Part shown: positions 1 through 46,803 of the stretch, one piece after another
Numbering within the stretch: position 1 is the stretch's first letter
Layout: each line of letters opens with the position of its first letter
Virus record (IMG/VR): IMGVR_UViG_3300032235_000373
Span: 1 to 46,803 of that record
DNA: 46,803 nucleotides
Strand: one strand, 5' to 3'
Origin: a virus
Made by a program: the position numbers and the translations under genes
Notes under the pieces: model-generated
What the model saw: only the letters and a program-made list of their open reading frames with translations
Database searches by the model: none
What the model was told of the DNA's origin: nothing

Positions 1-1290
1 TCTAAAGAAATAATCTTTTGGATAATAAGAACCTTCTATATTACTGAATACCACATCATTAGTTGTTGCACCAGTTGGGTAATCTTCCCAATTTAAAGAA
101 AAGTTATATGATAAATCCGTGTCTTCATTACTATACTCTCTAATATTTGGAACCAAATATGAACCCATAGAATGTTTACCACCCGTTTTTGTATTCTTCA
201 TTGTTATTCTAAAACGATAACATGCCGAAGTGGGTACACCTTTATTTGGGTCGTTGGTTATTTCATTCTCACCAAATTCATTTGTATAAAGATACTCCAT
301 GTTCATAGGTAAATTCATAACAAATGAACCATCCTCATCAACATCTTCTTTTAAATCAAACTCTTCAAGTATTGGACGATTTAGGGTATCTGTCGCGTTT
401 TTAAAACGAATAGCCTCAATTGTTGCACCACCGGTAACCAATGAACATTTTTCACCCATTCTATTATCCGGACCACATCCTTTACCAATTGCAACATTTT
501 CAGAGTCAGTATAAACTGAACCAATGAAATTTGCTGTGGGTTCTATCTTTATACCTAAAGATGACAAGTCAAAGTCAACTCTTGAAATACCTAATTCACA
601 TAAATCTTGATTACCCCAAAATGGGTAAACAGTTAAAGATTTATCAAATGATACAATTTGTGGTAAAGAATCAATATCAGAAGATGATTTAAATTCATAT
701 GTTGATTTAAAATCATCAAGACCAAAACCTTTTCTAATAAAATCATCCGGTCTAAACGAGAAACAACTGATGTCAGATAAGTCAACATCCACGTGAATAC
801 TTTGCTCCCCAACAGGTACACCCCATATCATGAAGTCACCAGCATCATTTGTTCTTACTGTATATCTATAATATTTTTCGTAAACTTCTAAAACTTCTTC
901 TCTTGTTAGAATATCTCTTTGGTCGGGAAATGTTCCTGTTGGTTCATGTCCACCATGTTGCTTTCTTGCAGGTAATAAATTATAACGATAATTGTCATCG
1001 TTACGAGTTTCTACGGAAGTATATGGATATAATTTAGAGATAACGGGGTCTTCCGCATCTGCACTTGATAGTGGGATAAAAATTGATACTCTAGCATTTG
1101 GAATACCTAAACCATTATTTGCAGTAATTCTACCACAAACAACGCCATAGTCAGCACAAATTGAGGTATATACGTCTTGTTGAGTAAATTTTAAAGATAA
1201 AATCTCAAGAAAATCGTAATCCTGTTTTAATTCGACTGTTACTAATTGGTCTTTCCCTATATTGGTAGAGATTCTATGTTTTTGTATCAT
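1..1290 (-). CDS. Large virion/baseplate-associated protein, N-terminal 430 residues (cut by window edge)
   Basis: The minus strand is open without a stop from an ATG at 1290 to base 1, so this is the N-terminal part of a longer protein. Residues about 50-170 look like a carboxypeptidase-regulatory-like (Ig-type beta-sandwich) domain: GRITANNGLGIPNARVSIFI near residue 53 and NDAGDFMIWGVPVGEQSI near 148 give the usual 'variation-on-a-theme plus transparent delivery' pattern. The rest is acidic and beta-rich, with several cysteines. No catalytic motif is seen. It follows the gp25/gp6 wedge genes in the same direction, and a late box (TATTTATT, 1296-1303) sits 5 nt before the start. I infer a structural baseplate or fibre-attachment role; the exact function is not recognised. 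Confidence 0.75.
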   Translation of the reverse strand, partial: MIQKHRISTNIGKDQLVTVELKQDYDFLEILSLKFTQQDVYTSICADYGVVCGRITANNGLGIPNARVSIFIPLSSADAEDPVISKLYPYTSVETRNDDNYRYNLLPARKQHGGHEPTGTFPDQRDILTREEVLEVYEKYYRYTVRTNDAGDFMIWGVPVGEQSIHVDVDLSDISCFSFRPDDFIRKGFGLDDFKSTYEFKSSSDIDSLPQIVSFDKSLTVYPFWGNQDLCELGISRVDFDLSSLGIKIEPTANFIGSVYTDSENVAIGKGCGPDNRMGEKCSLVTGGATIEAIRFKNATDTLNRPILEEFDLKEDVDEDGSFVMNLPMNMEYLYTNEFGENEITNDPNKGVPTSACYRFRITMKNTKTGGKHSMGSYLVPNIREYSNEDTDLSYNFSLNWEDYPTGATTNDVVFSNIEGSYYPKDYFFR

Positions 1291-1295
1291 ACTAT

Positions 1296-1303
1296 AATAA
1301 ATA
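1296..1303 (-). promoter_or_regulatory. Late-type box TATTTATT
   Basis: In the sense of the downstream gene the sequence reads TTCTATTTATTATAGTATG. The box ends 5 nt before the ATG of the gene at 1290. It is a one-base variant of the TATTTATA box found before other structural units. Confidence 0.5.
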
Positions 1304-1343
1304 GAAAGCTAACGATTTTCTATTATTATAAACAAAAAACATT

Positions 1344-3176
1344 TTAATATGTAGTCGTTCCTAAAGTTTTAGTACGTACTTTTATGTCCACATTAGGGAA
1401 TCTAATTTGAAAAATTTGATTAGATTTCATATTAATGGTCATATCAAATTGTTGAATTTCTTTTGTAGATGCAACTTTGTATGTTTGGGAAACTTCAGAA
1501 AGTGAATAATCTCCACCAGTTTTTCCAAAAACACGTATATCAACAACGTTTACAACACCGGTAACATTACCAATTTCTCTCATTAAATCACCAACAAATA
1601 ATGGGTCACCCATTTTTCGTTTTTCAATAGCAAAGAAAGTAATTACATTTTGAATTGTTGTCTTAACAATATCGGTTGTGGTTGAATTTTTATCTGTAAT
1701 TAAATCAATTTCTAATGCCAAATCAATTACCTCACCACTTTCGATATCAATATAATCATTAATCATTCTATACTCTGAAAGATAATTAATGATATTATTT
1801 TTTAATGTGTTAGATACCACATCGGTTAAATTACCATTATCATCATATGACAATAATTTTACTCTAACTTTGTTATCTTCTTCCATCACATTTACTTTGG
1901 CGGGTGCACCGAACGCTCCCGGCATAGATTCAATTAATGATTTATAGTCATTTAATGTTACAGCCCTGTTTTGTGCTGCAAAATTATATGCAATCATATT
2001 TCTCAATTCTTCAATTGTTGGTTGGTCAGAACCTCCAACTGCCGGTGTTACGTTACTTACACGTAATGATTGTTCAACTTGTGAATTAATTGATGATAAT
2101 GGACCTGTAATATTAAATTCAACGTTTTCAATGTTAGTGATTACATCAACACCTAAATTGGAATCTTTTCCACCACCAATACGATATCTTACAAATAATG
2201 TTGTATTTGATTTAGGTATTGTACCTAATGACATATTATTTAGATAAGTTCCTAAATTAACTTTCATCGAACCATTCATATAATCATCAAGATTATCTAA
2301 TGGGTCAACTGTACCTGAACCAAATGTAAGTGAAAAATAACTTTCCGGAGTGAATTCTGTAATAAATTTATTTCTTACTGACACATAAGTTCCTGCCTTA
2401 AAATTATCTTTATCTGATGCCGAAGTAGGGTCAGGTAAAAATATTTTATCTTCAATTAAACTTTTAACTTCATACCACTTATTGTTTGTTGATTCAAATT
2501 CAGAACTTGTAGGGTTAGCACCAAAATTTGTTCCTTCTTTATGAATAACAGAAGTAACACCTAATACGTTTTGTTCAGGAAGGTACATCTTTAAGAATGG
2601 TTTTTGGTCTAAATCAGATATTACTCTTCTATAGATTCTTGTAGCACCATTTACAACAGCATCTCTTTTTGTTATTGTGTATGAAATTAATGTATTGTTA
2701 CTATCAAAATTTGGTATTTTCAATCTATTTGGTTCACCTTTACTATTAAAAGGATTTGAGAAATCAATATCTTCTAATGTTTCAAATATTTGACCTGCAC
2801 CTGATACTTGAGCACCTGCCTTTAAAACTCCAAGATATCTTTCATCTTCTTTATCACCACGAACAGGTACATTTACTGAGAAATCACATAATGCAACCGA
2901 TGGTCTATTACCAGGTATCTTTATACCATATGTTTTTGCAATATGAAATAATGATTGTCTTTGTTGTGCAAAATCCAACATAGTTTCTTGCCAAACTCTA
3001 TCAATATGGAAGTGTAAGTTATCAGCAACCGCAGCGTTTAAGTCCAATAATACAGAGAATATTGACGCGTCATTAGTGTTTTTTACTAAGTCAGGATAAT
3101 ATTCTTTTGTTAAGTTTACTAATTCTTGTCTTAATCCCGCAAAGTCTCTTGTTGCGTATGAAATCTTTTTTGCCAT
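1344..3176 (-). CDS. Baseplate wedge protein, T4 gp6-like (Baseplate_J family)
   Basis: The product is 610 aa; T4 gp6 is 660 aa. The N-terminus (RDFAGLRQELVNLTKEYYPD, then DASIFSVLLDLNAAVADNLHFHID and QRQSLFHIAKTYGI) is the conserved gp6/Baseplate_J opening, in which the chain spans the wedge and packs against gp25. The middle contains the beta-rich J-type domain, and the C-terminal third has GDLMREIGNVTGVVNVVDIRV, typical of the family's end. In T4, gp6 dimers join the wedges into the inner baseplate ring. The ATG at 3176 lies 1 nt after the gp25 stop, so the two are translationally coupled, as expected for partners. Confidence 0.85.
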   Translation of the reverse strand: MAKKISYATRDFAGLRQELVNLTKEYYPDLVKNTNDASIFSVLLDLNAAVADNLHFHIDRVWQETMLDFAQQRQSLFHIAKTYGIKIPGNRPSVALCDFSVNVPVRGDKEDERYLGVLKAGAQVSGAGQIFETLEDIDFSNPFNSKGEPNRLKIPNFDSNNTLISYTITKRDAVVNGATRIYRRVISDLDQKPFLKMYLPEQNVLGVTSVIHKEGTNFGANPTSSEFESTNNKWYEVKSLIEDKIFLPDPTSASDKDNFKAGTYVSVRNKFITEFTPESYFSLTFGSGTVDPLDNLDDYMNGSMKVNLGTYLNNMSLGTIPKSNTTLFVRYRIGGGKDSNLGVDVITNIENVEFNITGPLSSINSQVEQSLRVSNVTPAVGGSDQPTIEELRNMIAYNFAAQNRAVTLNDYKSLIESMPGAFGAPAKVNVMEEDNKVRVKLLSYDDNGNLTDVVSNTLKNNIINYLSEYRMINDYIDIESGEVIDLALEIDLITDKNSTTTDIVKTTIQNVITFFAIEKRKMGDPLFVGDLMREIGNVTGVVNVVDIRVFGKTGGDYSLSEVSQTYKVASTKEIQQFDMTINMKSNQIFQIRFPNVDIKVRTKTLGTTTY

Positions 3177-3177
3177 T

Positions 3178-3630
3178 TTAAATGTTGATAATTACAAAAT
3201 CCGAAGATGTAAATGCTCCGTTATTAACCGTGTATTCTATTTTAACCACCGCAGTATATGGTTTAGTTGAAGCGTCAGATACTCTGAATAGTCTTTCATC
3301 TTCATCTTGATTAAATGAACGTGTTTCATCAGGGTCATCTTCCGCTGACATAACATCCAATCTTGTAATGTCAAGATTTGGGATGTATTTTTTAACTGAA
3401 TCTCTAATTTCACCTTCAATTAAACCAAATGTTACCGCATCGTTTTGGTCAAAGATATATTGATATAGACGGGTACCAAAATCAGGTAAGAAATATCTCG
3501 AACCTTTTTTAGTTAATAATAGATGAATAAGGTTTGTTCTAATTTCTCTTTCAGGTGAATTTGTCATTTTAACAAAACTACCATCACGACTTTCTCTGAA
3601 AGGAAATTCTATTCCATATTTTACTGCCAT
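3178..3630 (-). CDS. Baseplate wedge protein, T4 gp25-like (GPW/gp25 family)
   Basis: From the ATG at 3630 the product is 150 aa (MAVKYGIEFPF...). An upstream in-frame ATG at 3648 would add MFIFID, but the late box (3634-3641) lies inside that extension, so 3630 is preferred. The family signature is clear: SPEREIRTNLIHLLLTKKGS followed by RYFLPDFGTRLYQYIFD, including the EIR sequence conserved in gp25 and its type VI secretion homologue TssE. The protein sits at the sheath-baseplate junction and nucleates sheath assembly. Residues 95-125 form an acidic loop. It heads a two-gene unit with gp6. Confidence 0.88.
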   Translation of the reverse strand: MAVKYGIEFPFRESRDGSFVKMTNSPEREIRTNLIHLLLTKKGSRYFLPDFGTRLYQYIFDQNDAVTFGLIEGEIRDSVKKYIPNLDITRLDVMSAEDDPDETRSFNQDEDERLFRVSDASTKPYTAVVKIEYTVNNGAFTSSDFVIINI

Positions 3631-3633
3631 ATC

Positions 3634-3641
3634 TATAAATA
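3634..3641 (-). promoter_or_regulatory. Late-type box TATTTATA before gp25
   Basis: In the sense of gp25 it reads TATATTTATAGATATGG. The exact box ends 3 nt before the chosen ATG, in the gap after the terminator of the replication operon, so the gp25-gp6 unit needs its own promoter here. Confidence 0.6.
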
Positions 3642-3663
3642 TAAACAATATAGAAATGGTAAT

Positions 3664-3700
3664 AAATAAAAAAATCCCGACATTCGCCGGGATTTTCTTT
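3664..3700 (-). terminator. Intrinsic terminator of the replication/nrd operon
   Basis: Perfect 9-bp inverted repeat AAAATCCCG (3671-3679) / CGGGATTTT (3688-3696) with an 8-nt loop. Read on the minus strand the stem is followed by a T-rich run, so it ends transcription just after nrdA (stop at 3722). On the plus strand it is followed by TCTTT, so weak bidirectional action is possible. Confidence 0.85.
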
Positions 3701-3721
3701 ATACTGATGTATTATAATTTA

Positions 3722-6145
3722 TCAAGAACCACATCCTTCACACTCAAATGGCGAATCCGATGGTCGTTCAATTGTCATCTCAACTTCCGGTGTACTTTCA
3801 CTAATCAACGAATTGTTAGTTGGTGTTGCGTAAACTTGTGGAGTTTCAACAGGTTTAACCGTTGATGTGTCAATACCCAATCCTTTCATCGCATCAACAG
3901 CTGATGTTGAACGTAGATAATACATACCCGTTTTTAAACCTAATTTCCATCCGTGTAAGTGTGCGGCCAATAACTTAGCTTTGTTTACACCACTAATAAA
4001 TAAGTTCATTGATTGAGATTGGTCAATATAAACACTACGATTAGCTGCCATGTTTAAGATTTTCTTTTGTGACATCTCCCATACCGTTTTGTAGATTTCT
4101 TTTAATTCAGTTGGAATCTCAGGGATGTTTTGAATAGAACCATTTTCCATAATGATTTTATTCTTAATCTCCTCATTCCATAAATCATGTTTAAGTAAAT
4201 CCTTAACTAAGTGTTGGTTAATTACCACAAATTCTCCACCCAATGTTCTTCTTGCATATAGGTTTGTTGTGAATGGTTCAAAACATTCGTTGTTACCCAA
4301 GATTTGTGCGGTAGATGCTGTTGGCATTGGCGCAACTAATAATGAGTTTCTAACACCATTGTTAACCACCTCTTTACGTAAGGATTTCCAATCCCAACGA
4401 CCTGAAGTATCTTCATCAGTTTTACCCCACATTTGATATTGGAATTCACCACGTGAAATTGGTGACCCATCAATTGATTCGTATGGACCATGTAGTTTAG
4501 CCAAATCTTTTGAAGATGTTAGTGCGGCAAAATAGATTGTTTCAAAAATATCAGTTTGTAATGTATCAGCCTCGTCCGACTCAAATGGTAATCCTAAGAT
4601 ACAGAATACGTCTGCCAAACCTTGAACACCTAAACCAACCGGTCTATGTCTAAAGTTTGATAACTTAGTTTCTTCAGTTGGGTAGAAATTTAAATCAATT
4701 ACATTGTTTAAGTTCTTTACAATTTGATATGTCGCATCATATAATAATTGGTGGTCGAATTGTCCATCAACAATATACTTAGGTAATGCAATTGATGCCA
4801 AGTTACAAACCGCTTGTTCAGTTGGTGAACTATACTCAATAATTTCGGTACATAAGTTAGAAGACTTGATAGTACCTAAATTCTTTTGATTTGATTTATA
4901 GTTCGCAGCATCTTTATATAACATGTAAGGAACACCGGTCTCAATCTGAGCAGTTAGGATTGCATCCATTAACTTTCTTGCCTTGATAGTTTGACGACCT
5001 ACACCTTGTTGTTCATATGATTCATATAACTCAGTGAATTTCTTGTCTTCCGGTGTGTCATATACATCAGATAAACCCGGTGCCTCATCTGGTGAGAACA
5101 ATGTCCAATCACCATCTTGTTCAACACGTTGCATAAATAAATCAGGTGTCCATAAAGCCAAAAACAAATCTCTTGCTCTCATCTCTTCTTTACCGTGATT
5201 CTTTCTTAATTCAATAAAATCCATAACATCGGCGTGCCATGGTTCCAAGTATACTGCAAATGAACCTTTACGTTTTCCACCTTGGTTAATCCAACGAGCA
5301 ACTTCGTTATATGTTTTCATCATTGGTAATAGACCATCAGATTCTCCACCGGTTCCCTTAATATATGAACCTTTAGCACGAACATCGTGTACGTGTAATC
5401 CAATACCACCAGCCCACTTAGAAATCTTTGCCACGTCACCCAACGTATTAAACAATCCATCGATGTCATCACCTTTGTTACCAATTAAGAAACAAGAAGA
5501 CATTTGAGGTCTTGGTGTGCCGGCATTAAACAGCGTTGGCGTCGCATGTGTATAATAATGCTTGGATAAATCATCATAGATTCTTAATCCTTCTTCAAGA
5601 TTAAAGTTACAAATACCTAACGCGACTCTCATATAAAGGTATTGTGGTCTTTCTACAATTTTTTGTCCAATCTTAATAAGATAAGAACGTTCCAAAGTTT
5701 TGATACCGAAATAATCGAAATCAAAATCTCTATCCATCACAATTGCTGAATCTATTGCCTCTCTGTTTTCTAATACAAACTTATAAAGTTGTGTATCGAT
5801 TAATGAAGATTGTTTTCCCGTTCTTGGTTCAATGAATGAATGTAATTCTTTGATACACTGTGAAAACTTTTTTGGCGTTGACTTGTGTAGACTTGATACT
5901 TCAATTCTACCGGCCAACTTAGAATAGTCAGGGTGAGTTGTGGTCATTGCAACCGCAGTCTCTGCCGCCAATTTATCTAATTCAATTGTTGAAATACCAT
6001 CGTAGATACCTTGCGTTACTTTTAATGTAACATAGGTTGGGTCAATGTATTCCATATTTAAATCATGACATAAAATACTAATCCGTTTAGTAATCTTGTC
6101 ATATCTCATTTCCTCAAGGGAACCGTCGCGTTTTTTTACTTTCAT
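3722..6145 (-). CDS. nrdA: Ribonucleoside-diphosphate reductase class I, alpha subunit
   Basis: The product is 807 aa, a full-length class I large subunit that reduces NDPs to dNDPs together with NrdB. An ATP-cone regulatory domain occupies about residues 1-90. Catalytic-site residues are visible: the redox cysteine in QMSSCFLIG (C218), the thiyl-radical cysteine with Asn and Glu in SSNLCTEI (N430, C432, E434), and the second redox cysteine in QAVCNLAS (C447). The radical-transfer tyrosine pair is in GLKTGMYYLRS, and the C-terminal shuttle is CEGCGS. The gene lies 5 nt after nrdB and is the last of the operon, before the terminator at 3664-3700. There is no intein or truncation. It supplies dNTPs for phage DNA synthesis. 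Confidence 0.96.
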   Translation of the reverse strand: MKVKKRDGSLEEMRYDKITKRISILCHDLNMEYIDPTYVTLKVTQGIYDGISTIELDKLAAETAVAMTTTHPDYSKLAGRIEVSSLHKSTPKKFSQCIKELHSFIEPRTGKQSSLIDTQLYKFVLENREAIDSAIVMDRDFDFDYFGIKTLERSYLIKIGQKIVERPQYLYMRVALGICNFNLEEGLRIYDDLSKHYYTHATPTLFNAGTPRPQMSSCFLIGNKGDDIDGLFNTLGDVAKISKWAGGIGLHVHDVRAKGSYIKGTGGESDGLLPMMKTYNEVARWINQGGKRKGSFAVYLEPWHADVMDFIELRKNHGKEEMRARDLFLALWTPDLFMQRVEQDGDWTLFSPDEAPGLSDVYDTPEDKKFTELYESYEQQGVGRQTIKARKLMDAILTAQIETGVPYMLYKDAANYKSNQKNLGTIKSSNLCTEIIEYSSPTEQAVCNLASIALPKYIVDGQFDHQLLYDATYQIVKNLNNVIDLNFYPTEETKLSNFRHRPVGLGVQGLADVFCILGLPFESDEADTLQTDIFETIYFAALTSSKDLAKLHGPYESIDGSPISRGEFQYQMWGKTDEDTSGRWDWKSLRKEVVNNGVRNSLLVAPMPTASTAQILGNNECFEPFTTNLYARRTLGGEFVVINQHLVKDLLKHDLWNEEIKNKIIMENGSIQNIPEIPTELKEIYKTVWEMSQKKILNMAANRSVYIDQSQSMNLFISGVNKAKLLAAHLHGWKLGLKTGMYYLRSTSAVDAMKGLGIDTSTVKPVETPQVYATPTNNSLISESTPEVEMTIERPSDSPFECEGCGS

Positions 6146-6150
6146 ATTTT

Positions 6151-7128
6151 TTAAAAATCTAAATCTCCACTAAAAGCATCTTCAATACTTTCGTCACTTT
6201 TATTATTTACTCCTGCCTTTTGATATTCCGCAACACGTTTCTCAAAGAAGTTTGTTTTACCTTGTAATGCGATGTTCTGCATAAAATCGAAAGGATTTTC
6301 CGAATTGTAAACCTTTGAACATCCTAATGCCATTAATAATCTATCCGTAACGAACTCAAGATATTGTGACATTAAATCGGCATTCATACCAATCAAACGA
6401 ACCGGTAACGCTTCCAAAATAAATTCTTTCTCAATTGCCAATGCACTTACAATGATTTCTTTAATCTGAGACTCAGATAATTTATTTTCAATGTGATTGT
6501 TGAATAAGTGACAAGCAAAGTCACAATGCATCCCTTCGTCACGAGAAATTAACTCATTAGAGAAAGTTAAACCCGGCATTAAACCACGTTTCTTTAACCA
6601 AAAGATTGAACAGAATGAACCTGAAAAGAAGATACCTTCAACCGCAGCAAACGCAATTAAACGTTCTGTAAATGTTCCATTTTCAATCCATCTTAATGCC
6701 CATTCAGCTTTCTTTTTGATTGCCGGAATAGTTTCAATAGCATTGAATAGGTTTAATTGTTCTGTCTTATCTTTAATGTAAGAATCAATTAACAACGAAT
6801 ATGTTTCACTATGGATGTTCTCCATCATGATTTGAAAACCATAAAACATTTTTGCTTCAGTATATTGTACTTCATTCACAAAATTTAATGCGATGTTTTC
6901 ATTAACAATACCATCTGACGCAGCAAAGAATGCTAAGATGTGTTTAACAAAGTGTTTCTCATCATCATTCAATTTGTTATCCCAATCTTGAATGTCTTGA
7001 GCCAAATCGATTTCCTCAGCAGTCCAAAAACATGCTTCTTGTTGTTTATAGTATTTCCAAATATCGTTATGTTCGATAGGAAAGAGGACAAACCGTCCTG
7101 GGTTGTCTTGTAATATTTTTTCAGTCAT
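6151..7128 (-). CDS. nrdB: Ribonucleoside-diphosphate reductase class I, beta subunit (tyrosyl radical)
   Basis: The product is 325 aa, normal for R2. The diiron ligands can be read: D72 (FFAASDGIV), E103 and H106 (MMENIHSE), E164 (AAVEGIFFS), and E198 and H201 (SRDEGMH). The radical tyrosine is Y110 in [15 protein letters not shown]. This wording matches eukaryotic and Bacteroidetes class Ia R2 rather than the E. coli/T4 NrdB wording, which suggests acquisition from a Bacteroidetes-like host. The C-terminal acidic tail ending SGDLDF is the expected peptide that docks on NrdA. The gene lies 3 nt after the helicase and 5 nt before nrdA. Confidence 0.96.
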
Positions 7129-7131
7129 AAT

Positions 7132-8511
7132 TTAAATTGTTTGATTTTCTCTTTGTTGTCTAGCCCTAAACGCTTCTACCGCTCTGTTTGCTCTGTCTTG
7201 TGTCTTTTGTTCTTCATGACCAAGTAAAGTATTTTGACTATCGGTATCAATAATTAACATTTTATTATCGAATTTACAATTTTGGAATATAATTCCATCT
7301 TGTCCAATACGTGATTTTAATAAACTTAACGTTGCTAAGTTATGTTCTTTCTGTTCTAATGTCTTAGCTATAGAAATAATAACGTGTGCAATTTGAGCTT
7401 TCTTAATTGAACCACCCATTTGGTCACTTGTTACAACCTCTGATGAGATTGAATCTCTACTACCTTGTGTTGCCGTCCAAATCGCCATGTTAAACTCAGT
7501 TGTCATAGATTCAAGACTTCTCATAACAGAACCTTCACCTTTCCATTCTTCACCGTTAACACTCTTATCTGTACTAACACAGTCAACATAATCCAAAATC
7601 AACATATCAGGTACAAATCCTTCTGAGATTAGTTTTCTAATTTTTGATTTAATCTTAGATATGGTTGCATCATCACTTGACATCTTAATCATTTTCAAAA
7701 CACCTTTAGAACGAGCCTGAGCTTCAAGTACTTTTTCTTTTACCTCCTCAGCGTATTCAGGTTGGTCATCCGGTTCAACATTTGTCCAAATGGTAAAGTG
7801 TTTTCTTCTTACGTTATCACGATTATCTTCAAAGAAGATTTGTAACACATTGAAGTCATTGTTAAATGCGGTGTTTGCAAACTTGGTTAAGATTGTTGTC
7901 TTACCGGTACCAGTCGGTGCCAAGATAATACCCAATTCACCACGTCCCAATCCACCTTTCAATAAATTATCAATACCCACAATACCTGTTGGGATTGGTA
8001 ATCTAAAATCTTTTTCTAATGCCGAATCAATATCATGAAACACATCAACAATATCATTATCATCGGTACCAACTTGTAATGCCTTCTGAATGATTTGTTC
8101 GATTTTATGGTACTCCTCAAAGTTACCATTTTCAATAATGTGGTTAACGTTTTTTAATTCCTTTTTAAGATTTTGTTGCTTACAGAAGTTCAACGCTCTG
8201 TCTTTTACAAAGTGTGTGTCTTTGTCATCGTTTTTGATTTGCTCTAACGTGTCAATGTGAATACGGTTTGAATCCTTATTCCCACTTTCCGACATGATTT
8301 TTTGAGCAATTGTATCATAATTTGGAATCTTACCATAAGATGAATACAATTCTTTCACATTTTCGATAATATATCTAAATGAATTGTTATCAAAAAACTT
8401 TGTTTCCAAAACTTCGATAATGGTATCACCATATTTTCTATCCTCAATAATCGCCTTTAACAACGATTGTTGAAAGGAAAATCCTAGGTGTCCAAAATTT
8501 CTTTCTTCCAT
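7132..8511 (-). CDS. Replicative DNA helicase, DnaB/T4 gp41 type
   Basis: The product is 459 aa. The N-terminal half (about 1-150) is alpha-helical as in DnaB-type primase-binding domains. The RecA-like ATPase follows: GIVGIDNLLKGGLGRGELG, Walker A APTGTGKTT (about 198-206), FEDNRDNVRRKH, Walker B DMLILDYVDCV, and the sensor region ATQGSRDSIS then DQMGGSIKKAQIAHVIISI. This is the hexameric 5'-3' helicase that unwinds the fork. It sits between an unknown 148-aa gene and nrdB in the replication operon. No primase gene is recognisable in the window. Confidence 0.9.
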   Translation of the reverse strand: MEERNFGHLGFSFQQSLLKAIIEDRKYGDTIIEVLETKFFDNNSFRYIIENVKELYSSYGKIPNYDTIAQKIMSESGNKDSNRIHIDTLEQIKNDDKDTHFVKDRALNFCKQQNLKKELKNVNHIIENGNFEEYHKIEQIIQKALQVGTDDNDIVDVFHDIDSALEKDFRLPIPTGIVGIDNLLKGGLGRGELGIILAPTGTGKTTILTKFANTAFNNDFNVLQIFFEDNRDNVRRKHFTIWTNVEPDDQPEYAEEVKEKVLEAQARSKGVLKMIKMSSDDATISKIKSKIRKLISEGFVPDMLILDYVDCVSTDKSVNGEEWKGEGSVMRSLESMTTEFNMAIWTATQGSRDSISSEVVTSDQMGGSIKKAQIAHVIISIAKTLEQKEHNLATLSLLKSRIGQDGIIFQNCKFDNKMLIIDTDSQNTLLGHEEQKTQDRANRAVEAFRARQQRENQTI

Positions 8512-8532
8512 AATATTTTTTTAAAAAGTTAA

Positions 8533-8979
8533 TTAAAGTTGGTAATTTAAATAAGTTGTTTCCAATTCTTCAGATGATAATATGTCAGTAAGGTTGCCCA
8601 ACATTCTCTTTAGTTTCGGACGAATATCCACGGTATATCTCACCTTTGGGTGAAAATAATGTGCCGGAAATATCCTTTCAATAAATACATCCTCACCCAA
8701 CTTTATTTGTAGTAAAAATTGTTCTTTATCCTTATCAGAATTTTCTTCCACATAATCAGAGGACTGGAAAAAATTTTGATTTTCACACATGTAATCGGAA
8801 GTTTTTATTTTCAAATCATTCGAAATTTCCTCACAAATATTTTTAACATAATCATAAAGGTCCAATGAACGACGTGATTTAGGGGTGTGTTCCATCACAT
8901 TAAAAAAACGTTGACATACAATATTTTTTTCTAATGTTAAGATGAATTCGAATTTAGTAATTGATTGCTCGTTACTCAT
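8533..8979 (-). CDS. Unknown protein in the replication operon
   Basis: The product is 148 aa and no family is recognised. It starts MSNEQSITKFEFILTLEKN, is mixed alpha/beta with an acidic stretch in the middle, and ends ILSSEELETTYLNYQL. It has no signal peptide, membrane segment or catalytic motif. The ATG overlaps the end of the exonuclease gene by 8 nt, and the stop is 21 nt before the helicase, so it is translated as part of the fork operon. A helicase-loading or fork-accessory role is only a guess from position. Confidence 0.75.
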   Translation of the reverse strand: MSNEQSITKFEFILTLEKNIVCQRFFNVMEHTPKSRRSLDLYDYVKNICEEISNDLKIKTSDYMCENQNFFQSSDYVEENSDKDKEQFLLQIKLGEDVFIERIFPAHYFHPKVRYTVDIRPKLKRMLGNLTDILSSEELETTYLNYQL

Positions 8980-9991
8980 AGTTTTTGATTTTAATAATTC
9001 TTTTATTTTTTTCTTTTCTTGTTAATCTTAGGAAAGGATTTAAGAATTTTGCAAATGCATCATCTGATTTTGGTAGGATATTATTAATCCCATCTTCCGT
9101 CATTAATTTTATTGCGTTCTTATACGACCTTCCTTCAGAGTCAAGATTCTCCCCTATTAACTGGTTAATATTTTCCTTAGCATCTTCAGTTAGTAATGGT
9201 TCATCTAAATTAACGATTTTATTGTTAATTTCAAAAAACTCATCACCAAAAACACCATGTTTTGTTACACCGGTTAATAAATTTGTTATTAATTTATTAT
9301 TTTTATCTTGTTCGAAGATAACATTACTTTTTTTAATAATATCATCTAAAGATAATTGTTTTGTTTGTACTTCAGGGAAGAGAGAAATCAATCTTTTAAT
9401 ACCCATATTTTTAATACCTGAAATATTATCAGATGGGTCACCACATAATATCTTAATGATTTTTACATTTTCAATTAAGACATCTTCATGACTATACTTA
9501 ATAGTATCGTTGACACTATAAAGTTTATGATGTGATGGATTATAAATTTTTGTGTTTTCGGAAACTAATTGAGTTAAGTCTCCATCTGAGGAATAGACTA
9601 TTTTCTTTTCCTCTGGTGAGTTCTTAGTGTAGTAAGCAATACAATCGTCAGTTTCACAGAATTCGTACTCTCCTTGACGAACAAATAACTCCTCAAGGTA
9701 TTGTTTAACTCTATCTCTTTGATAATTGTATGAGTTTAATTCCTCATCACTACGAAGTCTACTCTTTCTATTTTCTTTATAGAGATGATAAACTTTTCTT
9801 CGTGATGACGAACCTTCATGTCCATCCCAAAATACTACAATCTTGTCTAAGTGATATTCTTCGAAAGACCTTCTAAGGGTATTGAGGAAATGATATATTC
9901 CCCCAATATGATTTCCCCTATAAAAGAAGTTCTTACACCCGTAAAATCCGATTGTTAATAAATTGTCACCATCGACAAGTAAAACGGACAT
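8972..9991 (-). CDS. 5'-3' exonuclease / RNase H (T4 Rnh-like, FEN/PIN family)
   Basis: The product is 339 aa. Metal-binding carboxylates of the FEN superfamily are visible in order: LLVDGDNLL (residues 4-12), VVFWDGHEG, CETDDCIAYY, and VYSSDGDLTQL. The helix-hairpin-helix DNA-binding part is CGDPSDNISGIKNMGIKRL. RRKVYHLYKENRKSRLRSDE resembles the arch region that grips the 5' end. In T4 the homologue removes RNA primers from Okazaki fragments. It lies between uvsX (23-nt gap) and the 148-aa unknown, which it overlaps. Confidence 0.9.
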   Translation of the reverse strand: MSVLLVDGDNLLTIGFYGCKNFFYRGNHIGGIYHFLNTLRRSFEEYHLDKIVVFWDGHEGSSSRRKVYHLYKENRKSRLRSDEELNSYNYQRDRVKQYLEELFVRQGEYEFCETDDCIAYYTKNSPEEKKIVYSSDGDLTQLVSENTKIYNPSHHKLYSVNDTIKYSHEDVLIENVKIIKILCGDPSDNISGIKNMGIKRLISLFPEVQTKQLSLDDIIKKSNVIFEQDKNNKLITNLLTGVTKHGVFGDEFFEINNKIVNLDEPLLTEDAKENINQLIGENLDSEGRSYKNAIKLMTEDGINNILPKSDDAFAKFLNPFLRLTRKEKNKRIIKIKNYE

Positions 9992-10014
9992 TTGTTTTAA
10001 TTTAAAATGTGAAA

Positions 10015-11055
10015 CTATTCTTCGTCTGAATCTGTGGCATCTAAAACATCTTCGAATTTGATGTCTTTTAAGTCAGATACTTTTTCACCAAACAACTTGC
10101 TAATATAATCTAAATTATCTTTAACATATTGTTCACGGGAAATTTTTTCTTCAGCCGTTTCTTTTGCTCTCAAGAATCCATGTGGTGTTACCATAATCTT
10201 ACCATCAGCAAACGCAATACCATTAACGTGATTTTTCATTACGGAAATTTTACTTCTCGTAGCCACACTAATAGTTCTTTTGTTTTTTGTGATAGGTATT
10301 TTAGTTGTACCCGCATTCTTTTGATTACCAAATAAGAAAACCAATGTTGAGTTCAAATAAATTGCCTCACCACCTTTTGCTTTAATCTTTGGTTGTCCAT
10401 AGATATTGTCCGGTAATTCAACCCAAGGTTGATTAACAATAATCAATGTATTTGTGTGTGGTTTCTCAGAACGACGAGAACCTGAAATACGTTGATTGAT
10501 ACCCATACCAATTTTGTCAGCTAACGCCGCAGCATTGTGTTGTTTACCACCTTTACCTTCGTATGTCATCTTACAAGGTACTGAACCCACAGAATCCCAA
10601 AGGAATAACAAATCGTAAGGTATGTTACCTTTATCTTGAGCATCCATCAAATCGTTCATAAAGTCCGTAATTTGTTCGATGTAATCAAAATCGTTCTTGA
10701 AAATGTAAGGACCTGAATAAGTTACCTCACCAGTTGCCTCGTCAACTTCTTGTTCAACAGGGATACCCATAATCCTTGCGTGCTCAAAATCAAACTTTTG
10801 TTCTGTGATAATAAACACAGGTAACATTCCTTTTTTGACACCATCAGCCGCAGCACCTAATAGAGCCGTTGTCTTACCTGTATCTGAATGTCCTAACAAC
10901 ATATTGATGTGACCAATTGCGGGACCAGGAATACCCGTTGCATCCAAGAAAGCATCACCTAAATCCAAGAACCTGTCGGCCTTGTAAGTAGTTTTAGTTG
11001 AGTATTTGTTTACAACACTCTCAATGCTTGAAAAATCTTGTTTTTTAATTCCCAT
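10015..11055 (-). CDS. uvsX: UvsX/RecA-like recombinase
   Basis: The product is 346 aa. A RecA-type core is clear: Walker A GHSDTGKTT (residues 55-63), a strand-1 region GMLPVFIITEQKFDFEHA, Walker B YDLLFLWDSVGSV, and the DNA-binding loop region GKGGKQHNAAALADKIG followed by TLIIVNQPW. The C-terminus is acidic. It forms the presynaptic filament for recombination-dependent replication and repair, loaded on gp32-coated ssDNA in T4. The gene follows SSB after a 46-nt gap that holds a hairpin. Confidence 0.92.
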   Translation of the reverse strand: MGIKKQDFSSIESVVNKYSTKTTYKADRFLDLGDAFLDATGIPGPAIGHINMLLGHSDTGKTTALLGAAADGVKKGMLPVFIITEQKFDFEHARIMGIPVEQEVDEATGEVTYSGPYIFKNDFDYIEQITDFMNDLMDAQDKGNIPYDLLFLWDSVGSVPCKMTYEGKGGKQHNAAALADKIGMGINQRISGSRRSEKPHTNTLIIVNQPWVELPDNIYGQPKIKAKGGEAIYLNSTLVFLFGNQKNAGTTKIPITKNKRTISVATRSKISVMKNHVNGIAFADGKIMVTPHGFLRAKETAEEKISREQYVKDNLDYISKLFGEKVSDLKDIKFEDVLDATDSDEE

Positions 11056-11073
11056 ATATTTTGTTTTTAAAAT

Positions 11074-11095
11074 GGGGTGGATATTTCACCACCCC
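11074..11095 (-). terminator. Hairpin between SSB and uvsX (weak terminator or mRNA stabiliser)
   Basis: Perfect 7-bp stem GGGGTGG (11074-11080) / CCACCCC (11089-11095) with an 8-nt loop. On the minus strand it is followed by ATTTTAAAAAC, only four T in a row. It may let part of the transcription stop after SSB, which is needed in the largest amount, or protect the SSB message 3' end. Confidence 0.55.
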
Positions 11096-11101
11096 GTGAT
11101 A

Positions 11102-11974
11102 TTAGAACGGTAATTCTTCGTCGATATCGTCATCCGCTTGTGGGTCCTCAATAACAGGAGCCTTTGCCGGTGCTGACGGTGTTGAAGGAGCTTGTGGTGA
11201 TTGACCCATTGTTTCTTCGCCCGATGAGTTAGAAACCCATTTACTCAAGTTAGAATCCCAACGTGGAACTTCACCATTTGCAACCATCTCTAAGTAATCT
11301 TCACCTTTCTTAGAATAAACATCTGACCAAGTTAATTCGTCATTTGACCATGTGCTACCGATGTTTTCATCTGTATGTAAAGGTCCCTTGTCTTCAGGAA
11401 TTACTGAATTGATTGTTGTGTACTCTTTACCGTTACCTGACTTAGCCAATGTTAACGATAAGATTAAGTCACGACCATCAGCAACATTTGTAATGTCACC
11501 TTTATTACGGAAGATAGGAATAATTTTATCCAAGATACCATCTCCTTTTGCGTTGTGTTTAAATCTCCAAAACTTAACACCATCATTTTCGTTATCACGG
11601 TCGATAACTTTCACAATATAAAATTTACGAGAACGATATTGACGAGCTAACTCACGGTCAGACTCAACACCTGTCATCATTAATTCATCATGAATCTCGT
11701 TTAATGGTGAACGTTTTCCTTCTTGTTTAGGGTCGTATAATTTTACCCATTTTCCATCCACTTGAACTTCGTGGAAATATACCTCAACAAATGGTGAAGA
11801 ACCATCTTTTGTTGGTAGAATACGAATACGTTTTTCCTCACCCTTAGAACCTTTCGGTAATACGGTGGTGAAATACTTCTTCATGCGGTCCTCAGAGGAC
11901 ACTCGATTTGCGTTGCCACTTGTGGCGTTCTTGTTTTTTTCGTACTGAGCCAGTACTGCATCAAATGTAGACAT
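11102..11974 (-). CDS. Single-stranded DNA-binding protein, T4 gp32-like
   Basis: The product is 290 aa; T4 gp32 is 301 aa. The N-terminus has a basic patch (EDRMKKYFTTVLPKGSKGEEKRIRILP). The OB-type core (PFVEVYFHEV, WVKLYDPK, FYIVKVIDRDNENDGVKFWR) follows. Last come a Pro/Ala/Ser linker and an acidic tail DDDIDEELPF, the hallmark of SSB proteins that dock partner enzymes. The zinc-ligand cysteines of T4 gp32 are not seen. It is the first gene of the replication operon, directly after the host-type promoter at 12001-12008. Confidence 0.88.
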   Translation of the reverse strand: MSTFDAVLAQYEKNKNATSGNANRVSSEDRMKKYFTTVLPKGSKGEEKRIRILPTKDGSSPFVEVYFHEVQVDGKWVKLYDPKQEGKRSPLNEIHDELMMTGVESDRELARQYRSRKFYIVKVIDRDNENDGVKFWRFKHNAKGDGILDKIIPIFRNKGDITNVADGRDLILSLTLAKSGNGKEYTTINSVIPEDKGPLHTDENIGSTWSNDELTWSDVYSKKGEDYLEMVANGEVPRWDSNLSKWVSNSSGEETMGQSPQAPSTPSAPAKAPVIEDPQADDDIDEELPF

Positions 11975-12000
11975 AATTATATATGTTTTTAGTTATAGGA

Positions 12001-12008
12001 CAAATATA
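12001..12008 (-). promoter_or_regulatory. Bacteroidetes-type -7 box TATATTTG of the replication operon
   Basis: Minus strand TATATTTG matches the Bacteroidetes consensus TAnnTTTG and lies 26 nt before the SSB ATG. No clear TTG is found about 20 nt upstream, because that region is the terminator hairpin of the preceding unit. The position after a terminator and before the first replication gene supports it. Confidence 0.6.
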
Positions 12009-12011
12009 CAT

Positions 12012-12039
12012 AAAAAAAACCGAATTGTAAAATCCGGTT
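12012..12039 (-). terminator. Intrinsic terminator after the ferritin-like gene
   Basis: Arms 12018-12026 and 12031-12039 (AACCGAATT / AATCCGGTT on plus). As minus-strand RNA this is a 9-bp stem with one G-U pair and a 4-nt loop, followed by six to eight U. It lies 12 nt past the stop of the gene at 12051 and abuts the promoter at 12001-12008, separating late and replication units. Confidence 0.85.
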
Positions 12040-12050
12040 CTTTTATTTTT

Positions 12051-12431
12051 TTATTTGTTTAATGTTAGTAAGTATTTTAATTTTTGGAATAAACCGAGCA
12101 TTTCATCTCGTAAATTTAAAAGATTTGTATCTTTTTCATCAATATTATCAGTCCATTGAACAAAAGACTGACATACGGTTTCTATCATTTCTTCAGGTTT
12201 TACGTCACCAATATTTACCAATTCTATTGTATTCGTTTCATCGTCTAATTGAAATCTACCATATTGACCCATGGACTGTTCGACAAATTCATCCATCAAA
12301 TCTTCCAACGCATCTCTTGTTTTAGCAAACGCTTTGTGTCTTGCTAAACCTTTAGTTTGCCAATGAAATATTTTCAATTGGCTGTGTAATCCTATAAGGA
12401 AATTTACATTAGAACTTAAATTCATTTTCAT
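12051..12431 (-). CDS. Small ferritin/Dps-like helical phage protein (DUF5856-like)
   Basis: The product is 126 aa and mostly helical. NFLIGLHSQLKIFHWQTKGL followed by HKAFAKTRDALEDLMDEFVE resembles the first helices of Dps/ferritin-like bundles (HW..G...H..f..l...D). It also fits the phage family DUF5856, an assignment from memory. Whether the ferroxidase site is complete cannot be judged. The gene overlaps the preceding one by 23 nt and ends the late unit that starts at 13278, before the terminator. A second in-frame ATG two codons in is an equally possible start. Confidence 0.75.
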   Translation of the reverse strand: MKMNLSSNVNFLIGLHSQLKIFHWQTKGLARHKAFAKTRDALEDLMDEFVEQSMGQYGRFQLDDETNTIELVNIGDVKPEEMIETVCQSFVQWTDNIDEKDTNLLNLRDEMLGLFQKLKYLLTLNK

Positions 12432-13071
12432 TTTCTTCTCCTGTATCGTTAAATGTGTCTCTTAATGTTTCTGGTGTAAAATCATTTACCTCGTCTTTAG
12501 TTAAAACGTATTCGTTTTTACCACTCGCTTTCATTTCTTCTTGTTTTTGTGAGAAGAAATCTGTTGGTTTTTGATTAAATGGATATGAATCTAATGAACG
12601 CATTTCCAATTTTTCTTGTGGTGTTTCAGGTTTCATTTGTTTTACCTCAACACCTAATTGCTCAATCTTTTGAACTAAAGTATCCATCTCAGATAATTTA
12701 GATGCTAAGTCATCAAGTTTAGTAAATACATCGTCCATTTTACCGATAACAGTTGAATTGTCGTTTTGTGTACCCTCGATATCTTTCTTAAGACTCTTAG
12801 TCATATTAACTAAGTCTGTAATATCGATTTCTTCGGTATCACCCATTGCCGGGTCCGCAGGTGCATCCATTGGTGCAGGTGCCGCCGCGTCCATTGGTGG
12901 CATTTCAGCAGCATCTACAGGTGCCCCACCTAATGCTGGGTCAGCCGGTGCTCCACCCAAAGCGGGGTCTGCCGGTGGTAATGGTGCTTCTTGTTCCACT
13001 ATCATTTTTTTAGCGTATTTGTTAATCGCATTATAACGATTTAGTTCTTCTTGTAGTTTGTTTTCTAACAT
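12409..13071 (-). CDS. Unknown protein with Ala/Pro/Asp-rich segment and coiled coil
   Basis: The product is 220 aa. It has a short charged helix (residues 1-27), then a low-complexity segment (about 30-78) with repeated PADPALGGA units and many Ala, Pro, Met and Asp. A predicted coiled coil follows (about 82-145, with regular Leu/Ile/Met spacing in MDDVFTKLDDLASKLSEMDT), then a polar acidic tail ending NENEFKF. Base composition of the low-complexity part is much richer in G and C than its surroundings. The family is not recognised. It is coupled to genes on both sides (3-nt gap and 23-nt overlap). A virion or scaffold-like role is possible but unproved. Confidence 0.75.
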   Translation of the reverse strand: MLENKLQEELNRYNAINKYAKKMIVEQEAPLPPADPALGGAPADPALGGAPVDAAEMPPMDAAAPAPMDAPADPAMGDTEEIDITDLVNMTKSLKKDIEGTQNDNSTVIGKMDDVFTKLDDLASKLSEMDTLVQKIEQLGVEVKQMKPETPQEKLEMRSLDSYPFNQKPTDFFSQKQEEMKASGKNEYVLTKDEVNDFTPETLRDTFNDTGEENENEFKF

Positions 13072-13074
13072 GGC

Positions 13075-13278
13075 TTAATCTTGTAATAATTGTCTACCGT
13101 CGTTGGTAATATATTTTTTATTTATTCTTTCGACTATTCCGTCTTTTTCTCTGATAGTATAACATTCTCCTGTTACCATATCACACTCTTCTCTTTCCAT
13201 TCCATCGTTAGATGTGTTTCTAACTTGTTTTGGAGTTAAGAATTGGTCCATTGCGTTGTTAATTCTTGAATTATTCAT
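13075..13278 (-). CDS. Small unknown protein, first gene of a late unit
   Basis: The product is 67 aa: MNNSRINNAMDQFLTPKQVR, then an acidic middle with REECDMVTGECYTIREKDGI. The two cysteines frame a turn (CDMVTGEC) that could be a knuckle or disulfide, and the C-terminus ends YITNDGRQLLQD. No family is recognised. A late box lies 11 nt before the ATG, and the stop is 3 nt before the next gene, which supports it as real despite its size. Confidence 0.7.
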   Translation of the reverse strand: MNNSRINNAMDQFLTPKQVRNTSNDGMEREECDMVTGECYTIREKDGIVERINKKYITNDGRQLLQD

Positions 13279-13289
13279 AACATTTTTAT

Positions 13290-13297
13290 TATAAATA
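13290..13297 (-). promoter_or_regulatory. Late-type box TATTTATA
   Basis: In sense orientation it reads GATATTTATAATAAAAATG. It ends 11 nt before the ATG at 13278, in the 40-nt gap after the giant hub gene. The longer context GATATTTATA is shared with the boxes at 30981 and 41880. Confidence 0.65.
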
Positions 13298-13318
13298 TCT
13301 GTAATTAGTTAATATTCA

Positions 13319-16300
13319 CTATTCCATTTGAAAATAAACCACATCCCCATCTTTAACATCTAATTTCTTAGCCAATTGGTTTGATATTGCAATTCCATAA
13401 CCAGTAACATTAGGTCCAATATTGATTGGTCCCTCAACAGTATTAGCATTAATAACGCTTCCAGCAAGAGTACCCTCAATAGTGTGAGTTTTTTTCATAT
13501 TTTTTGGATTAAAGAATGTTATATTAGAACTCATCACATGGTCAGATGGTTGAGCATATTCAATATTTGACAAATCGAACCTTAAAGAATAATAATATCC
13601 ATTTGGTGAATATTTTTGTACATCTTTCCATAGTATAACTTTACTATCTTCAGGACCTGATATTGTAATACTTTTTGTGTAACTTAAAATATTCATTTTA
13701 ATATCAGGGTCAATATCATAATTAGAGCTTCCCATTTTAACTGCAACCGCCCTAAAGTATTCTTCTCCGTTGAATGTTACTTTTTGTATGTATTTTTCAC
13801 CGTTATATCCATTGTATCTAACACCATATTGATTCATACCCGCGTCATTTACAATTTTTTCACCACTAATTACATTTTTAGATTCACCAGTGTCAATTGT
13901 TAAATTACCTTGAGGTGTATTAATTGTTGTTTCATTCGCTGTAAGACCGCTCACCATTCTATCCGCTTCGTTTTGTCTCGCCACGGCCTTTGTTGTGATT
14001 TTATCAAATAACGCACGATAACTTGCCATGAACGAATCTTTTGGATTAGGTAATGACGCATATGGGATTCTTGTACCTTTAAATGATGTTGATATATTAT
14101 TGTTTTTAATATTGTGTGTTACCTCAGTAATCCAATATGAACCTCTAAACATTGGAACATTTTTTAAATAGAAATACATTGTAGGTTGAATCATCACATT
14201 ACCTAAACAGGTAACATCACATGTATATGACACACTTCTATAAATGTCAAATAAACTTGTATCTACTTGTTGTGCACCGGCACCATTTTCAGAACGACCT
14301 AAATTTTCAAGTACCGCAAATGATTCTGTAGTATTTTTTATTGAAGATTGGTCTAATTGTACGCTCTTAAAAATTCCTTGATTTTGGTCACCAACACTAA
14401 CCTCAAATGCAACCACCTTATTTGATTTAGCCATATCACTATTACTAAAAATTCCAGGTATGGTCACAATTAGTGGATTATTATTTGCATCACCAATATC
14501 AAAACTATCATTGCGGAATAAGTTCTTATCACTTAAATCTTTCATTTCAAGGTGTTTAGATGTCGGACCCGAATATTGTACAACCATTTTAGGTGATGAT
14601 TCTTCATAATCCACGTCTAAGAAAGTACCAAATAAATTATTGGCCATCTTTTTAGATGCATTTACTTTACCTTTACTTTGATAGTTTGCACCATAGAAGT
14701 TTACATATGCTGGCATTGCTCTCATATCAAAACCGGTACCTTGGATTAACATTGATATAACACCATATAGATTTTGTGAGTTGTTATTTGGTGATTCTAA
14801 TGCCAACAATTTATCTAATGTAAGATACGCAACGTTTCCAATGTATTTGTTTGCCTTGTCCAAGAACAAAAATTCTTCAATAAGTAACCTTTGTCCTAAT
14901 GAATTACCTGCAACCCATTTATCATTAAACGATTTAAAGAAATTATATAATTCAAGTTTTAATGTATTCTCATTATAACCTCTATCATATGTTAATGTTT
15001 GTGTAAGTTCTTTTGGTTTTAAAGTACCAAGTTTCGCTGTTAATGTTGTTAAAAATAAATCATGTCTATATTGTGCACCATTTGTCTCTGTTAAACTTGT
15101 GAATACATTATCCCTAATATACTTTTGGAATACCGATTTAGTTAATGGGTTACCTGATTTAACGTAACCGGCAAATATGTGAATCAATGGTCTAAATGTT
15201 AATATATTATTTGAACTTAATTCAATATTATTTGTAATAAAAAATTGTTTATAATAGTCAACACCGGTTTCCTCACCATAAACGTATAATGAGTCAGGAT
15301 TGTTACCAACATATAATTTTAAATAATCTATAGTACCCGGAACGTATTTTCCACCTACGGTTGTACCGGTCGTATATTGAGTTTCGTCGTATGTATTTAA
15401 ATTAAAATTTATATTATTATTTAATTCACTAAATCCTGACCAAGTATATGCATCTATTTCTTTTGGATTACCTATAGTGATTTTCAATAAATTATTTTCA
15501 CCAAGTATCTCTTTGGTTATTGATTTTAATTTATCATTTTGTTTTGTCTTTAACGATTTAACTATTGTATCAAAATCGTTTGAATCTCCACTATTGGCGG
15601 TGATTGTTGTCATTTCTTTTAATAAGGAAATGAAATTATCATGTTTAATATTACTATAAACCTTTAATGGGATTTGTTCACCATTTTTATCAGAGGCAAA
15701 GTCTAAGAATAATTTTTCAAACTCATCTAATATAAATGGATTAAATGTCGCAATTAAATCAAAAATTTCTCTAAAATTTGCATTAACCGAATATTGATTA
15801 TCTAAATTTCCATTTGTAGTATTATATGATAAATTATATTCCTCATGACTTGGGAATGATAACGAATCGTAGTTATCGTTTAATACGGTATCTTCCCAAA
15901 TTACACGGAAATTACTTTGTCTTGCTGAATCAACACTATTGTTATTTAAATTATATGATGCGTTATACCCATCACAAGGTAATAATGTATAAAAATTATC
16001 AGTTGATTTAATTATTTTGTTATTAGCAAACGCGGTCCAATATCTATAACCTTTTGACACCTTTGATTTATAACGTAATGAACCAGATAACGAATTTTGA
16101 ATGGTGAAACCAGAGATGGTACCATCATATATTGAGTATCCGTTTATTATACTGTTATAAACAGATTGATAGTAAGGATGAAATCCACAATCAAATGTTC
16201 CTTCGTAATTTACATTTTTAGATGACAAAGTATTATAGTCATATGTTGAGTATGTGTTATCAAATCCAAAAACATCATAAAAATTTAAACCACTAATTGG

Positions 16301-19138
16301 TGTTGTTACATTAGCTTCTACAAACCCGTCTAATATATCTTTTGGACGACCTGACGTTCTTTCGGTTATATATGTTTTGTATCTGTGATATATCGACCCC
16401 CACTTTAAAACCAAGTGATATGGAATATGATGTGACGCTCCAATTTCTTTTAAGGTTGTTGCAATTATTGGGTTACCCGAACCCACATTCCATTTATCAG
16501 ATAAATCCATAAATGGTAATGAATTTAATAACAAGTATGCAGAACCCACATATTTTCCATATGAACTCGTATTTCCTGTAAAATCACTATACAATTGTTT
16601 ATGGAAATATGGTGTATTTAAAATGTTCTCACTTGTATTTTTAACCTTAATTTTTTGTGAGAAAATATTTTCTCTATATGTGATATTATTTTTTACCCAA
16701 AATGTCGAATCTTTTGCGTTAGAAGTTACTAAACCCTCAGTGGTATCAACACTTAGTATACCATCAAATTTAAAATTATCTTTTGATAATTTTGGTTGAT
16801 TAACATATGAAAGATACTTACCCGAATTAAATGGGTAGATGTTCATTCTATATTCTTCAAGTTTATAATTTAAAATATTGTCCGCCAATTTTGTAAATTT
16901 ATCATCAGCATCCACATTTTTGGTTGACCCACTATATTGTTCTATGTTAAATGGTGAATTTAAAAACTCTTGAATATATTCCGTGGTTGGTAACTCGTCT
17001 TGATAATATGGATATCTTTCAAAAGGTGATGTTGATTTTAGTTTACTTACTAATTTATCTTTTGTGTTAATTTCTTTTAATATATTAACAACATCGATGT
17101 CTTCTTCAAGTATATTTTGTAAAATTTCAAATTCAACATTTGCCAATTCTTTAATTGACTCGTTATTAAACGAATCTACCAATGTGACAGATTTTGAACG
17201 TTCCCATATTTCATATATAAGTGATGTAATATCTTTTGATAAGTATGGTTGATAATTCATCCATTGAAATAATGAAGATATTTTTGGTGTTTCAACATTT
17301 TTCTCATCATTAGAAAAAACATAACTTATATTTTGAACACCACCTTCTTTCTCAGAATTGGTATCTACTTTTTTACTTGCGATTGCGTAGTAATTTTCAA
17401 CAAAATCAATTTCAGGCCATAATCTTGGGTCGTTTGATTCTAATTTTTTTTCTAAATCAGGGTCACGAGGATATGCCAATATTTTTTGTTGTGATGTTGA
17501 AACTTTTTTAATTTCAGGCCACGGGTAAATTGGTTTACCATTTGTCTCATCACTTAAATTATTAATCTTTTTAGCTCTTTCTTCACCAACCTCAAATGAT
17601 TTTCTATGTGTTTGTTTTAATAAACGAATATAGACCTCGGCATTTGCCATGATTACCGCAAAAATATTTTGAATTGTTGGTTCGAAACCAATACCCTTAT
17701 CTTTATCACGAATAATTTTATTCATTTCTTCCTCAACCTTTTGAATAACCTTTTCTCGTTGTGTAACAAATGAATTACTTATTACTCCAATATCAAATAA
17801 TATTTTTTCTTTAGCGATACCATATACACCATTACTTTCTTCAATGTACGCACTAACATCTTGAATTTTTGTTTTTAAACTAAGTTTTATCGCGTTTTGG
17901 TCAAAATTAGCTCTTTGGTCTTCTCTTATTTTATCAACAAGTAATTTACAATTTTTTAATTTTTCACCACCTTGTCTAATAATGTAATCTAATGTACCAC
18001 CTTTATTACTGTCCGTACTTTTTACATTTTTTAAACTACCGGCATCTCCTGTTGTTAATTTAAAATAGGTAACATTGTCTTTAATAAAAAAATCATTACT
18101 TAAATGAATTGTTGACCATGATTTAACATTATCCTCAAAAGAAGTGATAGCGGTTTCAAATTCTTTAATACCCGAAAGAATTCTAAAGTCAACTTTTTGG
18201 TCGAATATTTCTCTTTCTAAAATTCTATCTAACGAAGATGCTATTGTTATAATTTCTCTAAGAGTTCTTGGTCTTGTATTAAAATCTTTTGGTAAATAAC
18301 CTTTTTGAATATATTCATCATACACCGCCTTTAATATAACAAACCCCTTGGATGTTCTACTAATAGTTTTTTCTATCCGATTTGTTTTTTGATTAAACCT
18401 ACCCTTCTTATCTGTTTCCGATAAGAACATGTACGGTGCGTTTAAAATACCCATTAATGGTATATCATTTAAAAACGCATATGTTGAACCAACAAATGTT
18501 GTTGTTACTTCAAAATTACCATTTTCACTAAATCTTGAGGTGAATTTAGTCATGTGTAATCTATAACGAATCGCTTTACCGTAGAAACCTTTAACGGTTA
18601 AATAAAATATTGGCCATGGTAAATGAAAGAACGCTTTGTATGGAGAATTTTCAGGAGATTCAAATAATGTTTTACCTCTTACATCAATAAAATTAACAGT
18701 AATTTGTGGTATAAAACCACCTCCCTTTATGTTGATTGAAATGCTATCGATACCAAAAGATTGTCCTGTATCGTCACTTTGATAAAACTCACCACTACCA
18801 ACATTATTACCATTTTCATCTTTAATTATCTTTTCTCGACTTTCAAAAAATGAATCGGTCCAAGTAGAATCGTAATCACCACCGTTATTTTTTTTCATGA
18901 AATTTAGTGTTCCACGAGCAATAGAGGTTAATGAACTCTTTTCGTCATTTGTTATTAATGTTGTTCTTGGAATCAAGTCCGCTTCCAAATTAACATATGT
19001 AACTAAATTTTCTTGTTTTATTCCTCTTGGTTCGATTTGTCCATCAACAACAACACTATTAGGGTCGACGTAAATTAAATTATTTTGGTCTACCTTAATT
19101 AAAATATCCTCATGTTCATTAATGTTATTGTTCGCCAT
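13319..19138 (-). CDS. Giant baseplate hub-like virion protein (1939 aa)
   Basis: The N-terminal part (about residues 110-260) has FGIDSISINIKGGGFIPQIT, then LFESPENSPYKAFFHLPWPI and FYLTVKGFYGKAIRYRLH, followed by a GNFEVTTTFVGSTYAFL segment. This is a pattern of large phage hub/baseplate proteins. Near residue 1700, FYLKNVPMFRGSYWITEVTH followed by TSFKGTRIPYA resembles the closing strands of gp27/gpD/XkdQ-type hub domains. The last about 45 residues (GYGIAISNQLAKKLDVKDGD onward) look like a small double-psi/AbrB-type barrel. T4 gp27 is only 391 aa, so the middle about 1400 residues are extra. The start overlaps the upstream gp53-like gene by 14 nt. The hub assignment is inference from motifs and position. 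Confidence 0.55.
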   Translation of the reverse strand: MANNNINEHEDILIKVDQNNLIYVDPNSVVVDGQIEPRGIKQENLVTYVNLEADLIPRTTLITNDEKSSLTSIARGTLNFMKKNNGGDYDSTWTDSFFESREKIIKDENGNNVGSGEFYQSDDTGQSFGIDSISINIKGGGFIPQITVNFIDVRGKTLFESPENSPYKAFFHLPWPIFYLTVKGFYGKAIRYRLHMTKFTSRFSENGNFEVTTTFVGSTYAFLNDIPLMGILNAPYMFLSETDKKGRFNQKTNRIEKTISRTSKGFVILKAVYDEYIQKGYLPKDFNTRPRTLREIITIASSLDRILEREIFDQKVDFRILSGIKEFETAITSFEDNVKSWSTIHLSNDFFIKDNVTYFKLTTGDAGSLKNVKSTDSNKGGTLDYIIRQGGEKLKNCKLLVDKIREDQRANFDQNAIKLSLKTKIQDVSAYIEESNGVYGIAKEKILFDIGVISNSFVTQREKVIQKVEEEMNKIIRDKDKGIGFEPTIQNIFAVIMANAEVYIRLLKQTHRKSFEVGEERAKKINNLSDETNGKPIYPWPEIKKVSTSQQKILAYPRDPDLEKKLESNDPRLWPEIDFVENYYAIASKKVDTNSEKEGGVQNISYVFSNDEKNVETPKISSLFQWMNYQPYLSKDITSLIYEIWERSKSVTLVDSFNNESIKELANVEFEILQNILEEDIDVVNILKEINTKDKLVSKLKSTSPFERYPYYQDELPTTEYIQEFLNSPFNIEQYSGSTKNVDADDKFTKLADNILNYKLEEYRMNIYPFNSGKYLSYVNQPKLSKDNFKFDGILSVDTTEGLVTSNAKDSTFWVKNNITYRENIFSQKIKVKNTSENILNTPYFHKQLYSDFTGNTSSYGKYVGSAYLLLNSLPFMDLSDKWNVGSGNPIIATTLKEIGASHHIPYHLVLKWGSIYHRYKTYITERTSGRPKDILDGFVEANVTTPISGLNFYDVFGFDNTYSTYDYNTLSSKNVNYEGTFDCGFHPYYQSVYNSIINGYSIYDGTISGFTIQNSLSGSLRYKSKVSKGYRYWTAFANNKIIKSTDNFYTLLPCDGYNASYNLNNNSVDSARQSNFRVIWEDTVLNDNYDSLSFPSHEEYNLSYNTTNGNLDNQYSVNANFREIFDLIATFNPFILDEFEKLFLDFASDKNGEQIPLKVYSNIKHDNFISLLKEMTTITANSGDSNDFDTIVKSLKTKQNDKLKSITKEILGENNLLKITIGNPKEIDAYTWSGFSELNNNINFNLNTYDETQYTTGTTVGGKYVPGTIDYLKLYVGNNPDSLYVYGEETGVDYYKQFFITNNIELSSNNILTFRPLIHIFAGYVKSGNPLTKSVFQKYIRDNVFTSLTETNGAQYRHDLFLTTLTAKLGTLKPKELTQTLTYDRGYNENTLKLELYNFFKSFNDKWVAGNSLGQRLLIEEFLFLDKANKYIGNVAYLTLDKLLALESPNNNSQNLYGVISMLIQGTGFDMRAMPAYVNFYGANYQSKGKVNASKKMANNLFGTFLDVDYEESSPKMVVQYSGPTSKHLEMKDLSDKNLFRNDSFDIGDANNNPLIVTIPGIFSNSDMAKSNKVVAFEVSVGDQNQGIFKSVQLDQSSIKNTTESFAVLENLGRSENGAGAQQVDTSLFDIYRSVSYTCDVTCLGNVMIQPTMYFYLKNVPMFRGSYWITEVTHNIKNNNISTSFKGTRIPYASLPNPKDSFMASYRALFDKITTKAVARQNEADRMVSGLTANETTINTPQGNLTIDTGESKNVISGEKIVNDAGMNQYGVRYNGYNGEKYIQKVTFNGEEYFRAVAVKMGSSNYDIDPDIKMNILSYTKSITISGPEDSKVILWKDVQKYSPNGYYYSLRFDLSNIEYAQPSDHVMSSNITFFNPKNMKKTHTIEGTLAGSVINANTVEGPINIGPNVTGYGIAISNQLAKKLDVKDGDVVYFQME

Positions 19139-19451
19139 AATATAATTTATACAACTCTACTCCTCTTTTATAATCTTGTAAAGAGGTTGTTAATGGAAAT
19201 GGAATTCTAATATATGAATTGTCAGGTATTTCAAATTCAAGACTACTTACCGTTGGATTTGCTTGTAATATTAACCAACCATACAGCGGTGAATTATAAA
19301 ATTCTTGTGAAATTTTATCTAATCTGTCTTTTCCTTTTTTATATTGATGATATTTGTCTGTTCCCTTTATTGGTAATTCAACACCCGGTACTATTTTAAA
19401 CTCACCATCAATTAAAAAATCAACATACCTGTTGTAATATTGCCTACTCAT
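19125..19451 (-). CDS. LysM/gp53-like baseplate protein
   Basis: The product is 108 aa. The core KGKDRLDKISQEFYNSPLYG, then WLILQANP, and the later DNSYIRIPFPL follows the LysM pattern (D.L..Is..fY....yGWLI..AN....i.....i.IP) used by T4 gp53 and P2 gpX-type tail proteins, which sit between hub and wedge. The ATG overlaps the stop of the 1599-aa gene by 4 nt, and the stop overlaps the hub start by 14 nt. The three genes form one tightly coupled baseplate unit. Confidence 0.65.
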   Translation of the reverse strand: MSRQYYNRYVDFLIDGEFKIVPGVELPIKGTDKYHQYKKGKDRLDKISQEFYNSPLYGWLILQANPTVSSLEFEIPDNSYIRIPFPLTTSLQDYKRGVELYKLYYGEQ

Positions 19452-22400
19452 TTCTTATAATAGTTTAAGGTGCTTTCTAATTTATTTTTTACCGCCATTA
19501 TTTTAGTTAAAGCTTCGGTATCATATGTCACCGTTGTTGTTGGTGTACCAAATGTATATTCAACTTTTTTGTTCACATCATATGTTGGTACTTTACCATA
19601 TTTAAATTTTACCGGACTTGGTATTACAATAAATTTAGTTAGTTTTTCATTAATTTTTGATGTTATTTTATCAGGGAAATTTTTAATGTCCTTTTTATAT
19701 AAATCAATAATATTCTTTTTCTCTCCTTGTAAGAATACAGATAAAATTTCTTTTAATGTAGTCGTATCTATTGATGTTGGTGTAAAATCAACAATTTTAC
19801 TTGTGAATTTACTGTGGTTATCTTTTATAAATTTAATCACAGGTTTGTATTCATTATAAAAATTAGTACTATTAAAACCATTTAATGGTAATTGTGTAAA
19901 TATTTTACCATCTATTTTACCATCTGATTGTTCATCTACCATAAAATTCAAACTATCCAATGCTGTGGTTAAAAATTGTCTTCTATCTTCTAAAATTTTA
20001 ATAGAGTTCTTATCCATCATTCCATCAATATATTTTTCAACAAATTTTGTAATATATGGTTGTAATATTTTTTCGGAATTTGAGTGTAACGATGTAGGTA
20101 TTACTCCGGTTAAATTTAAAATTTCAGTTAAATTGTTACTTTTTATTGCCGATGACATACCAACCTTAAATCCTCTTGTTTGATATGATAAATCATTAGA
20201 TGGATTATATTCTCCAAGTAGTTCTATTGTTTCATCAGAAGCCCCGGTTTTTACTGTAAATGTATTAACTTTTCTATATGTGTTTGAGAAGAATAAACTT
20301 ATAGGTTTTTCACCATATAATTTTAATAATTCATTATATGTGTTATCATATAAATTAAAATACGCATCTGTTATTTCATATGGTAGATATATCAAAGGTG
20401 GATTATATGACATTTTTGTGTTGACTTGACTACCAATATATTTACCTTCAACACCTTTCTTAGCGCCGGCAGAATCTGCATTACTATTAGGTACAGTATC
20501 TGAACGTTTGTTAATAAAGTCAATAAATTCTTTTGTAAATTGCTCAGCGGATTTACCATCAATTTTTGATGTAATCGTTGACCTTTCATCATACATTTCG
20601 GTATTAGCATAGAAATTAGAACTTAAAGCATTTTGTAATCTATCAACCGGAGCATCTAATCCTTGACCACCTATAAATGCAACTTGTAATGACACATTTG
20701 CAATCATTGGTTGTACACCAATACCTTCAGGATTTAAATCCCATACGTTCTCATCAAATGTTATATTAACATCTCTAATTACAATTTTTGAATGATAAAA
20801 ATCACCAATTCTCATTACACAGATTGGTGGTGGACCAAATGACGTATTTCTTGCTCCAATATCGAGACTATTTGAAATACCTTTTACAGGAATAGTATCA
20901 CCAGGTCTTACACATTGTAATAAGAATGTTAATCTACTATTTAATCCTTCAGGTGTCATTGAGTGAAATGCCGGATGGAAATACTTAATCTTCTCACTTA
21001 ACGATTTAAATGCTAATGGAGAATCTTCTTCCAATTTCTTAAAGTAGTAACACTCGGACAACATCTTCATGATGATTTTTTGCATTACATTAATATTTGG
21101 TTTCTTACCGGCAACACCCGGTACTTCTTCCGTATATTCAATTAATGTTGAAAATGGCGGTTTTACTGGTTCAACAGATTTTTCTTCTTGTTTTGGTGGT
21201 ATTGGTGTGTATTCAAGTTTAGCTGTTGATTGTCTACAGAAAAATGCAATTGGTGCGGTAACTTTTAAACCTTTTTTTGTTGTTATTTTTTGATGACAAT
21301 TTACATTACCTTGTCCACCCGTTGGATTTGAGATATTACTATTTTCACCGGCAGTTTCAAAAGTTACATTTAAAGTACCATTTGTGGTGAAACCTAAATC
21401 TTTAAATGGTATTGCTATTTTTTGAGATGTTTTAGATGATTGTGCATCTTTTTTAAACGTATCCAATGATGGCCATTTTTTTGAAACAATATCATCATTA
21501 CCTGTTAATGATTTAATAAAGTGTCTTAATATACTGTTACCTCTTCTAATTCCTAAATAATAATTATAATTATCATCGGCAACTTCAGAGGTTGCGGTTT
21601 TAATTGTAAAATTAACAGACTCAACTTTACCACCCTCAATTTTAGTTTTTAACTCACTAACCTGAGTAGTCAATCCCGTAAATGTGGTTTCCATTGTGGT
21701 AAAACCACTTGTTACTGAATTTTGTTGTAACGTAACTAATGAATTAGTTTTACCAGTGATTTGATTAAATGTTGTTAATCCTTTTAATGGATATGGCGTA
21801 CCAAAAATAACTTTTCTATCATTTTCTCCACTTTTACCACTATATGATGTTGTATATAAAATTTCTTCTAAATCACTTTTTAACGATATTAAACGACTAT
21901 CTTTTTTACCAAGATATGTAGTATACAGGTCACCATAGTTGTTACTAGCAACTACATTACTTGACCCCACTTTAGGTAAATCATTATCAAAATATAATTT
22001 AGCATCAAAACTCACCGGTGGTTCAGCATTAGGTACCGATTGGGTAGTTCCACCGTCAGATGGTTGTGTTACAGGTGTTGAAATATATTTATATTTTGTA
22101 ATTGTTTGTGGGTCTGGTTTATTGCCAGCATTTAAATAAAGTTGTATTAATGTCGCATCCTCAACATCTATAGTGGTGTAGGTTTTCAATAATTCATATA
22201 AATCCAAATCTTTACAACCGGCAAAGAACGCATTAATATAATTGTCAGCCTCAGCCTCACTCATATTTTTGAATAAGTCTTGTGTCATTAAATTCATAAT
22301 ACTTGGGTGGTCGACAATTACTTTAAATCCAACCTGTCCCGTTCTTGATGTATTTTGATACGTATAAATTGGCTCGGGTCTACCGATAAAAGTATTTTCT

Positions 22401-24247
22401 TCCCATCTTGCATTATTTTGTTCAGATACTTTCAAATCATATGGTGGGAACCACATTACACGACCACCATTTGGTCCTCTTTCACATGCCGGTAAATCCG
22501 ATACTCTAAACCCATCGGTATTAGAAGTCTTCCACGCTAAGTTTTCAATTGAAAACATATATTTTTGTGCGTAAAAGTCACCGGAACCTTGATTTTTTTC
22601 AACTATATTTGTTGAACCGTCAAATGAACGTTTACCATTTGACATTGGTGCAATATTCAAATTCCACACTCTACTCTTACCACCTAATACACTTGAATCA
22701 AACTTTCTAATATTTGAAGTTCTTTTCATTGTATCAGAATAATTCATATAACCTCTATCCTTTGTCCATACTCTACAATATTCAACACCAGCTTCATCAC
22801 TTGAGTATTTGTCAGTATATTTTATCGCAGAACCTCTCGATATTTTTACATCACCTTCAGTGAATACTCTACTTGTTTGGTCAATAACATTTGCGACGTG
22901 TGAACGTGCAGCACCCGCGTCTGATGGCATTGAATCTAAAATCCTTTGGGTTTCACCTAATATAGAGTCTTCTCTAAAACCATACTTCGTTGAAAGACTA
23001 TCTTCAAATCTTGATTGCTCTTGACTTGTGTATTCGGCATTATTTGAACCTAACTTGTTTTTTGAATTTTTACTATACCAAGTTAATTCACCACCTATTT
23101 TACCACCTTCAGTAATATTTTTTGATTTATGAAATATTTCTGCAGATACTGTATCAAACATTAATGATAGATAGTAACTACTTCTTACAGGTCTATCATT
23201 AAAATCACCCATAGCATATTTAACATCTTCACCTCTATCATCACCAATGTACGCAACACCACTAGGTGCTTCAACACCTAATATATTTTTTACACCTTGT
23301 GCAGCACTATCAATAAAATTAAAAACTTTTGATGTGTTTTGTGAACGTGCGGTCGTTGTATAATTCGGAGCGTACTTTGAAAACGCCAAATTATTGAATA
23401 ACGATTGTTTTGGACCTTGACCCATATACTCAATAAGAAGGTCAGAAGGTTTTCTCGTATCTAACGGTCTTCTTTGAATACCAATCAATGAACCCAACGC
23501 GCCGGTAACATCTTGCAATAATTTTCCAACTTGTGTTGAAGCGGTAGGTCGAGTATTAACCGGCCCACTTAATGGATTTGTTAAATAGTCACCAGGAATT
23601 TCAGTAAATGGTAAAGTTATACCAGCAACAGTCTGTAAAAAATCAACCGCTTTACCGGGTAACGTTTTTGCTACTGTGATACTATTATTAAATTCAACCA
23701 AAGGTTCTCTACCTGTAACTAAATTAAGTGCGGTTGATGTGTTACCATTTAAAGCGTCTAATAATCTTACCTTACCATTAATCGTTTTTTCTATATTACG
23801 AGTTAATCTCGAATAGATTGGTCCCTCAGGACTATTTTTAATATATGATGACGCAAATTGAAATAATTTAGATTCGGAATCGTATGCATTTGCGTTTAAG
23901 ATACCATATAAATTATAATTTGGTGGTTCAACATTAAAATATGGATATAATCTTAATGGTAAACCTGTTTGGTCTAGAATATTTGTATCTAAAACTCTAT
24001 CTAATCCTTCGTAACCGTAAATTGGTCTGTATAGATTAATGTTAGATGTTCTATTTAAAGTATCCTCTCGGTTCATTACGTCATTTACAACAACGTCACC
24101 GGGGTTTGTATTTGATAAGCTACTTAAATTATTATACGAATAGGAAGAATTAGTCAAGGTCTGTGGACCATTAGGTTGATTTAATGTTTTCCCAATAATA
24201 AAATCTCTAAATTTTTTGGTTGAGTCGAAATCTAAGTAACTTGGCAT
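19448..24247 (-). CDS. Giant tail/baseplate protein (1599 aa), possible tail-tube initiator
   Basis: No enzyme motif is seen. Around residue 590, GGRVMWFPPYDLKVSEQNNA is followed by FIGRPEPIYTYQNTSRTGQV and GFKVIVDHPSIMN, a pattern of large myovirus baseplate proteins. Around residue 1150, PPPICVMRIGDFYHSKIVIR, then DVNITFDENVWDLNPEGIGV and QPMIANVSLQVAFIGG, resembles the tube-like fold of tail-tube initiators and LysM-associated baseplate proteins. The N-terminal 350 residues are rich in Asn, Thr, Ser and Pro. It lies between the tape measure and the gp53-like gene, where T4 has the small tube initiators gp48/gp54, so a fused and enlarged version is plausible. A late box precedes it. Confidence 0.5.
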   Translation of the reverse strand: MPSYLDFDSTKKFRDFIIGKTLNQPNGPQTLTNSSYSYNNLSSLSNTNPGDVVVNDVMNREDTLNRTSNINLYRPIYGYEGLDRVLDTNILDQTGLPLRLYPYFNVEPPNYNLYGILNANAYDSESKLFQFASSYIKNSPEGPIYSRLTRNIEKTINGKVRLLDALNGNTSTALNLVTGREPLVEFNNSITVAKTLPGKAVDFLQTVAGITLPFTEIPGDYLTNPLSGPVNTRPTASTQVGKLLQDVTGALGSLIGIQRRPLDTRKPSDLLIEYMGQGPKQSLFNNLAFSKYAPNYTTTARSQNTSKVFNFIDSAAQGVKNILGVEAPSGVAYIGDDRGEDVKYAMGDFNDRPVRSSYYLSLMFDTVSAEIFHKSKNITEGGKIGGELTWYSKNSKNKLGSNNAEYTSQEQSRFEDSLSTKYGFREDSILGETQRILDSMPSDAGAARSHVANVIDQTSRVFTEGDVKISRGSAIKYTDKYSSDEAGVEYCRVWTKDRGYMNYSDTMKRTSNIRKFDSSVLGGKSRVWNLNIAPMSNGKRSFDGSTNIVEKNQGSGDFYAQKYMFSIENLAWKTSNTDGFRVSDLPACERGPNGGRVMWFPPYDLKVSEQNNARWEENTFIGRPEPIYTYQNTSRTGQVGFKVIVDHPSIMNLMTQDLFKNMSEAEADNYINAFFAGCKDLDLYELLKTYTTIDVEDATLIQLYLNAGNKPDPQTITKYKYISTPVTQPSDGGTTQSVPNAEPPVSFDAKLYFDNDLPKVGSSNVVASNNYGDLYTTYLGKKDSRLISLKSDLEEILYTTSYSGKSGENDRKVIFGTPYPLKGLTTFNQITGKTNSLVTLQQNSVTSGFTTMETTFTGLTTQVSELKTKIEGGKVESVNFTIKTATSEVADDNYNYYLGIRRGNSILRHFIKSLTGNDDIVSKKWPSLDTFKKDAQSSKTSQKIAIPFKDLGFTTNGTLNVTFETAGENSNISNPTGGQGNVNCHQKITTKKGLKVTAPIAFFCRQSTAKLEYTPIPPKQEEKSVEPVKPPFSTLIEYTEEVPGVAGKKPNINVMQKIIMKMLSECYYFKKLEEDSPLAFKSLSEKIKYFHPAFHSMTPEGLNSRLTFLLQCVRPGDTIPVKGISNSLDIGARNTSFGPPPICVMRIGDFYHSKIVIRDVNITFDENVWDLNPEGIGVQPMIANVSLQVAFIGGQGLDAPVDRLQNALSSNFYANTEMYDERSTITSKIDGKSAEQFTKEFIDFINKRSDTVPNSNADSAGAKKGVEGKYIGSQVNTKMSYNPPLIYLPYEITDAYFNLYDNTYNELLKLYGEKPISLFFSNTYRKVNTFTVKTGASDETIELLGEYNPSNDLSYQTRGFKVGMSSAIKSNNLTEILNLTGVIPTSLHSNSEKILQPYITKFVEKYIDGMMDKNSIKILEDRRQFLTTALDSLNFMVDEQSDGKIDGKIFTQLPLNGFNSTNFYNEYKPVIKFIKDNHSKFTSKIVDFTPTSIDTTTLKEILSVFLQGEKKNIIDLYKKDIKNFPDKITSKINEKLTKFIVIPSPVKFKYGKVPTYDVNKKVEYTFGTPTTTVTYDTEALTKIMAVKNKLESTLNYYKK

Positions 24248-24262
24248 TTATTTATGTTTTAT

Positions 24263-24270
24263 AATAAATA
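24263..24270 (-). promoter_or_regulatory. Late-type box TATTTATT
   Basis: In sense orientation it reads TCTATTTATTATAAAACAT. It ends 15 nt before the ATG at 24247, in the gap after the tape measure gene. It heads the 1599-aa, gp53-like and hub unit. Confidence 0.55.
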
Positions 24271-24278
24271 GATGAATA

Positions 24279-26228
24279 TTATTTTCCTTTCTTATTTGCA
24301 ATATCTACTTGAGTCCATTCTTTTGGATTTACACTTGCAAAAGATACTGCCGGGTTTCTTTTAATAACTTCTTTATAATAATCACCAGGAACGTCAGCCG
24401 CTTTAATATTAATTTCGTGTTCAACTTTTTGTACTGATGGTTCTTGTTTTTGTGACGGTTTTTTTGTGTCGTAATCAAATGTCTTACCAAGATATTTGTC
24501 TAAATTTGAAACAACATCAATTATTTCACCATTTGCAAATTTTCTAGCCACTTTTGCACCTTCTTTCATTGCGATTTTAGCGTCGGCTTTGGGAACTATA
24601 CTTTTAATATCATCTCTCATTTTACTAACCAATTTACCAAGACCTTCATTTACACCTCCTTTAATAAAATTTGCAGCCTGTATTTTTGCCCATGTGGCAA
24701 CAACATCCATATCTCTACTCATCTGTTGTAATTCCGTGAGTTGTTTTTGTGCCATGTCGGCCGGACTCATTTTTTCAAACTCTTTTTGGTTTTTAAGTAA
24801 TGCGTCTGCGGTTTTTTGGTCTAATTTATCTAATGCCAATTCAGTTGGAACACCTAATTTAGCTGCAATTGATTCGGGAACCATAATTTTCATTTCCCCA
24901 CCATCCATTCTACTTAAATTTGTGAGGAATTCTTTATCCTTTTCCTCAATATTAAGACCTCGTGACATTAAGGCGGTTGATGCTGCCATTCTTTCTTGAG
25001 CGGCAATTGCACTATTTGTAAGTTCTTTATAATCAACACCCAATGCTGCTGACATTTCTTTTGCTCTTCTTAAGTTTATACCTGTAATCTCAAATCTTCC
25101 TTGTTCTTTATTATATGTTGCAAGTCCTTTAGCAGCACCAATTAATGAGTCTTGTAATCCCTCAACGTTATTGGTAGCATCATACATCATCTTAATAGGG
25201 TCCCCAAAGTCACCAATTGCACCACCCAAAACTTGTAGGTTGGCTGCTAAGTCAATAGCACCTTCTGGATTTAATACTTTATCTGCGATTGCTGCAACAG
25301 AATCCATACTAATTTTAAACTCAATGGACTTTTGAACCATCCTTTCTAAACCTTGTATTCCGTTTTTGAATCCATATTGGTTAAGTTTACCAATATTTTC
25401 TTCCATCCCCTTTGCCACTTTTTGAGCATTTAATCCCAAACTAACAGCTCTGACACCAGCCTCACCTAACGACTTAAGGGTTTTATCTGCACCAAGTCCA
25501 ACATTTTCAAAAGTTGACACAGTTGTTGCCAACTCTCCCATTGTTTTACCTAATTGTGCAGCAACAGGTGCAGCATTATCTAATGTCTTTTTATTTATTA
25601 ACGCAAACTTACCACTACTATCAGACATGTTGGTATAAAATTCCGCCAAATTTTCAAGTTCAAACCCATATTTTTTTGCTTCGGCCTGTGCGGATATCAT
25701 GTCAGAATTTAACTCTTTAGTTAATTCTCCACTCATACCAATTTTTGTACTAATATCAGTATATATTTTTGATTGTGCAGATAGTTGATTCATGGCTTCG
25801 CCGCCCGCAGTTTCAAGTATTTTTTTAACGGTATCTCTTGAAAATCCACTTTTTAAAATATCAAATACCTTTAATGCTGCGGTATTATCCTCAGGTCTTC
25901 CTAATTGTGACTTATAAAGCTCTTCACTAATATTAGCTGCGGTGTTTATACCTTTATTAACTAAACCAACTGCACCTTTTAATACATCGGTAAATCCTCC
26001 CGTGAAACTACCACCACTTGGGGATTCATTAGTTGATGACGGTGATGATGAACTACTACCTGATGATGCTGATGAACTATTACTTGTTTTTTTAAGCCAA
26101 AAATTTGTTAAATCAGCACCTTCGTTTGTATTTGGTTTACGTCCATACTCTCTCTCGAAATCGACATTTAATTGTGCTGCCGATTTAGCGTCATTTACTA
26201 TTTGTTTAATTGATTTTGGAGAAGCCAT
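24279..26228 (-). CDS. Tape measure-like tail protein
   Basis: The product is 649 aa; T4 gp29 is 590 aa. The N-terminal helix is followed by a Ser-rich linker (about 50-75), then a long helical body with many Ala, Lys, Glu and Gly. A central hydrophobic Gly/Ala-rich part contains NLQVLGGAIGDFGDPIKMM. Tape measure proteins fill the tube, set tail length and are ejected on infection. At about 1.5 Angstrom per residue this predicts a tail near 95-100 nm. The position directly after the chaperone pair and before baseplate genes is the standard place. A late box ends 3 nt before the ATG. Confidence 0.75.
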   Translation of the reverse strand: MASPKSIKQIVNDAKSAAQLNVDFEREYGRKPNTNEGADLTNFWLKKTSNSSSASSGSSSSSPSSTNESPSGGSFTGGFTDVLKGAVGLVNKGINTAANISEELYKSQLGRPEDNTAALKVFDILKSGFSRDTVKKILETAGGEAMNQLSAQSKIYTDISTKIGMSGELTKELNSDMISAQAEAKKYGFELENLAEFYTNMSDSSGKFALINKKTLDNAAPVAAQLGKTMGELATTVSTFENVGLGADKTLKSLGEAGVRAVSLGLNAQKVAKGMEENIGKLNQYGFKNGIQGLERMVQKSIEFKISMDSVAAIADKVLNPEGAIDLAANLQVLGGAIGDFGDPIKMMYDATNNVEGLQDSLIGAAKGLATYNKEQGRFEITGINLRRAKEMSAALGVDYKELTNSAIAAQERMAASTALMSRGLNIEEKDKEFLTNLSRMDGGEMKIMVPESIAAKLGVPTELALDKLDQKTADALLKNQKEFEKMSPADMAQKQLTELQQMSRDMDVVATWAKIQAANFIKGGVNEGLGKLVSKMRDDIKSIVPKADAKIAMKEGAKVARKFANGEIIDVVSNLDKYLGKTFDYDTKKPSQKQEPSVQKVEHEINIKAADVPGDYYKEVIKRNPAVSFASVNPKEWTQVDIANKKGK

Positions 26229-26231
26229 ACA

Positions 26232-26239
26232 TATAAATA
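26232..26239 (-). promoter_or_regulatory. Late-type box TATTTATA before the tape measure gene
   Basis: In sense orientation it reads TTCTATTTATATGTATGG. It ends 3 nt before the ATG, inside a 17-nt intergenic gap. If it is a promoter, the transcript is nearly leaderless. Confidence 0.5.
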
Positions 26240-26245
26240 GAACAA

Positions 26246-26428
26246 TTAATTATTTTCTGATTCTAATTCAATAATATAATTAACATAATACCTTCTCAAA
26301 TATATTGGCATGTTTAAAAGGTCTCCATAATTGAAACCTTTTTTCACTAAAAATAAAATTTCGTCTAATTGATTTTTCCTATATTCCGTAGAAAGGACGA
26401 AAAAACTCAACCCCGAACCCAATTTCAA
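26246..26428 (-). CDS. Second tail-assembly chaperone frame (gp51-like), no ATG start
   Basis: The conserved-looking part is KKGFNYGDLLNMPIYLRRYY with VNYIIELESENN, similar to small proteins encoded next to gp26 in T4-like phages (FsYGdL..MPiYe.ryy). The frame is open from just after a stop near 26455 and overlaps the 249-aa gene, whose stop is at 26379. It has no ATG before that motif. Possible starts are TTG at 26428 (60 aa) or GTG at 26347 (33 aa). Alternatively the frame is entered by +1/-2 slippage on TTTTTTC at 26399-26405, giving a 293-aa fusion. Location between tube and tape measure matches the G/GT chaperone pair of long-tailed phages. Confidence 0.6.
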   Translation of the reverse strand: MKLGSGLSFFVLSTEYRKNQLDEILFLVKKGFNYGDLLNMPIYLRRYYVNYIIELESENN

Positions 26429-27128
26429 TTTGGATTGTGTCTCCTGACGGGGTATTTATATTTTGGACTAAGTCTAATCCGGGTTTATTTTCGTTTATAA
26501 ATTTTCTAAAATCTTGTGAATCTTTTATTGGTAATCTATCAATAAAGTTTTTAATATTCATTAAGTCTTTATTTCCACCAACAGATTTAATCATAAATTC
26601 AAGTTGTTTTGTTATAATTGGTGCCACACCAATACCATTCCAACTTTTTCTTATTTCATCAATTTCTTTTTCTTGTTTAACCGTTAAAAAATTAAAAGTA
26701 ATATCAACATTACTTTTTTTCATAAAATAAGAATATTCACCATTTTCATTAATTTCCAATTTAAAGTCTTTTATTTTAATTGTTTCTAAACTAATTTCGG
26801 CTTGAAATTGTGTATCGGTTTTTGGGTCAGTTGCGGTTACGGTATACTCTGAACCGAATGCGGTATTTCTTAAAAATATTAGAATAGCCTGTCTATCTTC
26901 TTCAATAATTTCTTCGATTGGTAAATCTTTATCTAAAATTTTTCTTTTTAGTAATTCTTCAACTACTCCACCGGAATTAATTAAACTACTTGATGATAAA
27001 ATATTCTCATCCGAAGCTGTTAAGTAACTTACTCTAACAGATTTTTTATTATTTTTGTAGTAAATTCCTTTACTTGGTAATTCAACTACATCATATGCGA
27101 TAGTTGGGTCTATTCTGTATTCTTCCAT
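26379..27128 (-). CDS. T4 gp26-like baseplate hub/tail assembly chaperone
   Basis: The product is 249 aa; T4 gp26 is 208 aa. Family features are VELPSKGIYYKNNKKSVRVS, TASDENILSSSSLINSGGVV, and IEEDRQAILIFLRNTAFGSE. These are followed by a beta hairpin where T4-like members often carry a cysteine zinc knuckle; here the cysteines are absent (ATDPKTDTQFQ). The C-terminal helical half contains VKQEKEIDEIRKSWNGIG. It lies between the tube and tape measure genes, and its 3' end overlaps a second frame. A short stem (AACTATA 27130-27136 / TATAGTT 27149-27155) immediately precedes the start and may limit initiation. Confidence 0.72.
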   Translation of the reverse strand: MEEYRIDPTIAYDVVELPSKGIYYKNNKKSVRVSYLTASDENILSSSSLINSGGVVEELLKRKILDKDLPIEEIIEEDRQAILIFLRNTAFGSEYTVTATDPKTDTQFQAEISLETIKIKDFKLEINENGEYSYFMKKSNVDITFNFLTVKQEKEIDEIRKSWNGIGVAPIITKQLEFMIKSVGGNKDLMNIKNFIDRLPIKDSQDFRKFINENKPGLDLVQNINTPSGDTIQIEIGFGVEFFRPFYGI

Positions 27129-27180
27129 AAACTATAATTTATATAATATATAGTTGAAAGTCAAGTTTTTGAGCATAATA

Positions 27181-27225
27181 AAACCGGAAACCATTAGACA
27201 GATTTACTATTTTGGTTTCCGGTTT
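27181..27225 (-). terminator. Strong hairpin terminator after the tail tube gene
   Basis: Perfect 12-bp inverted repeat AAACCGGAAACC (27181-27192) / GGTTTCCGGTTT (27214-27225) with a 21-nt loop. On the minus strand the stem runs into TTTATTATG. It is 17 nt past the tube stop and would uncouple the abundant tube message from the chaperone and tape measure genes. Confidence 0.8.
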
Positions 27226-27242
27226 AAAAAATTAATTCAATA

Positions 27243-27731
27243 TTAGTAAACTTGGATACATCTATCCATTCTCAATCCACAAGTAATTGAAGCAATTGCA
27301 TCTTGGCTATAATCCAATGTTCCAAAATCTAAACTTGTTAAGAATGTTCCTTGGATAATCCATTTCTCCACAACAACACCTGTTGGGTCTAACATTTCTA
27401 ATTCAATATCTTTCTTATAACCTGCAGCGTATCCCATACGACCAGTAACTGATTCTGCATGTAAACGGAACCATTCCATCAAAGCTTGTGAAGCTGAAGG
27501 TCCAATTGGGTCCTTAAATGTAACAGTCATTTCATCCCAAGTAAATCTACCAGCAACATATGTTGACGTATTTAAAAATGGAATTTCAGTTGATGTGATT
27601 TTAGCTGAAGGTCTTTTAGTTGATGTAACATACCATTCGTTGATACCCATAGATGAGGGGAATCGTAGAATAAATCTATTTTGTCTTTTCGGTTCAAATG
27701 GAACCGGCATTTTCATTAGTAAATCTGCCAT
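27243..27731 (-). CDS. Tail tube protein, T4 gp19-like
   Basis: The product is 162 aa; T4 gp19 is 163 aa. The sequence has the gp19 pattern PVPFEPKRQNRFILRFPSSM, then TKRPSAKITSTEIPFLNTST and RFTWDEMTVTFKDPIGPSAS, followed by WIIQGTFLTSLDFGTLDYSQ. It polymerises into the inner tube that penetrates the cell envelope. It stands alone between terminators, with an A-rich leader and two candidate late boxes upstream (27767 and 27928), as expected for a highly expressed gene. Confidence 0.92.
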   Translation of the reverse strand: MADLLMKMPVPFEPKRQNRFILRFPSSMGINEWYVTSTKRPSAKITSTEIPFLNTSTYVAGRFTWDEMTVTFKDPIGPSASQALMEWFRLHAESVTGRMGYAAGYKKDIELEMLDPTGVVVEKWIIQGTFLTSLDFGTLDYSQDAIASITCGLRMDRCIQVY

Positions 27732-27766
27732 TTTGTATTTGTTAAATTTTTCTTTATTTTACTTCT

Positions 27767-27774
27767 TATAAATA
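27767..27774 (-). promoter_or_regulatory. Late-type box TATTTATA (proximal) of the tube gene
   Basis: In sense orientation it reads ATATATTTATAAGAAG. It ends 35 nt before the ATG, leaving an A-rich leader of usual length. Confidence 0.65.
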
Positions 27775-27852
27775 TATAATATTTAAAAAAGTCATTTATT
27801 TTCTATTAATTATTTGACTTTGTCGTTTTTTTTGTTTAGTTTTTTACAAACA

Positions 27853-27965
27853 CCCAGTATTACTAGTTCCAGTATAACTTAATTTCTTTTATTTTACTAG
27901 AAAATTATTAATAATAAAGCTTATTAATATAAATACTAGTATTACTAGTTCCAGATTATACTGGG
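27853..27965. repeat. Nested palindrome with 17-bp direct repeats between sheath and tube
   Basis: A 17-bp direct repeat AGTATTACTAGTTCCAG occurs at 27856-27872 and 27938-27954. Three nested inverted arms share a centre near 27917: CCAGTATAA (27869-27877) / TTATACTGG (27957-27965), ACTAG (27896-27900) / CTAGT (27936-27940), and TATTAATAA (27906-27914) / TTATTAATA (27921-27929). ACTAGT occurs repeatedly. No open reading frame of note lies here; this stretch plus the flanking promoter and terminator fills 27732-28013. It could form a cruciform or long RNA hairpin; the function is unknown. Confidence 0.7.
27928..27935 (-). promoter_or_regulatory. Late-type box TATTTATA (distal) of the tube gene
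   Basis: In sense orientation it reads CTAGTATTTATATTAATAAG. It lies inside the nested palindrome and about 196 nt before the tube ATG. It could be a second start point downstream of the sheath terminator. Confidence 0.4.
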
Positions 27966-27970
27966 CAAAA

Positions 27971-27994
27971 AAATGGGGATACCGTAGTACCCCC
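27971..27994 (-). terminator. Intrinsic terminator after the tail sheath gene
   Basis: Arms 27975-27982 and 27987-27994 form, as minus-strand RNA, an 8-bp stem with one G-U pair closing a UACG tetraloop, followed by AUUUUUUU. It is 20 nt past the sheath stop. Confidence 0.88.
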
Positions 27995-28013
27995 AAATTC
28001 CCTTTAATTCAAA

Positions 28014-30941
28014 TTAGATATTCTCGAATGATGCTCCTGTTGGAGTAATGATGAATTCTAAATCAATAAATTCAAGTGCTCTTGTTGGCTTGATATAAAT
28101 CTTACCTCTTAAAGTGTTTGCATCAATGTCCTCAGGGTCATTAGATACTGTAACTTTGAATTCATTTAATCCTCTTTCTTTCTTAATAGAATCCAAGATA
28201 GGATTTACTAATCTCAAGAATTCATTTCTTACTTGTTCGTCATTTTGTTCGAATAGTAATCTTACTGCAACAGCTGAAATTAATTTTCTCGCTCTTAATA
28301 ATAATCTTCTTACGTTGATTCTATCTAATGCAGATTCTTTAACTTGAAGAGTTTTGTTACCCCAAACGATAGTACCTGTATCAGCAAATGTTGCGATAGG
28401 GTTGATTCTATATTTGTACAACTCATCTCTTTCGTCAAGAGTTAATTTTTTAGTTGCTTTGATTGCATTTACTAAACCTCTTGAATAACCTGCCGGTGCG
28501 AACCAAGGATATGATACATTATCTGTCAACGCGATGTTCTTTAATACTTCACCTGTTGGTGGGATGTAAAGTTGAGTTGAGTTATCAGTATCTTTTACTT
28601 GAATCCAAGGCCAATATGTTGCTGAATAGTTAGAATCAATTGACATATTATCTAATTCAGCTGTGATATCGTCGGCAGTTGATATAAATTCAGGACCAGG
28701 AGCGTTTATTACGTATAACGAATCTGCTCTATCGTTTTCAATCATATCAATTGCATTTGAAACTAATGAACCGTGATTTGACCAATCGATACCCGGAGTT
28801 GCAAATAAGTTAATATCAACAGCTTCAGGATTTGCAAATGTTTGAATACCTTGTAAGAATGCGTAGTAATCTGAGTTAGGTGAACCGTCAGTGGTTACCT
28901 TAAATACACCACCATTATCAGTATTACCACTTGTATAAGTAGCTCTACCTAAAACATATGAATCTGTATTTGTTCTCGTATTTCTATAGATATCCCAACC
29001 ATCAAATCCACCGTACACCGCAAATGTAAATTTACGATAATTAATGTTTGTTAATTTATTATCAGTACCTGACTGACCTTCCAAATCGTATGGAGTTGTT
29101 TGAAACTCATATGAAGGTATTGTGGTACCTGTAGCCGGACCAATTGATGATGCGTTAACTGATAAATGAAAACCATAAGTTGCAGTATCACCACTTATTC
29201 CTTTGAATTTCAATAAGTCAGCATCAAAACCAACTTGGGAAGAAAGACCCAACATTACTTTTCTAACTTTATCTCCACTTGTAGTATTTGGTACACCTGC
29301 GGTACTGTAACCTGTTACATCACCAGCGTCATAATATTGTGTTTTAAAAAGTACACTACCTAATGTATTACCATTACCATTAGTATGTGAAACGAAACCT
29401 CTAAAACCAGCAGGTATTGCATCTGTTGGGTGATTTTCGGCTAAAATAATTGATACATATTTTGAACGTAATTCATATTCACCGTCAGATGTACCAATTT
29501 TTCTACCAATATAACCGGTAGCTTCAGGATTCATTGAACATCTTGAATATTTCTCTAATACCACCATATTTTCGTCAGTATCACCATAATCACGAATTAA
29601 TAAATCAAATTCTGCGGTGTCTAAATTAATGTTAATTACAGAAATTTTCAATTGGAAGTTAGCATCTTCTCCGTCTGAAATTGTTTGTAATTTAAATAAA
29701 TCAGATACATTTCCACCTCGTACTTCAGATACGACCATTGGTGATACTGTAGTATCCCATTCAGTTGCAAAGCTTGAACCCTCTGAAGTGTCTGTTAAAG
29801 ATGAAACATCTAAACCTCTCACATATCCCTTTTCAAACGCGGTAGCCAATAATTTTGGATAAACTTCATGTACGTATAACGGGAAATCAGATGCTGATTT
29901 ATCGAATACTTTTCCACCCAATACTTTCTTAATATATTTTGAAGATGATGTGTCTAATGAACATATGAATGAAGTTCCACCCGTAAGTGTTGCTCCACTT
30001 ATACTAAGTTCAAATTCACCCAATGGGTTAGTTGATAAATCAAAATCTGTATTATTAGAAATTGATACTTGAGTTGAACCCGTAACTTGAAGATTTAATT
30101 GTTGATTAGCACCATATGAACCACGTGGTCTTAATGCCGCAACAACAATTCCATCATAATCTGTATTTAAATTAGCATCGAATGAATATCTTGTTACCTC
30201 AAAGAAATTACCACCACTACTCCATTCAAATAAGTATGAATAAACCGTGTCAGTACCGTCATTATATGTATTATACCAATTTTTATTATATATTGATGAT
30301 TCGTATAATTTTTCCGTCATTGGTGATATAACCTCAGTACCGTCTGGAATGTCAGCATCTGGAATAAGTCCAATCGCAAACCATAGACCAGTGTTACCTG
30401 TTAAACCACTATAAGTTTTATAAATATAGTCAGTAACAGTTCCACCATCAAATGCCATTTTAGTTGAAAGTTCAGCATAATATGTGCTACCTGTAAATCC
30501 TGATAACGGATTTGGGTCCATATTTTCAGTTACACCAGTTATTACGCTATCTAACCATTGGTCTTCCAACGTTGCACCTGTCGCAACTACCGGTGAAAAT
30601 CCACCTAATGTTGTGATACCTAAAGTAATATTAGGTTTATATCCTGTCTTACCTAATACTCTTGTTACGAATAATTGGTTAGACTCTTGTAAATAAGATT
30701 TAGCTACGTAAGGTAACTCATATTTTGGGTTATTGTTTCCATATTTTTCAGGAGACGTTCCACCAAAATAAGTTTTGAATTCGTCGAAATTAGAAATTAA
30801 AATTGGTTCAAAAGCTGGACCTTTTAAAGTCTCACCAACTAATCCCAATGTTGTTACTCCGACACTTTGCGCTACGAATGTTAAGTCTTTCTCGGATGTG
30901 TAAACACCGGGAGAAACGAATACTCTGTTTGAATTTGCCAT
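28014..30941 (-). CDS. Contractile tail sheath protein, T4 gp18-like
   Basis: The product is 975 aa, clearly longer than T4 gp18 (659 aa). The N-terminus has the sheath signature FVSPGVYTSEKDLTFVAQSV, then GLVGETLKGPAFEPILISNF and DEFKTYFGG. The C-terminal core is conserved: YRINPIATFADTGTIVWGNK, DRINVRRLLLRARKLISAVA and RGKIYIKPTRALEFIDLEFI. The extra length is in the middle (about residues 130-600), where outward-facing beta domains of sheath proteins are inserted. The gene has its own late box 39 nt upstream and its own terminator, as expected for a major virion protein. Confidence 0.93.
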   Translation of the reverse strand: MANSNRVFVSPGVYTSEKDLTFVAQSVGVTTLGLVGETLKGPAFEPILISNFDEFKTYFGGTSPEKYGNNNPKYELPYVAKSYLQESNQLFVTRVLGKTGYKPNITLGITTLGGFSPVVATGATLEDQWLDSVITGVTENMDPNPLSGFTGSTYYAELSTKMAFDGGTVTDYIYKTYSGLTGNTGLWFAIGLIPDADIPDGTEVISPMTEKLYESSIYNKNWYNTYNDGTDTVYSYLFEWSSGGNFFEVTRYSFDANLNTDYDGIVVAALRPRGSYGANQQLNLQVTGSTQVSISNNTDFDLSTNPLGEFELSISGATLTGGTSFICSLDTSSSKYIKKVLGGKVFDKSASDFPLYVHEVYPKLLATAFEKGYVRGLDVSSLTDTSEGSSFATEWDTTVSPMVVSEVRGGNVSDLFKLQTISDGEDANFQLKISVININLDTAEFDLLIRDYGDTDENMVVLEKYSRCSMNPEATGYIGRKIGTSDGEYELRSKYVSIILAENHPTDAIPAGFRGFVSHTNGNGNTLGSVLFKTQYYDAGDVTGYSTAGVPNTTSGDKVRKVMLGLSSQVGFDADLLKFKGISGDTATYGFHLSVNASSIGPATGTTIPSYEFQTTPYDLEGQSGTDNKLTNINYRKFTFAVYGGFDGWDIYRNTRTNTDSYVLGRATYTSGNTDNGGVFKVTTDGSPNSDYYAFLQGIQTFANPEAVDINLFATPGIDWSNHGSLVSNAIDMIENDRADSLYVINAPGPEFISTADDITAELDNMSIDSNYSATYWPWIQVKDTDNSTQLYIPPTGEVLKNIALTDNVSYPWFAPAGYSRGLVNAIKATKKLTLDERDELYKYRINPIATFADTGTIVWGNKTLQVKESALDRINVRRLLLRARKLISAVAVRLLFEQNDEQVRNEFLRLVNPILDSIKKERGLNEFKVTVSNDPEDIDANTLRGKIYIKPTRALEFIDLEFIITPTGASFENI

Positions 30942-30980
30942 TGATTAATGTTTGGTTAAAAATTTTTTTATTAGTTTTAT

Positions 30981-30988
30981 TATAAATA
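30981..30988 (-). promoter_or_regulatory. Late-type box TATTTATA of the sheath gene
   Basis: In sense orientation it reads AAAGATATTTATAATAAAAC. It ends 39 nt before the ATG. On the other strand a TATCTTT heptamer (30987-30993) overlaps its upstream edge, and the same heptamer is repeated before the small gene at 31068. Confidence 0.7.
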
Positions 30989-31025
30989 TCTTTGTTTTTA
31001 CCAAAGATTTCGATACTTTTCACAT

Positions 31026-31067
31026 AAAAGATAGTAAATTATCTTTTTCTATCTTTATTTATCTTTT
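31026..31067 (+). promoter_or_regulatory. Phased TATCTTT repeats upstream of the small RHH-like gene
   Basis: TATCTTT occurs at 31040-31046, 31050-31056 and 31060-31066, exactly 10 bp apart, ending at the ATG at 31068. An inverted copy within AAAAGATA (31026-31033) pairs with TATCTTTT (31040-31047) around a 6-nt spacer. One-turn spacing of short sites is typical of operators bound cooperatively by ribbon-helix-helix dimers. A late-box variant TATTTATC (31056-31063) lies within it. Confidence 0.5.
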
Positions 31068-31226
31068 ATGGAAGAAAACAAATCTAAAAATGTAAAAATC
31101 AGTGAAAAACACCACGAGATGTTAAAAAACCACTGTGAAAAAAATGGATTAAAAATTTATAAAGTTTTAGAAAGGTGGATTGAAGATTATTGTAAACCTA
31201 AAAAGAAAGATATCTATGGTGATTAG
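31068..31226 (+). CDS. Small ribbon-helix-helix-like protein (52 aa)
   Basis: The product is 52 aa, starting MEENKSKNVKISEKHHEMLK and ending KDIYGD. It shows a beta strand (NVKIS) followed by two helices (EKHHEMLKNHCEKNG, LKIYKVLERWIEDYC), which is the Arc/MetJ/CopG ribbon-helix-helix plan. The protein is basic. It lies on the plus strand, divergent from the sheath gene, and its stop overlaps the end of the convergent neck gene by 4 nt. The repeats directly upstream suggest autoregulation. The small size makes the call less certain than for the large genes. Confidence 0.65.
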   Translation: MEENKSKNVKISEKHHEMLKNHCEKNGLKIYKVLERWIEDYCKPKKKDIYGD

Positions 31227-32473
31227 AATAAATAAGTCACACCAATTCTTGAACCTAAATAAGGTGCACTTAACAATTTAATATTTCTAATACCATCAAT
31301 ATCATAACCGGAACCTTCCTCTTCTTGAAGACCGTTAATATCAACTGAAACAATACTATTAATAGGATTATTTAATTCAAATATTAATGATGAACCATCA
31401 TAATCAAAATATTCCGTTGAAACTTGTAAAATGTTTCCATAATTGTCTATTACAATTGTATTTTGTCTACCCTTATAATATGTAATTGTCACAGTACTAC
31501 CATCTGATGGTGGGGTATCAAATGTAACTTTAGATGTATATGCTATATGGTAATAATCGACATTTTTTTCTTGTAACAAACCATTAACCGATACACTAAA
31601 TAAAACACCAATACTTTCACCCACACTAAATTGTGTCTGAACACCATCGGCAGGAAAACTTACAATTGTTACATCAATATCTCTATTAAGAGATTTTCTC
31701 TTAGGTGAACCTTCTCTTGCAAATTCATTTAATAAAAAGAATCTACTAATAGCAGGTTTAATTTCAAAATCGTCACTATCAATTAAGAAACCTAACATTG
31801 TGAATTTGTAATTTTGTACATAATATCTACGGCCATCTATAGTATCTAATGGTGTACTATCATTAACACTATCTAAAACTATTGGGATATAATGACCTTT
31901 TACCGTTGTATACGCTTGACGAGATGAGAATTTTTGTAAAACTTTTTGATTAAATTTATTTAGTTCTCTAAATTTTGTACATACAATTGTGACCTCGAAA
32001 CTAATATCAACAGCAACAGGTTGTGGTATTCTATATATGTCAGCACCAACCTGTGTACCATTCCAAGTTGGAACGGACGCATAAAAGAAAGTATCTCTAT
32101 CAGGAATTGTTCTTTGTGTTACAGGATTTGTACCGGGTTGAACATCGGGTTGTCTAATAATTGCAATAAATGGTAACTTTATATTTCTATCCTCATCAAC
32201 AAATTCCCAACTATTTTCTAACTCTGCCCATCTTTGTATGGTTAATATTTTTGGGATGATTGGAATTTGTTCACCATCTGAAACTATTTTAAAGTTTTCC
32301 TTAATGAAATCTAACATACCTAAATCTAAATCATCATGTAATATAGAATCAGGTAAGAATGAATCGGATTTAGTAATTCTATCCAATAATTCTTGTCTTC
32401 TAACAGGTGCACTGTACACATCTTTGTTTGCACCATATACTTCTATATTGTTTTTTCTTTTAGGTATTGCCAT
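31223..32473 (-). CDS. Neck/tail terminator protein, T4 gp15-like, with extra beta domains
   Basis: From the ATG at 32473 the product is 416 aa (MAIPKRKNNIEVYG...). This start is preferred over 32512 because GAGGAG lies 7 nt upstream and the neck gp14-like gene ends 1 nt before. Residues about 60-260 fit the gp15 tail-completion pattern: LPFIAIIRQPDV, IPQPVAVDISFEVTIVCTKF, HYIPIVLDSVND and YYVQNYKFTMLGFLID. The C-terminal about 140 residues look like an appended Ig-like beta-sandwich (VSVNGLLQEKNVDYY ... VTITYYKGR), with a second partial copy after it. gp15 caps the tail and docks it to the head. T4 gp15 is 272 aa, so the extra domain is unusual. Confidence 0.7.
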   Translation of the reverse strand: MAIPKRKNNIEVYGANKDVYSAPVRRQELLDRITKSDSFLPDSILHDDLDLGMLDFIKENFKIVSDGEQIPIIPKILTIQRWAELENSWEFVDEDRNIKLPFIAIIRQPDVQPGTNPVTQRTIPDRDTFFYASVPTWNGTQVGADIYRIPQPVAVDISFEVTIVCTKFRELNKFNQKVLQKFSSRQAYTTVKGHYIPIVLDSVNDSTPLDTIDGRRYYVQNYKFTMLGFLIDSDDFEIKPAISRFFLLNEFAREGSPKRKSLNRDIDVTIVSFPADGVQTQFSVGESIGVLFSVSVNGLLQEKNVDYYHIAYTSKVTFDTPPSDGSTVTITYYKGRQNTIVIDNYGNILQVSTEYFDYDGSSLIFELNNPINSIVSVDINGLQEEEGSGYDIDGIRNIKLLSAPYLGSRIGVTYLF

Positions 32474-32474
32474 T

Positions 32475-32987
32475 TTATACTCCTCTAAATTCAGTTTCTT
32501 GTGCCGGCGCACATGTTATTGTTCTATAGAATGGTTTGTAACCAAACATACTATGTTTTCCATCTGAAACTATTTTACCATCGTTAGTGACTTGATAGTA
32601 TCTAACCCTTTCTTCAGATTCCGCATATCCAATAAAATCACCATATTTTATATCCACACCCAATTCTTGTAAATGTTTGATATAAACTGATATTGTAATA
32701 TTACCCGGCTCATTGAATTTAATCAATCCGGATTTATATGTTTTATTTGTTGGTGCATCTATTTTAACCAATCCGTTAAATTCTACAGGTGGGAAATATT
32801 TAATTTGGTCCTTACCAACCTCACCATATACATCGTCAGTCGTAGTTCTTGTTGTATCAACACGATATAAAACCAACTTCATATTCAAATCTCCATGTAG
32901 ATACTCTGAACCCATTTGGACGTTCAAATCAAAATCATCATTTGAAAGGAATTTAGATAGTCTTGTGATTGGTAATTTGTTTTCCAT
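32475..32987 (-). CDS. Neck protein, T4 gp14-like
   Basis: The product is 170 aa; T4 gp14 is 256 aa. Shared layout: an N-terminal segment with VLYRVDTTRTTTDDVYGEVG, then YFPPVEFNGLVKID, FNEPGNITISVYIKHLQELG, IKYGDFIGYAESEERVRYYQ and FGYKPFYRTITCAP. gp14 with gp13 forms the collar between portal and tail. A late box lies 5 nt before the ATG, and it is coupled to the gp15-like gene. The assignment rests on pattern and neighbourhood. Confidence 0.65.
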   Translation of the reverse strand: MENKLPITRLSKFLSNDDFDLNVQMGSEYLHGDLNMKLVLYRVDTTRTTTDDVYGEVGKDQIKYFPPVEFNGLVKIDAPTNKTYKSGLIKFNEPGNITISVYIKHLQELGVDIKYGDFIGYAESEERVRYYQVTNDGKIVSDGKHSMFGYKPFYRTITCAPAQETEFRGV

Positions 32988-32992
32988 ATCCT

Positions 32993-33000
32993 TATAAATA
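32993..33000 (-). promoter_or_regulatory. Late-type box TATTTATA before the gp14-like gene
   Basis: In sense orientation it reads TACTATTTATAAGGATATGG. It ends 5 nt before the ATG, in a 50-bp divergent gap shared with the SNF2 gene. Confidence 0.6.
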
Positions 33001-33020
33001 GTAGATTTTTACGAACTTAT

Positions 33021-33028
33021 TATTTATA
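33021..33028 (+). promoter_or_regulatory. Late-type box TATTTATA before the SNF2 gene
   Basis: Plus strand TTATTATTTATATTATAAAT. The box ends 9 nt before the ATG at 33038 and is in the sense of that gene. Confidence 0.5.
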
Positions 33029-33037
33029 TTATAAATT

Positions 33038-34789
33038 ATGGAAATAATGATTCCCGAAATAGAGGCGAGAAATATACTTTTATCATATGAAGGGTCTAAT
33101 AATCAATTATTAGATTGGAAGAAAAAATTCACAGAGCTTAAAAGTTTTAAACTTACACGACCACAATCAGAATATGTACAAAAATATCATACTGTGGTAC
33201 CAAAGGTTGCAAGAAAATATATTAACATTGTGAGTACATTTGGTGAAAAACTTGCCGACGATAAATTACTACCAACAGTACCCGAAAAAATTTGGTGTGA
33301 AAAGTTATTATGTGAATCCGATAAGGCGTATCACATTTGGGGTAAATTATTTGAAAACGAACAACTTAGTGCTATGTGGTTACCAAAGGCAGCTATTATG
33401 CAGGAAGAAAAGAAACTAAATCGTGTAATTGATTATTCAAAATATGGTAGTCGTCCACCAATGGACCACCAAAAAATTGCAATCGAAAAACTATTAGCAA
33501 ACAATAAATTCATTTTAGCCGATGATATGGGACTTGGTAAAACAACATCAGCGGTTATTGGTGCTCTTGAGAGTGAAGCAAAAAAGATTTTGATAGTATG
33601 TCCCGCTTCATTAAAAATAAACTGGGAGAGAGAGATTAAGAACTACTCAGACCGACGTGTACTAATTGTCGAAGGACGTAAATGGGGTTCGACATTTGAC
33701 TTTTATATTATTAACTATGATATCATTAAAAATTACCACTCGACAGATAATTCTAAAGATAGTGATGACTATAAGTTATTGGTTAATGCCGGTTTTGACT
33801 TGGCAATCGTAGATGAAGCTCACTACATTTCAAATGCAACCGCAAACAGAACAAGATTGTTAAATGACGTACTTGACCAAATCCCAAAAGTTTGGTTATT
33901 AACAGGTACACCTATGACATCAAGGCCAATTAACTATTTCAACTTATTAAAGATTGTTGAATCTCCGTTAACATTAAATTGGCAATCATATGTTCGTAGA
34001 TATTGTGCCGGTTATCAATTTAGAGTTGGTAATCGTAAAGTATGGAATACAAACGGTGCAAGTAATTTAGATGAACTTCGTGAAAGAACAAAGAATTTAG
34101 TTCTTCGTAGAATGAAAACTGACATTCTTGATTTACCTGAAAAAATTGTTACACCGGTATTCGTTGAACTTAATAGTAAAATGTACGATGAGGAATTAGA
34201 AGAATTTGCACGTATCACCAATGATAAAAAGAATGATGAAACCATTACAGTTACATTAAATCGTTTAATGAAAATTAGACAATTAATTTCTTACGAAAAA
34301 ATTCCATATACTTGTGAAATAATTGACAAATGTATTGAACAGGGTAAAAAGGTTATTGTTTTAACCAATTTTACTATGACATTGGATATGTTACATGAGA
34401 AATATAAAAAGAACTCAGTAACACTTGACGGACGTATGCATAAAGATAAACGTCAGGAAAATGTTGATAGATTTCAAACCGATGATAAAATAAAGGTATT
34501 CATAGGAAATATTAAAGCTGCGGGTGTTGGTATTACATTAACCGCCGCTGAGGTTGTTATTATGAATGACTTATCATTTGTACCTGCAGACCACTCTCAA
34601 GGTGAAGATAGAGCGTATAGATATGGACAGAAAAATAGTGTACTTGTTTACTATCCTGTATTTGAGAATACTATTGAAAAAATTATCTATAATATTCTAC
34701 AGAAGAAAAAAGGTGTCATCGACCAAGTTATGGGTGACGGTGAATATTCTGAAACTTTTGGTAAAGACTTATTAAAGCAACTTATTTAA
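33038..34789 (+). CDS. SNF2-family DNA-dependent ATPase/helicase
   Basis: The product is 583 aa, SF2 SNF2/SMARCAL1-like. Motifs: I DDMGLGKTT (162-170), Ia ILIVCPASLKINWEREI, II VDEAHYIS (DEAH at 259-262), III LLTGTPMTSRP, IV VIVLTNFTMTLDML, V GNIKAAGVGITLTAAE, and VI SQGEDRAYRYGQK. The N-terminal 140 residues are a separate domain without a recognised family. SMARCAL1-type enzymes remodel forks and anneal strands; in T4 the SF2 enzyme UvsW acts in recombination and origin control. The gene lies on the plus strand between minus-strand neck genes and ends overlapping a small minus-strand gene by 8 nt. An ATG three codons downstream is an alternative start. Confidence 0.93.
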   Translation: MEIMIPEIEARNILLSYEGSNNQLLDWKKKFTELKSFKLTRPQSEYVQKYHTVVPKVARKYINIVSTFGEKLADDKLLPTVPEKIWCEKLLCESDKAYHIWGKLFENEQLSAMWLPKAAIMQEEKKLNRVIDYSKYGSRPPMDHQKIAIEKLLANNKFILADDMGLGKTTSAVIGALESEAKKILIVCPASLKINWEREIKNYSDRRVLIVEGRKWGSTFDFYIINYDIIKNYHSTDNSKDSDDYKLLVNAGFDLAIVDEAHYISNATANRTRLLNDVLDQIPKVWLLTGTPMTSRPINYFNLLKIVESPLTLNWQSYVRRYCAGYQFRVGNRKVWNTNGASNLDELRERTKNLVLRRMKTDILDLPEKIVTPVFVELNSKMYDEELEEFARITNDKKNDETITVTLNRLMKIRQLISYEKIPYTCEIIDKCIEQGKKVIVLTNFTMTLDMLHEKYKKNSVTLDGRMHKDKRQENVDRFQTDDKIKVFIGNIKAAGVGITLTAAEVVIMNDLSFVPADHSQGEDRAYRYGQKNSVLVYYPVFENTIEKIIYNILQKKKGVIDQVMGDGEYSETFGKDLLKQLI

Positions 34790-34988
34790 ACAGAAAGTCT
34801 TTTAATTCATTTAAAACACCTTTTAATAATTCATTTAAATTTTCATCTTTTGGGTTCCCAATAAAGACTTCAATCTTTTTACCCTCTAAATCAACACTCG
34901 CACTATTTTCACCCTCACCCATTTTATAGGAGAATTCATAATTGTACCTACCACCAATTTCAAAAAGTTCTATTAATATCTTGTTCAT
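34782..34988 (-). CDS. Small acidic unknown protein (68 aa)
   Basis: The product is 68 aa: MNKILIELFEIGGRYNYEFS, then an acidic beta-rich middle, and a C-terminal amphipathic helix (ENLNELLKGVLNELKDFLFK). No family is recognised. It fits exactly between the SNF2 gene (convergent, 8-nt overlap) and the gp13-like gene (divergent, 37-nt gap). A degenerate late-box variant (TATTTAA) lies 4 nt before the start. Confidence 0.6.
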   Translation of the reverse strand: MNKILIELFEIGGRYNYEFSYKMGEGENSASVDLEGKKIEVFIGNPKDENLNELLKGVLNELKDFLFK

Positions 34989-35003
34989 ATCTTAAATATA
35001 AAG

Positions 35004-35011
35004 TATTTATA
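35004..35011 (+). promoter_or_regulatory. Late-type box TATTTATA before the gp13-like gene
   Basis: Plus strand AAAGTATTTATAAGAATAAA. The box ends 14 nt before the ATG at 35026 and is oriented with this plus-strand structural gene. This shows that the sense-strand form of the box is TATTTATA on both genome strands. Confidence 0.65.
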
Positions 35012-35025
35012 AGAATAAATCAATT

Positions 35026-36150
35026 ATGGCATCATCAATTATTACTACCGAAGAAAAAGATAAGTTATACACTCAAGTGTTTCATTTATTAGGTATGCCT
35101 GTTCGTGGTATTGAACTTACCGAAGAACAGATGGATACTTTTTTGGAATTATCTTTATCAGAATACGAGCAATACGTATCAGATTGGTTAATCGAATCAC
35201 AATGGTCCGCACTTGCCGGATTAAACTTGGACACGGCATCTTTAACACGAGCATTCACAACAAGAAGTTTAGATTATGAAACTCAATTTACACATGCATA
35301 TTCTAAAATCGTCGGATTACAGACAGGTGGTGATAGTGAATTGAAAAAAGACTTCTTTACCGTTTCAGGTGGTACACAAACATATATTTTACCTGCAGGT
35401 CGTGAAATCAATGAGTTATTATGGTTTACACGTGCTGAATTAACAGATTCAATTATTGACCCATTCTTAGGTGGATTTGGTGGTATTGGTGGTGTGGGTT
35501 TTGGTGGTATTGGTGGTTTTGCACAAATTGGTTCTGCGGGTTCTTATTTTATGATGCCGGCTAACGACCTTTTATTGAGAATGCAAGATAGAAGTATTAA
35601 GAATAGATTGATTGGTGGAGATTTAACATATAGAATTACTGCGGGTCCTGAAGGTACCAAAATTGTACACTTATATAATGTGCCGGGTGGTAGATTTGAC
35701 TTTGGTTCAACACAATCAAACAATTACCAAGTTTGGTATTGGTATTATGATACTAACACTAAAGATAGAGATGAGTGTCTTGCTAAAAATAAAGATATTA
35801 TTAGATTACCATCGGATGTACAAACAGAAGAATTAAAATGGTCTGACTTAAATCAACCCGCACAAAACTGGGTTAGAAAATATCTTATAGCATATTCCAA
35901 AGAAGGTTTAGGTAGAATTTGGGGTAAATTCAGTGGAGACCTTAAAGTTCCTGATTCTGAATTAAAATTAGATTACACTTCATTACTTACAGAAGGTAAA
36001 GATGAAAAATCTAAATTGGTTGAAGAATTAATGGCAAGACTTGAAAGACTTCGCCCCGACAAACTTCTCGAAAGAAAAGGTGCCGAGGCTGAAAATCTTA
36101 ATAAGTCATTGAAATATAGAGCATTCCAAACTCCAATTACATCGTTCTAA
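35026..36150 (+). CDS. Neck/head-completion protein, T4 gp13-like
   Basis: The product is 374 aa; T4 gp13 is 309 aa. The N-terminal helical region (EEKDKLYTQVFHLLGMPVRG, then IELTEEQMDTFLELSLSEYE) matches the gp13 opening. The middle carries YILPAGREINELLWFTRAEL, and the C-terminal helices include WVRKYLIAYSKEGLGRIWGK. A Gly-rich insertion (residues 149-172, several GGIGG/GGFGG units) interrupts the central domain. gp13 joins portal and gp14 at the neck. The stop overlaps the convergent DNA polymerase stop by 4 nt. Confidence 0.68.
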   Translation: MASSIITTEEKDKLYTQVFHLLGMPVRGIELTEEQMDTFLELSLSEYEQYVSDWLIESQWSALAGLNLDTASLTRAFTTRSLDYETQFTHAYSKIVGLQTGGDSELKKDFFTVSGGTQTYILPAGREINELLWFTRAELTDSIIDPFLGGFGGIGGVGFGGIGGFAQIGSAGSYFMMPANDLLLRMQDRSIKNRLIGGDLTYRITAGPEGTKIVHLYNVPGGRFDFGSTQSNNYQVWYWYYDTNTKDRDECLAKNKDIIRLPSDVQTEELKWSDLNQPAQNWVRKYLIAYSKEGLGRIWGKFSGDLKVPDSELKLDYTSLLTEGKDEKSKLVEELMARLERLRPDKLLERKGAEAENLNKSLKYRAFQTPITSF

Positions 36151-39044
36151 ACTTCAACTGCGTGTAACACTGCATCAGTATCGGTATTCCCGATAATTTC
36201 GTCTTCATTACTTACAGTACTCTCTGCTTGTAAAAGTAGAACCTTTCTATTATGGTCTACCCAATATTGGTCGGCAAGCTCCAAACTATCTTCAACATAC
36301 ATAAAGAATGGGTCACGACCTACTTTATTCCAAAAGACAACCTCACTATCCGATAAGGTCATAACCTCATCAAACTTATCTTGACCACTTTCTTTAAGTG
36401 GATGACCATTAACAAGTTCACATTGTAACTTGGTAAAGTATTGTCTATCCTTAGGGTCTTCAATAAGAATGTCTTCACGAATGCTTGGACTAAACGCAAC
36501 TAATAAAGGTTCCACACGTTTATTAAAGTTTGTTAAATAACGAGGAACATTATAATCACCCAATAAATCGGGATTATTTGTAATCTCCTTTTCATCAATC
36601 ATATAACAATTAACTTCAATATAACCATCCGGCATTGGGTATCCGTTTTTTGCAGTGAATTCTTCTTGTTGTTTCTTTGTGGGTTTTGTAATTTTCTGAA
36701 CATCACCCGAAGATTTCTTTTCACCGTTATTCACATAATAGATGGTATCACCAAGACCGGCGGGATAATCACTCATCATGATTAATTCCATATGTGCTTG
36801 TCTTGACATAAGAGACCCCGATTTAGTGGTTTTCTTTACATACTTCTTATACTCATCAATCGATTGTTTAACACGAGCCTTATTGGCAATCTTTGATAAT
36901 GGAATCTCTTTATTGTAAATCTTTTCTACATAATCATAATACAACTCAACAAATGATAAACCATCACCATTCAACAAGTACTTTAAACCCTCATCCAAAA
37001 ACTCCACAACATATTGTTGTAACTTCTTTGATTTAATGGTGTTACCGGTCAATTTGATTTTCTCTTTACCTTTCTTAATCAACTTGATGATATAGTTCTT
37101 ACGAGATACGTTAATACAAGATGGTGCGGTGTAGTCAATATCAAGACCCATTTCGTTTCGCATAAAGATATCATTGAATTCGGCGGTGTGTGCTTCAATA
37201 CCACGATATTCTTTACCTTCCTTAACAAGTTCATTAAGACCTTTACCAATGTATACAGCATCTGCTGCACTTTCAGGTGTTTCAAAGTTCACACCGTCTG
37301 TATCCATTACAAGTGGTTTATATCCTTTTTTCATATAGAACATAATCATCATACGAAGACATTGACGACCGATACAAGTAATCGTTTCACCCGAATCCAT
37401 CTCACCCCAAGGGAATACATGTGGTGCAGATAATGAACCAAAGTATGCGTTAATGAAAATCTTGATTGGTAATTGTTTACGGTCGTACATCTCGGCAGCA
37501 ACGGGGTCACTATCCTTTAATTCACCGGCAAGGTGTTTGTATTTAATACGAATGTTACGGAAATACTTCAACATAGATTTCTGTACACCCATAACATCAC
37601 AAGCAGGAAACACATCATACACCAATTGAATTGATGGATATAAGGATGAGTAGTCAAACTTCACAATGTTCTTTGCGTAACCCACATTTAATAAACGAGA
37701 CAAACCACCAGTGAATGGTCGTTTTGAATCTTTTGCTGGTATTGCTAAATTGTTTTCATATGACCATGCTAACATGATAATCTTCCATAATGTAGCGGTA
37801 CCCATTGTGGCTATCCTCTCATATGTTGTTGGTACAAGTTTTGACAATAAGAATGTTGACTGAGAGAATGAGTCATCAACAATCATTGTCTCATAAAGGT
37901 CATCATCAAGATATTGTTCGACAATCTTTCTACCTGTCCATATTTCAAACTTACCGGGGAATCTTGTAAGTAAATCCTGAGTACCCGGTTCACCAATCAT
38001 TTTGTAACCACCCGTTTTTGGATTTACATAATAACTCTCATTCTCAAGATATATTTCAGAAATCTTATTACCTTTTACATAAACCCGATTAGGTTTTTCT
38101 TTCTCCAAATATTGAGTGATATACTTCAAACCCCAAGATTTAATCTCTGAGTTGATGGCTTGCGCTCTACGAACAGAGTGTGCAATATCAATAATATTAA
38201 AACCCCAAATCACATGTTGAACATAATCCTCCATTTCGTTGGCAAGTTTCAATACACCTTTCTTTTCTTTCATCCCCGTACCCGTCAAGATTTTAGTTAA
38301 ACCTTGAACATCGACACCTAAAATTTCTGCACGCTTTAAGATAAATGGAAAGTCAAAGAATGCGGAGTTATAACCGGCAACGATTGTTGGTTTTAGTTCT
38401 CTAATTAAATTAAAGAATCTTTCAATACATTTCTTTTCACCATCCTCACCAAATGCGGGAATTGTTTCTTGTAGACCACGGTTATCCTTAACTCCAATCA
38501 AAATGATATTACAAGTTTCAGGGTCTAAACCTGTGGTCTCAATATCGAATACAAATCGATACACATCAGCATAATCCTCAATACCTTTGAATAGTCGTTT
38601 TCTTGTTTGAACAAGATATTGTTCTACCGGTGATAAGATAGTAAAACATTGTTTTGTGTGTTCACCCCAAGGGTCAATACCTCCCGTCTTAAAGAAACTG
38701 ATAAGGTCGGTGTATGTCTTAATACTTTTAACCAAGAATTTCATACCAGATTCAAGTCGTTCATCACCGTGAGTATCCAACTTATCAATGATGATACCGT
38801 ACTTACCCATCATCTGTTTTTGTTTTTGTTTGGACCCACCGTAGAAATTAAACTCGGTTAAGTCACCAACCCACAAAAATGGTGTGAATGAATCTGATTT
38901 AACAATTTTACCCTTTTCAGGGTCTTGAATGATTTTTGAAATCATGTTTGTGGGGTAGTCGTACTCGACACCAACGATGTATTTCTCATCGTCACCCCCG
39001 TTCAGGAAGTTCTCGATAACCTCCTGTGAGATTACTTCTTTCAT
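36147..39044 (-). CDS. Family B DNA polymerase, T4 gp43-like
   Basis: The product is 965 aa; T4 gp43 is 898 aa. The 3'-5' exonuclease sites are present: ExoI FDIETTGLD (D167, E169), ExoII AGYNSAFFDFPF (N226, D231), and a YxxxD candidate for ExoIII at Y378/D382. Polymerase motif A is KFDYSSLYPS (D464), motif B QLPIKIFINAYFGSL (about 524-538), and motif C MDTDG (D581, D583), where Gly replaces the usual Ser after the second Asp. No intein is present. It replicates the phage genome. It is separated from the replication operon and has its own promoter region at 39045-39131. Confidence 0.95.
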   Translation of the reverse strand: MKEVISQEVIENFLNGGDDEKYIVGVEYDYPTNMISKIIQDPEKGKIVKSDSFTPFLWVGDLTEFNFYGGSKQKQKQMMGKYGIIIDKLDTHGDERLESGMKFLVKSIKTYTDLISFFKTGGIDPWGEHTKQCFTILSPVEQYLVQTRKRLFKGIEDYADVYRFVFDIETTGLDPETCNIILIGVKDNRGLQETIPAFGEDGEKKCIERFFNLIRELKPTIVAGYNSAFFDFPFILKRAEILGVDVQGLTKILTGTGMKEKKGVLKLANEMEDYVQHVIWGFNIIDIAHSVRRAQAINSEIKSWGLKYITQYLEKEKPNRVYVKGNKISEIYLENESYYVNPKTGGYKMIGEPGTQDLLTRFPGKFEIWTGRKIVEQYLDDDLYETMIVDDSFSQSTFLLSKLVPTTYERIATMGTATLWKIIMLAWSYENNLAIPAKDSKRPFTGGLSRLLNVGYAKNIVKFDYSSLYPSIQLVYDVFPACDVMGVQKSMLKYFRNIRIKYKHLAGELKDSDPVAAEMYDRKQLPIKIFINAYFGSLSAPHVFPWGEMDSGETITCIGRQCLRMMIMFYMKKGYKPLVMDTDGVNFETPESAADAVYIGKGLNELVKEGKEYRGIEAHTAEFNDIFMRNEMGLDIDYTAPSCINVSRKNYIIKLIKKGKEKIKLTGNTIKSKKLQQYVVEFLDEGLKYLLNGDGLSFVELYYDYVEKIYNKEIPLSKIANKARVKQSIDEYKKYVKKTTKSGSLMSRQAHMELIMMSDYPAGLGDTIYYVNNGEKKSSGDVQKITKPTKKQQEEFTAKNGYPMPDGYIEVNCYMIDEKEITNNPDLLGDYNVPRYLTNFNKRVEPLLVAFSPSIREDILIEDPKDRQYFTKLQCELVNGHPLKESGQDKFDEVMTLSDSEVVFWNKVGRDPFFMYVEDSLELADQYWVDHNRKVLLLQAESTVSNEDEIIGNTDTDAVLHAVEV

Positions 39045-39073
39045 ACTTTATTTGTTTAAGTGACACATTAGCT

Positions 39074-39088
39074 TACGGTACTTCCGTA
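39074..39088 (-). promoter_or_regulatory. Small hairpin in the DNA polymerase leader
   Basis: Perfect 5-bp inverted repeat TACGG/CCGTA with a 5-nt loop, 29 nt before the ATG and downstream of the promoter box, so inside the mRNA leader. T4 gp43 represses its own translation by binding a leader hairpin; whether this one does is unknown. Confidence 0.3.
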
Positions 39089-39104
39089 GTTTGTCTTGAT
39101 GTTA

Positions 39105-39116
39105 CAAATATAAATA
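39105..39116 (-). promoter_or_regulatory. Overlapping host-type and late-type promoter boxes of DNA polymerase
   Basis: Minus strand carries TATTTATATTTG. TATATTTG (39105-39112) matches TAnnTTTG, with TTTG 20 nt upstream as in Bacteroidetes promoters. The late box TATTTATA (39109-39116) overlaps it. The host-type reading has the better support because its -33 element is present. Confidence 0.6.
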
Positions 39117-39131
39117 TAAAATACTAAATTA

Positions 39132-39488
39132 TCAAATTACGTTTATGTATAGTTTTTCTTTGATTGGCATAATCAATATATTACCATCGGCAAATGTGAT
39201 TGTAATAATGCCCTCGAATCTTCCTTTTACCGATGTGTGTTCTGTGGTAAATCTATGTGTGATATAATACTCGTCAGTAGTATTATTAAATTTTTTAGTT
39301 CTTGTTGTTACAAGACATGGACTACCCAATATTGAATACTCATTTGTTTTAACGTCAAACATCTCGAATGTGATTGTTGAACCACTTTCAAGCATGTCGT
39401 TAAATGATGACTTATCATTTTTTCCGTCATCGATTAAACGCATTTTCAATATCGGGTCAGTCGCTCCTTGTCTTATAAAAAATTCCAT
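39132..39488 (-). CDS. Unknown small protein, possible BppU-N-like beta domain
   Basis: The product is 118 aa: FIRQGATDPILKMRLIDDG, TITFEMFDVKTNEYSILG, GRFEGIITITFADGNILIMP. The order of strands and the opening 'RQG.tdP.l.mrl.D.g' resemble the N-terminal domain of baseplate upper proteins (BppU) that hold receptor-binding proteins. There are no other domains. The ATG overlaps the stop of the 80-aa gene by one base, and it is the last gene of the unit that starts at 41856. Confidence 0.68.
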   Translation of the reverse strand: MEFFIRQGATDPILKMRLIDDGKNDKSSFNDMLESGSTITFEMFDVKTNEYSILGSPCLVTTRTKKFNNTTDEYYITHRFTTEHTSVKGRFEGIITITFADGNILIMPIKEKLYINVI

Positions 39489-39730
39489 TATTTAATCGTT
39501 AAAATAAATTCGTTACCTGATTTGAATGGTGCAGTATCTGCGTCTTTTAGTTCTTTTGACATATAGTAAAATTGTTCTTTTACCACCTCAAACGGAAATC
39601 CTAATTCACTCTTAATAACACCTTTAATATGTTCTACTGTTAATGGTTCATTCGTATTAAAATGTTTTGAAACTCTTTTAATCTTTTGACCATCTTTTTT
39701 TACTATTGTATTTACATCTAATATTTTCAT
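39488..39730 (-). CDS. Small unknown protein (80 aa)
   Basis: The product is 80 aa and basic: MKILDVNTIVKKDGQKIKRV, a helix VEHIKGVIKSELGF, and a closing strand GNEFILTIK. No family is recognised. It is coupled to the following 118-aa gene and lies 41 nt after the 694-aa fibre-region protein, so it is probably an accessory or chaperone of that group. Confidence 0.65.
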   Translation of the reverse strand: MKILDVNTIVKKDGQKIKRVSKHFNTNEPLTVEHIKGVIKSELGFPFEVVKEQFYYMSKELKDADTAPFKSGNEFILTIK

Positions 39731-39771
39731 AATTTCTTTTTAAATTTTTTAATTTAGTTATTAATTAGTTA

Positions 39772-41856
39772 TCAATAATCATCCCACCAGTTATAATCGT
39801 TTGGTGCCCATTCAATATCATCATCATCTAATATTAGAGATGTTATTGTTTCTTCACTAACTAAGAAAAATTCGTTTCCTTCGCTACCATTAAATTTAAC
39901 AAAGAATCTATCACCAATTCCGTAAGCGTCATCATATCCGCTGTACGCTGTTTGGTGAGATTTTAATAGTTGACCAGAAAAATTATAAAGATTAATTACT
40001 GTCACACTACTAATATCATCTTGATAAACAAGCATAATTTTAGTTTCACCGACCAAAGTAGATTTATAGTTATGAGATGGAAATTGGAAATCAGAGGTTA
40101 TTCCCGTTGTTGATAAAACTCTAAATCCTGTACCTGAACCCTCACTATAAAGAAGCATAACTTCAGATTCTTGGAATGTATCGGTATAGTACGTATTAGG
40201 TGTGTCTGTGTTGTCATAATAGTCTGTTGATGTGAATCCAGTCGAACCACTATAAACATAATAACCCTCATCACCTTCATCCGTATCAATCGCAAGATAT
40301 CCTAATCTTCCTTGTGAATTCATTGAATAACTATACGAACTATTTAATGTTTTACTAACTCTGTCCATTATAGAACCGTTCACATTTATTAATAACGCAT
40401 CAAGGTAATTATTATCATTAGTTAAAATAACATAGACAGTTCTATCGCCTAAATAATAATTGTTCACATTGGTAATACCTGAAATAGGTATATTGGTAGT
40501 TGTAATTGTTCCACCTGTTGTTGAAATCGTTAATATTTCAAAAAAATTACCTGTACTAATAGGTGCTCTATATATGTTACTTAATTGACCATAAGAACTA
40601 ATTTGAATTTCTGTATTATTTGCTGCGGTGTATGTGTTAAATGTTGTTTGATTGTCTAACATATACATAATGTCACAATAACTAACCACATTTCCAATAG
40701 GTGTACCACTTATATCGTTGTAAAAAGTGATAACAACACCACCGGTTTTTTCTGCACTATCGTTTGCCCAAAAATCCTCATCTCCATCCATATTAAAGGA
40801 CGAAAAATTAGCACCTCTAACGTGAGTTGTCTGTCTTAATGTTTCTGTTTCACCATTATAATGTATGATTTTATAATCAACTTCATCGTCATTATAGTTG
40901 TAGTACGTTACACAATATTTGGTACTTCCTAAAAAATCATCATTTCTATCGGTATATGTTGCACCTGTTAATGAAATTGTTTGTAAAGTTGTTCCACTTG
41001 CGTTACATATTTGAAGATTTGTGTATGTATTACCAGATTGTGTTTCAACAACTATAAAATCAGTATTTGGCATCATTTTATGTCTAACTTGTGTTCCATC
41101 AGTCCAAGTTTTGAATGATGTTGTTGTACCATCATTACCGTTGATGAGATATGATTGACCGTTACCATTATCGTTCCATTGACCCACTTCATTCTTTTTA
41201 ACAATAAATGTATTGTTCGAAGTAACCGCATACCAATCATATTCAATATCAATATAGTGTGTTTCAGGGTCCCAAGTATATGTGAATACATCTGTACCGT
41301 TTGAATATGTTAAAACACCATTTTCACTATCTTCAAATGTTACTATTCTACCATCTAATGCACTTCCATCATAACTATCCGTCGCTCCCGAATATCTACC
41401 AATTTCCGAACCACTTTCGTTGGTGAAAATTACTAATCTTTCACCACCGTTAGAACTCGAACCAAATTCATACATATATCCCGAATCTTGTAGTGGATAA
41501 ACATTTGAATTGGACCAATATGATGAATCAACACCTAAGTCGATAATTTCTGCAGTAAAATCTGAGAAATTTAAGAATGCTGCTCCGTAGTTATTCGAAC
41601 CTACCATTCTATCAACAAACACGGCTGTTTGTGGGTTGTTAGATGGTTGTGGTACGTTTACAGTGTATGTATAATCATACTCAGGTAAATAAATCGAGTA
41701 GTCACCATACGGATGTGCCGTGATGTTATTAAAAGGAATCACCTTAGTTCCAAGGTTTTGAGTTGTACCCGATGTTGACCCTGTATATGGTGTAAACGTT
41801 ACTGTTGCCGTTTTACCACTTAGATTAGTACTTGATATTCTTGCTCCTACTGCCAT
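39772..41856 (-). CDS. Fibre-region virion protein with repeated beta blades
   Basis: The product is 694 aa, rich in Tyr, Thr, Ser, Asn, Asp and Gly, with low Lys/Arg. It has an N-terminal beta domain (residues 1-75; RISSTNLSGKTATVTFTPYT and GDYSIYLPEYDYTYTVNV). Many degenerate 50-60-residue units follow, alternating strands with phrases such as 'SYLINGNDGTT', 'TYTNLQICNASGTTLQT' and 'SVTVINLYNFSGQLLKS'. This suggests a beta-propeller or WD-like adhesin. The C-terminus is Trp/Asp-rich (DDDDIEWAPNDYNWWDDY). No enzyme motif is seen. A receptor-binding role is inferred from its place in the fibre cluster. Confidence 0.6.
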   Translation of the reverse strand: MAVGARISSTNLSGKTATVTFTPYTGSTSGTTQNLGTKVIPFNNITAHPYGDYSIYLPEYDYTYTVNVPQPSNNPQTAVFVDRMVGSNNYGAAFLNFSDFTAEIIDLGVDSSYWSNSNVYPLQDSGYMYEFGSSSNGGERLVIFTNESGSEIGRYSGATDSYDGSALDGRIVTFEDSENGVLTYSNGTDVFTYTWDPETHYIDIEYDWYAVTSNNTFIVKKNEVGQWNDNGNGQSYLINGNDGTTTSFKTWTDGTQVRHKMMPNTDFIVVETQSGNTYTNLQICNASGTTLQTISLTGATYTDRNDDFLGSTKYCVTYYNYNDDEVDYKIIHYNGETETLRQTTHVRGANFSSFNMDGDEDFWANDSAEKTGGVVITFYNDISGTPIGNVVSYCDIMYMLDNQTTFNTYTAANNTEIQISSYGQLSNIYRAPISTGNFFEILTISTTGGTITTTNIPISGITNVNNYYLGDRTVYVILTNDNNYLDALLINVNGSIMDRVSKTLNSSYSYSMNSQGRLGYLAIDTDEGDEGYYVYSGSTGFTSTDYYDNTDTPNTYYTDTFQESEVMLLYSEGSGTGFRVLSTTGITSDFQFPSHNYKSTLVGETKIMLVYQDDISSVTVINLYNFSGQLLKSHQTAYSGYDDAYGIGDRFFVKFNGSEGNEFFLVSEETITSLILDDDDIEWAPNDYNWWDDY

Positions 41857-41879
41857 AGTTTGTTATTTTTGTGTTTTTA

Positions 41880-41887
41880 TATAAATA
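41880..41887 (-). promoter_or_regulatory. Late-type box TATTTATA of the 694-aa fibre gene unit
   Basis: In sense orientation it reads AAGATATTTATATAAAAAC. It ends 23 nt before the ATG at 41856, in the gap after the 1022-aa adhesin gene. Confidence 0.65.
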
Positions 41888-41928
41888 TCTTATTTTATCG
41901 TATCTCTTATATTTTATTGTTTTTTATT

Positions 41929-44900
41929 TTATAATCCGTATTTTGATTTGTCCGTATTGTAATTACCCAAAACCTCCGATGAGGTTAATGCTTTATTATA
42001 CATTCTTACTATACCAATTTTACCATCAAACCACTGTGGATATTCACCATTATTATATGAACCTATATATAAATTCGTGGTGGTGTTTAATATACTTGAT
42101 AAACTATGACTTACACTACCTATACTTGTACCATTAACAAATGTTTCAAATGTTTTGGTGGCAATGTTAGTGAATACATAAACTAGTTGATACCAAGTAT
42201 CAATTGTTGCTGTGTGATTTGTACTATTTTGAAATAATGTTGCTCCAGAACCAGAACCCGAACCATATTGTGCGTAAAATGTTGAACTTGTGGTTCTAAT
42301 ACTATAACCAACATTTTGTGTTAATCCACCTGCGTTAAATTTACCAAGTACAACGTCATTACCTGCTACGGATTGATTAACCCAAACTTCAATTGTATAA
42401 TCACCACTTTGTGGTTCTAATCCTATACTATCGGTAACTGAAATTTGAGAAGAGGTACCATTAAATGTAAAGTATGGTGATGTAAATGTTATATTTGACA
42501 TCGTTCCGTGTCTACCCTGACCAGTCAAATCGGTAATTGTTGTTCCGGTACCTGGGTATGATGCCGTTCTAGATGGGTCATAATGTAAAACTAAACCACT
42601 CGTTTCAACACAATTAATTGTTACCGACTTCGCAATAATATTTGAAGGATTTTCGGTCTCCCTTACAGCCACCCAATATGTTCCGCTTGAACCTATGATT
42701 ACAACTCCATTATTTCCACCAACTATAGGTGCCCAAAAAGTTGCATTAAGTGCACTATTTTCAGTAGTATGTATTCCTCCAGTATATTGGTAATTATTAG
42801 ATGCGGAGCCAACAAGATTACTTATACTAATTGAACCGTCATTCTGACAGATACCCGAAATTGAGAAATCTAACGGTGTCCGACTTGGTGTTGGTGTAAC
42901 TGTATTTGTTGGAGTTACTGTTTGTGTTGGTGTGATACTTGGTGTAACGGTATTTGTTTGTGTATTTGTTGGAGTTACAGTATTTGTTGGTGTAACTGTA
43001 GGTGTTGGTGTTGGTGCACAATCTACTAATATTGATTTTACAACGATATTTGATTGGTTGTTTCTATCTCTTACTGCAACCCAATATGTTTTAGTGATAT
43101 AAGGTTCCCCAACCCCACTTGTAACATAACTATTCGGGTTTGGAACGCCAATCCATTGAGTTTCATTTAATGCTTCAGATTCGGTATCGTACTCACCTGT
43201 ACCTCTATCATATTGACCTGAACCACCGGTATGGTTATATGTATAAACAACACCACCATTATCACAAGCCGACCCAATTGAGAAATCTATAGGACTTTCT
43301 GTCGGAGTAGGTGTTGGTGTACTCGTTACAGTTGGAGTTGGTGTTTCAGTTGATGTAGGTGTTGGTGTTACTGTTGGTGTAGGGGTTGGGTCAGGTGTCC
43401 CAATAACACAAACATTAGTAACCCCTTCATTAGGTGTTAAAAGAGCAAAGAATATATGTAATGGTTGTGTTACAGGGTTTGATGATGTATAAATTAAACT
43501 ACCATTTTTATAGTATTTAACATTTGTTCCATCATATTCTACTTTCCATATGTCAGTTGATAAATTTTCCATACTACCCGGAACTGTTGCCTGACCACCA
43601 TCTTCATAAATCTCTAAGAAGCCATTTTGTACATAAAGTCCATATCTTATATTTTGATATGTTTGTTCATATGAAGTTGGGTTAGTAGAAAAACCACCCA
43701 TAAGATAGTTACCATTTGCTGAAGTTTGGAATGTTACAGATACGGGATTAGTATATGTTTCTGTAGAATATGCTGACGAAGTCCATCCACCATCTGGTCC
43801 ACCAGTTGCACTATTATAAGTTGTGGTTGCGTCAACATTATTAAAGGTAAATGTATCACAATAAACAGATGTTGCACTTGGTGTGACAGTATTTGTTGGT
43901 GTTATTGTTGGTGTAATTGTATTTGTTGGTGTTATAGACGGTGTTGGTGTTGGTGACGGTTCAATAAATCTTGAAGATAAATAATAATAATGTTGTCTTA
44001 TTTCATAAATTGATAGTTTTCTATCATAGTAATACATATTGGCAACATACCCGGTAGGTTGTCCTTCGATAGAACCCCAAGTATCGTGACTATTACCACC
44101 AGCACCATAATCAACGGTACCAACTTGGGTATCGTTAACATAGAAAATACTACTTGAAGAATCCCCAACAACTGTTATTTGAGCCCAAGTATCAATTATA
44201 GATGAAATATCATATCCCGAATTGCTAAAAATATTGTTATCGTTATCATAATAACCTAAATTATTAGATGAAATATCCACTAAAATTGGATGGTCATTTG
44301 GTGTGGTTCTAAATAATGTTCTATATGTTGTGTTAATATTTCTAAACTTAACCCAAGTTACGTAAGTATAACCTGAAGTTGGTAATGTAGGACCAGAACC
44401 ATTTACTCTAATGTATGTTGTTGAAACTTCATCGTTACAATCAAAACATTTTATAGTATTTAATTCGGTATATGGTGTGTTTGTTAATGTATGATTAAAA
44501 CCTCCAGTGATATCGTAAACTGTAGTACCTGTACCAGGATAACTTGAAATATCATTTGCATCAAGTTGAATTACCAATCCCGAAGTTACTAATGAAGGTG
44601 TAACTGGAGTAAATGAAGGCGTTGGTGTTAGTGTTTGTGTTGGTGTTATAGTTGGTGTGGGTGTTGGACTAATTAATGGTTGTAATATTGTATATTCTAA
44701 ATCGTTAACTGGGATTAAAGTATACGTACTATCATTATTTGGTATTAATGTATAAATTGTATCATTATTTGGTAATAAAACATTATTAATATCATTGTCG
44801 GGTAATAATATATATTGAATATCATTATCAACTATAAACGTATTAAATAAGTCATTATCGGGTATAAAAATATACGTTAAATCATTATTTGGAATGATTG

Positions 44901-44997
44901 TATAATTAAAATCATTTGAGGGAATATTGATACCAGTATCCCTAAATGAATTACCAATTGGTTTAAAATTACTTGTAAATAACGAAATTAATGGCAT
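41929..44997 (-). CDS. Modular tail fibre/adhesin with Thr-Pro linkers and LamG-like lectin domains
   Basis: The product is 1022 aa. Order: residues 24-105, eight exact 10-residue repeats with Asn-Asp every tenth residue (INIPSNDFNY type). Then a Thr-Pro linker (108-132), LamG/concanavalin-like domain 1 (about 140-345, GLVIQLDANDISSYPGTGTT), a linker, and a lectin-like beta domain (about 380-535). A long linker follows, then two homologous about 85-residue domains ending TYWVAVRDRNNQSNIVVKSI and TYWVAVRETENPSNIIAKSV, split by a linker. LamG-like domain 2 closes the chain (about 820-1022, GLVLHYDPSRTASYPGTGTT). This is probably surface-glycan recognition. Its start is 1 nt after the preceding gene's stop. 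Confidence 0.78.
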   Translation of the reverse strand: MPLISLFTSNFKPIGNSFRDTGINIPSNDFNYTIIPNNDLTYIFIPDNDLFNTFIVDNDIQYILLPDNDINNVLLPNNDTIYTLIPNNDSTYTLIPVNDLEYTILQPLISPTPTPTITPTQTLTPTPSFTPVTPSLVTSGLVIQLDANDISSYPGTGTTVYDITGGFNHTLTNTPYTELNTIKCFDCNDEVSTTYIRVNGSGPTLPTSGYTYVTWVKFRNINTTYRTLFRTTPNDHPILVDISSNNLGYYDNDNNIFSNSGYDISSIIDTWAQITVVGDSSSSIFYVNDTQVGTVDYGAGGNSHDTWGSIEGQPTGYVANMYYYDRKLSIYEIRQHYYYLSSRFIEPSPTPTPSITPTNTITPTITPTNTVTPSATSVYCDTFTFNNVDATTTYNSATGGPDGGWTSSAYSTETYTNPVSVTFQTSANGNYLMGGFSTNPTSYEQTYQNIRYGLYVQNGFLEIYEDGGQATVPGSMENLSTDIWKVEYDGTNVKYYKNGSLIYTSSNPVTQPLHIFFALLTPNEGVTNVCVIGTPDPTPTPTVTPTPTSTETPTPTVTSTPTPTPTESPIDFSIGSACDNGGVVYTYNHTGGSGQYDRGTGEYDTESEALNETQWIGVPNPNSYVTSGVGEPYITKTYWVAVRDRNNQSNIVVKSILVDCAPTPTPTVTPTNTVTPTNTQTNTVTPSITPTQTVTPTNTVTPTPSRTPLDFSISGICQNDGSISISNLVGSASNNYQYTGGIHTTENSALNATFWAPIVGGNNGVVIIGSSGTYWVAVRETENPSNIIAKSVTINCVETSGLVLHYDPSRTASYPGTGTTITDLTGQGRHGTMSNITFTSPYFTFNGTSSQISVTDSIGLEPQSGDYTIEVWVNQSVAGNDVVLGKFNAGGLTQNVGYSIRTTSSTFYAQYGSGSGSGATLFQNSTNHTATIDTWYQLVYVFTNIATKTFETFVNGTSIGSVSHSLSSILNTTTNLYIGSYNNGEYPQWFDGKIGIVRMYNKALTSSEVLGNYNTDKSKYGL
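44683..44928 (-). repeat. Coding array of eight 30-bp repeats (decapeptides)
   Basis: The array encodes residues 24-105 of the adhesin. Asn-Asp recurs at 28, 38, 48, 58, 68, 78, 88 and 98, giving [IL][PV]xNDxxYx[ILF] each time. The DNA copies share ATCATTATTnGG-like cores on the plus strand. The strict period of 10 suggests a regular beta structure or shaft rather than a random-coil linker. Confidence 0.8.
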
Positions 44998-44998
44998 A

Positions 44999-46063
44999 TT
45001 AGAATGTTGTTAATTGTCCGAATACTTTCCAAGTACCATTTATTTTTAAAATACTAAACGATACAATATCATAAGAATTTGGATTACCTGACGGTAATGA
45101 ACCACCTGACCATATAATTGTCACCGGACCCTCATCATCCGTGTTTATTTTAAGAGAATCAATCATATATGCGGTTGCTCCCTGCTCAATCATCACAGTT
45201 AAACCAATACCCTTATTATTAGTAGTAGGAACATTTACTAAATCAATTGTAGTGTTACCTGTTACACCTGTAACATATAAAATTGAACCACTTGTGAAGT
45301 CATGAGTATAACCCGTTGTTGGGTTATTTAATGGTATAATTGTTTCAGATGTTGAACCTAAATTTGTAATTCCATTTACATTAATGTTATGTAATAAATT
45401 AAGACTACCACTAAATTCATATTCATAACCGTCAGATACTGAACCTGTATTAAAACTAATTGTTGTTCCTGTATGTAAAGTTATATGTGGAGTTTGCCAA
45501 TTACCCATGGTAAATAACTTAACCTCAGATGGATGTTGAACCCCACCTAATGTTCCAACATACATATCTTTTCCTGAGTTAATTAAATAAGAATCGTTTT
45601 CCCAACCAACAGCACTACCACCATATCCTGATGAGTTAATACCCAAATCAACATAATGAATAACCTCACTACCATTGTTTGCGGTTAATACTAAATCCGT
45701 ACTGGCAAATGAACCACTATTAGTGTTTTTAATGTTTATTTGTGCGTAGTATGGATTATTCGCTTGAAAATATGCTATATTATAACTCCCACTATTTTGA
45801 ACATGTAATATTTCAGGTTGTATGTCTTGACCACTTTGAAATGACCCGGTACCAATAATTAAACTTGGTATTTTTCCTGTTATTGTTAAATCACCATTAA
45901 TTGTTTGGCTCCCCGTAAATGAGTGAGAACCACTATCAACTAATGTTTGTCTTAAAGTAGATAATGTTGATTGATATGTTGTGCCACCATGTACAACCGC
46001 AGTTACACCACTTAATGGTGGATTTGTCGATGTAGATAATTGGGATATTTTTTTACTTGCCAT
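44999..46063 (-). CDS. Tail fibre/virion structural protein
   Basis: The product is 354 aa. The N-terminus MASKKISQLSTSTNPPLSGV, then VVHGGTTYQSTLSTLRQTLV, is the common phage fibre opening (KISQL...LP.V.gGtT.k.tls.l) that anchors the protein to the baseplate. A repeated SHSFTGSQTINGDLTITGKI segment follows. The rest is Gly/Ser/Thr/Asn-rich beta structure ending FSILKINGTWKVFGQLTTF, like C-terminal fibre heads. A late box ends 3 nt before the ATG. It is followed immediately by the 1022-aa adhesin. Confidence 0.72.
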   Translation of the reverse strand: MASKKISQLSTSTNPPLSGVTAVVHGGTTYQSTLSTLRQTLVDSGSHSFTGSQTINGDLTITGKIPSLIIGTGSFQSGQDIQPEILHVQNSGSYNIAYFQANNPYYAQINIKNTNSGSFASTDLVLTANNGSEVIHYVDLGINSSGYGGSAVGWENDSYLINSGKDMYVGTLGGVQHPSEVKLFTMGNWQTPHITLHTGTTISFNTGSVSDGYEYEFSGSLNLLHNINVNGITNLGSTSETIIPLNNPTTGYTHDFTSGSILYVTGVTGNTTIDLVNVPTTNNKGIGLTVMIEQGATAYMIDSLKINTDDEGPVTIIWSGGSLPSGNPNSYDIVSFSILKINGTWKVFGQLTTF

Positions 46064-46066
46064 TTA

Positions 46067-46074
46067 GATAAATA
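46067..46074 (-). promoter_or_regulatory. Late-type box variant TATTTATC
   Basis: In sense orientation it reads AACTATTTATCTAAATGG. It ends 3 nt before the ATG at 46063 and overlaps the 13-nt gap after the right-edge gene. Confidence 0.5.
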
Positions 46075-46076
46075 GT

Positions 46077-46803
46077 TTAATATAATAATATATTATTGTC
46101 CTCAGTTAATAAATTTTCACTATTTTCAGATAAAATACCCACATCCGTGAACCTATTCAAAACGTCACTACATGTATTTGTAACATCTGTTATATTATAA
46201 TATGGTTTAACGGATGTTAAATAATTATGATTTATCTGTATTGGGTTTAGTGGTTCTTCATAATACTTAAATCTTTCAAGTCTAAAAGACGTATCTGAAG
46301 ATTCATGAATACCACCTGAATAAAATAATCCACCACCCCAAACGTGTTCAATAAGGTGTTCTCCATCCCTAACTGACGGTATAATCTCTTCCCAATTTTC
46401 TAATTTGTAAATTCTTTTACCGTTTACAAATATTGACAAAGTACCTAATCTTTTATTTCTCTCATTCCACCACTTTTCATTTAACACCTCAATAAATGAC
46501 ACGTCTTCAGTTGCACCCGTTAGTGTATCCATTGGATTACTAACAGTGACTCCGGTTATCATGTCATTATAACCACCCTCATTTGCAATATCACAATCTG
46601 TATATTCGGAATAACGTTTGAAAGTAATTGCAACATTGAATATTAAGTCATTATTACTTAAAAATGGTTCCTCGAACATTTGTTCGGTTTGACCTGATGA
46701 TATATAATTGGTTTCGGTAAATCCTGAATCAGTATCACAATAACCAGAATATCTATAAGACCTCCACTCCATTCTACCATCTGATGTGAATTTAAATGAT
46801 AAA
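46077..46803 (-). CDS. C-terminal part of a virion structural protein (cut by right edge)
   Basis: An internal ATG at 46772 exists, but the frame stays open to the window end with sensible residues (SFKFTSDGRMEWRSYRYSGY), so the true start lies outside. The 242 visible residues include NDLIFNVAITFKRYSEYTDC, LGTLSIFVNGKRIYKLENWE and HVWGGGLFYSGGIHESSDTS. The middle part resembles a LamG/concanavalin-like glycan-binding sandwich (SIFVNGKRIYK). It lies upstream of the fibre genes in the same direction, so it is probably another fibre-region protein. Confidence 0.7.
   Translation of the reverse strand, partial: LSFKFTSDGRMEWRSYRYSGYCDTDSGFTETNYISSGQTEQMFEEPFLSNNDLIFNVAITFKRYSEYTDCDIANEGGYNDMITGVTVSNPMDTLTGATEDVSFIEVLNEKWWNERNKRLGTLSIFVNGKRIYKLENWEEIIPSVRDGEHLIEHVWGGGLFYSGGIHESSDTSFRLERFKYYEEPLNPIQINHNYLTSVKPYYNITDVTNTCSDVLNRFTDVGILSENSENLLTEDNNILLY

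Follow-up and report, generated by a model that had tools for sequence, protein, structure and literature searches.

Late promoters of phage T4 carry TATAAATA at −13 to −6, depend on gp55, gp33, and gp45, and start transcription ∼5 nt after the box. Housekeeping promoters of the Bacteroidetes pair a TTG at −33 with the −7 element TAnnTTTG. The window analyzed here (the whole stretch of 46,803 nt of the IMG/VR virus record IMGVR_UViG_3300032235_000373) has a box, TATTTATA, counted within it as TATTTAT, that is in all good likelihood the −10 element of late promoters and is most likely read by a phage gp55-like sigma factor with host RNA polymerase. As in T4, a lone 8-bp −10-like element stands ahead of late or structural genes, a −35 signal is lacking, and a gp55-type sigma is encoded in the phage group.

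The preliminary description had listed 12 first genes preceded by the box in the sense of the gene, and all 12 boxes are present in that sense, with TATTTAT 4 to 40 nt from the start. They are given here with the other elements of the window.

1297..1303, minus strand: TATTTAT late box, 6 nt ahead of gene 1-1290
3635..3641, minus strand: late box TATTTATA, TATTTAT 4 nt from the ATG at 3630 of a gp25-like baseplate wedge gene
3662..3668, minus strand: TATTTAT within the T run of a hairpin resembling a terminator, probably fortuitous
12001..12008, minus strand: host-type −7 element TATATTTG, 26 nt ahead of the SSB gene, which heads the SSB-nrdA run; contrast class
13291..13297, minus strand: late box, 12 nt ahead of gene 13075-13278
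24264..24270, minus strand: late box, 16 nt ahead of gene 19448-24247
26233..26239, minus strand: late box, 4 nt ahead of gene 24279-26228
27768..27774, minus strand: late box, 36 nt ahead of the tail tube (gp19-like) gene 27243-27731
27929..27935, minus strand: second TATTTATA, 197 nt ahead of the tail tube gene, role unsure
30982..30988, minus strand: late box, 40 nt ahead of the tail sheath gene 28014-30941
32994..33000, minus strand: late box, 6 nt ahead of gene 32475-32987, half of a divergent pair
33021..33027, plus strand: late box, 10 nt ahead of the SNF2-type helicase gene 33038-34789, divergent partner of 32994..33000
35004..35010, plus strand: late box, 15 nt ahead of the head-tail connector-like gene 35026-36150
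39110..39116, minus strand: TATTTAT, 65 nt ahead of the DNA polymerase gene; a host-type TATATTTG at 39105-39112 overlaps it
41881..41887, minus strand: late box, 24 nt ahead of gene 39772-41856
46068..46074, minus strand: late box, 4 nt ahead of gene 44999-46063, within a 13-nt gap

Sense TATTTAT occurs in 13 of the 19 pre-gene gaps of ≥12 nt, with 15 matches in total. Equal frequency in shuffled intergenic sequence had been named as the outcome that would count against the motif; dinucleotide shuffles of the gaps gave a mean of 2.0 (standard deviation, 1.4) and a maximum of 9 in 5,000. Noncoding matches number 17 (15 oriented like the gene that follows and 2 antisense), and each of the 10 coding matches lies at least 169 nt from the next same-strand start. 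The window as a whole, with 27 copies versus a shuffle mean of 39.5, is not enriched; the excess is found solely in noncoding DNA, in the orientation of the gene that follows. The box is missing, as had been noted, before coupled internal genes (none of the 12 genes with a gap of <12 nt has it) and throughout the SSB-nrdA run (11974 down to 3722), the head of which has TATATTTG. Six gaps of ≥12 nt also lack it (genes starting at 8511, 9991, 11055, 11974, 27128, and 39730). We infer late timing from the function of the box-bearing genes alone, and the box is not strictly late: it also precedes the SNF2-type helicase gene (33038), and a match lies before the DNA polymerase gene, where it overlaps a host-type box.

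Across 150 related viral loci (each of at least 5 kb, some overlapping and some from one contig), TATTTATA has a sense-to-antisense ratio of 521:19, and sense exceeds antisense in 149 of the loci; 144 boxes are nonredundant. Motif discovery upstream of genes, relatives included, had been suggested as a check, and an unbiased 8-mer ranking put TATTTATA at the top for 9 of 14 genomes or contigs (the window, G001, G012, G008, G017, G018, G016, G005, and the isolated Flavobacterium phage immuto) and second in G006 and Microcystis phage Mel-JY01; in the T4 control, TATAAATA came first. In an anagram control (56 anagrams), TATTTATA had 190 matches versus a mean of 23 for the others. Raw counts are not independent, because several of the contigs and loci overlap with or nearly duplicate one another (G004/G005/G006, G001/G012, and some loci from one contig); G005 and G006 have an identical sigma, and G001 and G012 look near-identical. 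One subgroup of six loci has just 16 sense and 11 antisense copies. Immuto-like loci (≥70% sigma identity) have 72 sense and 5 antisense copies, yet TATTTATA is outside their top eight 8-mers because a repeated early promoter dominates. In the 484-kb phage LR756508, which encodes the sigma, TA[CT]TTATA has 13 sense and 3 antisense copies, and neither a top motif nor a box is clear. The T4 sense-strand consensus, TATAAATA, is antisense biased here. Titles and abstract openings listed in searches of an open-access library included no report of TATTTATA as a phage promoter.

A phage-specific promoter class apart from TAnnTTTG had been proposed, and two classes do separate in these phages. At 231 late boxes of the family, TTG has no peak near −33 (≤7 occurrences at any position upstream of −13) and no −35 element is conserved; at immuto late boxes, TTG is found at −24 in 3 of 25. 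Boxes of the host form precede other genes in the same phages, with TTG at −23 from TAnnTTTG boxes in 33 of 137 cases (mean per position, 3.5) and from immuto TATATTTAG boxes in 15 of 15 distinct cases. The Bacteroidetes combination of TAnnTTTG and a −33 TTG is not found at the late boxes, and TATTTATA lacks both that TTG and the terminal G. Along the immuto genome, 25 of 37 [AC]TATTTAT boxes, versus 0 of 20 TATATTTAG boxes, lie at 77 to 160 kb, the region with most of the annotated structural genes. Alternatively, the host sigma might read the box as a variant housekeeping promoter with the −7 element TAnnTTTG: A or TA often stands upstream, so that some boxes are TATATTTAT, near TATATTTG, and one box overlaps TATATTTG. 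Such a variant is unlikely given the missing TTG peak, which host-type boxes have, the immuto distribution, and the occurrence of the box in a cyanobacterial (Microcystis) phage. Under the late-promoter reading, host RNA polymerase with the phage gp55-like sigma would recognize TATTTATA with no need for a −35/−33 contact, and early genes would use host-type promoters with TTG ∼23 nt before TAnnTTTG or TATATTTAG.

For boxes located entirely upstream, the distance to the ATG has its floor at 3 nt and peaks at 3 to 5 nt. None of the 71 such boxes at 0 to 7 nt falls at 0 to 2 nt (control share, 0.36; P = 2e-14), and one box in the 150-locus set is 2 nt from the start. When coding sequence was left unmasked, 13 TATTTAT copies overlapped or abutted the called ATG (9 at −2 and 4 at 0), 5 of them with an in-frame ATG 6 nt on, 3 others with a second box 4 to 5 nt before the ATG, and 5 unexplained. 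Genes of relatives came from our own open reading frame caller, which prefers the first ATG, so single box-ATG distances may be off. The floor and peak suggest that many mRNAs from TATTTATA boxes are leaderless. Transcription probably starts ∼4 nt past the box, in which case about one in three boxes located no more than 60 nt from a gene would give leaderless or nearly leaderless mRNAs, and the earlier proposal of such messages is probably correct. In T4, the minimum distance in this analysis was 13 nt.

Action of the motif at the RNA level had also been raised; it might then serve translation or mRNA stability. Nearness to the start codon and the few copies overlapping a called ATG agree with this, as does the lack of SD sequences in F. 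johnsoniae and other Bacteroidetes (PMC6847099). We give this idea very little credence: distances run from 3 to >40 nt with a floor, as for a promoter whose start is not beyond the ATG; the floor resembles that of the host-type promoter boxes these genomes also carry (4 nt, matching the spacing given for F. johnsoniae in PMC6847099); and the 12 tightly coupled window genes are all without the box. If late mRNAs are leaderless as the promoter reading suggests, host translation of leaderless messages matters for phage production; in two flavobacteria, few of the bacterial mRNAs lack a leader, with 5.5% leaderless in F. psychrophilum (PMC9723704) and leaders of >10 nt on 87% of predicted transcripts in F. 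johnsoniae (PMC6847099).

A search for gp55/gp33-like factors had been suggested and succeeded in part. A gp55-like gene is present in immuto, Mel-JY01, the family, and T4 (232 to 233 aa in close relatives); an iterated profile search found no sigma gene in the window fragment, and no gp33-like partner was detected. The relatives' sigma matches T4 gp55 (PDB 7d7c) in phmmer with an E value of 9.6e-5, which is independent, whereas the T4 E value of the iterated sigma profile is not, as that profile contains T4 gp55. It also matches the PHROG late sigma (E = 2.7e-4). A 34-row sigma profile had gp55 as its top match in the PDB, but only at an E value of 0.11. The sigma model matches gp55 in VIA-align (Z, 10.9; rmsd, 3.1; 103 aligned), but there gp55 is level with further sigma region 2 domains, so the fold indicates sigma region 2 and not specifically gp55; Foldseek gave no PDB match for the model at an E value of ≤0.001. 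Judged from sequence and modeled fold, the relatives' protein is a diverged gp55-like, region 2 sigma.

Compared with T4 gp55, this sigma carries ∼90 additional residues at its C terminus that form a helical domain. Residues 141 to 232 modeled alone had a mean pLDDT of 79.1; the model had no Foldseek match at an E value of ≤0.001 and no VIA-align match at a Z of ≥5, with SigA region 4 at a Z of 4.5 among unrelated rows, so that a sigma region 4 identity is no more than a possibility. Most family sigmas end in GFLE-like residues, which were examined as a putative clamp-binding motif. Profiles for the gp33 coactivator and the gp45 clamp (PF16805, 10 records; PF02916, 9 records) scored above cutoff in T4 alone, and divergence could hide homologues. 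The 116- to 131-aa gene adjoining the sigma was not taken as the gp33 equivalent because it has a late box upstream (in six family contigs), long, maybe structural, genes downstream, and no informative family match. Residue H95 of T4 gp55 was rejected as a determinant of box type, as cyanophages carry F and the two box types are not separated; the mapping of T4 N13 relies on a weakly conserved N terminus. The T4 gp55 residues that contact the altered bases are given as known (PMC7892883), and a specificity change is therefore directly testable.

Several relatives also encode a 271-aa RpoD-like sigma with regions 2 and 4 (contigs G004, G005, G006, G012, G016, and G018; the protein is identical in three), which might read the box. 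It is absent from the called genes of immuto, Mel-JY01, and T4, and its region 4 should leave a −35/−33 signal, of which none is seen; the gp55-like gene is wider (immuto, Mel-JY01, and T4), the RpoD-like one is confined to six family contigs, and the latter was set aside as a highly improbable reader. Chance in AT-rich noncoding DNA, in keeping with a window GC content of 32.5% and a whole-window count that is not raised, has a negligible probability; the gap shuffles, the anagram control, and the sense bias in relatives argue against it.

The preliminary description had presented the box as the reverse complement of the T4 late box, which is true but coincidental. Because TATTTATA differs from TATAAATA at positions 4 and 5 alone, it is more aptly viewed as a T4-type box on the same strand in which two bases are substituted, AA to TT; the promoter would have T for A at −10 and −9 and retain A at −12 and −8. 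In the gp55 tree, the deepest split divides 9 ATAAATA-type rows from 15 others with a support of 100/100, the group labels being partly assumed (the box of PEi20 is assumed, and those of S-CAM1, Aeh1, and VP-1 come from weak signals in 40-kb stretches). The AA-to-TT change coincides with this split, and box and sigma clade cosegregate. Further differences from T4 are that boxes of the group reach 3 nt from the ATG, that gp33/gp45 homologues were not detected in the group, and that its sigma has the extra C-terminal domain.

A more tentative and rather doubtful proposal is that a whole T4-like branch, with hosts among the Bacteroidota and the cyanobacteria, underwent a single ancient AA-to-TT switch together with its sigma, that the C-terminal domain replaced gp33 and clamp coupling, and that many late mRNAs in the window's group start at or beside the ATG. 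If this holds, leaderless translation would be a feature of late infection. The TATTTATA box offers a simple rule for locating late units in a large, mostly uncultured group of T4-like phages, as well as a natural example of joint change in a sigma factor and its promoter. Rhodothermus phage RM378 has a gp55-like sigma that groups in the tree on the side of the window's relatives, a placement that is unsure given its very long branch, and a stronger Sigma70_r2 match elsewhere in its genome. Its upstream motif is TATTTAA(A/T) rather than TATTTATA: the top upstream 8-mers are TTATTTAA and TATTTAAA, and TATTTAA occurs 37 times in sense and 4 times in antisense.

The putative late box TATTTATA found upstream of genes in the window is most likely a gp55-class late promoter with altered bases at −10 and −9, that is, a variant of a known promoter class; we infer its late timing, start sites, and binding by the sigma factor. 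The box itself is real and strong. All 12 boxes named in the preliminary description are present and in the sense orientation, and the reported absence from coupled internal genes was confirmed: none of the 12 genes with an upstream gap of <12 nt has TATTTAT in the gap. Nor was a late box found anywhere in the SSB-nrdA run, whose starts had been noted as lacking it, and that run begins behind TATATTTG instead. TATTTAT occurs 27 times in the window, below the shuffled expectation of 39.5, with 10 copies in coding DNA. The unusual feature is the placement of the 17 noncoding copies, of which 15 are oriented like the gene that follows and 2 are not. The motif is present in 13 of the 19 upstream gaps of ≥12 nt (15 matches), far above shuffled versions of the same gaps (mean, 2.0; maximum, 9; 5,000 shuffles).

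Relatives were gathered as 80 loci from a tail-tube search of viral contigs and 80 from a sigma search, with some contigs shared, and the 150 of 160 loci that were ≥5 kb were used for counting. In these, TATTTATA was found 521 times in the sense and 19 times in the antisense orientation, as well as 151 times in coding DNA, and sense exceeded antisense in 149 of the 150 loci. When all 8-mers from the noncoding part of the 60 nt preceding each gene were ranked without a preset motif in long contigs, TATTTATA was first in the window, in the related contigs G001, G005, G008, G012, G016, G017, and G018, and in the isolated Flavobacterium phage immuto (MW353175), and was second in contig G006 and Microcystis phage Mel-JY01, behind the overlapping ATATTTAT. 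The same ranking returned TATAAATA in the T4 control and TTATTTAA/TATTTAAA in Rhodothermus phage RM378 (NC_004735), and it gave no clear top 8-mer in the uncultured 484-kb phage LR756508. RM378 has a related but different box, TATTTAA(A/T), in sense upstream of many genes (37 sense versus 4 antisense). Over 56 anagrams in seven contigs, TATTTATA had 190 sense upstream matches and the others a mean of 23. Among distant immuto-like loci picked by sigma (67 of 80 analyzed), the sense:antisense counts were 72:5 at a sigma identity of ≥70%, 34:0 at 55 to 70%, and 67:18 at <55%, with a weak bias (16:11) in one six-locus subgroup; in loci with ≥70% identity, the top eight 8-mers were taken by a repeated early promoter, without TATTTATA. 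No report of this box was among the papers listed in searches of an open-access library.

The search for a gp55/gp33-like sigma factor suggested in the preliminary description succeeded in part: an iterated profile found a gp55-like sigma in relatives but not in the window, and gp33 (PF16805) exceeded the cutoff only in T4 among ten records (T4, Mel-JY01, LR756508, RM378, immuto, G006, G012, G016, G017, and G018). gp45 (PF02916), sought in the same records minus immuto, also exceeded the cutoff only in T4 among the nine, with one weak match in LR756508. The profile gave one convincing copy each in seven family contigs (G002, G003, G006, G008, G016, G017, and G018), LR756508, immuto, Mel-JY01, RM378, and T4, and a second immuto match had an E value of 0.005. 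In relatives, Pfam Sigma70_r2 matches this protein, there of 232 to 233 amino acids, weakly and a separate 271-amino-acid protein strongly; 28 of 34 aligned gp55-like rows match Sigma70_r2 with an E of 1 or better. The 232-amino-acid protein matched T4 gp55 in the PDB (E, 9.6e-5) and the PHROG late sigma (E, 2.7e-4); with the 34-row profile, gp55 was still first in the PDB, but at an E of 0.11. Its model (mean pLDDT, 68.9) superposed on gp55 with a Z of 10.9 and an rmsd of 3.1 over 103 residues, no better than its superpositions on other sigma region 2 domains. The gp55-like sigmas of the group share a conserved helical domain at the C terminus (residues 141 to 232) that was not seen in T4 gp55; a fold search of its model gave no clear match. 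The 271-amino-acid RpoD-like sigma was found only in G004, G005, G006, G012, G016, and G018; the copy at locus L129:4277-5092 and its homologues in G004, G006, G012, G016, and G018 have regions 2 and 4 and are distinct from the gp55-like protein. In RM378, a second Sigma70_r2 match, stronger than the first, lies close to the end of the genome (128638 to 128847).

No TATTTAT was found in the 120 nt before the sigma-bearing gene run in eight records. A gene of 116 to 131 amino acids (L092:2445-2825 and neighbors) directly follows the sigma gene in immuto, Mel-JY01, and the family. Its ATG is preceded by TATTTAT at a leaderless distance, 4 to 5 nt, in the six family contigs inspected.

The late boxes of T4 begin at −13 and have a length of 8 bp (PMC2988020), and they therefore span −13 to −6. 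According to PMC7892883, in the T4 complex A−12 stacks on Y97, A−9 contacts N13 and H95, and A−8 bonds T99. In the same register, TATTTATA retains A−12 and A−8 but has T at −10 and −9, and the gp55-like sigma would read it as a late-promoter element with these changed bases. Y97 is conserved in all aligned TATTTATA users. The T99 position is T in T4, PEi20, three cyanophages, a Pelagibacter phage, RAS14, and VP-1 and S in Aeh1, and the N13 position is N in T4, PEi20, the three cyanophages, the Pelagibacter phage, RAS14, and Aeh1 and S in VP-1. In TATTTATA users, LR756508, and RM378, the T99 position is G, Q, or S and the N13 position is G, T, D, or R. The upstream signal in ATAAATA-type phages other than T4 is ATAAATA or CTAAATA (weak in S-CAM1, Aeh1, and VP-1), as read from only ∼40 kb of each of them except PEi20. 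An unrooted tree built from 24 sigmas sets the ATAAATA-type phages (nine rows) apart from the other fifteen rows (100/100), with long branches for RM378, VP-1, and RAS14. Because the residue pattern is tied to this one split, it is only suggestive of changed recognition.

Two promoter classes can be told apart. The 231 late boxes of 14 family contigs show no peak of TTG near −33, whereas 33 of the 137 TAnnTTTG boxes of the same contigs have TTG 23 nt upstream (mean, 3.5 per position). At late boxes, the largest TTG excess is at −6 from the box (17 of 231, against a mean of 4.1 per position). The region of immuto from 22 to 76 kb holds 20 copies of the early promoter-like TATATTTAG, many followed by GTATCAATAATTAAAAC, and TTG lies 23 nt upstream in all 15 distinct copies examined. 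The region from 77 to 160 kb, where most annotated structural genes sit, holds none of the 20 TATATTTAG boxes but 25 of the 37 [AC]TATTTAT boxes. At 140 to 180 kb of G006, 32 host-type boxes versus 1 late-type box lie within 100 nt of a gene.

Distances to the start codon have a floor. Among 177 nonredundant family boxes wholly upstream and within 60 nt of an ATG, none lies at 0 to 2 nt, and 14, 25, 11, 7, and 6 lie at 3, 4, 5, 6, and 7 nt, respectively; as a share of those at 0 to 7 nt, boxes at 0 to 2 nt are 0 of 71, versus 0.36 for other A/T 8-mers (P = 2e-14). The wider set of 150 loci has a single box at 2 nt. With coding DNA unmasked (1,146 distinct starts), TATTTAT is absent at 1 to 3 nt, occurs 112 times at 4 to 7 nt, and in 13 cases overlaps the called ATG or lies against it (9 at −2 and 4 at 0):

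G006, G008, G011, G017, and G018: TATTTAT overlapping the ATG as TATTTATG (9 copies) or directly before it (4 copies)

Some look like misplaced start calls. Five of the 13 have an in-frame ATG 6 nt on, which would move the box to 4 or 6 nt, and three have a second box at 4 to 5 nt; the remaining five are three distinct sequences without such an explanation. Host-type boxes of the same phages have a floor of 4 nt (11 at 4, 3 at 5, and 0 at 0 to 3), which is a spacing used for Flavobacterium johnsoniae, whose probable promoters are defined with a box-to-start spacing of 4 or 5 nt (PMC6847099). A start site ∼4 nt after the late box would explain the distance pattern, and mRNAs that are leaderless or nearly so would then come from about a third of boxes near genes (63 of 177). 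None of the 12 boxes within 60 nt of a gene in Mel-JY01, a cyanobacterium phage, is closer than 8 nt to the ATG, and eight of them lie at 27 to 40 nt; leaderlessness may therefore depend on the host or the lineage and not on the box.

The 46.8-kb virus record (GC content, 32.5%) is from a T4-like phage, with baseplate and tail genes resembling gp6, gp25, gp19, and the hub, a DnaB-like helicase, a UvsX-like recombinase, SSB, and ribonucleotide reductase genes, the last recognized by reading translations. Its TTG/TAnnTTTG boxes suggest a Bacteroidota host. The DNA polymerase gene (36147 to 39044) matches family B, and the 17 records that it matches in the phage collection all come from Salinibacter or Nostoc/Anabaena/Dolichospermum phages, with no T4-like phages among them. 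The best named relatives of the sheath among the matches listed are Mel-JY01, LR756508, Pseudomonas phage pf16, and immuto. Just above the SSB gene, 12051 to 12431 matches the PHROG “starvation-inducible transcriptional regulator,” and 41929 to 44997 encodes a protein of 1,022 amino acids whose PTPT-rich linkers are repeated and which may be a tail protein of the receptor-binding or adhesin-like type.
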